From positions 38,888,427 through 38,952,426 of the forward strand of contig OX031065.1 in assembly GCA_943736015.1 (NCBI GenBank): a stretch of DNA of 64,000 bases. The letters run 5' to 3'. How positions within the stretch are numbered: the stretch's first letter is position 1; each line of letters opens with the position of its first letter. The stretch comes from Tridacna crocea. Lineage: Eukaryota; Mollusca; Bivalvia; Cardiida; Cardiidae. The notes below the pieces were generated by a model, which saw only the letters and a program-made list of their open reading frames with translations, did no database searches and was not told the origin of the DNA. The position numbers and the translations under genes are program-made. Of this stretch, positions 1-64,000 are shown piece by piece.

Positions 1-79
1 CATATCAAAAGAGGGGTTTGAATTTGCTTTTTTTACAACAGACTTCGGTACACTACTCTTCCGGTCCAATATCGATATT

Positions 80-172
80 GCCTCGTTTTGAAAAATCCGT
101 ATTGGACTCAAGCCTCGTTTTGAAAAATCCGTATTGGACTCAAGCCTCGTTTTGAAAAATCTCTATTGGACT
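80..172. repeat. 32-bp tandem repeat, three units
   Basis: Unit starts GCCTCGTTTTGAAAAATC and runs through TATTGGACTC. Units at 80-111, 112-143 and 144-172, nearly identical, so a young local expansion. Confidence 0.9.
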
Positions 173-1084
173 CTACAGCGTCTAATACAGGCTAAGATAT
201 TCTGTACTCACGTGGTAGTATTAAAGCTATTTCATTAGACGTTAAATTGTAGGTGTAAAATAAAAGCATGTATTACCGGGTAAAAATCGGGCTTTAAGGG
301 GAGAAAATGTGTATTAATCACGAACTTCGCGCGACGTTAACGCACAGCTTTGTACCATTAATATCCTCGATTCGGGCCTATCTTGTAAACAACGTTTGTC
401 CTTGTCAGATTTTCCTTAGACTCAAACCATGAAACTGTTGGAACTTGTTCTATATTAGATCCTTTTTATGGAATGTCATTGATGATATTAGTACACCACG
501 AACAAAATTTTGCACAGGATCTCAGTTTAACCGAGGTCTGAACAAAGAATCACCCGGGAAATGTACTCTAAACCAGCTACATCCCACCCACATTTTAACG
601 TGATCGGTAGTTCCCTCACTTGAAGTAGATCGAACCCTCTGACGTCTTTCAGTTACAGAAATTCATATCCAATCATTCACCCTAGTTGAAGGAATCTGAA
701 AAGAAATCCTGGCCCAGAACCTCCGTGTTGACAGAAGTTGGTGCATTTCAGTTCGGTGCCTTAATTTTAAAATTGAGACAAACTTATATTTAAACCCTGC
801 ACATGTTTAAGGCTAATCTTTACGGATACAAAGACCTACACACGATAGCATTGTCGGATGTTATGTATTCCCAATAAAGAAATAGATATCGACAAAATTC
901 TTCAAAACATACCATTGTTTACAGATTTACCACGAAGGCTCCAGCTCGTGAGTTACCGGATGTGTTTAGGGCACAAATTTCCATTGACAAGTTTTAAAGC
1001 CAGTTCCCCTGATTACCACCCGTATTATATACTATAAAAGCCTGTCTTGGTGGCCACTTCTGTTCACCTAGCGACATTTAATAA
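173..1084. other. No gene or repeat recognised
   Basis: AT-rich sequence without long ORFs, clear splice-bounded coding signal or inverted repeats that I can see. Confidence 0.5.
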
Positions 1085-1600
1085 TCCAGTACCACTAATC
1101 ACGAGTTTTAACAAACCTGTCGTAAAAATGGTGGAAAAACGAAAAAAGAATCCGTATAAATTGCATTTTCTCTTTTCCTGCAATATTTTCTAGCCTTCCA
1201 AAAATAAATTTTAATTTTGGGGTTACCTTTGTGTTGTTGTTTGCAAACGCTTTAAATTGGACTAGTGTAACATATTGTCGCATGTTAAGGACTGATGCAA
1301 ACGTTTAAAACATATCCAAATATCCAAAGACAGTAAAATATTGAAACGGATCTGTGCGAAACAAACACATCTAGCAGGCTTTTTACCCGAAACTCAGAGT
1401 TTTAACGACCCTAAAGAAAAACGTGTCTGAAAAGATTGTAGGAAAAGTAGAAAATTATGGTAATCAGCATTTTCTCCATTTCCCATAATGTTTTACCCTC
1501 ACGAGGACAAAAAAACACATTCTAAGCTATACTTAATTTTTGTCAGCAAATGCTTTCAATAAATTCGAGTCCATAACGTTGTTGTTTGGCAGAGAGTTAA
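1085..1600. mobile_element. Two old P1 MITE copies
   Basis: About 1085-1288 and 1395-1600. Both keep the P1 order (GACCCT head, eroded GCATTTTCTC hairpin, GCAAATGCTTTC-like tail) but the hairpin arms no longer pair well. The second ends GGCAGAGAGTTAA. Confidence 0.6.
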
Positions 1601-1734
1601 AAAAACACAACAATCCAGTAGGAGCTTGCCAAATACTGGTTCGACCTGTACTCATAAAATCGACCTATTTGTCCTGTAGCGGACCACTTTCGCCACCATG
1701 TTTTTGAATGCATCTAATATAATGCAAGGTCTGG

Positions 1735-3360
1735 CAAAACAGGGTTGCATTTCTGTGACGCATGATTTCAAGCAAGTAATCATTTAATTATGGATCCGTA
1801 ATGTTCTTATTTTATGTCTGGCATTTTCCAACAAGTAATGCAAAAATTGGGAACTAAACAATATAGGTCATCTGTATATATTCCTGGTGTCAAGGTTCCC
1901 TTTAAAAGTTACACCAGACCTAAAAAATATGATAAGGTCATATTGCTTAGACACACCAAAGGATAAGGATGAAGATATACATCTTTACTCTTTGCATTAA
2001 GGGACTCTGTTCCGGAATCTCTTGGTTTTAGTGAGCTTATTTTTGGCAGCACAATTCGTGGGCCTCAAACACTTTTAAAAGAAACATTTCTTTCAAAAGA
2101 AGACTCTTCTTTACATTTACTTTGGTACACGTCTTACTTTAGAAACATATTATTTAAAGCTTGTGTGGTGTCAAAAACAAATTTAGAGAAAACTCAATGT
2201 AAAATTAAAAAAAGATGTGTCAAGAATATTGAAGAAAGAAATTATGAACTTAAAGATAAAGTTTTAAATCTTGCACCAGTTCCTGATAGGCCTCTACAAG
2301 CGAGATATTTTGGTCCTTATTCTATAAAGAAAAATGCCGGTGACTTAAATTACGTGATATATGTATAACAATTCCTGACAGGCGAAAGCAAACGTAATTA
2401 TGTCATAAAAATATGTTAAACGATTATGTTGGGATAATTCAAATATTTCACCAAAAATGTAGTTTCCTTTGTCCCTCAAAATCAAAATCACATTCACCAT
2501 GAAGACATACATTGTGAAGAAATGGGCTTTGACAAATCTAACCCAATTTGTTTAAAACTTCAAAATTCTGACATTTTAAGAAATTTAGATAAAAACTTTC
2601 ACATTTAGATAGAAATAAAAAAGACGAATTAATAAAGTTAATTTCTGAATATGAGAACCTGTTCCCTGATATTCCAACACGGACAAATACATTAAACCAT
2701 GATGAGGACATTGAAAATTAATTCAAAACCAGTGAAACAACATCCGTATCTAATGAATCCCAAGAAATTGGAACATCGTACAAAGGAAACCAAGTATCTG
2801 TTGGACAATGACTTTACTGAATCTAGTTAAAGAGAATTGAGTTCTCTCGTTATTCTTGTACCAAAGCCAGATGGAACTGTTCGTAGAAAAGTTTAATACT
2901 GTGACCAAGACTGATTCCATTGCCAAGAGTACATGAGGGCATTGATAATATTGGACAAGCAAAGTACATTATCAATTTGATCTTTTAAAGGGATTTTGGC
3001 CAAGTCCTCTCACTGAAAGAGCTAAAGAGATCTCTGCATTTGTAACTCCTGATGGGCTTTATCAGTACAAGGTTATAATTATGCCTTTTGGGATGAAAAG
3101 CTCTCCAGCAACATTTCGAAGTTTTATCAACATGTTAATATCTGGATTGGACAACTGTAGGGCCTACATCAATGACGTCATCATTCACAGCGATGAAAGG
3201 GATGAACATCTGAAGACTATCGGAGAATTTTTGACCGACTGAACAAAGCCAAATTAACAATTAATCTTGTTAAAAGTGAATTTTGTCATGCTAGTTTAAC
3301 ATTTTTATATCATGTTGTTGGACAAGGAAACAAAAGCAGGAAATTTAAATCTGTGGAAGT
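1735..3360 (+). mobile_element. Fossil Ty3/gypsy-type retrotransposon pol remnant, integrase before RT (Gmr1-like order)
   Basis: Integrase core and C-terminal part lie at about 1790-2370 (including a QARYFGPY-type motif). Reverse transcriptase lies at about 2600-3350 (PKPDGTVR, MPFGMKSSPATF and AYI-DV motifs recognisable). Integrase therefore precedes RT, the reverse of ordinary gypsy elements and the order known for the Gmr1-like group. No LTRs found. The element is old and broken, with many interruptions. Confidence 0.75.
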
Positions 3361-3379
3361 ATAGCTGTTTCCACGTTGA

Positions 3380-4095
3380 AAACAATTTCTCCTTTTCCTA
3401 CCATGTCTGTTGAGCTTTTATCCACTTTTTCCTTGAAAAGATAATTTCGAAATTGACCTTCAACCTTGCTTCCTGACAAAACAAGCACGGGTAGGTGCCA
3501 TTTCTATTTTTTGTTATTGTTTATAATTATAATCGCTATTAGTGTGAAAACTTTTAGAAAATTACATCCGTTAGAAAGTACGTACTTTTTAAAGATTAAC
3601 CCTTAATTCGATCTCCCTTTTTTACCCAATGGTCCATATATAACATGCGTATTTTTACATTAAAACCCAGCCTTTCATATATATGGTTCATTTAAATGAT
3701 GTACATTTGTATATTTTTCTTTTAATTTTCCTGTTTAACTGACTACGAAAGAAAAACGCTATAAATCTATTATAAGCTGAATTTTAGGACTGTATATATA
3801 TTTTTCAAAGGCACCTGTACCCTCACCTTTTTTTAATGTAATCTCCTAGGGACATGATGTGCTTTGTATGTGCAAAGTTTTAAAAAATCTGCCCCTATTT
3901 GTCATATGCGCCCTAAAGTAGGTTGCGGCATTTCTTTTCAGCAGGCAATAAGTTAATGGGAAATCAATTTATTCTTATTTTTTTTGTACTCATGCGGACA
4001 AAATTGACACTAAAACCTATTCCTAGCAAACTTATTAACGTAATCTCTAATATACTTGCAACCTAGACGGCAGGTCAAAGTAAAGTTTTAAATTG
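3380..4095. other. No gene recognised
   Basis: AT-rich spacer between the fossil pol remnant and the foldback at 4100. No ORF of note. Confidence 0.5.
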
Positions 4096-4099
4096 CAGA

Positions 4100-4745
4100 G
4101 AGCGAAAATAAGGACATTCGAACCTGCAGTATGATCTTGGATCTAAACTGCTTCCTTGCTTAGTCAAGCATTTTACCCTTATCCTGCTAAATAACTAAAT
4201 AATCTAAAGGTTAGGGTTGTGGGGTTAGGGTTAGGGCTTGTGGGGTTAAAAAAGGTGGTCTTGTGGGGTTGTTTGGGTGTATTGAATAAAGAGCAATTCG
4301 ACCTCACAAAGTCCATCTCGTTAGACCGTCCGTTCGTCCTACCATACGTCTGGTTAGCTGTCTGTCATGTCTTACCTCAATTAAAACTCTTTCAATGACT
4401 GAAACTACATCCCACTCAAATTAAAAAAAGATTTCTATTCTAACTCTTTGGCTTCTAAGCGAGACTCGCTGACCTTTTGCAGACAGTGTAGATCAAGATT
4501 AGACTGCACAAAACGTGCAATCTGATCTTTGATGTACATTGTCCGATGAAGAGATATCATTACCCAAAACAAGTGTTTGAAACAGCAATATTTGGGTTAT
4601 CAATGTAGAATTTAACAAAAAAAAAAAAACCCAAATAATTTTAGTTATTTAGCAGGATATGGGTAAAACGGTTGACTAAGCAAGCAAACAGTTAAGATCC
4701 AAAATCTGATTACGGTCAGGATATGTTCCTGTTTTTGCCTATGAA
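4100..4745. repeat. Composite foldback with long inverted arms around a P3 palindrome
   Basis: Left arm about 4100-4205 (TTGGATCTAAACTGCTTCC, CTTGCTTAGTCAAGC, TTATCCTGCTAAATAACT) is repeated inverted at about 4640-4745. The interior holds a P3 palindrome (about 4485-4555) and G-rich repeats (4209-4265). Confidence 0.8.
4209..4265 (+). repeat. Short TTAGGG-like / TGTGGGG repeats
   Basis: Three TTAGGG units interspersed with TTGTGGGG inside the foldback. Too short to call a telomere remnant. Confidence 0.6.
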
Positions 4746-4795
4746 GCTGAAACAGTCACTCTTTTAACTTTTTTTCTGCATAATATTAAACCCTT

Positions 4796-4891
4796 ATCCT
4801 GCTAAATAAGGATTGTTTGGTAAAGGGTCAGGATTGTTTGGTAGAGGGTCAGGATTGTTTGGTAAAGGGTCAGGATTGTTTGGTAGAGGGT
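4796..4891 (+). repeat. 21-bp tandem array made from a P1 end, fused to a P3 end
   Basis: Four units of AGGATTGTTTGGTAAAGGGT(C), alternating TAAAGGG/TAGAGGG (a 42-bp higher-order period), from 4808. They follow directly on CCTTATCCTGCTAAATA, the terminal sequence of the P3/foldback family. Confidence 0.85.
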
Positions 4892-4998
4892 TAAAATTCA
4901 TTCTGTCTAACAACAGACTATAAATAATTAACTAAATTGGTCCTTGGATATTTAGGAAAAAAGAGCCACAGCAAAAAGTTTTATCGATGTCAGCCTGT

Positions 4999-5275
4999 GC
5001 CGGTGTAATGCAGAAAAAATGACCCCCATTACAAAATGACCCCCGGGTCATTTCTCGACGTAGAGGAATGACCCATAGGTCATTTTTCGACGTAGAAAAA
5101 TGACCCGGGTCATTATTCTACGTCGAGAAATGACTCATTTTTCGACGTAGAAAAAATGACCCGGGTCATTATTCTACGTCGAGAAATGACCCATGACCCA
5201 TGGGTCATTCCTCTACGTCGAGAAATGACCATGGGTCATTTTGTAATGGAGGTCATTTCTCTGCATTACACCGGC
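4999..5275. mobile_element. Palindromic element of GACCCGGGTCAT modules
   Basis: Terminal inverted repeat GCCGGTGTAATGCAG at both ends. The interior is built of alternating ATGACCCGGGTCATT and TCTACGTCGAGAAATGACC words in both orientations. A second, more decayed copy lies at 60639-60826. Confidence 0.85.
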
Positions 5276-5314
5276 TCCGTAGACTAACATTGATTGATAG
5301 GTTTTGCAGATGCA

Positions 5315-5518
5315 TTAAATCATTACCAAATGTCAATATTTCAGGCTTGTCCAAATCAAAAGCATTTGCAGACGACAAAACAGGATTGACTGAAAATTTG
5401 AAATTTGTTTTGTGAAGGGTATAAAACATTGTGGGAAAAGGAGAAAATGCTGGTTACCAGCATTTTCTCCTTTTCCCATAATGTTTTCTAAAGTAGGGAT
5501 TGTGTGGTAATGGGTTAA
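5315..5518 (-). mobile_element. P1 MITE, well preserved hairpin
   Basis: TTAA at both ends; hairpin around GAGAAAATGCTGGTTACC at about 5427-5492. In reverse orientation relative to most copies (GCAGACGACAAAA tail first). Confidence 0.85.
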
Positions 5519-7070
5519 GTCTTCTTTTTTACAGGTAATGAACTAAATCGTTAAAGGCTGAAAATAGCTATTTACAAAGTACACTCAGCAAAACTTCTAA
5601 CAGGTCATTAGTTTCTCCTGTAAATTTGACTAATAGGCAGGTAAATAAAACAGCTGATAATATATGTCTGGACGGTTTGATCCCATTTGTTTCTTATTTT
5701 GATTTTACAGACTAAAATATAAATGTGGGACAAATAGGAAGCTGCACAGGTAAGAGTGCAGGTAAACCTTGCCTGGGCCGAATTACAACTATATTCTGTA
5801 AAAATACCAGTAGTTATAGGCAAATCTGTATGAAAGAATAAAAAATTCTATATGTGATTTAGAGTAATTGCAAAGTTTTTTTTTTTAACTACAACCATTA
5901 GAATTAAGGGTGGGGGTATGTTTGTAAACTTACAATTGAAGTCATTTACAATAGTAATTATTCTGCGGTTTCTAAAAGGTGGAAACGTGCTTGGATAAAG
6001 AGATATTTCTTTAATTTGATCTATGTTCTACACTGTGCAAGACTACAGCCTACCAAATTACAATGTTTGATACAGACTTTATTCACACTTACCCTTATAT
6101 AATCCTTAATCCACACAGGTAAATGCTTTTTTTTAGGTTAAAAAGAAAAGGGTACATTACTGACATTTTGCCAGCAATAAGGAAAAACATAAAGATTATT
6201 TTCAGCACAAAAACATAAAATAAGAGAAAGAACGTGAAGTTTTCCGTTACATCATTTATTTTTTTTTCAGTTTTCAATGTTAAGTGAATGGATATTTAAA
6301 AACTTTATTTCATAACACATGATAACAGTTTGTATACAAGTTATCTTCAAACTTAGGCTGGAGTATGCATTTATACAGGTCAGTTATTCTCACAAAAATA
6401 AAAATCAAGACTGAATGAACTGTCTCTTTTCTGGAAAGCGGATGCTAGAGCAGGTCTACGGGGAATTTCGGCTTAAATATGGCTTTTTAGAAGTCGTGTT
6501 GAGTTTATACGATAAGGAAAAAAATCAAACAAGATCACTCGATAGTAAAATGCCAACGGGGTGTAACGTCCATGTAACCTTTACAATACAATACTAGTAG
6601 CTCCCCTTGACATGGTGATTAATCGTGCCTTGATTTGGAATCATAAAATTAACTCCTACTACAAAAGTTGTGTCACCGGTAACTTTTTGATAAATCGAAA
6701 AGAGAGGGGAAAATCACCCTGAATCCTGCTAGGCTGCTGTTTCCAAAACAAAACGTAAGTTTTGAGGTTTACTTTTCTGAGAAGGTGTACAAAGTGATAT
6801 CGTGAGTCATGATTTTTTTTGTTGGTACTCTTCGTACACACTCACCCTCGCAAAATCAAAGTAAAAATGGTCATTGACTGATTGTAGACCATCTATTTTG
6901 AGGTGAAAGTCAGCAAATAGTTCCCGGGGACAAAAGGAAAAAGTTACCCTCGCTTTGTCATGAAATGATCTTATTGTATTAACATCACTTATATTTTAAA
7001 CCTGTCTCCATGTCTTTTTCCTTTAAAACAGTGTTTCAAGGTGGGTGGTATCATACCTTGTGTGATGATT
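5519..7070. other. No gene recognised
   Basis: AT-rich. The several 60-70-codon frames here are low-complexity or repeat-like with no splice or domain support. Confidence 0.5.
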
Positions 7071-7341
7071 TTATTAGTTGCACGGTCAGGTGGCAGGGAC
7101 CTTGGAAACTTGTTCACGGCTGCCTGGCGATTCTTATTATACTGCAAAGAATTTCTCGTGGTCTGATTGGATAATTTACCCCAAACATATATAATCATGT
7201 ACACTGGAAAGCCCCACGTGAAAGCATTTTCCCATACAGGAGCCTCGTATACATGGCCAGACTATCAACATAACATCCAAAATGGTGGCGTCTATCAAGA
7301 TTAAAATCAAGATTATGCACCAAGCTGCACATTTTAGCACC

Positions 7342-7868
7342 TATTACCAAGGTTTTAGTGACGTTACTTCCCAGTGACGTCAGTTTTGATTGAATTGAGT
7401 CACTCATTAGGGAAATTCTACTTCGTCAGCGCACTCAAGTTTTTAAACAAAAAAACAAAAACAAAAACAAAACAGGTAAAATTCGCTTAGCAAACCTTTG
7501 AACGGTAAAACTTTGCAGTATAATAAATTCGTTGTACAGTCAGATGGCAGGGGACTTGGAAACTTGTTCATAGCTGTGGTGAATCATGTCGAAGCTTGGG
7601 GCGACATGATTCACCACAGCCGTGAACAAGTTTCCAAGTCCACTGCCACCTGACAGTAGTATACAACTAATAATGTCGTCCGATACCGCGGGCGAGGTGG
7701 CATAATTAGCCACTGCCGTGAACAGCTTTCCAAGTCACCGCCACTGACCATATAATGGACTTATTTTTGCTGTCGAAATAGAATTTCCTTTCTGAGTGCA
7801 TCTATGCAATAAGAACTGACGTCAATGAGAACTGACGTCACTGAAACCTTGGTATAGGTAGTTTCAGG
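7342..7868. mobile_element. Foldback element with CRE-like TGACGTCA sites and an inner hairpin
   Basis: Outer arms about 7342-7440 and 7775-7868 (ACCAAGGTTTTAGTGACGT against its complement). Inner hairpin 7531-7667 with about 50-bp arms (GGACTTGGAAACTTGTTCA). A solo arm of the inner hairpin lies at about 7075-7130 and another piece at about 7700-7755. Confidence 0.8.
7375..7382. promoter_or_regulatory. CRE-type palindrome TGACGTCA (three sites)
   Basis: Exact TGACGTCA at 7375-7382, 7817-7824 and 7833-7840, in the arms of the foldback. Two more lie at 50496-50503 and 50518-50525. Whether CREB/ATF proteins bind here is inference. Confidence 0.35.
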
Positions 7869-7869
7869 T

Positions 7870-8595
7870 CAATACGGACCCACTGAATTTTGAAATATCA
7901 CAAAAATGCCTTAGTTTTTATCTTTTAAATTTGCAGAGTTAATTGTATTACCTTTACCAACTCTGGGAAAATTTTTCAAATTTTTTGATGACTTACTTTG
8001 ACATTTTTACATTCACTGCAATGTTTAAATGCATGAACAAAACAGCTTAATAACATTTGGAAGGTTGAAGGCTAAAGACATAGGTGTTACCGGTTTATGA
8101 AAATAATTCTCATGCAAGTAGAGTAACTGGTCGTCTACTGTTTGAATAGCAAAACCATAAACCATAAACTTTCGAGGGCCAAATCTCGTCTTTTATTTGG
8201 GTTTTATTTACGTTATTCAAAATTGGAGACGTACATGTTTAAACTTTGTTTTCTTTTCCAAGTCTAACAATAAATGATTTCATGAAACCCAGTCAAACTT
8301 TGGCTCACATCATGTGGTATAGAATACAACAATAAGATAAAGAAGAGTGAATTATATGAATAGGTCCATAAGTTCCATAAACAAGCTCCAACGTATTGTT
8401 GTTGCTGAATTTTTACGATCAACAAGGACACAATTGTCTTTTAGATTATCGCCCCTTGAGTGTGATCAAAATACCACTGAGGTAATATTAGGCGATCTGA
8501 AAATTATAGCGACAAACAACACACAACAAGCAATGAAAAACCACTGCACTATCGGTCTGAGAGACAGACACTCTTTTATATAGTCTCCAAAAGTG
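7870..8595. other. No gene recognised
   Basis: Includes a 78-codon frame (8347-8583) without recognisable features. Confidence 0.45.
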
Positions 8596-9040
8596 TGATC
8601 GGAGCGCCACCATCGTCACTGGATCGTAACGGAGCGCTATCACATCGCCACTTGATCGTAACAGAGTGCTATCATATCGCCACTTGATCGTACGGGAGCG
8701 CGATCATATCGCTACTTGATCGTAACGTAGCGCTACTGCATCTCTATCGGAACACATAGGAGCGCAATAACCGGCATACTGTAGGAACATCTGCGCTCTT
8801 GAGCGATCCGATAGCGTTCCATTTACGATGTTTATGTTCAAGTTGCGTTTCGATAGCGATTCAAGCGATTAAGTAGTGATTTGACGGCATTCTGACTAGA
8901 AAGCCACAGATCTTTGTGCAAGGGAGTAGACTGGTGGCGATCTTGGCGATCCGCTAAAGGTCTGTTAGCTTTCTTGGCGCTCTACATGGCGATCTACGGC
9001 GCTCAGTGAGAGCGCCGTGGATCGCGGTCAAGTGGAATGG
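8596..9040. repeat. GATCG/AGCGC-rich degenerate tandem region
   Basis: About four 30-33-bp units (GGAGCGCTATCACATCGCC then ACTTGATCGTAAC) at 8600-8730, followed by scattered GCGATC and GGCGCTC words in both orientations to 9040. GC content is higher than the surroundings. Confidence 0.7.
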
Positions 9041-9349
9041 GGGTATAACATTGAATCAATCGGTATATGTTTGTAGGGTGTTTGCTTGTTCAAAGTGGGC
9101 GGGGAAATTCTGCCACGAAGAGGACTCTATTAGACAATGACTTTATTGTAACTAATAACCCGTAATACAAAAAATACATGTAGAAACAAGCATTATACAA
9201 AGTAGATGAGTTACGTCCAATACTTGACCACCTTAAAATCTAAAAAAAAAAAAACAATAAAAGCTGTAACAAAAAGTTTAATATGTTAATTGCATGACGC
9301 TACATTGACATTTAAAAATTGCATCTTTTAACATTTTCCAAACAATACG
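9041..9349. other. No gene recognised
   Basis: AT-rich spacer containing an A-run near 9243. Confidence 0.5.
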
Positions 9350-10120
9350 TAGTTGTAACGACCCTGAAGAAGAAAAAGACTCTTGAAAAGCTCAAAAAGA
9401 AAATTAAAAACGCAAGTTACCAGCATTTTCTCTACCTACAGCAATACAACCTACCCTCTCCAAGACAAATCCCTTCCTATCAATGTCTTATCAATGGGTC
9501 AAAAAGTCTGGGTCAACTAACAATGACAATGACTATATTTACAATTAACAAGGCCATCGGTCGATAATAGAAGAAAATACACTTTAAAAAAATTAAATAT
9601 TATATATGACGTATGAGTTACGTTCCTTTTATTACCCTGCTAATTATTAACCTGATCAAAAATACAGTTAAGCTTTCAATATAGTTTTGCTATTTCATAG
9701 GTACTTATTGTGGAAATTGTCCCTATCAGACAGTGTAGATCTACGATCAGATTGCACGACCTTGATCCTCACTGCCCCCAAGGGTCTGTCAGTAACGCTT
9801 AGCAGTAAAAGGGTTAAGATCGAGCATTGTTCTAAGTCTCAGTATTTACAGTGGAAAACGACCGCTTACAGGAACGTCAAAATGACAATATTTACCATAA
9901 AAACTTGGTTTGAGTGACTTTGAAAAAGAACAGTTGAAACGAACGCCAAATTGACAACACTTATCATAAGAAATTACTTTCAGTGACCTTGACGAAAAAC
10001 AGTTGCAAATATTGAGAGAAAAGGACAAAATGTGGGCTACAGCATTTTCCCCTTTTTTTCAGCAATATTTCTTATTCTTTCCGATGCAAATCCATCATTG
10101 AAGCTACAATGTGTAGCATA
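9350..10120. mobile_element. Degraded P1 and P3 copies
   Basis: Eroded P1 at about 9350-9475 and 9940-10110 (GACCCTGA or GACCTTGA heads, GCATTTTCTC or GCATTTTCCCC hairpin pieces). Between them lies a P3-like copy at about 9636-9820 with CAGTGTAGATCTACGATCAG. Confidence 0.5.
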
Positions 10121-10360
10121 TGTTTTCATTAGGAAATTAGAGATACGAGGGGTGTTCGAAAGCTTTCGGGACAAGTGCTGCCATTCTTTTATGTTTTGAT
10201 ATTTTTTAATGCGTTTTTTGGTAATGATAGCTACCACCATATATTTTATAGGTTGGTTGAAACAAATTTACGAAGATACACGAAACGCGTGATGTATTGT
10301 CACCATAACAACGTCAAGTCGACCTGAGCGGGACACCTTGATGCACCGAATAAAAAGTTG

Positions 10361-10566
10361 TCTTACGAACAAAGTCCGTAACAAAGAAACAAATGAATAA
10401 ATGTAAGGCAGAAATAAGGATCGGAGCGGGATTCGAACTCCGAACTCCCGGACGCAAAGCCAATACCCTAACCACTGAGCCAAAGAGATATCTCCCTGAC
10501 GCAGTAGCCAGGTATTGTATTTAAATCGGGAGTATGCCATGCAGGAAGGAGTGGTCTCCCGTAACA
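10361..10566 (-). repeat. tRNA-derived SINE, copy 1
   Basis: On the minus strand a pol III promoter pair is visible: A box TGGCTCAGTGGTTAG and B box AGTTCGAATCCC. The tRNA-like head is followed by an A/T-rich body with ATTTATTCATTTG. The acceptor stem does not close, so this is not a working tRNA gene. Confidence 0.8.
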
Positions 10567-10681
10567 CACCCCCTCTTAAAGTCATCATTTATTGATGACT
10601 CAAGCCTTATTAGGCAGGAAGTCCGATTTTGGACAACAAATGGGATTAATGGCTCAATGGCCAATCCCGGACGAGCCCCCA

Positions 10682-10887
10682 TCTTACGAACAAGGTCCGT
10701 AACAAAGAAACAAATGAATAAATGCATGGCAGAAATAAGGATCGGAGCGGGATTCGAACTCCGAACTCCCGGACGCAAAGCCAATACCCTAACCACTGAG
10801 CCAAAGAGATATCTCCCTGACGCAGTAGCCAGGTATTGTATTTAAATCGGGAGTATGCCATGCAGGAAGGAGTGGTCTCCCGTAACA
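10682..10887 (-). repeat. tRNA-derived SINE, copy 2
   Basis: Same 206 bp as 10361-10566, no indel, about three differences; offset 321 bp in the same orientation. This points to a very recent local duplication. Confidence 0.85.
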
Positions 10888-10889
10888 TT

Positions 10890-11620
10890 TGTCTTTACAA
10901 ACGTCTGAAATAGTCATGGTTATTCAAAATACCCCAGCTTATGCTCAATGCACCTCTGATGCCTATGTAAGCACGAATTAAAACAGGTTTTGAGGTCTGA
11001 TGATGGAATGTTCCTTGTACATTCCCTGACCACGACGGGGAGGTCATCGACCTCGTCGAAACAGTGACCGCGTCAGTAACGCTTGATTGTGGGGAATAAC
11101 CAAAAATTACACGTTGCGAGTCAGAAGAGTATGGTGGGTGCTCAATAGTGTTACTCTTGGTAGTTGATGAAGTATAAGGTGTGGCGTTGTTGTGGTGTAA
11201 GTTGAATGTGCCAGGTTCTTTTGGTCGTTTGTCCTATACAGCCCTGATCAACTCATGTCGGTGCACCTGAACGAACTTATGGTCGAACCTATGAATCTAT
11301 ATACATGCAACAACGAAATTCTGTTGATGAATCACTGGTTTTACCAACAAATCCTGTCATCGTATACAATAAGAATATCATTTTATGTACAATGTAGTTA
11401 AAAAATCAGAAGACCGTACGTTCGAGTAATACTGTGCTGTGTGTATTTTTATTGTTTCTTAGAGCTGAAAGTTATCAATATGATGTGTTCTTAAGCAATA
11501 CCAAATATAACAGCTATCAAATTCTTATACTGAATGTGTTTTTACACATTTGAATAACATGCCTGAATTTTAGTTTTTTTTTTTTTTCATTCGCCAAGTT
11601 TACGAAAAACCACATGATCG
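10890..11620. other. No gene recognised
   Basis: Contains one short hairpin (GAGGTCATCGACCTCGTCG, about 11040) and AT-rich sequence up to the fossil LTR element. Confidence 0.5.
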
Positions 11621-11622
11621 TT

Positions 11623-12154
11623 TGTTACGAGCCAAGCGTGACGAGAAAGAAAACCAGCAAGAAGCCTTTAACAATTAACAATATTTATTAATGAACAAAG
11701 ACGAAAGAGCACAATAGGAGTTAAGTTGGAATGAAATTTTGTAAGTTCTAATCTTAGAATGTTGAAATAAAATAAGTCCCTCAAAATTAATAAAATTTCT
11801 GGCTCCTAAAACCTAAATTAACAATAGTTTCAACTTGCGAGTAGATGTGAGCTACCTGTTAAAATAAAACAAATTCTAACTTCTAGATGTATATCCCAAG
11901 TTAAATCCAACACTTTTCACTAATTCTGAATCAACAAAGCCACAAGTCTCACTTCAAAATCCAAAATCACCAAGTAAATAATTCCTACATCAAATTGGAA
12001 AATTCTAGATTAGTTTTTTCTAGAAAGATTGTAAACATCTTTGATTAATAAACAGTCTGATTCTAAAAATAACCACAATGGAAAAAATAATACATGTTCT
12101 TCAGGATCTAGAATATTCTGAAAACAGGTCACTGAGTAATATATCTACATAACA
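11623..12154 (-). repeat. LTR of the fossil element
   Basis: 532 bp bounded by TGTTA/TAACA and directly abutting the purine-rich tract. The motif GGAATATTCTGAAAACAGG-like sequence near its end is also in the 14190-14424 remnant. Confidence 0.7.
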
Positions 12155-12899
12155 CTTCCCCTCCTAAAGGAAAAGAAAAGTTTAAGAAGTAAAACCTTCT
12201 TTCTTAGAATATCGTTACACATCAATGTACATGAAAATACATAGACAAATGTTAACTAAATACAAATTAAACATTATACATGAAGACAAAATGTTAACTA
12301 TCTACATGTTAGAGTCTAGACAAAGCATCAGGGATGATATTATCCGTACCTTTTATGTGTCTGATATCCATGTTATATTCTTGAAAAAACAGACTCTACT
12401 GGAGTAAACATTGATTCTTGTTTTTCATTTTATGGATAAAAATCAGAGGATTATGATCACTATATACAATGATGAGTGTAGGAGAAGACGACAAATACTT
12501 TTTAAAATACTGAAGAGCAGGAATAAGAGAAAAAACACTCTTTTTCTATTGTTGAGTAGTTTTTTTGATGTTTGTTAAAGTTTTTAGAAAAATAACTAAC
12601 TGGATGATCTACACCATTACAATCTTCTTGAAGTAAAACACCATCTGCACTGGTATCACTAGCATCTACTACAAGATTGAATTCTTTTCCAAAATTAGGA
12701 GCTAAAAGACCTTTTTAGTATGGCTTTTACTTTATCGAGAGCTTTTTGAAAATCATCATTCCATATTTGTTTAGCTAAAACTTTATCTCCAGGTTTAAAA
12801 TGTCTTTCTTTAGAATTCTGGTCATATCTTTCTTTCGTTTTACATTGAACTTTCTTTAAGTTTGATTTTGCCACCTCACAAGCTTGAAAGAGGCCATAA

Positions 12900-13560
12900 T
12901 ACTCATTTTAAGCCAGTTTTAACTCAATTTGTTTTTATTTTATCAAAATATAGTCATTCTTATATATCTACGCCAAATATTGCGCCTGACGGTTGCATGG
13001 TTGCTTAGATTACGCCTGATAGAAAATGCATTTCGCGGACTTGCGGCCTTCAATGTAAACAGACTGGTCGTTTCCGGATTTTGAATAGAAGATTTTCGAT
13101 ATCCGTTATACACTCGGGTAGATTCTTATGATGATCATGCATTCTGTAACGTGACTATATTTTACCTTGGCCTTGATGCGGTAAATAAAGGAAAATGGAT
13201 GCTTCTCTGTTGCAGCCTCTACTTTTAGATGGAGATCGAGGCCTATATGTAAATTACACGGTATTCGACTCTTGGCGGAAACCAACGATAAATTTCCGTG
13301 AGTCACCGCCATTGTTTACAGCTTCGATCGTCAGCCAGTTTTCTTCTGGCCAATTTTCGGTTTCTCACACAAACCCCCGTGTTTCTTTTTTCATTTACAC
13401 GATATATGTCAGTAATTTATCCTTATGTACACAAAGGACAGGTTTCTGTACCATTCTATTTTTCTTTTTTAAATTTAACAGCGTTTCTGCTCACCGGCTG
13501 TAGACAGGCATCTTTAATTTTGTGCTCAGACAGAGAAAAAATATTTCAACAGCATGCATA
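12900..13560. other. Unassigned stretch between fossil pol and mariner
   Basis: Less AT-rich than its neighbours. Holds an ATG frame at 13195 with a favourable context (AAAATGG), but no domain, and pyrimidine-rich sequence with CTCACACAAACCCCCG. It may be part of an unrecognised repeat or an old 5' exon. Confidence 0.3.
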
Positions 13561-13574
13561 AAATCAAAAGTTTC

Positions 13575-14135
13575 AAGATCAGTTGTATTTAAATGGCACA
13601 AGAGGTTTCGAGAGGGTAGATCTTCCATTGAACGCTGTGGCAGGCCAAACAGAGCCATATGTGAGCAGGCAATTGATCAAGTGTAGAGACTCGTTGAAAG
13701 TGACAGAAGAATAAGCATATACTAAATTATGACAGCCGTGCCGTGGGATAGTAGTTACGGGTCAGTCCAAAGTATTTTAACCAACAACCTGGAGATGAGA
13801 CGAGTTTGTGCCCGATGGAATCTACGGTTGTTAACATGTTAAACAAAAAGTGAAAAGTGGATCTGGTATCAGAATTTCTTCAGATTGTTCAAAGACATGG
13901 TAATCGTTTTCTCAATAACGTAATAACCAGCGATGAAACCTGGCTTTACATGACTGACCCCGAAACGAAACAAGAGTTGACTGTTTGGAAACGCACGGAT
14001 TCGCCTCCACCAAAAAAGGCTCGAGTGACAAAATCCTAAGCAAAGGTGATATTCATCGTTTTCTTCGACGCATCTGGAATTATTCTGTCACGTGCGGTTC
14101 CGAAGGGTCAGTCTTTCGCAGCTGCCTACTTCTCA
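13575..14135 (+). pseudogene. Dead mariner (Tc1/mariner) transposase fragment
   Basis: Recognisable parts in order: a helix-turn-helix piece (KWHKRFREGRSSIERCGRPN, about 13595-13655), then RNRFLNNVITSDETWLYM with the first catalytic Asp (about 13905-13955), and WKRTDSPPPKKARVTKS (to 14036). It is interrupted by stops and frame changes, the later catalytic residues are missing, and no terminal repeats are seen. Confidence 0.8.
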
Positions 14136-14346
14136 AAAGTAAATCAAATAATTGTTATTTAGAACAAATTGAAATACAATTCTAAATAAAAGAGTTTATT
14201 ATCAAGCCACAAGTCTATGTTCAAGTCCAAAATCGCAAAGTAAGTCACTCCTATTTATATCAGCTTGGAAAATTCTATGTTAGTCTTTTCTAGAAAGATG
14301 ACAACATGGATAACAGCCTTATTTTTCTAAAAATAACTACAATGGA

Positions 14347-14785
14347 AAAATGATAAATGTTCTTTACATTTCTGGAATATTCTGAAAACAGGTCACTGTA
14401 TATCCTATTTACAAATTAACAGGATGCAGTTTTCATTTTCAGTGGTCCTTTATGAAAGAATATAATTATAATACAAGTCTCAAAACTTTAGGATAGCCCC
14501 TCGTAGTTTCTTCTATTCTCGATTTTGCTCTCCTTGTGCTGGAGTCTTAAATTTACCTATATCTATAAAATGATAAATGTTATTTACATTTCTGGAATAT
14601 TCTGAAAACAGGTCACTGTATATCCTATTTACAAATTAACAGGACGCAGTTTTCATTTTCACTGGTCCTTTATGAAAGAATATAATTATAATACAAGTCT
14701 CGAAACTTTAGGATAGCCCCTCGTAGTTTCTTCTATCCTCGATTTTGCTCTCCTTGTGCTGGAGTCTTAAATTTACCTATATCTG
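14347..14785. repeat. 220-bp tandem duplication
   Basis: Two units (from about 14347 and 14567), nearly identical. Each starts with LTR-like sequence (TCTGGAATATTCTGAAAACA) and continues into flanking DNA (CTCCTTGTGCTGGAGTC), so the duplication happened after the LTR element inserted. Confidence 0.85.
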
Positions 14786-15039
14786 TATTTCTTGCAATCT
14801 TACTACTTCTTATTGAAAGAAAAGTTGATTGGGGATTTTTTTTCTAATATTTCCCAGTTTCAAGGTATAGTGGCATCACTTTGGTTTGGACTCTTACATC
14901 TGTAGCAAAAATGATTGAGAATTCCAGCCAGGATACCTTGTAGCTCTTTACCCACCGTTATCATATGTAAGTTCTAAGCCCTCCCAAATTGAAAGTATTG
15001 GCAGCTTTATGTCAAATTTATAAATGAAACAAATGAATC

Positions 15040-15110
15040 AAGTTTCTTTGACCAGGTTACTAGTTGGTTATCAGCATTTTCCTTTTTTCCCTCAATGTTT
15101 TCAGTTCCCC
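15040..15110. mobile_element. P1 hairpin remnant
   Basis: GGTTATCAGCATTTTCC followed by CTCAATGTTTTC; only the right arm survives. Lies 3' of GPCR copy A. Confidence 0.45.
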
Positions 15111-15196
15111 TCTCTTTCAATGTCGTTATATCTCGGGATCGTGTGATAAAAAAGAGAACTTTTGCTTTATCAACCATTTTCTCTAATATAGATGTT

Positions 15197-16085
15197 TCAA
15201 TTTTGTGTGTCATTTGTATCATTATTTCTAGATTTATTCAGCCCTTTACGTCGTTGGTATGTTTTAAGGAAAAAAATTTTCAATGAAGTAACAATAGCAG
15301 TGTATTCTTCTCTAAATATCGTTCCTCTTGCAAAATACAATACAAAGTTAAATGTAAAATTACAAGACACTAACAAAAGCAAGATAGCCAGTACAAGTTG
15401 ATCAACTGCTTTCTCTTTCGCAGACAGTATTTGTTTGGAGTAAGCTTCGATTACCATGTACATACAGAATGGAGTCGTGGAAATGAGGTAGAGAAAGCAG
15501 ATGGCAAAGAGCATTTTCCGCGCCATCTTCTCTTGTGCCAAATTAATTCTGCCGATTGACGGGTGAATTTGTCTTTTTCTCTTCAACAGAATTGTTCCGA
15601 TGAGAGCATTTCCGGCTAAGATAATGGCCATCGGCAATAAGTTGAAGCATATAAAGACAATAAGTTTCCACGCCGTTTTGTGAAATTTGCGGAAACTTTC
15701 CGAAGAAAACACACAAGTTGAGTTGTTCGAATTTTCCACATTCGACTCAACATATGTTCGAGCAAATAATAAATATGCCGTAAACATCTGAATTACAATC
15801 ATCGTTGTTATAGAGACTAAAATGGAGACCTTCGGTGACAGTCTTACTTTTGCCTTTATTGGATACATGGTTAACAAGACCCGTTCAATGGTCAAGTTGA
15901 CCACTGTCCACGTTGAAAAAGCTGCCGATGAAATACTGATCCAGTTGACGAATTTACAGTGCATGTAGGAAATGCTTAGATAGTCAAGGTCATAAAGGTG
16001 ATTATACATATACTGCGGTAAACCTGTCCACAGGCTCAGGATGTCTGAAACAGCCAACAAGAGGAGATACACGCTTGTTGAATAT
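15197..16085 (-). CDS. GPCR copy A exon 2
   Basis: 889 bp. Acceptor CTTTTACAG then A-TAT-TCA-ACA (…R-YSTSVYLLLLAVSD). TM2 through the C-terminus; TGA stop. The GTG at 16072 is an internal Val codon. Confidence 0.9.
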
Positions 16086-17157
16086 CTGTAAAAGTGGAAA
16101 TAAGATAAAAATCACCTTTTACCATATAACCCTCATTTTAAAAACCTTTTTAAGAGAGAAAAAGACTTTGAAAACATTGTCAGAAAATGAGAGAATACTG
16201 TTTACCAGCATTCTCTCCTATTCTCAAAATGTTTTACACCTTTTCAAAGACAATTCATGGAATTTTGAGCCATATTTGAAAAGTTTTGTAATTTTGTAAT
16301 ATGCAACAGCTTCCAGTTTTGACAAGTGTAATGTTTGGTTGTCTTTTATAGGGTTCAAACAATTTTCATGATTATTTCAGTTTCAGTATTTGCATCATCG
16401 TTCACATCATCGTCATCGTCATCATCATTCTAGCTATCAATTACGGTTTAAAGTCATACTTATTCTGTAATTGGGCAAGTTATTACTGTACCGGTACAAC
16501 ATTTTTTCAGCTTGTGAATTTTGTCTTCACAATATTTACATTTTTCAAACACACATTTTTTCGGTGAGAGAATTAAAAGCAAAACATGTGAATGAGAGAG
16601 ACAGACATACAGACAGACAGACAGACAGACAGACAGAAATATTTGTGATTATTTTCAAACATTTGCGACCAATTATGCAAAAAGGGACCATCTGGGAAAT
16701 CTGTACATCAATTAGATGAAAACAGGTCGACAATAGTGCAGGTAAGGTTAAGTTGATAATTTAAAAATGATTGTATAACAAGGTACAATGACACCTTTTC
16801 ATACAGAAAATGTAATTAAAGCGAGACGTGTCAACCCTGGTCAGCCTGCGAAATTCGCGCAGTCTGACCATGGTTGACACTTTTCGCAGTTCCCAGAAGG
16901 TTTTTGAGTGATGGGTCACATTTTTATCCAGTTTCAAAGACTACGGCATATCTTTTCGCACTAAAATATTTCTTTCAAAAAAATTACACCGACATGTACA
17001 TGTAAAAATCGTGTTACCTTCTAAGTTTTGGACGTGACAGTACAATGATGTTCACTATGTTTCCTCCTGTTCCGATGATAAGTAAAATGGGTGGTACGAT
17101 TTTCCACAACCACTCGGCTATACAGCACTCAGCATACTCATTTGAACATTGTGCCAT
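15197..17157 (-). CDS. Class A GPCR, FMRFamide-receptor-like, copy A (2 coding exons)
   Basis: CDS is the complement of 15197-16085 and 17018-17157; 342 aa. Layout and landmarks match copy B: GTGGN in TM1 (Asn33), LAVSD in TM2 (Asp61), MHC at Cys90, NLTIER at 110-115, MYPIKAK in loop 2, NLLPMAI in TM5, STTP in TM6 (no CWxP Trp), NFVLYF in TM7. Loop 2 carries the paired Cys (NNSTCVF) with possible N-glycosylation. The charged tail ends NNDTNDTQN. Intact: no internal stop and good splice sites, so a functional receptor is expected. It is downstream of copy B on the same strand, and the two probably arose by local duplication. Confidence 0.9.
16127..16300. mobile_element. P1 MITE inside the GPCR copy A intron
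   Basis: TAACCCTCATTTT head, TTGAAAACATTGTCAGAAAA arm, GCATTCTCTCC centre. Moderately decayed. Confidence 0.65.
16600..16637. repeat. (ACAG)n microsatellite
   Basis: About nine consecutive CAGA units in GPCR copy A intron. Confidence 0.9.
17018..17157 (-). CDS. GPCR copy A exon 1
   Basis: 140 bp, starting MAQCSNEYAECCIAEWLWKI and ending with the SRPKLR sequence plus two bases at AG|GTAACA. The ATG context (AACATGG) and exact length match with copy B fix this start. Confidence 0.9.
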
Positions 17158-18840
17158 GTTTCGTACTTCTCAAATATCGAACTAAAATGATCCATTTTAC
17201 AAAATCATTTACTTACGGATGAATCATAATCTATTACTCAACAAATCTTTTGCTTAAATTAAAAACAAATATTTATATACATAAATAACGGAGCTTCATG
17301 GAATTTTATCGATAAGATCAGTATCAGGCTGCACAGATCGTAATTGACTTTTTTGTCATTTTAGATAGAAACAATTTTAAGCAAGTATCCTGTAGGAAAA
17401 ACTGTCTGTGATTTTTGGAATAAAAACTTTAAAAAAAAAACAAACATTGTATTCGCACAAGTAAAATTATTTTATATTTTTTTTTTCGCATCTTTTGTTC
17501 AGTCTTTCCCCTTCCCCCTGTTTTGTTTGCGACTTTCAAGAGGGAAAATACATTATTCGCGCTTAAAATGACGTTTGAAAAAAGTCTGGTATTGAAAAGA
17601 ATCCTTTCTGGGTTTGTAAGCTTTTCCTTAAATCAAATTTTCGCTAACAAATCAGTTGTACAATTAAATAGAAAAAAATGCAACCATAGGCCTTGCACTC
17701 TAAATGAGGTAATGTAAAAGTTAAAGTACTAAAACATTTCTGAAACCGTGTGAAAAAGAAACTGTTTTTTCTTACCTTTTCTGAACTTCATCAAATGCCA
17801 AAGTGACGTAAAGCAAGTAACTGATGGGTTTTACAATCCATTTGTGTCAAACACCTTGTTGCTCATAAAAACGCGAAATGAAAAAAAAAAGGTTTCACAC
17901 ATTAAAAGTGGTCAGATTTTGACACAGAGATAGAACACAAGCTATCATGGTAACAATGTATTTCTTTCTGTTTTACTCGCACCTTCCATCATTTCCTAAA
18001 GCATTCTTGTTAGAAAAGATTGATAAGTATCCATATAAATATCTCAATTAACAAGACTATGTATTAGGGAGATTTTTTTACCATTAACCTCACGATTCCA
18101 TATATTTTCGATTCACTTGGAAAGCAGAAATGTGAAAACATGGTAGGAAACGGGAAAACTATATTGGAAACCAGGGTTTTTTCCTGTATTTATATTTTTC
18201 TATCCTCACAAAAACAGAGGTCACCGTTTGACCTGGTATAATTTTGCATCTCTGATGAAAAAAAGACAAAATATTAATATTTTACCATGTGTTAGGTATA
18301 AACTGTTTAAAAAATGTGTTACACTTTACTCTATTGTGTTTTAACCCATTACCAATTCTAGCACTTGCTTTTTTCCCCTTATTTCCAAAATGACCTTTTT
18401 CCACGTAGTAGTTGAAACTCAAGCTAAAGTGTAGAAAGGCAACACTAAACCCTTCGTGATTTTTTTCTGTGACGGGATTCCTTTTACTCACTCGACTTAA
18501 CGAACATCTTTTCTACTTCTGTGTATGTGTAAAAGTAGCCAGTAGCTTATGAAATGATGTTGTGTAAAGTATGGGTTCAGGGAATTCCAGTACCGCATTC
18601 TGGTGAAAGATGCACTGACCGCCATGACAGGATTAAAAAAGAGAAGTTGTTAAAACGGCTCTAAACGCCTGACAAACTACAAAGGATACAGAAGTGCTTA
18701 TTATTTTCTAAGACAAAGAACGCCATTTATTGAAATATCCCCCTTGAAACGCATAATTTGTGAATTGATTTTTAGTCAGCAAAGCTCTCAGTTTTGCGGA
18801 CTTAAGTTAACATAAAAAATTCTGTCCAAAAACGAGTTCA
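17158..18840. other. Spacer upstream of GPCR copy A
   Basis: AT-rich. It should hold the promoter of copy A, but no convincing TATA box or initiator stands out. One P1-like relic at about 18130-18230. Confidence 0.45.
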
Positions 18841-18955
18841 AACTGCCCGTGGAGGCTTGACCACTGAACTCTGTTTTTATTTTGTTGTCTGCAAGTGCTC
18901 TCAATTTGGGCAAGCCTAAAATATTGTTGTTTGGTAATGAGTTAAGAAATTTTAA
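18840..18955. mobile_element. P1 MITE, tail half only
   Basis: GTTGTCTGCAAGTGCTCTC to TTGTTTGGTAATGAGTTAA; hairpin lost. Confidence 0.6.
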
Positions 18956-19280
18956 TCTGATGTAAAATATTGCTTCTGTGGATGGGAGATCATTTCTTTT
19001 TTATTGTATGCACTGATTTTTCTCTCAGAAACTACTGAGTGAATTTTAACTTAATTTCACATAGATGGTCCTGGTGTGAACCTTTATTAGATTCGATGAA
19101 AAAATCACAGTCCCTTGAAAAATACGGCTTTTGTGGGCACGGCCTCTTTCCTCAATGGGATATTTTGAAAACATTGGGAAAATGCAGAAAACTTTGAACA
19201 TTCTTCATTCTACTCAATAACTTGTAAAATATTAGAAATTAACCATTTCACCCTTTGTGTACTTTGTTTATATCTTACAG

Positions 19281-19505
19281 AAAGGAGATGCCCAATCTTT
19301 TATTGCTGGTGCTTCCATTGTGGCAGTATCCACTGGTGACACAGACTACGAACTTCTGTTAGAGGATGGTCGCGTCGTGAAAGTTAGCAAAGACCTAGTT
19401 CAGTCTGCGACGGATGGAGACAATACACAGCTGCTTTTAGATGGTCCTTTGAGGGCCAACATCACATTCAAAGGAGCAGATGTCGTTGCTTTAACATTTG
19501 CATAA
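19281..19505 (+). CDS. Terminal exon of an unrecognised protein
   Basis: 225 bp, phase 0, after a good acceptor (TTATATCTTACAG). Encodes 74 residues: KGDAQSFIAGASIVAVSTGD, then TDYELLLEDGRVVKVSKDLV, and a C-terminus with LRANITFKGADVVALTFA, then TAA. Alternating hydrophobic/polar residues suggest beta strands. Codon use is smooth and there is no repeat similarity, so a real exon is likely. Upstream exons were not found in the window and may lie further 5'. An old retrocopy fragment is the alternative. No function is proposed. Confidence 0.5.
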   Translation, partial: KGDAQSFIAGASIVAVSTGDTDYELLLEDGRVVKVSKDLVQSATDGDNTQLLLDGPLRANITFKGADVVALTFA

Positions 19506-19603
19506 TGAGTTCAGAAAGAAAGACTTTTCTTTTTTGGCATCATGTTATTTCAAACTTCAATCTAGTCATCCATTTACATTTGTGTTCTTGTTTGTAAAAT
19601 GCT

Positions 19604-19710
19604 TTAACCCTTTACCAAACAATCCCTGGTTTTCACGACACTGACAAAAAAGGCTTTAGAAAACATTGTGGGAAAAGAAGAAAGTTTATGCTGGTTATGG
19701 CAAACAGTGA
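19604..19710. mobile_element. P1 MITE, head half only
   Basis: TTAACCCTTTACCAAACAAT through GAAAACATTGTGGGAAAAG, truncated at the hairpin centre. Begins 99 bp after the stop of the 19281-19505 exon. Confidence 0.75.
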
Positions 19711-21145
19711 AAAAAGCAAAGACGACCTGATACATGATCTAATGATAGCTTCTGGACTCGTCCATAAGGTGTTACCATGGATGCAGCTTCTTTTTTTTAT
19801 CACTGTCGGTGTAGACAAACTATGATATGACTGACTGCAAAAAGTATTGGGACTGTAGGAAATAATGATTGACATACTTTGACATACATCAGAGATGTAT
19901 TTAATTTTGACGTTTTTCAGAAGAAACATAATATTATTGTTGTTTGTTTTTCAAATGACTACGCCCTTTTTGACAATTATCCTCTTGATTTAATGTATGA
20001 AAATACATTTTCCTTGACTGATTGGTGCTCCAAGAAATGTGCATCTCGGCTCTTGGAAAGATGCTTATTATTCCCCATACATTATATTACATAAGGTGCT
20101 TGCATAACTTTCCAGGTAGCCAGATTTCACAAATACGGATTGTCCTGCATAAGAATAATAGATGCCAACTTTGTTCTATTACAACTCTGCAGTTATTGTC
20201 AATAGATTGTTATAATCCGCCCCCCTCCCACACACATATACATACATACATGCACCTACAAAGTACAAAGGAGAGGAGGTTTCACCATATCTTTCCGTTC
20301 GTATGTTTCGTGCTCTAACTGAAAAGCCGTTCTATGTAGGATCAAGAAACTTAATTCAAGTGTTGCCCATCAGCCAACAGGTTGCCCTATTGTATTTTCG
20401 TCTCATAGGTCAAAGGTTCCTGTGCTCTAACTCTTTAGCTATTTAATTTATAACCACGGAACATTACACAATTGTTGCCCTTGATTCAACATGTGACCAA
20501 GGTCAAATTTCCTGAATGAGTCATGCTTCGCTGGCTTACAGTACTTTCAGTACTTTGATTATCTTTTGGTCCTCTACCAAACAATACCATTCTAAAGACT
20601 TACGAAGAGGGCACTTGAAAATATTTTGAAAATGCTGCAATGCACCTGAGTAACTGATTTTCAACGCCTATGATATTTATCTAGGTCGAGAATTCTTGCA
20701 TCCGGCAGCTTTTTCCTGGATACGCGAGGTAAACAAAACTTGATTCCTACGTGTGACTAAATAGTTCCTCCATGAATACCCGCTATGTATAAATACGCGC
20801 TACTCGCGCAGACGAAACCCTTCAAAACCGCTTTACAAGAAAATATTGATGCTGAACATCGATGGCGCCGCAAACCACTTATTTCTGTAACAGGGTACAA
20901 TGCAATGGGCCGCGTTAAACAGTTTATGAAAATCACATGATCGTTTGACAGCTCAGTAGGAATCACATTGTTGATCACATGCCTCATTTTGTCACGTTTA
21001 ACATCCAGTATTTGCATATGTGAAGAAAATCGTCGCCCTTGTAAGATTTTGTCTACACAAACAAATATTTGTCGGCAATGAATTACCATACATTGACGAA
21101 AGAAAAAGTCTGTTATCGGATTGTGCTAAATCTGATACTCTAACG
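19711..21145. other. No gene recognised
   Basis: Contains a CA/TA-rich stretch near 20225 and a P1 relic at about 20570-20650. Overlapping 100-codon frames on both strands near 20760-21090 have no recognisable domain. Confidence 0.4.
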
Positions 21146-21500
21146 TTGTCTGCGCATGTCGTATTCTTCGAAGATTCGACTGTCTTATATGACACATCAC
21201 TAGCCCCAAAAGTGGGCTGACTGTAATATTACGTTCTATAAAGTAGTAATGTAGAAAATAGCTTTAATCAATACGTTTGAGGAGAAATGAGACCTGCTTT
21301 AGCTCCAGATTTCTCTAGACTGCTGATCATAGCTGAGTGAATTACACGAGGTAGCGTTTTATTTAGTAAACGTTTATTTTAGTTTGAAATTCAAAGTAAC
21401 GGTTGTCGCGTAGGAAAATGGTTCGGTTCGGTTCTGTACCCAGGATGCCCATATCAGATAGATTAGTATTTATAGAATGCCATCTAGCGGGAGATAATGG
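21146..21500 (+). repeat. Dispersed repeat D, copy 1
   Basis: Starts TCTGCGCATGTCGTATTC and ends ATGCCATCTAGCGGGAG. The first about 75 bp reads in frame LSAHVVFFEDSTVLYDTSLA-PKVG then stop. The rest looks like a 3' untranslated tail. Confidence 0.75.
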
Positions 21501-21631
21501 ACACTCTAACACATATGTCTGGTATCATACAATCCCTCTTTATAGATATAATAAAGACTTGAATGAAGTTCTTAATATATCTATATAGACTAGAGGGTTG
21601 GTATGATACCAGTCATGTTAGGCGCTCCAAC

Positions 21632-22120
21632 GATTTACGGATGTTTTGGTTACAGACGAGTTCGGTAACACAGATTTATAGAGTAAATCAATTGGATGTT
21701 TCGGTAACAAAGCAATTATATAGTGTTTATGTATCGTGACGTTCTTTACACCCAACTTTATTTTATTCAAACCTTCGTTTTTAAAACCTTAATTTGTAAT
21801 TTCCACTATGTTTTATAAATAATTTTTGTTATGAACCTCATTTCATGCTGTATGTATTGGCCATGTGGATTGCCTATAGATCTATCAAGCGAAAAGGGTG
21901 GAAAGTGAAACTGAATAAAGGATTTGAACCTATCTATCAAGGGATAAATTGCTGAAAAGTGCAAAAGTAAAAGGTTTGAACACAACAAAGCCATACATTA
22001 GGTGTAAAGAACGTCACAGAACAAAAACATAGTGTAATTGTTTTGTTACCGAAACATCCACTCGATTTACTCTATTAGTCTATGTTACCGAACTCGTTTG
22101 TTACCGAAACATCTATCACC
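21632..22120. mobile_element. Mutator-like non-autonomous element with 9-bp target duplication
   Basis: 489 bp with terminal inverted repeats of about 120 bp (GGATGTTTTGGTTACA… against its complement, inner end GTGACGTTCTTTACACC). It is flanked on both sides by the 9-mer CGCTCCAAC (21623-21631 and 22121-22129). Long TIRs plus a 9-bp duplication are typical of MULEs. No transposase ORF inside. Confidence 0.85.
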
Positions 22121-22129
22121 CGCTCCAAC

Positions 22130-22890
22130 ATTGACCTAGTTACAGATAGTTGGTCTTAAAAACACGATCGCGATAGGAAAACAATATTTCTACAATCCAT
22201 ACAACACTAGAACAAAAATATAACGGGGGTCACAAGTACCACATAGGGTGCTCTAGGGTCAAAGAGCTTGAAAATACGTCTTAACCTTTTTCCAGGGTAA
22301 GATATTTAAAATGGCGGCTTCTAAAATTTGTGACAGATAATTTTTATCACGTGACGTATTTTTCGAAATGGATCTTTATTTATTATTATTTTTCGAAAGG
22401 AAAATGTTGATATGTCAACCATTCGGGTTTTTATTCATCTAACAATGAAAGTACAATGTATTATATATAAAAAGAAATCCCAGAAATAAATGAAAAAATT
22501 AACATGGACCCCTATCTGGTAATCAAATTACAATAGATATAGATGGATGTTAAAACAAAGCATGGAACCAGTTCAATATGGCTGCCTCCATAGGCACTTT
22601 ACAAAACCGAATAAAAATATAGTGCCGCCGCTCAAGCGACGCCACAACAACTTACGGGTTCATCCGTAATGTAGAATAGAACTGGAAAGAGGGCGTCGGT
22701 ATCTACATACACCGAGAAAGTGCAAAAGAAAATATTTTCAGAGCAAACGTTTTTATCGGTGTTTGTTTGCATGATGAATTTTGACCATATGGCACCCTAA
22801 TGGGATTCGTGTAACATCGCCTTTTATTGCCAAAGTCGTACGGGTTCGGCTATGAAAGGCGATGTTAAACGAAAAGTCACCTGCAGCAGG
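22130..22890. other. No gene recognised; one hairpin
   Basis: AT-rich with a short GC-richer part (about 22620-22700) and a hairpin at about 22808-22872 (GTGTAACATCGCCTTTTA against TGAAAGGCGATGTTAAAC). Confidence 0.45.
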
Positions 22891-22891
22891 A

Positions 22892-23119
22892 TTAAGCCTT
22901 TAACAGACGACAAAATTTCAGCTGTGTTCAAATTGAGAGCATTTGCAGACGACAATTTTATTGTGGCTCAAATGGTACGATTTTTATTTTATAGGGTAGA
23001 AAACATTGTGGAAAATGAAGAAAATGCCGGTTCCCAGCATTTTCACCTTTCCCACATTGTTTTCATAAAGCTTCTTTCTCATGGTTGTTAGAATTCGTCA
23101 TTGGGTGGTAAAGAGTTAA
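22892..23119 (-). mobile_element. P1 MITE
   Basis: TTAA-bounded, tail-first orientation; arms GAAAACATTGTGGAAAATGA and its near complement. Confidence 0.75.
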
Positions 23120-23160
23120 AAGTAGTGATAAATGCTGATTATGTTATACATTTACTTGTA

Positions 23161-23338
23161 CAACACAATCCCAAGTTTTAACGACCCTTAGAACTTTTTA
23201 CAAACATTGTAGGAATGGGAGAAAATGCTGGTAAGCAGCATTTTCTCCTTTTCCTACAATGTTTTCTATCCTATCTACACTGTTATTTGAGCCATGTTTA
23301 AATTTATGTCTGCAAATGGCTTCTTTCAGTATAATTTA
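23161..23338 (+). mobile_element. P1 MITE with matched arm changes
   Basis: ACATTGTAGG on the left arm and CCTACAATG on the right, where most copies have TGTGGG/CCCACA. Confidence 0.75.
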
Positions 23339-23519
23339 TTAGTATTTAATGCAACTTAAGCAGCTTGGGTCATATAGCAGCGGCCAGTGCACTTATGCAT
23401 GTGTTTCTTGGCTTTCTCACACCGGTGACCAGTACTGACACAACTTTCTTTCCAAACCAGGCATCAGAGGTAAGAGGAAATAAATCACATAAAAGAAAGT
23501 TTGCTGAACAGGGTATTTT

Positions 23520-23727
23520 TGCAACACAATGAAGACTTAACGACCCTCGGGTAGAGGCCTTCTGAAAACATTATTGGAAAAGGAAAAAATGCTGGTTACC
23601 AGCATTTCCTCCTTTTTCAACATTTTTTCTATTCTTTCAGAAACAAATTGAACTATCTGAATGTCGAATTCGTTATCTTCAAATGCTTTGAATTTGGACT
23701 GGTCTAAAATTTCATCGTGTAGTAATG
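23520..23727 (+). mobile_element. P1 MITE
   Basis: CTTAACGACCCTCGGG head and AAATGCTGGTTACCAGCATT centre; right arm partly lost. A further eroded hairpin follows at about 23855-23925. Confidence 0.7.
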
Positions 23728-23739
23728 TGTGAAGAGTAT

Positions 23740-26585
23740 GCTCATGAATTGATTCGTTCCCTATCAGATATTAAACCAAATAGTAAGAATCTGCTGAAGC
23801 AAATTGAAAATTGGTACTTATCTGTAAGTCAAACTGTCTAATATGGTGAAAAATATTGTGGAAAAATGTGAACTTGCTTATTACAGGCAATTTCCCCACT
23901 TTTCACAAAGTTTTCCTTGGACTTCTTCAGCAGGCTAGTACAAATGTTCGCTTCAAAAATAATAAAAGTGCAGATTAAGTATAAGTTGTTGTTTCTACTT
24001 CAGCTGTTGCTGTTCATGATTTTGGACATTCTAACCAGTTTCCTTTAAGTCATGCACTGAATAACAATGTGGCATAAATGAAAAGTGGATCGGAAAAAAG
24101 ACCATGGTTGAAATTTAAACCAGCGATAAGATAGAAAAAATTGGTTAGATGTACTTCCTCCATTTCTACATATGTCTTTAAAGGCCTCTTCAACAGGGTC
24201 ATGAAAACTTGGGATTGTTTTGGAAAGGATTAACATCATTTATTCAAGTCTTGTTTTCTGCTTGTGCTCATGTACTAGATTATATCTTTGTTTTAGCCAC
24301 AAACAAATGAGCTGTGCTGTGGCAAAAAGGTGCTTCTTGTATCCTCATGATGGATTAAACCAAGCAAGACATAAATAATTATTAAATAATTATTGATCCG
24401 TAATAGCCTCTTCTTTTAACAACACCCTTTACTTAGTTTTTGGGTAGACCGATCCTTCGATGTACAGAAAATTGACCGATGGCGAAAACTTTCAGCCCAG
24501 GTCAGCCTATGCAGACTGCACAGACTGACCATCTGCACAGGCTGACATAAATCTATACTGTTTGGAGATCGATTAAGGCACCTTTTTACTTTTTTAGATT
24601 TTTAGAGTCAAGTATAAAGGAAACCTGTGCAAAGAAAATAATAAGATCTGTAGCTAGCACAAACCCGCTGCCTGCAGTGCGTCAGCGCTTTGATTTATTC
24701 TCGCGAACAGGGCAACCAAAACCACACACATCCAAAATAAAGAAGAGTCAAATGGATTGGTTGTTCGATATCCTGAAAAAAAAATAACAAGAAGCTTTAG
24801 CGCGATAATTTTGGTATCTGGGGCATTACTCCTGTTCATCTGATTAAAATTTCAATCGCCGTCTTTTCTCGGTGTAATTCGTTCATAATCGTCATATTAT
24901 AGACCATGTACGGAATATGCCGAGTGTAAACAGTAGAGATGACTGCCTACTGAGTAAGTTGGGAGAAGTTCAGGTAGGATAAAGAAGGAAAGGTCGAACA
25001 TTTTAAAGAGAAAGGGTATGATCGCTTCCGGGCTAATTTGTAATTAGTAGATATATTCTAGTTCCTGTTTTTTCTCCCCGGTAATTATCCCACTTAATTC
25101 ATATAATGAAAGGAACATTGCCGGATGTGGGTAGCTTTCATACATCTTCTACTGCTAACGATTTTTAATGGTGTAGCATAGAAACAAGTCTTAGAGACAT
25201 TACAGCAAAAACTGAAATTGTTCATAACAGTGTTATTGGTCCTCCGAGCAGAAAATCAAAGGACTGAAAGTCCTGAAAGCGGATTTGTTGAACAGTTTCA
25301 AGCTATGGTTTGATGTAAGAAAATTAAAATCTTTTATCACATGTAATACATGTAGATCTAAAAATGTAAACAATGAATAGATAGAGCAAGGACAATGGCA
25401 GTCAAAATTGTTCTATCATGTGTGCTGTGCAGCAACTGTTATTTTACTACTGTAGTAGAGCAGTAATTTGATCCAAGTATACAGTGTTTAAAAAAGGTGA
25501 AGTTGTGGTGTACTAGCTAAAACCTGAACTAAGATGGTTAGTGTGCACACATGCACACATGACAGTATCTGGTTTGATCAACCGATAACATTGTACGATC
25601 TTGAAAAAAGTATATTTTTCAAGACTAAAATCGGCACAAAGTTTTACAGATAATTATGGTTTTATATATAATGTCTGTCTACTTTACACTTCTTTATTTC
25701 TCCAGAAATCTAAGATCCTTCTAAAGCTTTCAAACCATTCAAACATGCATCATTTTTTCTAGCAGAATGGTGTAGTGTAGCTAAATGTAAACATATTTGA
25801 AAGTGCAAACATGCTGAAATAAACCAAGATGGATTTATATAAGTAAAAATTATGTGATAAATATATAAAACACTTCAGTTATTGAAGAGCAATGTTAAAA
25901 AGAAAAAGAATGTACAAAACAAGATAGTTTTTGCCTCAAGGACAAATGATCATGATAATTCTGTAAAAAAAAGTGTTAAGGTCTACAATTGTTAATCAGT
26001 TTTAGCAAACATAAACAAACTTGATCAAAGAGGGAAGTATATTGCTAATTACACATGCGTACAAAACGATTTTTTGCACCTTCTTGTTGAACTCTTGACT
26101 AGAGGACAACATTTTTGCATGTCCCAAATTAAAACCAACTTTCAGATTTTCATACTCTCACCAAACTCAAAATGACTTATCACTGAATTTTAGCTGGAAA
26201 ATTGTTGCTAAAGAACTAAGATAAGATTTAGAAAAACAATCTTAATTGGTATTTCCTCAATGAGCTATATAGCCTTTATGGCTATTATTAGATTTCATGT
26301 CAACAATATGCACAGTTGACAAGGATTCATATTCAAAAAAGTATCAAGAAATTATATCGGGTGTATTAAAATTGAACAGAGTGACCTGTTGTTAAAGGAC
26401 AATTTCATTATCAATGCCAAAAATTGCACCATTTTACTGAATTTAACCGTTCACTTCATGAAAATGGAATATTTTTCTGGTAGTATTCATTTATCTTTTA
26501 CAAAAAAAAAAGGATTTGTGATATAAATACTAAATACTTCCATATTAAGAGCATTAAATGATTATGTCTATCTGTACAAGTTCTG
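23740..26585. other. Long AT-rich spacer, no gene recognised
   Basis: Holds an imperfect GTCAGCCTATGCAG hairpin repeat (about 24497-24550) and short orphan frames (for example minus 24654-24839), none with domain or splice support. Mostly single-copy looking. Confidence 0.4.
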
Positions 26586-26587
26586 CT

Positions 26588-26690
26588 GCATAGCCTCCAA
26601 GGCTGGGATTGAACCCGGAATCTTCAGGTCCCAAGTAGAACGGTCCACCACATTGCTACAAAAGCTAGCTGCTCTATAGCAAGACAGTAT
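26588..26690 (-). repeat. tRNA-derived SINE head
   Basis: Minus-strand B box GGGTTCAATCCC (26605-26616) and a tRNA-like body with AGCTAGCTTTTGTAGCAATG. Not a foldable tRNA gene. Confidence 0.5.
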
Positions 26691-26899
26691 GTAAGTATCC
26701 CCATATACACACATTTTCCATCAAACTGTGGGATAGACCAGTATACAACATATCCATGTCTGGTCATGGCATCCGACAACTGGATCTTTACAAAATTTGA
26801 TTAGAGTTTATTTTAACACTTAAAAGTGTAAAATACCAAACACTATGTGTTAATAATCCGAAAGGAAATAGGCAACTGAAAGCATTATGAGACAAACAC

Positions 26900-27020
26900 A
26901 AAATTCTGGTAAGAAGTACTTTAAGGAAATAGATAATTGAAAGCATTATTGGTCAAAGAAAAAAATCTGGGAAGCAATATTCTTTTTAAGTATTTTTCCT
27001 TTTTCAATAGTGTTTTCAAT
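26900..27020. mobile_element. P1 relic
   Basis: GAAAGCATTATTGGTCAAAG against CCTTTTTCAATAGTGTTTTC. Much decayed. Confidence 0.4.
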
Positions 27021-27044
27021 TAAATGTGACTCGAAACAATGTAA

Positions 27045-27185
27045 GCAGTGAGAGAGGAATGAATCCTGTTCGCAATGATTATCATCAATCCTCGAAAGAA
27101 CATTGACCGAGCTTGGAATCGAACCAGATATCCCTCGTTCTAAAGTCCCATACTCTAACGACTGGGCCACAGGGGCTAGGTGTTT
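27045..27185 (-). repeat. tRNA-derived SINE with conserved core
   Basis: Minus strand: A box TGGCCCAGTCGTTAGAGT, B box GGTTCGATTCC, then a core with GAACAGGATTCATTCCTCTC that is shared with 46570-46720. Confidence 0.7.
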
Positions 27186-27329
27186 TGCAGTTTACATATT
27201 TAGAGCCGAAAGAGATAAAGATAACCTGTCTTTTTTTTTATTCTTGAATCTTGGCCTCGTTCTGGCAAATTGGGGTTTAATGCATCTGCGTGAAGCTTTA
27301 TATCAAGCAAGTCGTCACATAATTTAGGG

Positions 27330-27558
27330 TTAATTCATTACCACGCAATCCCTACTTTTGATAGCCCTGAGAAAGAAGCCTTTAGAAAACATTGTGGGAA
27401 AAAGAGAAAATGCTGGTACCCAGCATTTTCTCCTTTTCCCACAATGTTTTCTACCCCTCACAAAACAAATTTCAGGTTTTCAGTCACTTTTATTTTGTCG
27501 TCTGCAAATGCTTTCGATGTGGACAAGCCTAAAGTATTGTCTTTTGGTAATGAGTTAA
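27330..27558 (+). mobile_element. P1 MITE, near full length
   Basis: 229 bp, TTAA at both ends; complete head, hairpin and GTCGTCTGCAAATGCTTTC tail. A good reference copy. Confidence 0.9.
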
Positions 27559-27587
27559 TGACATTGTCATATTATTCGATTTCATAT

Positions 27588-27945
27588 TCTTGCGCATGTC
27601 ATATTCTTCGAGGATTCGACCTGTCTTATATATGACGCATCACTAGCCCCGAAAGCGGGCAGACTGTATAATAATATTACGCTCTATATAGTAGCGATGT
27701 TGAAAATAGCTTTTATCAATACGTTTGAGGAGAAATGAGACCTGCTTTAGCTCTAGATTTCTCTAAACTGCTGATCATAGCTGAATGAATTACACGAGGT
27801 AGCGTTTTATTGAGTAAGCGTTTATTTTAGTTTGAAATTCAAAGTAACGGTTGTCGCGTATGAAAGTGGTTCGGTGCTGTACCTTGGATGCCCAAATTAG
27901 ATAGATGAGTATTTATAGAATGCCATCTAGCGGGATATACTGGAG
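27588..27945 (+). repeat. Dispersed repeat D, copy 2
   Basis: Same order as 21146-21500, but the short coding-like start is not open here. Starts 30 bp after a P1 copy. Confidence 0.75.
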
Positions 27946-28020
27946 TTAATGACATCTACTTAGTCTAACAGTCTACTGCAACCTAAGGTAGAATGGTCAC
28001 TGTACATACAGAACATTTAC

Positions 28021-28287
28021 ATATGGCGTGCAACACGTGAAAAGGGGCACTCGGACATTTGCATAGTGTCGTCTCGGATCAGCCTGCGCAGTCCGCGCAG
28101 GCCAATCCGAGACGGCACTTTACGACTACATTTGATTTTGTGCAACAGTAGACTTGCGCAAAACAAAAAATAACATGAAAACGCAGATTGCCGTTCCGGA
28201 TCAGCCTGCGCAGAGTGCGCAGGCTAATCCGAAACGACACTTTTCGCAAATGTCCGAATGTCCCTTTTCCCGAGTTGCAAGCCATAT
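28021..28287. mobile_element. P2 palindromic MITE
   Basis: Ends ATATGGCGTGCAACACG and its complement. Two inner hairpins with CAGCCTGCGCAGTCCGCGC and GCGCAGAGTGCGCAGG. The whole element can fold on itself. Confidence 0.85.
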
Positions 28288-29120
28288 TATTATTATAGCA
28301 AAAACGTTTCAACCCATGACAGACTGCTCGGCGTGTTCAGGCTGTCATGGGTTGATTCTATTTACAGACACTCATAGTCCCTTTTTCGCAGAGCATTGCT
28401 AGTTTTTGTTTTGGCTCATATCATAAATATTATATTAGTGGGTTTTTATATTAGTTGATCTTTCGTCGTGAATCAGCTTCCTATGCTACATAAGCTTTGT
28501 TTTTTTTTTCTTTACCAACCTATCCCTCGATTTAACAATCTTGATGAATTGACCTTTCTGCAGATTTTGATTGGCAGGTCCGCCATCGTCTCATCGGCCA
28601 ATAAAAAAACAGCATTGGGTGTCATGTAAACAAAAAGAGTCTGACACATTTCTGGTAAGCTTGACAGGGTTGACAACCGAAATACAGTGTTACTAGAGGG
28701 GAGGGGAGGGGGCGTGCCAAACTTGTGTTTACAGGAAGGTCAATTGGACTTTAGGAAATAAGAGAAAGATCTTTCACTCTGTTTTTTTCCTTTCCTTTTC
28801 GACTTATTCCTATAAAGACAATATAGTTTTTAGGATGTGGGGGGAAGGCAGAGAGGGACCAAAATGTGGAAGAGCCATGGAACGGACAAGGGTAAAAAAA
28901 AATAGTAGGACTATAAAGAGAGACTACCCATTTATACTATCCTATATCTTGCGCAAGAGTTATCGCCCAAATTTCTATTTTTATCTATGGGTTTGTAGTA
29001 GTATGAGAATTTTAACTTCCTCAACCAGAATACAGACATAAAGGTTGCTCGAAATTGAAATTAAATGTGGCTCACGCGATTTTCTTCCGTATTATTATGC
29101 TAAGTCAAACGGGAAGCGCT
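28288..29120. other. No gene recognised; one short hairpin
   Basis: A perfect 13-bp stem CAACCCATGACAG…CTGTCATGGGTTG at about 28311-28356, a purine-rich GGGGAGGGGAGGG stretch near 28700, and otherwise AT-rich sequence. Confidence 0.45.
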
Positions 29121-29351
29121 TATTCCTGTACCAAACAGTCACTCGTTTTAATGATAAGAAATAAGTCTTTGAAAACGCAATTGGAAAAGAAGAAAAGCTC
29201 TGGTAATCAGGTCTTTCTCTTTTTCCCGCAATATTTTCTAACCTATCAAAGTTAAATTTTATCAAAAGAGCCACATTTATATTGTCGCCTGCAAAATGCT
29301 TATAAATACAATTCAGGAAAGTCTAGATATCTGTCGTAAAGTTGAGTGGTT
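29121..29351. mobile_element. Old P1 copy
   Basis: TACCAAACAGTCACTCG head and a decayed hairpin (GAAAAGCTCTGGTAATC). Confidence 0.5.
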
Positions 29352-29580
29352 TTAACCCTTTACCTAATAAGGCATTTCTATGGTACCTCTAATTGATCCT
29401 AAATCACAGCAAGGATTAAATTTTTTTTTATGTGTAAATGACACCTTTTGATAGCATAGAAAACATTGTGACAAAAGGTGAAATTGCTCGTCATGAGCTA
29501 TTTCACCTTTTGCCACAATGTTTTCCAAAGGCTCCTTCAAGCAATGTATTGAAATGAGTATCTATGGAGTAAAGGGTTAA
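29352..29580. mobile_element. P1c MITE (variant hairpin)
   Basis: 229 bp, TTAA ends. Arms read TTGTGACAAAAGGTGAAATT and the paired complement, replacing the GGGAAAAGGAGAAA of P1. Tail contains GAGTATCTATGGAGTAAAGG. Sister copy at 51223-51453. Confidence 0.85.
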
Positions 29581-29842
29581 CAATAACTGTTGGACGTATA
29601 AGGTGAAGATCGCGTGGACTGTTGGTTTTGTATTCATAGAACCCTAGACTAATCGCCTCATCGAAAGTGCATTATCTAAAGCTCGTTGGCTATGAAACAA
29701 AGCAACAGAAAACAAATAAAACGAAATATTTATCTATTTTCTTTTCAAGTCATTACCTCTATTGACTTATTTTACCCAGTTGGGTATCACTGTCGGAAAC
29801 ATATGAACGAACTTTTTGTAATTTTGCCTCAATGGTTTCACA

Positions 29843-30078
29843 TTAATTGACCCAACTCTTTACCAAACAACACAACTTTTAGACGCCTCCAAATTTAGGT
29901 ATTTGCATATGACAAATGAAATGTGTATCAAATGACAGCTTGTGCCTTTGACAGGGTAAAAAACATTGTGGGAAAATGAGAAAATGCTGGTTACCAGCAT
30001 TTTCTCCTTTTCCCTCAATGTTTTCATATACGTTAAATCTTAAAATTGTAAAATTGGAATTGTGCATAAAGTGTTTTT
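29843..30078. mobile_element. P1 MITE
   Basis: CTCTTTACCAAACAACAC head and an intact centre AAATGCTGGTTACCAGCATT. Confidence 0.75.
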
Positions 30079-30329
30079 AACTGTCTCACTACCAATGGCC
30101 ACGCTAGGGAATTTTGCGGACGGCATTCTACCAGATGAAAACCATTCTGTGAAGTGAGTTATCTCACAGAATCACTCAAAGAATCAGCTCTTAAAAGACC
30201 TGATATGTCTGCGTCAATATTGCTTTCAGTCAAAATATAACATTTTTTTCTAGATAAAAGATGACACTCTTAGCTGAATACGAAATTTGACTGTGGATTA
30301 AGTCTTAAACAAAAAACTTCAGGCCCAGT

Positions 30330-30540
30330 CATGTTGAAAGCATTTGTAGACCTTTCCTAGTAAGGGTATCTGTTTTTGAGAGGGTAGGAATCATTGTAGA
30401 AAAGAGAAAAGGAGAAAATACTCTTCAAGTATTGTCTGCTTTTCTCAACTCGTAAACCATATGGTTTAGCCAATCAGAAATTGTGTTACTTTTGAGTTTA
30501 GAAAATTCTGTAGCATAAAACCAAGAACGGTCTTAAGGGT
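30330..30540. mobile_element. P1 relic next to a TTAGCCAATCAGAA repeat
   Basis: Decayed hairpin at about 30380-30440. It is followed by ACCATATGGTTTAGCCAATC-type sequence that recurs at about 33820, 53870, 57560 and 62060. Confidence 0.4.
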
Positions 30541-30665
30541 GGATGGTAAATCCGAGGCAAGTACTGCCGCCGAGTTTGTGGAAAGACCCAAAGCTGACAT
30601 CCGTTCTCGGGAATCGAACTTGGGTACGAATGGTTCCTAGGCCGACATTCCACCTCCCAATCACG
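30541..30665 (-). repeat. Possible tRNA-derived SINE
   Basis: Minus-strand B-box-like AGTTCGATTCCC at about 30615. The A box is weak. Confidence 0.4.
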
Positions 30666-30683
30666 GACACCACACAATGTATC

Positions 30684-30913
30684 TTTAGCTATTTACCAAA
30701 CGACAAAATTATAGGTTTGTCCAAACTCAAAGCATTTGCAGACGACAAAAGAGATGTGGCTAAAAAATTGAAAATTGTTTTTGGAAGGGTAGAAATCATT
30801 GTGGGAAAAGGAGAAAATGCTAGTTACCAGCATTTTCTCCTTTTCCCACAATGTTTTCAAAAGACTTCTACCCAAGGGTCGTTTAAAGTCGGCATTGTGT
30901 TGTAAAGGATTAA
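30684..30913 (-). mobile_element. P1 MITE, near full length
   Basis: Tail-first (GCATTTGCAGACGACAAAA), intact hairpin, TTAA at the right end. The 120-codon frame across it is a hairpin artefact. Confidence 0.85.
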
Positions 30914-31011
30914 TTGAGACATTTTACGTAATGATAAGCTTGGACCACTAAAGAAGAGGATCCAATCACCGGGGAAATCGTAATGTTCAAACGCTCGATT
31001 TTTCAATTTGT

Positions 31012-31225
31012 TTAACCCTTTACCACAAAATCCTGTGTTCCCGTTATCTATCGACCTCGGGGAAAACCCTTGAAAAATTTGTGGAAAAAAGGTCAAAATA
31101 CCGGTCCTTTTTCCACAGTGTTTATTACTCTATCGATGACAAATCCAATGTTTTGACCCGTATGGTCTACTACAAGTGCTCTCATTGTGCACAAGGTTAT
31201 ATTTTGTATTGCGGTAAACAGTTAA
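31012..31225 (+). mobile_element. P1 MITE with shortened hairpin
   Basis: TTAACCCTTTACCACAAAAT head. The centre is reduced to AAAATACCGGTCCTTTTTCC; TTAA at the right end. Confidence 0.65.
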
Positions 31226-31789
31226 TTGCAAATATCTCGGGAATAATTTCACTGAAAACAATTAAGTGCCGAAGGTGAATTGATTAGGTTCTTGCAACAT
31301 TTGGAGAGAGAAAGAAAAAAATCTGACCATTGCTTTGCGTATCTCAACATATAGTACTCTGATCATTGTTTTATACATTAATTTTGACATTATACAAAGC
31401 AAATCATGGCATAATCTCAATCAATTTTGCCCAAAGACCAACTGAATCATAAGTTAAACTAGTCCTCTGACATGCAGAAATTCTATCATTATCAAAATAT
31501 TTTGATTCAGGTCAACCTGCGCGGATTGTGCAGGCTTACATGGGCCGACCTGTTTGGTAGATGCGTTAGAGTACCTCTTCACAAAGCTTGATTTATATTT
31601 TTTAGCGCAGTTTTTTTTCTCACAGTGACTTCATAATATTACATTTCATGTGTCTATTTTTATAAATCTTACGGGTACAGAAATGTCGTAATTTAAGCTG
31701 GTGGGAATTATTTCCCCGTCACAGTGAATATTTTCCTCCTGCCGAAAATCTAGTGGCATTCGTTGACAAAATAATCAGAGGAAATATAA

Positions 31790-31966
31790 TATATAATTCA
31801 TTTCATCAGCTTGTGGTTAATATGAGGAAATATTTGCTTCAAAAGGGAGAGGTCCGCGAAAATACCTCGTGCCTTACGGCACTCGTTATTTCCGCATACC
31901 TTTCCATTTTTCGGCAAATATTTCCCCATATTAACCACAAGCTGATGAAAGAAATTCTATATATTT
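31790..31966. mobile_element. Foldback element (TCATCAGCTTGTGGTTAAT arms)
   Basis: Arms of about 48 bp separated by about 75 bp containing CTCGTGCCTTACGGCACTCG. A related sequence at about 40385-40740 is split by a P2 insertion. Confidence 0.75.
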
Positions 31967-32569
31967 TGCTGTATATTTTTGTAAAATCCGTTCTTATTAT
32001 CAAAAAAATCACAATGACTGATGATTGGAGTCATAATGGTTTGGTAAAGGTTTAAAGTACACACTTTACTCTTATTTCAGACGTATTGCGTAATATAAAA
32101 GCTGTGACTATTATAAAAGCGGATTCGATCACCGGGAGCATCAGATTGTTCTAGTCCCCGATTTTAGTGTTTAAATGCAAATATCTTGGGACTATTTTAT
32201 CTGAAAACAATTAACTGTCGCTGCCTAAAGGGAAATGCATCCTTTCATCATTTCGGGAAAAAAAATTAACCTGACCATTGTTTTTCGTATGTCATACAGT
32301 ATTCCGCCTGTTGATTTATGCAATGATTTTGACGTCATATTCTGTGTCTAATGTGTCGTTCACAGAGATGTGAAGGATATTCTTAGAAAAGAAGGTTTAT
32401 TGTATATTCGGGATGCATTATACGAAGCAAGTTGTCGCAAAATATGGATCAATTTTGCCTAAAAACTCGGCTGAACTTTGATATGCAGAATTTCATCGAA
32501 AGAAAACTGTTTTGAACCAAGTCAACCGGCAGAGGATATCAAAGGTTGGATATATTTTGGCAGATGCAT

Positions 32570-32800
32570 TTACCCATTTCCATACAATCCCTACTTATGA
32601 TGCCCCTGAGAAAGAAGCCTTTAGAAAAAAATTGTAGGTAAAGGAGAAAATGCAGGTAACCAGCATTTTTCCCCTTTTCACACAATGTTTTCTACCTTTC
32701 ATAAAACAAATTTCAAATTTCCAGTCACCTTTATTTTGTCGTCTGCAAATGCTTTCAATTTGGACCAGTCTAAAATATCGTTTTTTTGGTAATGAGTTAA
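32570..32800 (+). mobile_element. P1 MITE
   Basis: Complete head-hairpin-tail; ends TTGGTAATGAGTTAA. Confidence 0.85.
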
Positions 32801-32810
32801 AGCACGTTTT

Positions 32811-33038
32811 AACGGAATACGTATAGGGCCATCGCCTATGAATTTGTTGATTTTAAACGCGATGCTCAATTGTACGATGGTGTTAACGTGATATTACGAT
32901 GGCGAAAACGCGAAATAAAATAGTAGGCCTTCGATGATGATAGTGCAATATCATGAATATCATCGTGATTTCGTGTTATCACCATCTTACTATCGAGCTT
33001 CATGTTTCATAGGCGATGGCCCTCGCGGTATTCTGTTC
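32811..33038. mobile_element. Foldback MITE (GGGCCATCGCCTATGAA ends)
   Basis: 228 bp. Terminal inverted repeat ACGGAATACGTATAGGGCC then ATCGCCTATGAA; interior rich in ATCGTGAT-type words. It begins 10 bp after a P1 copy. Confidence 0.8.
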
Positions 33039-33980
33039 GTTTAAGATAATGAGACTATAGCAGTATTTTCACTGCAAACTCCCTTGATACAGATGCATTT
33101 AGCTTGATGATGATGTTACGTCCGAAATGCGTTGAATGGCTTGATTTCCAGGCAAATAAAATACTGTCGCCATTTCTGCAGTGACACAATCTGAACCTAA
33201 TATTTTTTTATTCTTATTTATTGGGTCTTCAATAGCAATAGAATACTTTCATTCTAATGATTATGTGTTACTCTTGAAAAAGGGTTAATAGTTCTTTTAA
33301 GTATTAAAGAAGTGTATTTAGTTGCATTAGAAAATAGAAAATGATGGTAAACGTTGGCTTTGAGACAACCCCTAAAAAAGTTACGAAGTCCGACTTCAAC
33401 TCCGATCTCCACCTCGGGTTACACATGTCTAATATATAGTAGTAGTAATAATAATAAAATAATAATAATAATAATAATAATCATTCAATTAATTATTCAT
33501 CCGTCTATTTAGCGGACAGCCCTCCAATCCAGTCAACCTTCTGCCTATCAATCCATTCACCTATCTATAGGTTCATCTATAGATATCATCCATTCTATTT
33601 CCCCATTTTGCTTATACTTGTTCCTATATCCAAATCTCTCTTGTTTTATCATGCTAGAGAGGGATCAATTTTAAAGGGCTTGTATGAAAAATATGGATAC
33701 TGGTTCAATGTTTTCGAACCTTTTCAGACACAAATATGTTTTCCATATTAATACACATTTTTCATATCATTCAATAAATCATTCTAAAGTTAATGCGTAA
33801 CGCATTATTTTTCCCGGACCATTTGGTTTAGCCAGTCAGAAGAAAGTAGCGTTACTTTCAAAGTTAACAAAATGTCTGAAAATATGAATGGTTGGAGAAT
33901 AGGAACCCAAGTCATCTAGGCCGCATTTACTTTACTCGGTTGTAAGTATTACTTTCAATATTCAAGTATTCATCTTTTTA
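33039..33980. other. Spacer 3' of GPCR copy B
   Basis: Holds a (TAA)n microsatellite at about 33437-33482, CTATCTAT/CCATTC-rich sequence at about 33480-33600 and a TTTAGCCAGTCAGAA-type repeat at about 33820-33915. No gene. Confidence 0.5.
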
Positions 33981-34899
33981 TCAAGAGTTATAAGTAATTG
34001 TTTTCATTGTACCAATATTTTCAGATTCATTTGACCCTCCGACAAAGTTACTAGATCTTCCAACCCCTTTGTTTAGTTTAATTGTAATTTTCAATGAATT
34101 AATTATTTTCTTCCACTCTTCCCGGAACATTGAGCCTCTTGCGAAATACAGAGCAAAATTAAATGTTAAATTACTAAATAACAACATAAATATTATGGCA
34201 TTTACAAGTTGATCGACTGCCTTTTCTTTTGCTGACAATTCGGGTGTTGAGTAAGCTTTTATGACCACATAGAAACAGTATGGACTCGTGAAAATAATGT
34301 AGAAAAAGCTAATTGCGAAAAGCATCTTCAGCGCCATCTTCTCTCGAGCTATGCTTACTTGATTGGTTATCGGGTAAACTTGTCGCTTCCTCCTAAACAG
34401 AATTGTTCCGATCACAGCATTTCCGGTTATAATGATGGCGATGGGAAACAAGTTGAAACATATAAGAACAATATAATTCCACGTAGTTTTGTAAAAATCT
34501 TCAAATTCTTCTGAAGCGAACACACATCTGGTGGAATTACTCGTATTTTGCACTTCCGATCCCAAAAATGTGTGAGAAAATAGAAGATGCGCTGTGAAAA
34601 ACTGAACCACTAGAACGGTTGCCATTGAAACCCAAACTGAAACCCGTGGTGTCAGTCTCAGTTTTGCCTTTATCGGGTACATTGTAAGCAACAACCGTTC
34701 GATGGTCAAATTGACCACTGTCCACGCTGATACTACGGCCGACGAATAACCGATCCAGTTGACAAACTTACAATGCATGTAAGAAAGTCCCAGGAAGTCA
34801 AGGTCGTATATATGTCTGTAAGAAAACCTCGGCAAGATTACCCATAAACCCAGGGTATCCGACACAGCCAGGACTAGCAGGTATACGCTTGTCGAATAT
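33981..34899 (-). CDS. GPCR copy B exon 2 (TM2 to C-terminus)
   Basis: 919 bp. Acceptor ATTTTACAG then A-TAT-TCG (…R-YSTSVYLLVLAVSD). Encodes TM2-TM7 and a Ser/Asn-rich cytoplasmic tail ending ITYNS. The GTG codon at 34865 is an internal Val, not a start. Confidence 0.9.
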
Positions 34900-36179
34900 C
34901 TGTAAAATATAGAAATTAAAATGACTGTATATTTGAGCCAGGCTCTGTTAAAAGGAGGCCTAGTGCATTTTCGGAAAGTATCGAACCAGGTTAGCCTGCG
35001 CAGTCTGCACAGGCTTAGTAGGGCCGAAACTTTTCACTTTTTGTCGATTTTCTGTCAGTAAAAGGATTAGTGTACCTGACGTTTTCCGTAGCTTGTTGTA
35101 CAAAACGGATTTTAGAAATGTCAACCAGTATGATGCCTTGCTTGATATCATGCATCATGGAGTGAGATTAAGCTCTCTCATGCCAATGCATGGCTCATTT
35201 ATATGTCATCATGACCATCACGATGATCACCACATCATTAACCACCAACATGAGCTATAGCACAACAACTTCACCGTCCTCATTTTCATAGAAACCAAAA
35301 AACTGCTGTCGTCACTCAAGAAACTGCAACAAAATGAATGATATAGACGATAAAACGATCCAAAAGTCGTATTTCAATCATTTCATAAAATACTTTACAA
35401 TGAAGATCCAAGACGATTCTGTAAATTATGTACAGCCTGATCTTGATCCATGCCATCTGCTAGAAGCATCTACATGTATTTTAAGTCGCACTCTGACGCC
35501 AAACTACCGTCTGCATGGCTGCTAAGATAAGTTGGTCTTTTCTCCTATATAAACAGATAGAATTTAACTTTGAGAATGAATAGGCATTTAGGTCATGGAT
35601 AAGTATCAAGAAGTGGACGGTGGAATATTCCCCCGCCCCCTCCCGTTTAAAAAGCCCCGATAGAGCAACTTCAGCTTGTAGTAATTTCGTGTCCGCGTTT
35701 CCAGGTAACCGGACACACGCAGAACGGTTAAAAGTGCCTCACGATTTGGCTGCGAAACCTTTTAATTACCTTTGATATTGAACAATCCATTAACTTTATG
35801 GATCTAATATCAGGTAAAAGGATAAAATTAGTGCCGTAGCTTATAGCAACATAGCTGGGTCACTTCATTACACGAATCTGCACTTGTATAAACAATGAAT
35901 AGGCCATCCACGCAATAAAGTTGTAAACTCTATCAAAATGGTAGCATAATTGGTGCCAGAGGTATACTTTTAATCTCTTGCTAACAGAGTAAGAATATAA
36001 TGAAATCGTGGTTTGAAAAAAATATAGGGAATCGTATACCTTCTCAACGCTCGACGTGACAGTACTATGACGTTCACTATGTTTCCTCCAGTTCCGATGA
36101 TAAGTAATGTGATTGGGACAATCCTCCACAACCACTCTGCTATACAACATTCCACATACTGATCCGAACACTGAACCAT
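33981..36179 (-). CDS. Class A GPCR, FMRFamide-receptor-like, copy B (2 coding exons)
   Basis: CDS is the complement of 33981-34899 and 36040-36179; 352 aa. Seven hydrophobic segments are visible. TM1 carries GTGGN (Asn33 = 1.50), TM2 carries LAVSD (Asp61 = 2.50), and Cys90 starts TM3 for the disulfide to the Cys in NSTRCVF of loop 2. TM3 ends NLTIER, so E-R replaces D-R-Y. TM5 has the conserved Pro (NLFPIAI). TM6 has FTSP, so CWxP lacks its Trp. TM7 has NFALYF in place of NPxxY. Short N-terminus with a Cys-Cys pair; loop-2 NTSN and NST sites could be glycosylated. It resembles lophotrochozoan peptide-type receptors near FMRFaR/TRHR. The ligand cannot be told. It is the tandem paralogue of copy A, by eye about two thirds identical. 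Confidence 0.9.
34900..36039 (-). other. GPCR copy B intron
   Basis: 1140 bp, GT-AG. Holds a short dispersed 'GTTAGCCTGCGCAG' hairpin repeat (about 34975-35035) and otherwise unique sequence. There is no P1 copy, unlike the paralogue's intron. Confidence 0.75.
36040..36179 (-). CDS. GPCR copy B exon 1 (N-terminus and TM1)
   Basis: 140 bp from ATG (MVQCSDQYVECCIAEWLWRI…) to AGAAG|GTATAC. It ends two bases into an Arg codon, at exactly the same place as copy A. An open frame runs through the donor, so a simple ORF call would extend this exon wrongly to 35970. Confidence 0.9.
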
Positions 36180-37240
36180 GTTTTCCAGCTAGATTGATAT
36201 CATGCAAATAGTGTTGACCGCAGGGGGTCAGAATAACCTTGCTTACATGTACATAAAATAAATCGTCCTTTCGTTTTCAACAAGAATGACATGTTCAACA
36301 AAAAAAGATAAGATCCTGCTTAAGTACTAATTATGAAATATATGCATTATATCTTATTTGTCTCGGTAGAGAAAATAAGAATTCTTTGTTTGAAACATAC
36401 ATATATAATCTAATAAAAGAGAAATGACGCTACAAAAAGTATTTTCAACGTACTCTGTACTCAACAAATAAGGAACCTTGGCGAGTTGCTTTCGGCAAGA
36501 AAGGCTAAAAAAAATCAAACAACACACTAATTACGGTAAATTTCCCAACGGGACGGTTACAATCAGACAGTATTAGTATGTGATACGTTTAATTCATAAT
36601 GTTATACCAACTGGATGGGTAGTACATAATTTTGCCATATGTAATGTCAATTATTTCCTTTGTTTTAAAAAGTAGATCTTCAATAGAATAAGAACTATTA
36701 AAAGAAAAAAGAACGCTTAAGTTGAAGACCTCCACCATCAGGTCAAAAATGTTAAACAAACATCCTTGCCATTTAAACAACTTTAAAATGAATAATTAGA
36801 AATTAGGTATTTCTCTTCAGTGTATTAACTAAAAAGAATACTAATTCTTGTCATTAATCACTGAATAACTACTTTTTCACTCCTCTACGTTTTAACGAAT
36901 CCATTCACTGACCCAAGCAATGGGTCTTTTTCCAGGAATGTATTTTTTCCACAAATGAACCAGTTTCCCTCCTCTAATTTTTTTCTCCATAAGAATGCTG
37001 GAAAATTCGAACATAAAACTTTCCCCAGGAATCTGTGAATGATGAAACAATAATGGAATAAAACAGTCGGAAATAGTCGTTTCGTTTATCCTGAATCCTC
37101 ATTCTCGATGCATAAAAGAGAGCTACGGGTTGTCATGGAGACAGTACATTTTTTTGTTGTAATTAATGAGTTTAAAAACAGCAACTGAAAACACTGTGGT
37201 ATAGGCCAATAATTTCCTGATGGGCAATTTCTCAATTTTT
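36180..37240. other. Spacer upstream of GPCR copy B
   Basis: AT-rich, no repeat recognised. The promoter of copy B should lie here, but no element is convincing. Confidence 0.45.
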
Positions 37241-37259
37241 AGCAAGACAGTCAAGGCTG

Positions 37260-38420
37260 CATATGATGGCATTGTTCCTGTTGCTGTTGTCAATGCCGAT
37301 GTTCATGCGATTGAAATTTTGAAATTAATGGTTTTTATTCGCTGATACTTCTGTTGCAGTATTGTTTCGTCTTGTTGTTTCTATTTTTGTTTCCTTTGTT
37401 GTTGTTTTTCCAGCTGTCTCGGCTTTTGCGGTTACTGTTGCTAATGTTCCTTCTGCAACAGTTGTTGTTTTGATGTTTCTTTTGTTATTGCTGTTGTTAA
37501 ATTGTTGCTGGTGCTGTTAATTCGGATGCGGTTTTTATTCTATTTCTGTTATTGTCACTTGCTGCTACTGATAATAATGAAGTAACTACCACTGTTCTTG
37601 TTGCTGTTATAATTGAAGTGTGTTTCTCGTATTCAAATACATGTAAGTTGTTCTTTAGTTCTTAGTTCTGTTTATGTTGTTGCTGAGGCTTCCGCTGATT
37701 TTTCATGCAGCTGGTGTCGTTTGCCCCCATTTTCGATACTTTTTTTGCATATTGAATACTATTTCGCACTTTTATTGTTGTTGTTGTTATACCCGTTGCT
37801 TCGTAATTCCTGTATTTGCATTTTTTATATTGTTTGTATTTGCAGTTACACTGTATGTATACTATGGCTGCAGTTACTTTTATTATTGCTGTTATTATAC
37901 TTAACTTAATTTTTGCTGTTGTTTTTGTTGCTGCTGTTGGTTTGTTGTCGTTTTTATAGTCAAATGTTCGCTTTAATTGTTATTTCGCTGATGCTGATAT
38001 TGTGCTGTAGTTTTGTTGTATTTTTCTGATTTTGTTTCTGCTAACTACTCATTTCAAACAACAGTAGATGTTAACTTTGGAATTGTTGCTTTTGCTGTAT
38101 ATAGTCATTGCTTGTGTGAGATTCGGGAGCAGTTTATATAATGTTGCGCTTGCAACAGGCAAGGATGAGGTAGTTGCTGCTAAATCAGCTGGGTTTTTTT
38201 GTTACATTTCTTGTCTCAGACGTTTACGTTGTCAATGTTTTGTTGGCAATGAAGTTACTGTTTCTACCGCTGCTATTGCAACTATTGCTGCTGAAGCCTT
38301 CGATGATATTGTGTTTGGTTTGGCTGCGTCAACTGTACTGTTTGTTTTTGTTGAAGTCAAATTGCTGCTACTTTTTATCCCATTACTTACCATATTTTCG
38401 AAAGGCTGTGAGCAGTTTGG
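37260..38420. repeat. GTT/TGC-rich low-complexity domain
   Basis: About 1.1 kb in which degenerate GTT, GTTGCT and TTATTG triplets dominate the plus strand. Open frames of 76-119 codons here come from the composition (Leu/Val/Cys-rich) and are not genes. Confidence 0.65.
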
Positions 38421-38660
38421 ATTTTAGATGCAGTTTACGAGTGGATATACGGGTGGATAGATGGATAGATGGATGGTTGGGCGATTTATGTTGTTAATGT
38501 ACTCGAGCAGCCTGACCATATATCTACAACGTCTGCCACTTGATTTTAAATCAATAATAAATATTCACCATTTTCCGTGAAATTGCTTTTTAACCATTAA
38601 CGCGCTACATTTTTGTGCATGGTGTAGATCAAGACCAGACTGCACAGATCGTCCATCTCA

Positions 38661-38916
38661 GATGGCCTGTATCACGCGAAAAGGAACTTTCGAACATTTG
38701 CGTAAAGTGTCGTCTCGGATACGCGCAGTCTAATCCAAAACGACACTTTCCGTTTTTGTGTAATTTTCTGTTTTGCACAAGTCCGCTGTAGCACAAAATC
38801 TAATGGAATCGTAAAGTGCCGTCTCGGATTAGCCTTCGCGGACTGCGTAGGCTGATCCGAGACGACACTTTACGCAAATGTCCGAATGCACCTTTTTGCG
38901 TGTTACAGGCCAGATC
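38661..38916. mobile_element. P2 palindromic MITE
   Basis: Ends GATGGCCTGTATCACGCG and the complement of TGCGTGTTACAGGCC. Second hairpin intact, first one truncated. Confidence 0.85.
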
Positions 38917-39219
38917 TAGTCTGTCACTTATTTAGCAGGTAAAGACTTGAGTCTTTACTAAAGGACAAAAAAAGATAGACTACTTTGTATTGAAAACTCT
39001 GACAGACGATTGCTTATATGACGGTCAATTGATGAGTTTTAAAATAATGTCGATTAAGGTAAAAGTGCTGATTATTTGCACGTTTTCGTTTTCCAACAAG
39101 ATTAACAGAAGCTGTGTCCTTGTAAGAAACTAACAAGTTGTAAAACACATTGTCTGGTAAAAGAATTAGTCTCAAGAAAATTACAATCGACAAAGACTCT
39201 TAATTACGCGACAGATCCG

Positions 39220-39700
39220 GACTTGTAACAACCTATTGGAAGAAGGCTTTTGAAAACACTAAGGCAACAGAGAAAATGCAGGTAAGCACATTTTCTCCTT
39301 TACCAATACTGTATTCCATGCTTTGAAAGACATATCTCCTGTTTTGAATCACATGTAATTTGTCGTCTGCAAATGTTTTCAATTTGGACACGGCTAAAAT
39401 TTTGTCGTATTTTACAGGGCGTTGGTTTCAATTCTTTACCAGACAACATTTAACCTTTGTAGTTGAGAACATCTTCAGGCGACAAATCTAATTGGCTGAA
39501 ATAATGGAATTTGTCATCGAAAGCGTAGGGTAAGTAGTGATATGCATTTTCCCACAATTTTTTATTTGCTTTGAAAGGCAAATTTCTTGATAAAGAATTG
39601 ACATACGAAAATAACATAAAATTTGTCATCTGCAAATGCTGTCAATTCGGACAAGACAACAATTATGTCATCTGGTAAAGGCTTCTCAAAATGTTGAAGT
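39220..39700. mobile_element. Two decayed P1 copies in series
   Basis: About 39225-39425 (GCACATTTTCTCC centre, GTCGTCTGCAAATG tail) and 39430-39690 (TTCTTTACCAGACAAC head, GTCATCTGCAAATGCTG tail). Confidence 0.6.
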
Positions 39701-39785
39701 GCTGCTGAGTTAATCCATATAAAGAATGTTTCTGGTGAGATGATCCTGTGATCACCATAACGTTTTTAATATCTATCCTCATTGG

Positions 39786-40140
39786 CTCTGTACCAAACGA
39801 CAAAATGTTGGCCTAAACCAAACTGAAAGCATTTGCAGACGACAATTTCAAAGTGGCTCAAATGATGCGACTTTACTTTGATAGGGTAGAAAGTGTTGTG
39901 GGAAGTGGAGAAAATGCTAGGTAGCAGCATTTTCTCCTTTTCCCACAGTGTTTTCAAAAGACTTCCTCTTCAGGGTCGTTAAATTCTTGACAAGGCTGAT
40001 TGTGTTGTATTAACAAAATGTATTACCAAATGACAAAATTTTTAGACTCGTCTAAATCGTATGGCTTCTTTCTCAGGGGCTAAAGGCTTCTTTCGCAGCG
40101 GCGTCAAAAGTAGGGATTGAGTGGTAATGGGTTAAAGTAG
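39786..40140 (-). mobile_element. P1 MITE followed by a P1 fragment
   Basis: 39786-40013 is tail-first with a good hairpin. 40025-40140 keeps both ends (TACCAAATGACAAAATTTT and GGTAATGGGTTAA) but lacks the hairpin. Confidence 0.75.
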
Positions 40141-40410
40141 GTGAAAATAATTAAAACAGCTATTGAATAATTTGATAATGCTTTTATTTGAAAACATCTA
40201 AGCACTACTACTAGTTTTTCAATTAATCTAGAGCGAGTAAGTTGATCAGTGAGTTAATATTATATATATATATATTTTACAAGCTCAATACAACTAATGG
40301 GTGAATAAATACCCTGAGAAATATCCAGAAGTTTTAACGCTAATAGTTATCTTCTGGATTAAAAGGGTAACGTCAGAAAATAGAGTTTATTTCAGCAGCT
40401 TGTGGTTAAT

Positions 40411-40680
40411 ATATGGAGTGCAACACGCGAAAAGGTGCATTCGGACATTTGCGTAAAGTGTCGTCCCGGATTAGCCTGCGCAGTCCGCGCAGGCTAATCC
40501 GAGACGGCACTTTACGACTACATTACATTCCGTGCTACAGTAGACTTGAGTAAAACAGAAAATCACATCAAATCGGAAAGTGTCGTTTCGGATTAGCCTG
40601 TGCGGACTGCACACGCTGATCCGAGACGACACTTTACGCAAATGTCCGAATGACCCTTTTCGTATGTTGCACTCCATATA
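40411..40680. mobile_element. P2 palindromic MITE, nested in a foldback
   Basis: Perfectly matching ends TATATGGAGTGCAAC / GTTGCACTCCATATA. Both inner hairpins are present. The flanks together resemble the 31790-31966 foldback, which gives the probable empty site. Confidence 0.85.
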
Positions 40681-40799
40681 GAGGATATTTGTTCTTTTCA
40701 GTGAAAGATCGGAATTTATTTCATCGAGTGGACACCATCGGTAATATTTTCACTCGTGGTGCAGCAACGAGTAAACATATTACCGACGGTGTTCCAAAT

Positions 40800-40987
40800 T
40801 AAAAAGAAACGTTTGCAGACAACAAATAAACGAAACTAAAAAATTGAAATTTTATTCCAGCGAGGCAGAAAACATTGCGGGAATAGGAGACAATGCTGGT
40901 TACAAGCATTTTCTCATTTCCCCACAATGTTTTTATAGACTCCTATATCAGGGTCGTAAAAAACAGGGATTGTTTGGTAAAGGGTTA
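40800..40987 (-). mobile_element. P1 MITE, decayed tail
   Basis: GTTTGCAGACAACAAATAA, hairpin GAGACAATGCTGGTTACAAG, right end TTTGGTAAAGGGTTAA. Confidence 0.65.
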
Positions 40988-41189
40988 AATCCACATCATG
41001 TAATGTTATCATTGCTGAATGTAACAGAAAATTAATTTACAGTATAGCACTGATACAATGAAGGTAAATAATTAAATAATAAATAAATGTATAGGACAAC
41101 TGGTATATTATCAATGGCTTTACTTCAATGAATCTGGTGAGAGGCCAGAGCCACATGTTTTTTTTTTCATACCATATACTTAGTACATC

Positions 41190-41345
41190 TGACATTTTTA
41201 CCCATGAAATCATTACATCTGGCATATTTACCGCTTTGACTCTGACAATTTTACCTTTGACATTTTTACCTATGACATTTTTACCTATGAAATTTTTACC
41301 TCTGACATTTTTTCCTCTGGCATTTTTACCTCTGACATTTTTACC
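41190..41345 (+). repeat. 15-bp minisatellite
   Basis: About nine units of TCTGACATTTTTACC with scattered changes. Because 15 is a multiple of three, the minus strand is open and reads GKNVR-type repeats; composition artefact. Confidence 0.85.
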
Positions 41346-41386
41346 GCACACCGAAAGAACTACCTTTACAGAAAAAAAAAAAGAGA

Positions 41387-41473
41387 AATATATCGTCGGT
41401 TTACTTCAAAAACCTCGTAAGAACATCTTGAAACAATGTGTAGTTACGAGGTTTTCTAAGTAAACCGACGAGA
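41387..41473. mobile_element. P4 short hairpin element
   Basis: Arms ATCGTCGGTTTACTTCAAAA, then CCTCGTAA against the complement; about 87 bp. Second copy at 57749-57836. Confidence 0.8.
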
Positions 41474-41730
41474 TATAAACATTCGGAAATAATTACATAA
41501 GATAATTATAACATGAGTTGACACCTAAGATGGACTTTATGAAGCGGACAAAAGATGTTATTGAGCAAGCCTTTGATGAGCTTAATGACACGTTCTTGTC
41601 TACGATATTTTTTATAAAATCCTACCACCCTGAAAACATGGGAGTACCAGATTGTGTTTATCCCATAACTGTATCTTCACAATTATAGTTTATGTTCTGC
41701 TAAAATACAAACCTGTACGTACCAAATCTA

Positions 41731-41997
41731 TTGGCTTGCAACACGCGAAATAGGGACATTCGGACATTTGCGTAAAGTGCAGTCTCGGATCAACCTGTGC
41801 AGTCCGCGCAGGCTAATCCGAAACCACACTTTCCATTTTAATGTAATATTCTGTTTTGCACAGGTCTACTGAAGCGCAAATTCTAAAGTAATCGTAAAGT
41901 GCCGTTTCGGATCAGCCTGCGCGGACTGCGCAGGCTGATCCGAGACGACTCTTTACGCAAATGTCCGAATGCCCCTTTTTGCGTGTTACAGGCCAAT
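41731..41997. mobile_element. P2 palindromic MITE, near full length
   Basis: Ends TTGGCTTGCAACACGCG and complement of GTGTTACAGGCCAA. The second hairpin TCAGCCTGCGCGGACTGC is perfectly paired. Confidence 0.85.
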
Positions 41998-42169
41998 TAT
42001 AGGAGGCCTGTTCGCTCTTTTTGGCATGATTTTACATCACGGACGAAAACAATTAAAAAAAAGATATGCACATAATGATATCATTTTATATAAGGATGAT
42101 AAAACACACACAGCTTTCATCAGTTTTAACAGTTTACAGAGAAATCCATGTCAAATTTAACGCACTTAC

Positions 42170-42350
42170 GGACTACATATTCGATGCAAGAAGCCACGGG
42201 ATTCGTCTCTGAAGGGTTAAAACACATTGTGGGAAATGAAGAAAAAATATAACATTTTCTTCTTCTCTCGAAATTCTATCGAAAAAAAATCTCCTCTCCC
42301 AAGGGGGTATGTACAACTAGGGATTATACGGTAACGGATTAAAATGACTC
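42170..42350. mobile_element. P1 relic
   Basis: GGGTTAAAACACATTGTGGG and a decayed hairpin; right end ACGGTAACGGATTAA. Confidence 0.5.
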
Positions 42351-42394
42351 AAAAATGGGATTTATCTCCAAACCTTTCGGCTCCATAGACGAAT

Positions 42395-42500
42395 AGGTAA
42401 AGTTTTGTGAACGTCATACATCAAGATCAGACTTCACAGGCCGTGCAATCTGATCTTTGATCTATACCATCCGCTTGTGTAGACAAGCCTATACAATCAA
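42395..42500. mobile_element. P3 palindrome, short form
   Basis: ATCAAGATCAGACTTCACAG against TGCAATCTGATCTTTGAT. Confidence 0.55.
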
Positions 42501-42771
42501 GATCTTTGTAAGTTTAGACAGATTGTATTTAGAGCCGTCGAAAAAGATCGAGTTTATTGATTTGTCACTGCAAGGGTTAAAAAAAATGAAAAATGATTTT
42601 CGGAAATAAAGGAAATGCTAGTTCTATACAACTTTTCCTTTTCTAAAATGTTTTTTTCATTAAAGCAAGACCCCAGGGTCCTTTGAACCACGGTTTGATA
42701 TAGATCGGGTTCAGGTTCTTTCTTGAACAAATTTCCAGCAGAAAGCTTTGCAATTATCCTTTTAAGTCATT

Positions 42772-42989
42772 ACCAAACTACAATATTTTAGGCTGGTCCA
42801 AATCAAAAACATTTGCAGACGACAAAATAAAAGTCACCAAAAATTTTAAATTTGTTGTGTGAAGAGTAGAAAACATTGTGGGAAACGGGGAAAATGCTGG
42901 TTCCCAGCATTTTCTTATTTTCCCACAATGTTTTCTAAAGGCTTCTTTCTCAGGGTCGTCAAAAGTAGGGATTGTTTGGTAATGGGTTA
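42772..42989 (-). mobile_element. P1 MITE
   Basis: TTAAGTCATTACCAAACTAC end, tail-first, hairpin AAATGCTGGTTCCCAGCATT intact; ends TTGTTTGGTAATGGGTTA. Confidence 0.85.
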
Positions 42990-43014
42990 CGGTAGGAAAA
43001 AATAACAGTACAAT

Positions 43015-43210
43015 TTAACCCTATACAAAACAATCCTTTGTTTCTTACGGCCAAGTGGAAGATGCCCTTTGAAAACATTATGGGAAAGAAGAAAACGCTG
43101 GTTCTCCTCAATTAAAGTCAGTTTTAATTTTTTTGTCAAGTTAATTTTGTCGTCTGCAATTGCTATGAATTTGGGCAAGTCTAAGATTTTGCCGTTTGGT
43201 AAAGAGATAA
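43015..43210 (+). mobile_element. P1 MITE lacking its right hairpin arm
   Basis: TTAACCCTATACAAAACAAT head, one arm only, then GTCGTCTGCAATTGCTATG tail. Immediately 3' of the coactosin stop on the coactosin strand; another decayed hairpin follows at about 43222-43300. Confidence 0.7.
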
Positions 43211-43439
43211 TGCATGAGTGCCGGTGAAAACGCTGTGGCAAATTGACATGTTTTCTGTTACGAGCAATTTCTTATTTTGCCCTCAAGATTTTTAAAAGTA
43301 GCCTTCAGTAGACATTGAAAGTCGTCTGCAACAGGTATTAAGTTCGTTCAGTTGATTATGATGAACAAATGTGAAACTAGTATGTATGTTATGAAGGGAG
43401 GTTACTCAATTAGAAAATTGTCCTAAGACTTCACTAGAG

Positions 43440-43547
43440 TTATTGGCCCGTTCCATAATTTGCACCACCTGCTCGAATCATTTCTTTTCTAATATCTTCT
43501 TCTTTAAATTCCTTCAAATCATCAAAATTCATCTCAACCGCAAAACT
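43440..43547 (-). CDS. COTL1: Coactosin exon 4 (terminal)
   Basis: 108 bp. Acceptor TCTCTTTTCAG; encodes [20 protein letters not shown] then [15 protein letters not shown] and a TAA stop. This matches the conserved coactosin tail (…ELKKAGGANY…). Downstream lies a degraded P1 MITE (43015-43210). Confidence 0.94.
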   Translation of the reverse strand, partial: SFAVEMNFDDLKEFKEEDIRKEMIRAGGANYGTGQ

Positions 43548-46500
43548 CTGAAAAGAGACAGAAATAGTAATTTTTTCATGCTTACTGGTAATTTATCGAA
43601 AAATAACGGTGGTATGTATTTGTGATATTTCATGGTTACGAGCCTGAAATATAGCAATTTAACGAACTCTTCAATTAAAGGTGAAAACAGTTCTCACGCT
43701 CTAGTTACCTAGGTAAAATGCGTATGCCACTGCCATATGGTAATATGACGTAAATTAGAGAGGTCAACAGACTTCTCCAAAGAAGGAAAGCATGAAACAC
43801 AATGAAATACATGTAAGTCAAAGAGCATCTGGAGTAAGGTGTAACACGAGTATATGGTCACTAACTGTGAGCGCAGCATGATGAATGGTGTCGCACCACT
43901 GCGAAACTGCTTCCGGTTCGTTTTTTTTTTAGGCTTCCGGTTCGTAGTAGTAGTCAAAAGTGAAAATTTGCAGTAGAACACTTGTTACACTGTTGTATGG
44001 AGCTAAGATGGTTTGGTGGTATATAATTTAGATTTGCTTCAAATTTAGGGACTGGGGGACCATTTAGATGTGTTTTTGAGTGGACTATTTTGTGTCACTA
44101 GAGGAACAAAAAATCGGTGTCACGGGGGTGAACAGGTGTTTTTGAGAGGGAAAATTCTAGGGTGCCCATTGTTTTGAGATTTAGCGAAAAACGCAATCAG
44201 ACGACATGTTGTTTTTCATGCATTTTTTGAAGGACTATGGACTTACTTTAGACAGCAAGAGATGGGAAAGCAAAAGTATAAAGCGATCTATGAGGCTTCA
44301 AAGATGGCCAATTTCACTTTTTTTTTTCAATATGGCCCCAAACCAGTGGTGTGACACCGAATAGGAACACAATAATAAAACACTTACCGACCACATCTGT
44401 TTAACGACCGCTTTTGCCGTGCTCATTTTTGCTCTTTTCAAAGCAGCTACATTTGGCCCACTCCATGTAATGAATGCAAACTTCTGTCTTTTACTCATTT
44501 CGTCTCCAGTTTGTAATCGTAGATAGATGAATGCTCGCTCTTCATCTAAAACAAGAAAAAAAAACAAGAAAATCTTTCAAAGATAGGCGGAGTCATATGT
44601 ACCGTAATATAAATACTGAAACTGTTTTGTGCATTAAAAGAAAATATGAATATTGGTGTTACAAAAGTACCTGTAGTACAGGGAACCGCCGAATAAACAG
44701 GTCATCAATTTTGACCAATCGAAAGTTACTGTTTATTCATTCCAGTACATCAATTTCAATTAGTAGATCAAAAAGCACTGGTCACAACTCGGCCGATGCA
44801 ATGGCTACATCTAACTTGTTCTTTATCAAGGGGCTTTCCATTTTGAAATGATGCTTGTCACATGATTTTAAGCATGGCAGCGCCTGTAGAAATCGGTAAG
44901 CAACGGCAACAACAGCTACCGCTGAAATGTGCTTACAGAGTTGATAGATCAGGTTAAAAAATAAATGTGCCTGTACTGTTTGTCAACGGAAATGTATTTA
45001 AAAAGATTCTGATAAAAAAACTATTAATAGTGTTTTCATTTTTTAAAAGGAACCGCACGATGTACAGAGCGGTAAATTGGTGCATTTTTGGCGAAGAAAT
45101 GTCCCATGAAGATGTATACCCTTTTCCAAGCAAGCCCTGGGTTTTACGTGTCTGCAGTAAAAGTCTTTTGAAAACACTGTGGGAAAAGGAGAAATTGCTC
45201 GTAACGAGCAATTTCTCCTTTTCCAACAGTGTTTTCTACCCTTTTTGAGAACTTTCTACCACTTTCTCAAAATCTAAAATTGTCTTCTGCAAACTCTTTC
45301 AGAGTCCAAAATTTGTCGTTTGGGAAAGGGTTAAGCTAAATGATACAACCGAGTGACTTGATCACCAGATCACCCGAGCTATTCCGAATAATGTTAACTA
45401 CGTAGAAAACTAAATCTAAATTAGCCAAGTTCCGTTAAAATCAGACTAAGGCTTTCCTCCCCTGAAACTTCTGGTCAACATGGCATTATTTTTATTTGGT
45501 GGTTAGATTGTTGAAAATTTAAAGTGATTTAATAATTCTAGACACTTTTAAGCTCTCTTTAGATGTCCATCTAAAAAGTTTATGTTCATACCTTTATTAC
45601 TTATTTGTAAGGGGAGGTAATAATAATCTTCCGTTGAATTGAGGATATAGTGATTACAGAATTGAAAATGATAATTCTATGAAGGCAGAACAAACCTACA
45701 AAAGTGGCTCGGTTAAGATACTACAATAGTGATAAATTTCGATGATATCATAATAAAAATACTTAAACAAATTATTTTCCATAGTAAAATTTCAGTGGAG
45801 ATAAATCTTCCGCTTCGGGGTAGGAATACCTTAAATGTATCTACAAAAAGTATCGACGCAGTCATCACATGATAAGGGATGCCCAAAAAAAAATCCAGTT
45901 TGACATCTAACTGGATCATGAGGTAGAATAGCAATTAGACATGCAGAAAATTTGTCTATAGTAAACAGTTTCGGGTCAAGTTAGCCTGTGCAGACTGGAA
46001 AGGCTTAAATTGGTCGATACTTTTCGCAGATGTATGCATTGCACTCCATTTTTACGGAGCACGCCTCATTTTGAATTTAAAAAAAAAAGTACGAAAATGT
46101 CAGGAACATTTTATACGCCCCTCGACCCCCGTACTGATCGATTTTTATCTCTAAATTACACATTGACCCGTACATCCTGATTGTGAAGTGTAAACTCATT
46201 ATAGATCTGTGCGAATCTTAACTCTTTACTACACGACAATATTTCAGGCTTGCCCAAATTGAAATCTTTTGCAGACGACAAAAAAAATATGACTCAGAAA
46301 TAGAAATTAGATCTTTGAAAGGAGGGAAAACATGGTGGGAAAAGGGAGAAAATGCTGGGTACCAGCATTTTCTCCTTTTCCCACCACGTTTTCACAGGCT
46401 TCTTCCTTCGGATTGAAAAACTCGGGATTGTTTGGTTAAAGGTTAAGTTTTTTTTTTTTTTTGTTCACAGTGTAGGTCTAGATCAGACTGTGAGATCTGT

Positions 46501-49500
46501 AGCAAGACCAGACGGCACATTGTCGTAAAGTCGGATATTCAAACAACGCTGTCAAACGATTGTTTGATTAACATTCGTGCAAGACTTGAAAACAGCGGTT
46601 TAGTCGTGGGTTCGATCCCTGGCTCAACCAAAATCTTTCCAGGGATCGATAATAGTCTTTGCGACAGGATTCATTCCTCTCCCACAGTTGGCCATTTTCT
46701 CGACGATGGTAGTGTGGGAAACCATTCAGTGAAAATTGAATAGCGTACTCTGGGATAGCATGGATAGGTGGACAGGCCGCCTTGATATAATTGAACTAAT
46801 GATGAAAACGGCGTCAAACACCATACAATCATTAACCCTTAAAGTGCTGAATTAAAACAAGAAACATCTTCAAGTAGGACAAATATCTGAAATATTGCTG
46901 TAGCAAGGTTTTTTGCCAGAATATGAAACAAAAAAGTGGACAGTGTAGATCCAAGATCGATTGCACGTTCTGTGCAGTCTGATCTTGATCTACATTGTCC
47001 ACAAAAACAAGTTAAGTTAGTTCCAGCGCTTTAAGGGTCAGCATCCAAAAAGAAAAAAATATCTTTTTTTTTTCCATCCAGTCAAATCTAAGAACGCAAA
47101 GTACACTAAACAGATACATGTATATTTTAAATGTAGAAATAAGACCCAAACAAATGCAATGTCAGGGTCAATTTTGTCTGGACAATCTCAGCAAACCGAA
47201 AAGGTAGATCTAGGATCAGACTGCACACCATGGTCAGTCAGATCTTGATCTATATACTCTGGCTGCAAAAGCAAGTATAGTTGTGAAAGGGCACTTTCAC
47301 GGTTAAAATTGTAAGTTTGTTTATTATTAGCTCTAAGGATTAATCCTTAACACCTAACCCGTTAATTTTTGACCACATAATCCCGACTTATAACGACTTC
47401 GAGGGAAAAAAGATATTGAAACATTATAGGAAAAGTAGAAAATGCAGGTAACGTTTTAAAGATATTGAAACATTATAGGAAAAGTAGAAAATGCAGGTAA
47501 TGTTTTCTATCCTATCAGAGACAAATCTTACAGTGCAAACCATGTTTTGTTAGTTGTCTGCTAATAACTTTGGATTTGAATCAGTCTAAAATCTTGTTTG
47601 GTAAAGGGTTAATAATCGAATTAAATAGATCTAGTCTATGTCCAAAAAAACGGAAATTCCTCTTCCGAAGGGTACAACACTTTCAGGAAAAAGAAGAAAA
47701 TGCTGGTCACCATTATTTCCCCCCCCCCCCACACACACACACTTTACCCCCCTAAATGTTGCCAACAGCTCTCTTGGCAGGAGAAGTTGAAATTCAGCAT
47801 TGTATGTTTAAGAAATAGTCTTCTTCCTATCGTGGTTTATCGCTCAATAAACCACAGTTGTGAGTTATGAGGCACAATAAATAATCCACGAGGGCGATAC
47901 TCGGGCTATCGCCCTCGTGGATTATTAAATGTGCCTCATAACTCACAACATGGGTTATTGAACGATAAACCACGATAGAAAGATTATTTTGATTCTAACA
48001 TGCATGGCCAATTCTTAACGAAAGGAAAACAAGTTAAAAACTGGAGTAAACACGCGGATGAAGTTTATGTTCCATTGAATAACCAATCTCTGAGCAGAGT
48101 TGTCGTTCGTTACTCTCACTATACATCTCTGCAATGGGCTAAATGACAAGAATCTTGTCAAACCGAGGAAAACATGTTTTGTTACTGTTTAATGGTTTCA
48201 TGTGTAAAATTATATGGTAGACAAAGGAAATGTGATTCTGGATACATTATAGGTGCACTCAAACTGATGAATTTACCTGTAGACAATGGAACTATTTTTT
48301 TTAGCCTCTTTACTGATCAGAATCTTACGCCAATTTTAACAAAAATAGCTGCGCCCATGGATGATGACAACAGTTTTGACACACCGATAAATCTTAGTTT
48401 TAAGATTGAAATACAAGTTATGGTCCTTAAAAGACATTTAAAAGCTATTTAGAAAATCCCTCTTTTTCATATTTCCTACCACTTAGTCTGATTGGCCGTA
48501 TGGTGTTTGAACAGCACACAAACTAATCGATATTGGTCTTTTTTTTCACCGGCGTTTGTGTCGCCATTTTGAGTTCTGGCCATGTGACGAAAGTATCACG
48601 TAATGACGGACTACTTTCTGAGCCCACTACAGAGGTGAATGTAAATGATACGGAGTGCAAGAGAGTGTTGAATAACCCATTGTCTGCGCATGTCAAATTC
48701 TTCGAAAATTCGACTGTCTTATATGACGCATCACTAGCCCCGAAAGCGGGCAGACTGTAATATAACTCTCTATAAAGTAGCAATGTTGAAAATAGCGTTT
48801 AAATTATCAATACGTTTGAGGAGAATTGAGACCTGCTTTAGTTCCAGATTTCTCTGAACTGCTGATCATAGCTGAGTGAATTGCACGAGGTAGCGTCTTA
48901 TTGAGTAAACGTTTATTTTAGTTTTAAATTCAACGGTTGTCGCGTAGAACAGTGGTTCGGTTCTGTATCTAGGATGCCCAAATTAGATAGATAAGTATAA
49001 GTTATTGATCATATATTTCATTTGTATGGAATTAAATCGGAGGGAGGCGAAGCCGACCGACGATTTAGTTTCATACAAATGAAATATATGATCAATACCT
49101 AACTTACAGTTTGCCCTACTTTCTAAACCAATGAAAACGCCGGATTTCGTTCAAAACTGCTGGATTTAATTCCATACAGACTCAATATGTTGCAATATGT
49201 TATTAAATGGTTGACCTATATACAGTTGTATCCCGGTTAACGAGAAGCTCCGCCCACAGTATTTTAGCTAGTCCTTGTAGAGTAAATACCAATCTAATGC
49301 ATACACTGTAGTGAAAGGGGCGGGGATTATTCCAAGTAATTGCATCATCGCCAAAAAAGTGACGTAATTTCCACGTGAATATCGGGACTAAATAACTCGT
49401 ACTTGGCCACCTGGTATTTAACCCTTTACCAAATAACCTTTGGTTTTGACTACCAGGCAGGGAAATTTGGCTTGGGTCCAATTTGAAACCGTTTGCAGAC

Positions 49501-52500
49501 AACAACTTGGTACTTGCTCAAATTAAAGGATTTGTCTGTGGAAAGAAAAAAAAGAGACATAGCAGGAAAGGAGAAAATGCTCCTTACAAGCAATTTCTCC
49601 TCTACCCGCAATGTTTTCACGCGCCTTCTGCCTCAGGGCAATAAAAAAGAGGGCTTATCTGGTATGAAGCAGATCCTGGACAATGAGCCACTTTAGAGGG
49701 ACATGGGTGTTTATTGTACACACTTGTGTTAGCAACACGTCGCCTTTGTCGGGGAAAATAAATTCTTTATAAAATTCCTCGTCTTCAACCGGCTCAAAGC
49801 ATGCATCCATTGCTGAATCTATCGCTTCAAAGAGCATGAAATTCGGCAGTTTCCGTACCTACATCTAATCTCGCCCGTAAAACGGCCGTTTACATTTGAA
49901 CTGCGAGTCACATGATCTTATACAATGGCGGGCCAATGTGATTCGTTTAGCAACGACTTAACGACCTCAATGAAGTTATTCACATCTGTGTATCTGTCGG
50001 TTAAAACTTCAATCGAAATTGATAAAAAAAAATTAATGTAGATCTACGAATTGTTTGTCGAAATATGGTTCGAAAGATTTCGATAGAAAATTAAAACCCG
50101 AGGTTTCTTTTGGAAGAGGAGCCTGACAATTTTCAGAACGGTATACCGGCGTATTTCCGAGTGTACCGATCTGCCGCATATCAATCCACTAGATACAGAC
50201 GAGGGATATGATGGCTACCATCACCCGTGATATGCCGAATGAGTCTGACTGCAGACAATTGTCCTGAAACTAGTTCAAGGACAACCTGAGTAACAGTTTT
50301 AACGCCGTACGACTGAAAACGCACGTACGTACAACCGTCAATCAAAAGAGGCGTGTCGAACTGAGCTTTCTGTCGTTCTTGTATGGCTCTTTCCACCAAT
50401 TCTTAGCTGTCAGTCAATTAGAAAGTAGGGCAAACTGTAAGTATTTATAGAATGCCATCTAGCGGGAGATAATGTTGAATGACCCACTCATTGAATGACG
50501 TCACTCGATATATAGAATGACGTCACTCTACATGGAATCCGAATGTCGCAGATTTTACCACGTTTTCCTTGCACTGTGTTTATAGAGCCGAATTCGCGTG
50601 TCATGTTAGAACAGAACAGAATAGAACAGAAATTTTAATAGTACATAAAGGCCTCTGGCCCAAAATACTTCTAAGTACAATATCTATTTACATAAAATGT
50701 TAATAGCCCTGGATGTTAAATATCAATATTTAGCCTTTCCCAAACGAATTGGGAATTGGGCTTTTACTATCGCTCAATTTATCGAGTAGAATAAGTGTAG
50801 CAATGCATTCCAAATGTGGCATGCAACAGGGGAAAAGGGGCATTCGAACATTTGCGTAATAGATCTATAGATATCGTTTCAGATTACTCTGCGCGGAATG
50901 TCTTTATGTAATTTTCTGTTTTGTGCAAGTCTACTGTAGCATAAAATCTAATGTAGTCGTAAAATACCGTCCCAGGGTAACATGCGTGGACTGCGCAGGG
51001 TGATCTGCAACGACACTTAACGCAAATATCCGAATGACCCTTTTCGTGTATTGTAAGACATATTGCAACGACAGCACGATCACTCATGAAGTCTTGGATC
51101 ATCAACTAACCAGCAAAAAAGAATTGCCTTGCCCAAGGAAGCTTCCACAGTGATTGGAGAATTACGTGCCATAATCTTAGAGAAGCTCCTTCCTTTCCGT
51201 AGACTAGTCTATATGGCATCTCTTAACACTTTACTCCATAGATACTCATTTCTACGCATTGCTTGGAGGAGCTTTTGGAAAACATTGTGGCAAAAAGTGA
51301 AATTGCTCGTCACGAGAAATTTCACCTTTTGTCACAATGTTTTCTATGCTATCAAAAGGTGTCATATATACACATAAGAAACAGCTTCATCCTTGCTGTT
51401 ATTTAGGGTCAATAAGAGATACCATAGAAATGCCTTATGGGGTAAAGGGTTAAAATGACCCATCAAGTAAAAGTGTACACTGACATTCTCTGTATGAAAA
51501 GTGGTCCTTCTTATACAATCATTGTTGAATTATCAACTTAAACTGACCTGCACTATCGTTGATCTGTTTTCATCTAATTGATGTGCAGATTACCCAGATG
51601 GTCCCTTTTTGAGTGATGGGTCACGAATAATAAGAGAGAGACAAAGTCATCTAAAATATGTGTTCAGTGCCTGCTTGCTGCGCTTTGACACACAAAAAAA
51701 ACCTTGTTATCTTACATTAAATATTTTCATACTTAAGTGTGAACTTCCTGAGCGGACTCGCACATGTTAAACTTATATTTCCGTTGTACTAAAACTTCAG
51801 ACCTTCAGAACCAGTTATAAGATATGGCATGTACTCGTAAAATTCCGTCTCGGATAAGCCTGCACGGTCATGAAAGGGTTTAACGATTAAACAATGGTTA
51901 AAACATCATTCACGATAACTTTTCCATATCACCTGTAGATAGTTTGTGTTGTACTATCATATGATATTTTTATCATTTTGTCAATAGATACAGCTGATTA
52001 CAAAGTTTTTGATAAAATTTGAGCTTATTCATTCTATTCCCCATAGAAAATTAGGTGTAACTATGTCAGGAAGGGGTGTCCCTGGGCAAGGGTCTGTAAA
52101 GCTTAGGCCTGGTATAATGAGAAACCCAGAAAGTACATGAAAGAGTGACCTAAAGCTGTATACAGCCTTATAGATCTACACAGGATCGCTCTAGTATGGC
52201 TAATGTATGGCTAAAAGGGCTAAATAATACAGGTCTAGAATATATGGTAAAAAGAAGAACATTTTCAACCTTTCCTCGATAAAAGACCAAGTAAAAGATG
52301 AGCTCTCTGTAACAGGGTTAAATGGTAGCCCTAGATCTTATGGTAAGTACCAAAAAGATTTCTAAAATAAGTCACCATAGAAGCCAATGTCAAACTTGTG
52401 ACTCTTGGAATGGGATCAAAACTTGACCTGTAATATAAGCCCTCATGGTAGACTTCCACTAGATATTATAAAGCTAAATACAAAAACTTTTACTTAAGAA

Positions 52501-55500
52501 TAATTTAGATTTGAATTTACCCAAATTACTATCCTTTGAAACCCTAGAATATTCAACACGACATTAAATGAGATTGAGAACAGTGTAGATCAAGATCAGA
52601 CAGCAACGAACGTGCATGCTGATTTTGAATCTACACTGCTGGATGTTGTTTGAGACATCCAACCTTTACACGATCTAACAAGTGTAACAGTGTTTGTCTC
52701 TACAAACGAAAAAAGGTCCATACAATTAGTACACCATTCTAGAGCTTAATGTACCCACAATTCGATTTTATCTGTTTGACATACATGTAATTATATACCC
52801 ATATCAACATTAATTGCATTTATTGCAGGCTACGGTCAGTAAGGGCATCAAGCCATGGCCGTTTGTCCTACCTACCCTTTTTCTATAAAACATGGTATCC
52901 TCTTCATAGAAATATTTAATTTAATTAGAATAATCTGTGTACATGAGCTTTAGATCGACGGTACAACTGCCTTCCACAAGTGTAATCCTGTGATATGTAA
53001 CACAGGAACTTGGGTGTACATTTTGATGGTAGTCTGATCTTGGCCTACACTGGTCGCAAACCCAAGTATACATGTCGTTGTAACAGGCGTTTTATAGTGT
53101 ACAAAAGTATAAAGATATGAAAAATACTCTGGCAAAAGGGGGCTTACTGCATCGCCGCGACCCATGATATTAATCTTTTGGCTGCTAAGCGCGACCAACC
53201 GACCTTTTCTCGGACAGAGTAGATCAAGATAAGACTGCACAGATCGTGCAGTCTGATCTTTGATCTACACTTTCCGATAGGGAGATATTATTCCCCAAAA
53301 CATAACCGTGTAACAACGATATTTGGGTTGTTACTATGGTATTAAAATTTAATTCTAGTTATACAGCAGGATAAGGCTTAATCAAAGTTAGTATACAATT
53401 GTAGATCCATACAGTTCATTTTCAATAACGACAGACTTAATCCTGAAGTAGAATGGTCTTTTGACATGAGGAAAATTGACCGTTAGCAAAATGTTTCGAT
53501 CCAGGTCAGCCTGCCGCGCAGGCTGACCTGGATCGATACATTGTGCAAAGTCCCCTTTTTTACAGAGAATGATTCATACATTTTGGGTATAATGTGAATA
53601 AACCAAAGTGTATCGTAAATGATCCGTTATTCTGTTGGAACAAACCTTTTAACTGTGCTGTTATGTCATCAAAATTTTCTCCAGAACAATCGTAACTTAT
53701 TACGTCTTCGTTGTTATACTTCAAAAAGCACCTACAAAACGATAAAAGAACATTAATGGTGATTATACCGTAACAGAGACATGGTAAGACCGAATTCACC
53801 AAACACTGTTTAGAACTTTCTTAGTCTTATTCTCGATAATCTTCTAAATTTGAAAGTAACTCAAATTCTGACTGGCTAAACCATAAAGCAGAAGTTGTAT
53901 TACTTTCAGATTTAGAAAATCTTTGAGCAATGTTTAATTGTTTCTCAATGCAACCAAGAAAGGTTTTTTTTTCTTAAAAAGAAAACAAGATGGACGGCGT
54001 AAGTGAAATTTTAACTTCGTTGCAGTCGACTTAAAATTTTGACGATTACACAAATAGATTTTGTAATATTCAAGGGCATTGTGCAGGCTTTACGTGATCG
54101 AAACCACCAAGACAGCAGCGAAGAGTAGGTCAGAGCTTAATATAGAGGGAGTGACTTTGATTCTAAATTTAGAAATATCAACATTGCTTCACCAAAACCT
54201 AGATTGTGGGCACTCATTAGAATCTTCTCATCGAGGCTTTTCTAATGAGTATCCACAATATAGGGTTTGAAAGGGAAATACATGTAATAGATTTAGGATA
54301 CGATCACCACCCCATCCCCCTTTACCTGGATTCAGTAGAATGACATTAGACTCCGCAAAATACACCTGTTGGAAATTATTCTGCGGTTAACTGTGAGGAG
54401 GTATAATAAAAAATAACCTCGCCAGAAGTTGTTTCTTTTTTCCTAATTGTTTTGCATATTGATGAAACGTTAAATTTTCGATTACATAATATTGTTCAAG
54501 AATAGAACATGTCATGCAGCCCAAAATAATGTGTGCCAAAGTACGTACAGTAGGGGGTTTTATGGTAAGACTTAACACATTACCAAATGACAAAACTTTA
54601 GGTTTATTTGCATTTGACAAAATAAAAGTGACTGAAAATTTGAAACTTGTTTTGTGAAGGGTAGAAAACGTAGTCTCCATTTTCAATGAACCAAAAGCAA
54701 ACCCATATACAGGTCTGCCTAATAAATAAGATTTTATTACAAATAAGGAGAATTCGTTGGCTATAGTTGGCATTGATATAAGTAACGAGTTCACCCTTTA
54801 CCACACAATCTCGGGTTTAATGGCCTAAAAAAAGGCTTTTTAAAATACCTATTGTGGGAAAAGATAACCAGCATGCACTTTCGATCTCCTCTTTCCACAG
54901 AGTTTTCCATTCTAACGTAGAAGACAGATCCTATATTTTGAGTCACATTAAATCTATCGACTCCAAGTGCTTTTAAGTTAAGCCTAAAAACTTGTCGTTA
55001 AGTATAGAGTTAACCTATTATTACACAATGACGACTTTTAACGACCCTGAGGAAAAAACCTTCACAAAACATTGTAGGAAAAGGAGAAAATGCTGGTAAC
55101 CAGCATTTGCTCCTTTTCCCACAATTTTTTTTTTTATCCTATCAAAGCAAAAATTGCATCCTTTGAGCCACTTTAAAACTGTCGTCTATAAATACTTTTA
55201 ATTTGTACAGTCCTAACAATGTTGTCGTTTGGTAAAGAGCTGAAGAGCAGGAAAAAATAACTTGACTCTATCATAGATCCGGTATGTGGGGAGCCTGAAG
55301 TAAACTCAAGTGTCACATATTTTACATATAAGCCGGGCTCTAGGAAAATGGAGTCTGTTGTATCAACGTGATACGTTGTATTAACCTTATCATACTAAAT
55401 AACTAAAACGAAACTTTCAATTAGATGGTAAAATAATACAAAATTATGGTTCTTTTAATAATAACACCTTATCGAATAGTGTAGATCAAGATCAGACTGC

Positions 55501-58500
55501 ACGTTCCTTGCAGTCTGATCTTGATCTACATTGTCCGCACTTAGCAGCCAAAGTGTTAAGCAAGTCACACCACTATGGATCCATACAAGCGAGTTTGTAT
55601 GACAACTGGTTGTATGATGAAGTATGGTTCTTTGACATGCCTTATAATTACATCTAGCAGATAGAACTGTGCAGACTGACACGGGTCTGTACTTCTTGCA
55701 GATGCATTAAACCCCCTTTTCACAAGCAATGGGTTATACATATTGTATATGGTCATTCCGGAAGGTAAGTTTGTGGTACACTATGGTTGAACAAGAGGGC
55801 CGTGTATCGCTCCCCTGGTTTTTTAACCCTTTCCCACACAAATCAAAGAGTTGATGACCCCGAAAGAGAAGGCTTTCGAAAATAATAGACATTTTCAGAC
55901 AATAAAAGCAGGTTCATCATTAGCATGAAAGGTAAAAGTCTTGGGAAAAAGACCAAATGATAGAAACCTTACTTTGAATTTGAATATTCAACTCATGTGA
56001 GCATAACTATTAGCATAAAAAAGAATCAATCTTCCTGAAAACATAATATTTTTATCAAAATTATATAACTTAAAAACCTAGCACCAATCATGTATCACTG
56101 CAGTTTGATAATCATAAGGAGGAAAATAGTAACAAAATTTATCCTTTATAACATGAGTTCTTTCCCTTGATTAACATTCAAATGGAAGTGACTATACAAG
56201 CAAGCCCATGTTTAACTTGTGATCCCTTGTATGGAGCCAATTTTGATCCCAAGCCTATGATTTGAGGAAACTTGTTAAAGGTCCATTAGATAAAGCTACA
56301 TGCCAAATTTAGTAGCCCTGGGCCGTATGGTTTCAGAGAAGATGATTAATCTTAAAACATTCAATATTTTTCAGTTTTGTTGCCATGGCAACCAGAGTTT
56401 TTGAAGGAATCAAATTCTTTCAAAAAATTCTGAAGAGGACCATGGCAGGATAATTTCTGTGAAGTTTCATCAAATTTGGACGGGTTGTTGCAGAGAAGAT
56501 GCTTGAAGTAAAAGTTAACACAATTACGGACGGACGCACGGATGCACAACGGACACTGGGTCATGACATAAGCCAGCTGGTCTTCGGCCAGTGGAGCTAA
56601 AAATCACAATCTTTAGTTATTTGAACCAAGCCAAAGAGTTTCGCATATATACATCGTTCAATATAATTTTCACAAGTAGGCCTACACGTTTGTCTCCATT
56701 TTCTATCAACCTCATCATATCTATGGCAACGGATGGAATTTCTTTTTGTATCATATGGAAGTTGTTATAGAAATGTCTGATATCATATTGTCTCAATATA
56801 TATTTGTGAAACCTGCGAACAAACGTGCGATGACTGGTAATACAAATAGAGTTGACACTCTCCCTATTACTGCTGACAAAAAATGAGGGAAAATCTTCAT
56901 CCAATATTACAAACTAAAACAATGTGATTCTGTTTTACCGGATCTGTATCTAGCAGTGCAGATCCAAGATCATTCTGCACATTCTGTGCACTCTGGTCTT
57001 GACCTATAGTGATCGTCACATATATGAACTGTTTAGTTTAATCACATCTTTTTTACATCGACTGAGAAAAAAGTTCTTACAACTTCAACAAATCTCCCTC
57101 GATTCATGAATACTGAATCAATTTTAGATGCAAAACTGGTGAATTACAGTCATTGATTGGCAGATCATCATGAAGTCGGCCGGCATTTAACCCTTTACCA
57201 CACAATGACGACTTTCGATGACCCTTGGAGACAAGCCCTTACGAAACATTGTGGGAAAAGGGAAAAAATGCTGGTAACCAGCATTTTCTCCTTTTCCCAC
57301 AACGTTTCTATCAATTAACAGTTGCACCATTTGAGCCATATTGAAATTGTCGCCTGTAAATGCTTTCAATTTGAAATGGGCTTAAATTTTATCGTCTGGT
57401 AAAGGGTTAAAAGAAATTCTGTGACTTAATAAATTGAATAGGTGAGAGTGTTGACTTTGATCAGACTGAACGTCTTTATAGGATAATTCTCCAAGCATTT
57501 TTAAAAAACGTCCATTATCTTCTTCTCGAAGATTTTTCTACAATTAAAAGTAAAATAACTACTGATTTACTAAATCAAATGGAAAAGTCGATCAAAAGGT
57601 ATGTTACTTTCACACTGCCATCGAAAATATCTGGAGAATAAGACTAAGAACCCTTCCTCGAATGGTTGGTTGTTACAGTTTCCCCCTCCTCAAGATCCAA
57701 AAGTTGTCGGCTAACATAGCAGGATAAGGGTGGTGATAAGGTTTTCCATATATCGTCGGTTTACTTCAAAAACCTCGTAACTGCAGCTTGTTTCAAGCTG
57801 TAGTTACGAGGTCTTTGAAGAAAACCGACGATATGAGAGAAATCTGCATGTATTTAAATTATGATCTTGACGGATGGATGGATGGATGGATGGATGGATG
57901 GATGGATGGATGGACGAAAGAAATAAGGATAGGTAGATGAATGGATTTGAGAACGATATTTGGATGGATAGATCGTGACAGAAATGTAATACGAACACAA
58001 GGTAAGGCAATACAGACGTAATATATTTATCGCTATAGATATTCACAGAAATAATTTTACGTTCATGTCGCATTTATGACTAAAACCACACGCGGAAAAA
58101 CGAGCATACCAACCTATAGACTGATCTTAGTCCACACTCACTACAAAACGCATCGAAGGTCGCGTACGGCAGCCTAATTTCGCCCTGCAGACGCCAATTA
58201 GAAAGGGGGGGGGGGTTATAAATGAATATGTTCAAATAAAACCAGCATAGGTCTACATAATACGTTAGTACATGTACATTACGATAAATTAATTGTTATA
58301 TACAGCGACACTTTCTTTGACATTTTTACAACCTCCAGTGCAATTTCAATAAAAATAATGATGATGGACAATCAATTCCGGGAACAAATGTTGCGGTGGA
58401 TGACTTTCATCCTGTATCAAACAGTAAGGAGTTTTGTCTACCCTGACAAAGACGGTTTTTAGAAAACAGCGCGGGAAAAGGAGAATATGCTGATAGCCAG

Positions 58501-61500
58501 TATTTTCTCCATTTCCAAAAAAAAAAAAAGAAATCCAAGAATGTTTTTTCTAGCATTGTCTCTGTCCCCAACAATGTTTTCAAAAGCCACGCCTATACGG
58601 ATTGTCAAAACTCGGAATGGTTAAAGATTTAACCCTTTACCAAACGGTTAGACTGGTCCAAATTGAAAGCATTTTACAGACGGCAAAATGAATGTGCCTA
58701 AAGAATTGAAATTTGTTTTAGGAAAGGAAGACAGCATTGTAGGAAAAGGAAGACAACATTGTAGGAAATATCTGCTAAATAAGACTAAGAACCCTTCCTC
58801 GAATGGTTGGTGGCCTCCTTTTCCCACAATGTTTTCAAAAAGGCTTCTGTCACAGGGATGTTAAAAGTCTGTATTGTGTGGTAAAGGGTTAAAAGGGTAG
58901 CTCAATATGTTCGAAAACAAAAACCAACGTAACAATAAATTACGGATGATTAGAGTGCACTATATACCCGTTAGTGTATACAATAAGTTCAGACCTACAA
59001 ATTAGGCCTACTGATAAAAATCACTGAAGTCCAGAATATGAGCGGACTAGTGAGTGAACTGCTTCACGTCGCTTTCAGCATTATTTCAGTCATATCACAG
59101 CGACAAATTACAAATACATGCAATTCCAAGTTTTCATGGGTGCTAGGCTAGCACTCTGTTCAATTTAAAGTCACTTTTCTGGGGACAATTCCACGAAAAG
59201 CCCATCGATTAAATAGAGAATCGGACCCAGGTCCCGCCACGGTTTTGAATCCTGCACGCATACCCATGATTTACACAGGACTTCTCAAATATGTTAGAAA
59301 GTCAGAAAAGATGTTATAGAGTCCTTGTTACTTACACTACACCTTTCACCACAATGTTTTCAAGTGTTGTACAAATCAGAGGAGTAAAGAGTTATGCAGT
59401 GCTGAAAATAGTTTCATTTTCTCTGCTATCTTTTGACCTATGTCGTGATTTTAAGTACGATAATGAGCAATCGACCCTTAACTTGACAACAAAATTTTAA
59501 TCAATGCAGTTTCAAAGGGTTTGCAGACGACAGATATGTATGACAGATTTGTATGACTAGAATGTCGCACATCATCATTTTCTCCTTTTCCCACAATGTT
59601 TCACAAAGGTCTTTAACCTCAGGTTAAGCCTAGAGTGGGAAAAAGAGAAACTGCTGGTTACCAGCGTTTTCCTTTTCCCGCAACTGTTTTCTAACTTTTG
59701 GGTCATCGTTTCTTTTTTCAAATACTTCTAGTTTATACAATTGAAAAAATGTTTCGCCTCGAAAAGGGGTTAAACTAAACGAAGAGGTACATATAGTATG
59801 TTGAGAGCCATATAGACGTTTAACCCATTACCACACAATCCCTACTTTTGACGCCCCTGAGAAAGAAGCCTTTAGAAAACATTGTGGGAAAAGGAGAAAA
59901 TGCTGGTAACCAGCATTTTCTCCTTTTCCCACAATGTTTTCTACCCTTCGCAAAACAAATTTCAATTTTTCAGTAACATTTATTTTGACATCTGCAAATG
60001 CTTTCAATTTGAACCAGTCTAAAATATTGTCGTTTGGTGATTGGTTAAATAAAAGTAACATTGTCCCTTATCCTCCTCAATGACTAAAATGAAATTTTCA
60101 ATTCGATAGCAAAAACGCATATATTCTTGTTTTAAATGTATGTTTGGGGGAATACCATCTCATTATCGTACAGTGTATATTCAAGATCAGACTGCACGTT
60201 CTGTGCAGTCTGATCTTAAATATACACTGTCCGATAAAGGTCAGTGAGCTGCACTTAACAGCCTAAGTGTTTAGGCAAAGGGGGCGTAGCACACGGGATC
60301 TCTCCTTTGTTCTTGTTTCCTTTTATAAACAGAATATCAACCCTTGTCAAAGTATAATTCGACTACACAGCGAGATCAAACTGCAAATGATTCAGGTCTC
60401 ATCCTCTTCAACACTTTTCGCTTATCTATTATGAATATTTGTCAAAACATACCCATATCTGTTATCTGTGTCGGTCAATACAATTCATATTCATGTACAT
60501 GTATACATTTATTTATGGGGATGAAGAACAGACGTAAATCCATAAACAGTATACAAGCTATTTTTAGAAAAAAAACCCTTTTGATATAAATGACAAAATT
60601 AAGAAATATTTGATAGAAAGGAGATTACCTGTTTTTGAACGGTGTAATGCAGAGAAATGGCTCTTCCCTACAAAAGGACCCATGGTTAATTTCTCTACGT
60701 AGAATAATGACCCGAGTCATTCCTCTACGAAGTGAAATGACTTCTGGGGTTATTTCTCTACGTAGAAAAAATGACCCGGGTCATTTTGTATAGGGGGAGG
60801 ATCATTTTTCTACATTACAACGGCACGGAAAATGAAAACTTGTGGGAACAGGAACAAGATTAGTTTGGGAAAACTGAGTGAGGACGTTAAATACGTAATT
60901 CCATTTGCACGGCATTACTAACGTACATGTACATAAGAAAGTTTCCGGTTTATGAATTTGACTCATTTTAAATAACGCTGTGGTGTCATGCGGTGCGTAC
61001 GTGGCTCTTTACCAAACGACAACTTTATAAACTGGTCTAAATAGAAAGTATTTGCAGAGGACTATTTAAACACTTGTTGTATGCAAGCATCTATGGGACA
61101 CTTTAAAGGTGCTTGCTTTAAAAATAAAGATGCAAGCTTTTAAATCTCTTTACTGCACAACAACATTTTAAAGTGGACCAAAGTGAAAGCATTTTTAGAG
61201 TATAAAATAAATTCAGCTTGAATGACGATATGGTTAATATAGACTGCTCATCCTTTAGAGGTGGTCTCTATGGCAGGTTATTATTTATTGCCAAAAAAAA
61301 ATGGTGAGATAGAATAGAAAACCTTGAGGGTAAAGAGTGAAATGTTGGTTTCCAGCAATTTCACCTTTTCCCACAATGTTTTCATAAGCCAATTTCCAAA
61401 GGGTAGTTAAAAGCCAGGATCTTACGGTAAAGGGTTTTTAAGTTATTTCCGTTCATTTCCGAATCGTTTTAAACACTTGGATTACGAAATAAGCGAAATG

Positions 61501-63973
61501 GACGTCAATCAACGAAAAGAGACTCAAAAAAATGTGATTAAGAGGCTTTTTAGTGGATGAACTATTGCATTTAGATGTCAGAAAATGTCAGACTTTAATC
61601 AGACTGCACATGCTGGGTTGTTTGATCCTGATCGGCACTCTCCTACACAGCAACAAAAAAGTTCAATGTGTAAAGAGTTCAAGAGAGAGGAAGTTAAGAT
61701 ATACAAGTCACAATTGCAATCCGATACCCTGTCCATCACAAGTCATAGCCAAATGGGACTTGAGAATCGTCCATAACGTAACAGATTCACATTACACCAG
61801 TCTAAGTCTTTACCACACAATCCCGATTTTAAACACCCCTGAGAAAGAAGCCTGTAGAAAACATTGTGGAAAAAGGAGAAAATGCTGGTAACCAGCAAAA
61901 TCTTTTCTACCGTGTTGGAAACAAATTTCAATTTTTGAGTTACATTTATTGTGTCGTCTGCAAGTGCTTTCAATTTGGACCAATCTAAAATTTTCCTATT
62001 AGGTAAAGGGTTGAATGATAAAATCTTTGATAGGTCAGAAAACGAGACAGAAAATGAGAAATTGTTTTTGGATTAGCGACTTGGAAATTGCGTTACTTTC
62101 AAACTTAGAAAAATACTTTATAGAATATGCTAATGAATGGTATTTAGAATTTAGTCATGCTTTTTGAAAAAGGTGCTTGAATGCATATGCAATCAATATT
62201 GACCTAGATTATCCTGCGCACACCGAACAGGCTAGCTTAACGCAGTGGACCTGTTATATATAGAAAACAGCTATTTCCACTAAAATATCATCCTTCAAAA
62301 TTTGCTAAGATTAAAAATGAATATTATTGTACTACTTTCACCGAGCTACTTTTTCATTTTTGTCCTTCCTGGAATTATCGTTTATAGATCTTAAACCACT
62401 CTATTCTCATTACAAAGAGATGTGATAATTACCTCCCTGTTCTGGAAACTAAGAAAAGTATCAACAGATAATTTGAAGATAGACATCAAAGGGATTTCTG
62501 TACGGTTAAAAATGTTCAAAAGTATTATATCTGTATAAATCTGTCTTTATCAACGGTCAAGAAATTTCGTGCCATGCTGCACTAGAAGAATTACGGGACC
62601 ACTATCTTATACTATTACCACACAATCTCTACTTTTGACGCCCCTGAGAAAGAAGCCTTTTGAAAACACTGTAGGAAAAGGAGAAAATGCTGGTAACCAG
62701 CATTTTCTCCTTTTTCCCACAGTGTTTTCTACCCTTCCCAGAACAAATTTCAATTTTTCAGTCACCTTTATTTTGTCGTCTGCAAATGCTTTCAATTTAA
62801 ACCAGTCTAAAATTTTGTCATGTGGTAAAGAGTTAAATTAAAGGTTTTTTTTGGGTTTTGGTCGATTTTCTGCATGCCCAATGACTATTCTTCCGCATGA
62901 TTCAGTCGATTAACAGACAACTTGGACGTTATGGATCCATGTTTATATGATGATGCATCATGCATAAGAGGCCTCCTTTTGCCAGAATGCAGCTCAATTT
63001 TTGATGAATACAGTTCTCTGTCCTCTGTGAGGGTTTTAATCCTTATCCGGCTAACTAACTTAAACTGAATTTTCGAATCGATATCAAAAACCCAAACATT
63101 GCTTTTTTCAAAGTTATGTCGAGGGGAGTTATATCTCTTTATGGGACAGTGTCATCGAAAATCAGCCTGGACGTTCTGTGCAGTCTGATCTTTGACAAAA
63201 CTGTCCGTAAAAGGTCATTGAGTCGGGGTTATCACCCAAAGGGTTAAAAAGTCGCTGCTTTTTTGTGATAGTGTTTGAGGAAAAGATAGTTTAACTTTTT
63301 ACCAAACGACAAAACTTTACACTTGTCAAAATTCAAAGGGTCTGCAGACGACAAAATAAACGCGAATTGAAAATTGTAACTTGACTTTAGAAGGGGTAGA
63401 AAATATTGTTGGAAAAGGAGAAAATGCTGGTTAACAGCATTTCCTCCTTTACCCACATTGTTTTCTATAAGCTTCTTTCTCAGCCTCGTCAAGAGTAGGG
63501 ATTGTGTGGTAATTGGCTAAAAGTGTGGATAGAATAATGAGTCTGATCACGTGTGACGTTGCAATTTATCATAGTTACGGCCTTTCCAGCCGCCGGCAGA
63601 CAAATGGATAGTCGCCAGTTGTAGCGGAAGAGTTGGCTTTTTATCGAGGTCTAAGAGTAAACGTCCACGACTGCTAAAAAATGTACACGGCTCATACTTC
63701 TCTAATAAAGTATATGTTCTGTTCTGTTCATAGTTTCAAAAATTCACTAGCAAATAGCGAACAGTGGAAATTCAAGATCAGACTGCTCATCATGCGCACT
63801 CTGATCCAGTTCGCTGTACACAAGAAGTGTTTAATTTACCACTGCCAGCGAAAGAGTTAAATCATTAATGAATTGACAAAAATAAATATCACTTACCAAT
63901 TGGTTGGATCATTGTCTTTCCTTACGGTCTCGTAAGCTTCTATTATCTTATCCTTATCGTCCACTTTTGCCAT
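43440..63973 (-). CDS. COTL1: Coactosin-like protein, complete gene span (4 coding exons)
   Basis: Gene-level entry; CDS is the complement of 43440-43547, 44388-44545, 53646-53731 and 63897-63973. The spliced product is 142 aa, the same length as human coactosin-like protein. It has a single ADF-H domain. Family knowledge: it binds F-actin in the cytoplasm without severing it and counteracts cofilin. Seen: Trp26 opening the first beta strand; the [12 protein letters not shown] block (residues 71-82), whose Lys76 aligns with the F-actin-binding Lys75 of the human protein; and the AGGANY signature near the C-terminus. All junctions are GT-AG and the reading frame closes exactly (intron phases 2, 1, 0). 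Introns, in transcript order, are about 10.2 kb, 9.1 kb and 0.84 kb; the first two are filled with MITEs and foldbacks. No clear AATAAA was found just downstream. Identification is confident. Confidence 0.95.
43548..44387 (-). other. Coactosin intron 3
   Basis: 840 bp, GT-AG. No repeat family recognised. A 90-codon frame on the same strand (43709-43981) has no support. Confidence 0.8.
44388..44545 (-). CDS. COTL1: Coactosin exon 3 (ADF-H core, actin-binding strand/helix)
   Basis: 158 bp. Acceptor TTGTTTTAG; donor TCG|GTAAGT in phase 0. Encodes the most diagnostic part: [40 protein letters not shown] and [11 protein letters not shown]. This aligns with human RLFAFVRFTTGDAMSKRSKF and the long helix after it. 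Confidence 0.96.
44546..45117 (-). other. Start of coactosin intron 2 nearest exon 3
   Basis: No repeat recognised. The 106-codon plus-strand frame at 44531-44851 partly overlaps exon 3 in antisense and has no support. Confidence 0.5.
45118..45334. mobile_element. P1b MITE (variant hairpin centre)
   Basis: Near-perfect hairpin with ATTGCTCGTAACGAGCAAT centre and CACTGTG/CAACAGTG arms instead of the usual AATGCTGGT and CATTGTG. Confidence 0.85.
45340..46217. other. No gene recognised (coactosin intron 2)
   Basis: AT-rich, with a GTTAGCCTGTGCAGACTGG hairpin repeat fragment at about 45970-46030. Confidence 0.45.
46218..46446 (-). mobile_element. P1 MITE with matched arm changes
   Basis: 229 bp with TTAA ends. 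Arms ACATGGTGGG and CCCACCACG where the family has ATTGTGGG/CCCACAAT. Confidence 0.85.
46570..46720 (+). repeat. tRNA-derived SINE with conserved core
   Basis: B box GGGTTCGATCCCTGGCT, then core TTGCGACAGGATTCATTCCT, the same core as in 27045-27185 (opposite strand). Confidence 0.7.
46832..47041. mobile_element. P3-type MITE with different ends
   Basis: 210 bp. Ends AACCCTTAAAGTGCTG and CAGCGCTTTAAGGGT; P3 palindrome AGATCGATTGCACGTTCTG near its right side. Confidence 0.75.
47163..47300. mobile_element. P3 palindrome, degraded
   Basis: GTAGATCTAGGATCAGACTG against CAGTCAGATCTTGATCTA. Confidence 0.55.
47362..47612 (+). mobile_element. P1 MITE with duplicated left arm
   Basis: The segment AAGATATTGAAACATTATAG plus about 20 bp is present twice in tandem and the right arm is absent. 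TTAA at both ends. Confidence 0.75.
47640..47760. mobile_element. P1 fragment with C-run
   Basis: AAGGGTACAACACTTTCAGG and AAAATGCTGGTCACC, then a C/CA-rich microsatellite at about 47720-47742. Confidence 0.45.
47827..47978. mobile_element. Foldback element, about 70-bp arms
   Basis: CTATCGTGGTTTATCGCTCA … and its complement; centre AATCCACGAGGGCGATA repeats inverted with a very short loop. Confidence 0.85.
48174..48452 (+). CDS. Orphan ORF of 92 codons in coactosin intron 2
   Basis: Reads [20 protein letters not shown]… to …[14 protein letters not shown]. It sits opposite to coactosin between a foldback (47827-47978) and a repeat copy (48680 on). No domain is recognised, and it may be spurious. 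Confidence 0.15.
   Translation: MFCYCLMVSCVKLYGRQRKCDSGYIIGALKLMNLPVDNGTIFFSLFTDQNLTPILTKIAAPMDDDNSFDTPINLSFKIEIQVMVLKRHLKAI
48680..48998 (+). repeat. Dispersed repeat D, copy 3 (split)
   Basis: Begins in the frame [26 protein letters not shown] then stop; this frame is open upstream to 48533. Interrupted at 48998 by about 1.44 kb of inserted DNA and resumes at about 50440-50475 (GTATTTATAGAATGCCATCT). Confidence 0.8.
49003..49100. mobile_element. Foldback (ATTGATCATATATTTCATT arms)
   Basis: 28-bp arms around an imperfect GGAGGCGAAGCCGACCGAC loop; forms the left end of the insertion into repeat D. Confidence 0.75.
49102..50442. mobile_element. Inserted element with perfect 25-bp terminal inverted repeats
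   Basis: Ends ACTTACAGTTTGCCCTACTT(TCTAA) at 49102-49126 and the exact complement at 50418-50442; 1.34 kb. Two minus-strand frames lie inside (50181-50399, [20 protein letters not shown]…; 49655-49837, [20 protein letters not shown]…), neither recognised. A P1 copy has inserted at 49418-49664. Confidence 0.7.
49418..49664 (-). mobile_element. P1 MITE nested in the 1.34-kb element
   Basis: TTAACCCTTTACCAAATAAC head; hairpin GGAGAAAATGCTCCTTAC with imperfect pairing. Confidence 0.7.
50814..51062. mobile_element. P2 palindromic MITE, decayed
   Basis: ATGTGGCATGCAACAGG end, GGGGCATTCGAACATTTGCG; inner hairpins eroded. Confidence 0.75.
51223..51453. mobile_element. P1c MITE (variant hairpin)
   Basis: Head TTAACACTTTACTCCATAG; arms TTGTGGCAAAAAGTGAAATT and the complement of TTTCACCTTTTGTCACAATG; opposite orientation to the copy at 29352-29580. 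Confidence 0.85.
51454..53145. other. No gene recognised (coactosin intron 2)
   Basis: Contains a short P3 palindrome (about 52575-52640, AGATCAAGATCAGACAGC) and a fragment of the TCGGATAAGCCTGCACGG repeat near 51850. Otherwise AT-rich. Confidence 0.45.
53170..53378. mobile_element. P3 palindromic MITE
   Basis: Runs from TGGCTGCTAAGCGCGACC to TTATACAGCAGGATAAGG; centre AGACTGCACAGATCGTGCAG is well paired. About 270 bp downstream of coactosin exon 2 in plus-strand numbering terms it lies inside intron 2. Confidence 0.75.
53490..53545. repeat. Short perfect hairpin (GATCCAGGTCAGCCTGC)
   Basis: CGATCCAGGTCAGCCTGC directly followed by its complement; a compact member of the GCCTGCGCAGGC hairpin group seen at 16815, 24497 and 34975. 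Confidence 0.7.
53646..53731 (-). CDS. COTL1: Coactosin exon 2
   Basis: 86 bp. Acceptor TTTTGTAG precedes the G that completes Trp26. The exon reads [20 protein letters not shown] and on to ITAQLK, matching the WVTFKYDG beta hairpin and the following helix of ADF-H/coactosin. It ends with one base of an Asp codon at AAAG|GTTTGT. Confidence 0.92.
53815..54560. other. No gene; one foldback
   Basis: A hairpin lies at about 54190-54268 (CTAGATTGTGGGCACTC against GAGTATCCACAATATAGG), and a TAGCCAGTCAGAATTTGAG-type repeat (complement) at about 53850-53950. Confidence 0.5.
54571..55242. mobile_element. Three P1 copies, two abutting at one TTAA
   Basis: A truncated tail-first copy at 54571-54670, then 54791-55013 (hairpin reduced), then 55010-55242 (good hairpin AAATGCTGGTAACCAGCATT). 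The last two share the TTAA at 55010-55013. Confidence 0.75.
55383..55562. mobile_element. P3 palindromic MITE
   Basis: Head TTATCATACTAAATAACT; perfect core AGATCAAGATCAGACTGCAC with its complement; tail TTAGCAGCCAAAGTGTTAAG. Confidence 0.85.
55790..56603 (+). repeat. Bivalve-type 'ACAAGAGGGCC' dispersed repeat
   Basis: Begins AACAAGAGGGCCGTGTATCG and ends CTTCGGCCAGTGGAGCTAAA. The 3' half has TCATCAAATTTGG and GGACGGACGCACGGATG stretches, familiar from molluscan genomes. A P1 head relic lies at about 55824-55885. Class unknown. Confidence 0.6.
56617..56904 (-). CDS. Orphan ORF of 95 codons in coactosin intron 1
   Basis: An ATG-started frame with balanced, protein-like composition ([20 protein letters not shown]… to …[13 protein letters not shown]). 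It is not part of any repeat family I recognise here. It lies on the same strand as coactosin but has no splice link to it. It may be chance, a decayed gene piece, or a nested exon. Confidence 0.2.
   Translation of the reverse strand: MDEDFPSFFVSSNRESVNSICITSHRTFVRRFHKYILRQYDIRHFYNNFHMIQKEIPSVAIDMMRLIENGDKRVGLLVKIILNDVYMRNSLAWFK
56940..57020. mobile_element. P3 palindrome, degraded
   Basis: TGCAGATCCAAGATCATTCT against CTGGTCTTGACCTATAG. Confidence 0.5.
57187..57410 (+). mobile_element. P1 MITE
   Basis: 224 bp, TTAACCCTTTACC and GGTAAAGGGTTAA ends match exactly; intact hairpin. Confidence 0.9.
57749..57836. mobile_element. P4 short hairpin element
   Basis: Same arms as 41387-41473, with an inner CTGCAGCTTG/CAAGCTGTAG extension that makes the stem nearly continuous. 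Confidence 0.85.
57864..57915 (+). repeat. (GGAT)n microsatellite
   Basis: About eleven GGAT units. The minus-strand frame across it reads His-Pro-Ser-Ile repeats and is an artefact. Confidence 0.9.
57916..58409. other. No gene recognised
   Basis: AT-rich with a G-run at about 58205-58216. Confidence 0.5.
58410..58892. mobile_element. Two adjacent P1 copies, one interrupted
   Basis: 58410-58626 has an A-run inside its right arm. 58629-58892 has TTAA ends but its centre is replaced by about 45 bp with ATAAGACTAAGAACCCTTCC, a sequence also found at about 57640-57670. Confidence 0.7.
59580..59775. mobile_element. P1 relic
   Basis: Fragmentary arms at 59580-59600 and hairpin AACTGCTGGTTACCAGCG at about 59650. 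Confidence 0.5.
59820..60048 (+). mobile_element. P1 MITE, best-preserved copy
   Basis: 229 bp, TTAA at both ends; 33-bp arms GAAAACATTGTGGGAAAAGG… pair without mismatch around one unpaired base. Confidence 0.92.
60065..60275. mobile_element. P3 palindromic MITE
   Basis: CCCTTATCCTCCTCAATGAC head; perfect core TCAAGATCAGACTGCACG / GTGCAGTCTGATCTT; tail AACAGCCTAAGTGTTTAGG. Confidence 0.85.
60639..60826. mobile_element. Second copy of the GACCCGGGTCAT palindromic element
   Basis: Ends ACGGTGTAATGCAGAG and CTACATTACAACGGC; inner ATGACCCGGGTCATT and CTCTACGTAGA words. Fewer modules than the copy at 4999-5275. Confidence 0.8.
61000..61440. mobile_element. Decayed P1 copies
   Basis: Tail pieces at about 61010-61060 and 61150-61210, and a P1/P1c-like hairpin at about 61318-61385 (TCCAGCAATTTCACC), ending CGGTAAAGGG. 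Confidence 0.5.
61806..62012 (+). mobile_element. P1 MITE missing most of the right arm
   Basis: TTTACCACACAATCCCGATTT head, left arm intact, centre AATGCTGGTAACCAGC, then jumps to the tail. Confidence 0.75.
62013..62611. other. No gene recognised (coactosin intron 1)
   Basis: AT-rich, with a GATTAGCGACTTGGAAATTG-type repeat fragment near 62070 and a short CAGGCTAGCTTAACG fragment near 62230. Confidence 0.4.
62612..62836 (+). mobile_element. P1 MITE with matched arm changes
   Basis: CACTGTAGG left arm with CCCACAGTG right arm (family: CATTGTGGG/CCCACAATG). TTAA at the right end. Confidence 0.88.
63042..63246. mobile_element. P3 palindromic MITE, decayed
   Basis: CCTTATCCGGCTAACTAAC head, broken core (GACGTTCTGTGCAGTCTGAT), tail ending AAAGGGTTAA. 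Confidence 0.65.
63291..63520 (-). mobile_element. P1 MITE
   Basis: TTAACTTTTTACCAAACGAC end, tail-first, hairpin AAATGCTGGTTAACAGCATT. Lies about 375 bp from coactosin exon 1. Confidence 0.85.
63760..63860. mobile_element. P3 palindrome, degraded
   Basis: AATTCAAGATCAGACTGC against CACTCTGATCCAG, then CAGCGAAAGAGTTAA. Within about 40 bp of the exon 1 donor. Confidence 0.5.
63897..63973 (-). CDS. COTL1: Coactosin exon 1 (initiator exon)
   Basis: Encodes 25 codons starting [20 protein letters not shown] and ends inside the Trp26 codon (TG) at donor GTAAGT. The start is the only ATG in frame and has a good context (GAAATGG). Only 27 bases of 5' leader lie inside the window, so the promoter is outside. 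Confidence 0.93.
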
Positions 63974-64000
63974 TTCGTATCAATTTAAAGCGAAAAAAAG

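Follow-up and report, generated by a model that had tools for sequence, protein, structure and literature searches.

We propose that source lineages of P1, a small repeat of the bivalve Tridacna crocea, conserve its long palindrome at the DNA level, probably because transposition requires it, and that rare templating of one arm by the other additionally gives rise to matched changes, in which both partners of a base pair are altered. We consider this two-part account fairly probable. The analysis drew on a 64,000-nucleotide stretch of DNA (the window; C10:38888427-38952426) in a genome of 1.05 Gb and 31 contigs, on a 264-kb sample composed of the window and twenty 10-kb stretches of contig C1, and on genome-wide counts of the exact palindrome core. 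Copies were compared in an alignment of 306 hairpin-bearing P1 elements, composed of 276 unselected copies and 30 baits chosen for an exact core. The baits are counted in the 306-copy variant tally, the k=6 carrier distances, the target-site tally, the source and outer-stem comparison, and the count of hairpin-poor copies; they are excluded from the arm-decay counts, the neighbor-sharing tests, the flank-distance pairs, the flank clusters, and the TIR pair table. Throughout, k denotes the distance of a pair from the palindrome center.

Structure, ends and abundance of P1

Searching the 264-kb sample with nhmmer recovered 335 P1 copies or fragments, 60 of them inside the window, which together occupy 21.8% of the bases. 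P1 is ~229 bp long (227 columns in the search model) and 155 of the 335 copies are near full length, as exemplified by a copy spanning model columns 1-227 at 27331..27557 (+; nhmmer score 226.2). Across the genome the 33-nt core is found 180,061 times without mismatch, a rate that predicts 45.3 occurrences in the 264-kb sample, where 41 were found. Extrapolating from these figures, we infer that the family exceeds 1 million copies or fragments.

The palindrome is composed of two 33-nt arms around a single base, centered on column 88, and lies off-center within the element, with ~54 columns on its left side and ~106 on its right. When a 71-nt version of the palindrome was compared with the window, 33 places matched at 45 or more positions (the wildcard center being scored as a match), and a 31-nt core allowing up to 3 mismatches gave 15 window matches versus 0 in 100 shuffles. 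The copy at 59821..60046 (+; nhmmer score 239.0) contains a perfect palindrome at 59873-59943, two arms of 35 nt around one base, which matches at 71/71 positions and folds fully into 34 pairs (z -15.2, DNA parameters). The hairpin of the main sub-family is represented by the copy at 5318..5517 (−; palindrome 5420-5490, identified by nhmmer and fold), a member of the largest flank cluster. Among the 306 aligned copies, 12 lack 20 or more hairpin columns, each to a different extent, and one copy is split. Another palindromic tandem unit, with ATGACCC and TACGTAGA motifs at 5034-5195 and 60689-60786, looks unrelated to P1, and a 220-bp unit at 14347-14784 is tandemly duplicated with 97% matches.

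P1 copies begin with CCC(T/A)TTACC and end with GGTAA(A/T)GRG, with TTAA on both sides. Among 147 near-full copies, a tally that includes bait copies, the left TTAA letters were found at frequencies of T 0.90, T 0.92, A 0.90, and A 1.0 and the right letters at T 0.97, T 0.97, A 0.90, and A 0.96; since the search model contains TAA and TTA, the search leaves just the outermost T (0.90) and A (0.96) unbiased. The left TIR begins CCCTTTACC or CCCATTACC and the right TIR is near-complementary, in agreement with the CC[C/T]T start used to recognize piggyBac-type ends (PMC2872659). The A-variant TIR deviates from this motif at its fourth base, and AmiPB4 is described as beginning CCCATT as well (PMC2872659). 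P1 is moreover small, uniform in size and devoid of coding capacity, as MITEs are. The window contains four open reading frames of at least 120 aa, and those at 30543-30905 and 54387-54794 overlap P1 copies; the latter had no Pfam match. Judged by its sequence, P1 is a putative non-autonomous DNA transposon (MITE) with piggyBac-type ends and a TTAA target. Assignment to a Kolobok/T2-type MITE, which would combine the TTAA target with AGGRR or RR termini according to the available text of PMC6004289, was rejected given the CCC...GGG termini of P1.

The piggyBac transposase family PF13843 has at least 118 matches in the genome, many with open frames, although fragments of a single copy may have been counted separately. 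Several of these matches lie on different contigs with the same score and open frames, suggesting recent activity of several families. None of the literature matches listed, most of them judged by their listing, described P1, and the palindrome letters matched no paper. Among known piggyBac-type MITEs, the coral CMITEs offer the nearest comparison. Elsewhere in the window, two uninterrupted and similar-looking ORFs at 15197-16072 (−) and 33981-34865 (−) match Pfam 7tm_1 (E 7.4e-19 and 1.8e-16), suggesting a local family of 7-transmembrane receptors in an animal genome.

Matched changes and the conservation of source lineages

It had been claimed from the window sequence that variant P1 copies change both arms together, and all five examples given for this claim bore it out (copies named by their starts: 45118 at k=3, 8, and 26; 62612 at k=26; 46218 at k=25; 23161 at k=22; and 29352 and 51223 at k=3, 8, 13, and 20). 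A matched change is present in 107 of the 306 aligned copies and in 103 of the 276 unselected ones. These changes concentrate at k=3, 8, 13, 20, and 26, where they are linked as haplotypes: P1c carries 3+8+13+20, a second group carries 26 alone, and a third carries 3+8+26. When ten double variants were tested for clustering by flank neighbors, the five at these diagnostic pairs clustered, a result reached in 0 of 1000 permutations, with carriers sharing neighbors at rates of 0.52-1.00 versus 0.06-0.09 by chance. The remaining five double variants with at least four carriers showed no flank-neighbor sharing. Amongst single-arm variants, 3 of 117 clustered by flank at p ≤ 0.01, where ~1 is expected by chance.

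Three of the five examples are thus inherited. The P1c copies at 29353..29579 (−; palindrome 29457-29527; nhmmer) and 51224..51452 (+; palindrome 51276-51346; nhmmer and fold), both matched at k=3, 8, 13, and 20, lie in a 16-copy P1c cluster. The copy at 45118..45333 (+; palindrome 45168-45238), whose CACTGTG and ATTGCTCGT arms are matched at k=3, 8, and 26, belongs to a five-copy '3+8+26' cluster with a perfect consensus hairpin. The copy at 62613..62835 (+; palindrome 62660-62730), with the k=26 state CACTGT/ACAGTG, lies inside the largest flank cluster; its nearest flank relative, L042:3040-2814, has the same k=26 pair, and k=26 carriers cluster by flank. The other two examples are not tied to a lineage: the matched k=25 change at 46219..46445 (−) is private to that copy among all 306, and the matched k=22 change (TGTAGG/CCTACA) at 23157..23323 (+) is carried by 8 of the 306 copies, with no flank neighbors in common among the 4 of these whose flanks were usable. 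Inherited sub-family substitution, which the original prediction had named as the finding that would count against it, therefore explains the P1c, 45118, and 62612 examples and leaves the remaining two, while matched changes recur in unrelated copies amongst those compared.

Source lineages differ little in their arms and much in their flanks. Changes common to members of a cluster occurred at 0.057-0.114 per site in flanks and at 0.030-0.071 in TIRs; in arms, at 0.023-0.035, they were two to three times rarer than in flanks. Pairwise, arm divergence was 0.44-0.60 of flank divergence for pairs more than 0.12 apart, and 0.27-0.91 for pairs less than 0.12 apart, which are few and distance-selected. 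The suggested check of arm against flank divergence thus came out with arms diverging less among lineages. P1c differs from the largest P1 cluster at 77 of 131 flank columns (96 if shuffled) and at 4 of 33 arm pairs, all matched, while for the '3+8+26' cluster the corresponding figures are 41 flank columns and 3 arm pairs, the latter again all matched. All four matched differences between P1c and P1 are complement swaps (GC>CG, AT>TA); arm decay consists mainly of GC>AT transitions. At each of three clustering thresholds, the consensus hairpin was perfect in all clusters of at least 4 copies; in one cluster of three copies the consensus is mismatched at k=3 and 6. Lineage-linked arm variants comprise 5 matched changes and 3 single ones with weak sharing (0.15-0.22); relative to 482:14,312 matched to single changes in the genome-wide counts below, this 5:3 ratio gives an odds ratio of ~49, a rough value given that the two sets were gathered differently. 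Amplified lineages thus carry palindromes better conserved than most of the element, and these patterns among aligned copies suggest that such lineages kept a symmetric, sequence-specific palindrome.

The TIR tips are as well conserved as the palindrome (identity to consensus 0.89 and 0.90, compared with 0.85-0.90 for the arms), and they too change in matched fashion. At TIR pair 7/221, 153 copies comprise 97 T-A, 26 A-T, 14 A-A, and 4 T-T, the rest being other combinations, so that 0.80 are paired versus 0.57 expected. Because the TIRs lie ~200 bp apart, matching can be selected for without any templating between arms, and we infer that these changes fit recognition of both ends by one protein. 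The joint change of the TIRs, together with conservation of the palindrome at the source level, also speaks for selection as the sole agent, such that doubles are inherited from many small lineages and the palindrome is restored by ordinary second mutations favored in transposition, with no templating. We find this explanation unlikely, for the carriers of the same double that could be compared were mutually distant (18/18 usable carriers at k=6, 3/3 at k=9, and 3/3 at k=11, described below), and a change private to one copy has not yet passed through selection for transposition.

Selection could also act on a transcript, with the stem serving as a small-RNA precursor or other structured RNA. 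The stem-loop is stable, though folded with DNA parameters, and matched changes are the classic sign of RNA structure; even so, we regard such a role as very improbable. There were 0 Rfam matches at gathering thresholds in the window, and arm mismatches in the 276 copies were about equally G.T and A.C (369 vs 404), a balance that does not point to the tolerance of wobble pairs expected of RNA. Of the five lineage-linked changes, moreover, four are GC>CG or AT>TA, with no G.U step. The claim that the hairpin is needed consequently survives in its DNA form, supported among source lineages by a conserved palindrome, matched differences, and diverged flanks, and finds little support in its RNA form, for which the near-equal mismatches and the changes that bypass G.U are unfavorable.

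Arm decay after insertion and coupling between arms

After insertion, arms decay largely one at a time. At the 28 non-diagnostic pairs, the 276 unselected copies carry 623 and 602 single-arm changes on the two arms, with 79 complementary and 80 non-complementary doubles. The leave-out expectation, which is built on the global consensus and leaves in some sub-family heterogeneity, was 68.5 and 92.0, respectively; the matched excess in this sample was not significant (ratio 1.15, CI 0.91-1.42), and six slid-register controls gave ratios of 0.65-0.96. Over all 33 pairs, once sub-family states were corrected by assigning a copy with either k=26 allele to that sub-family, we observed 89 complementary doubles versus 87.3 expected in the same copies, with the five diagnostic pairs yielding fewer than expected (10 vs 27.3). 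The expectation that decay would generally preserve pairing was therefore not upheld in the sample. Private changes within flank clusters were likewise mostly single-arm and occurred at 0.019-0.023 per site in arms versus 0.024-0.027 in flanks. This slight deficit in arms would be compatible with conversion between copies, in which whole hairpins move and bring matched states into unrelated flanks. We judge conversion to be a highly unlikely source of the matched changes, as P1c states remain with P1c flanks (neighbor sharing 1.00 at k=13 and 0.93 at k=20) and such transfer should carry single-arm and shifted doubles equally.

Genome-wide, we counted exact cores changed at both partners of a site (D), at opposite-arm partners of two sites (cross), or on one arm only (S). 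As copies differ in age, the cross count gives the doubles expected without coupling. The comparison used pairs of sites sharing one kind of change, G>A/C>T at k=6 and 12 and A>G/T>C at k=9 and 11, covering 4 of the 33 sites. At k=6 and 12, D was 133 and 174, cross 162, and S 5587 and 4702; at k=9 and 11, D was 24 and 151, cross 18, and S 870 and 3153. Expected doubles at k=6, 12, 9, and 11 were 96.2, 68.2, 2.5, and 32.6, giving observed to expected ratios of 1.38, 2.55, 9.66, and 4.63. Expressed as sqrt(Da*Db)/(cross/2), partner doubles exceeded shifted doubles 1.88-fold (1.55-2.29) at k=6/12 and 6.69-fold (4.19-12.32) at k=9/11, with similar heterogeneity factors for the two site pairs (2.22 and 2.36). 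By the algebra of the test, unequal rates on the two arms would raise the cross count, making the test conservative. Pooling the four sites, we observed 482 matched doubles versus 199.5 expected, an excess of 282 that corresponds to 2.0% of the 14,312 singles.

The genome-wide excess of paired changes that the original prediction called for was thus found at the four core sites tested. The excess varied by site and was smallest at k=6, the sole site with many carriers compared. At k=11, 151 copies carry the matched A>G change, the largest excess relative to singles (3.75%), which may point to a hot spot at this position or to a state inherited in part. The idea that the arms correct each other holds for a minority process, amounting to ~2% of single-arm changes at these sites, and does not hold as the general route; correction of most arm changes was rejected, given 14,312 singles versus 482 matched doubles.

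These counts weigh against inheritance combined with independent decay, according to which the five sub-family pairs suffice and all remaining doubles are chance. The 276-copy sample agrees with that explanation (79 vs 68.5 complementary and 80 vs 92.0 non-complementary doubles, and 89 vs 87.3 over all pairs once corrected), but the partner-over-shifted excess at both genome-wide site pairs, with the heterogeneity factors given above, renders it improbable. Long repeats and palindromes are difficult sequencing targets, and an assembly or polishing artefact at hairpins might be suspected on that ground; it would, however, have to place errors on exactly the two partners of a pair in copies that are unrelated and yet leave shifted doubles rare, and we consider it extremely unlikely.

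Carriers of the same matched double proved unrelated wherever compared (18 at k=6, 3 at k=9, and 3 at k=11). On C1-C3, 18 of 20 k=6 carriers had usable flanks, and the closest pair was 0.17 apart; the median nearest distance was 0.26, versus 0.145 (range 0.105-0.212) in random intact-core copies. Three of the 24 k=9 carriers and three of the 151 k=11 carriers were 0.28-0.49 apart, some pairs being measured over 46-78 columns. The flanks of L071 and L076 were too short for the nearest-copy search.

We also compared the outer stem (k=17-33 minus 20 and 26), which played no part in choosing carriers. In the 26 carriers, 357 pairs included 8 matched changes, 5 unmatched doubles, and 43 singles, compared with 2, 4, and 88 over 1089 pairs in 73 intact-core copies (Fisher p=0.005, matched vs single) and 1, 3, and 59 over 517 pairs in 35 one-change copies (p=0.011). 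Relative to 43 older copies with 2-3 core changes (8, 4, and 111 over 641 pairs), the enrichment was not significant (p=0.086). One copy, L046:2848-3062, is alone among the 306 in carrying a particular matched change of three bases. Both the outer-stem enrichment and the L046 tract fit arm copying in a single event, and an effect of age is also possible for the enrichment.

Copying between inverted-repeat arms by template switching makes partners agree in one event and may yield multi-base matched changes, as described in the available text of two studies (PMC8794818, PMC8604942). Those studies concern RNA genes or the coding DNA of yeast strains, whereas in P1 the 180,061 identical cores belong to a single genome and shifted positions provide a control. 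The excess of partner over shifted doubles expected from such switching is seen at both site pairs (1.88 and 6.69) and is not significant in the 276-copy sample.

A putative DNA site and its counterparts in known systems

In the account we favor, the palindrome would be a putative cis-acting DNA site for mobilization. It could, for example, be recognized through its two-fold symmetry by a dimeric transposase or host factor, or it could form a cruciform. Copies with a broken arm would rarely turn into sources. Matched changes would arise mainly when a polymerase switches template between arms (quasipalindrome correction), after which both partners agree in one step, and rare matched variants that are still mobile could found sub-families such as P1c. 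A stronger version, in which a selected palindromic DNA site for transposition evolves mainly by template switching between its arms, passing from one perfect palindrome to another with no mismatched intermediate, is conceivable, but we are inclined to doubt it.

Available descriptions of piggyBac ends make such a site plausible. The same 19-bp palindromic sequence is present at both ends, at unequal distances from the tips, and a transposase dimer binds it through its two cysteine-rich domains (PMC11707139). As piggyBac transposase dimers bind palindromic motifs, double-stranded palindromic DNA is a plausible binding site in P1, and the piggyBac sequence resembles the P1 palindrome as a model of a conserved double-stranded one (PMC11707139). 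The P1 palindrome differs in being 67 nt long, single, and nearer one end.

CMITEs of Acropora corals are, in the portions of PMC2872659 available, piggyBac-type MITEs of ~100 bp with about 1600 copies in A. millepora. Like P1, they are small and gene-less, with a TTAA target and, in several families, CCCTTTCCC-type ends (PMC2872659). They also share a conserved interior, a 75-base internal region in which families resemble one another more closely than at their ends and which, the authors speculate, matters for transposition (PMC2872659). A word search of that text for hairpin, palindrom, and secondary structure returned none. P1 differs from CMITEs in its length of ~229 bp, in making up ~22% of sampled DNA, and in that the part conserved in P1 is a long palindrome whose arms show matched changes. 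The REPINs of Pseudomonas, as far as the accessible text of PMC3116915 describes them, are likewise small, mobile, gene-less hairpins with compensatory changes; unlike P1, they are bacterial, consist of a pair of REP units, and occur in association with RAYT tyrosine transposases (PMC3116915).

Matched changes in a stem are usually taken as proof of a selected RNA structure, and P1 allows them to be apportioned, within one genome and against shifted positions as an internal control, among inheritance, chance, and a weak coupling of the arms. By giving a number for how often a change on one arm appears in the other, P1 adds a caution for covariation tests. It also adds, after the coral CMITEs, another piggyBac-type MITE with an unusually conserved interior, which points to an internal requirement for mobility. 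If the stronger version, with template switching as the main route, is true, the ~180,000 intact cores would constitute a natural mutation-accumulation experiment, largely free of selection, on arm copying in a eukaryote at ~2% of arm changes.
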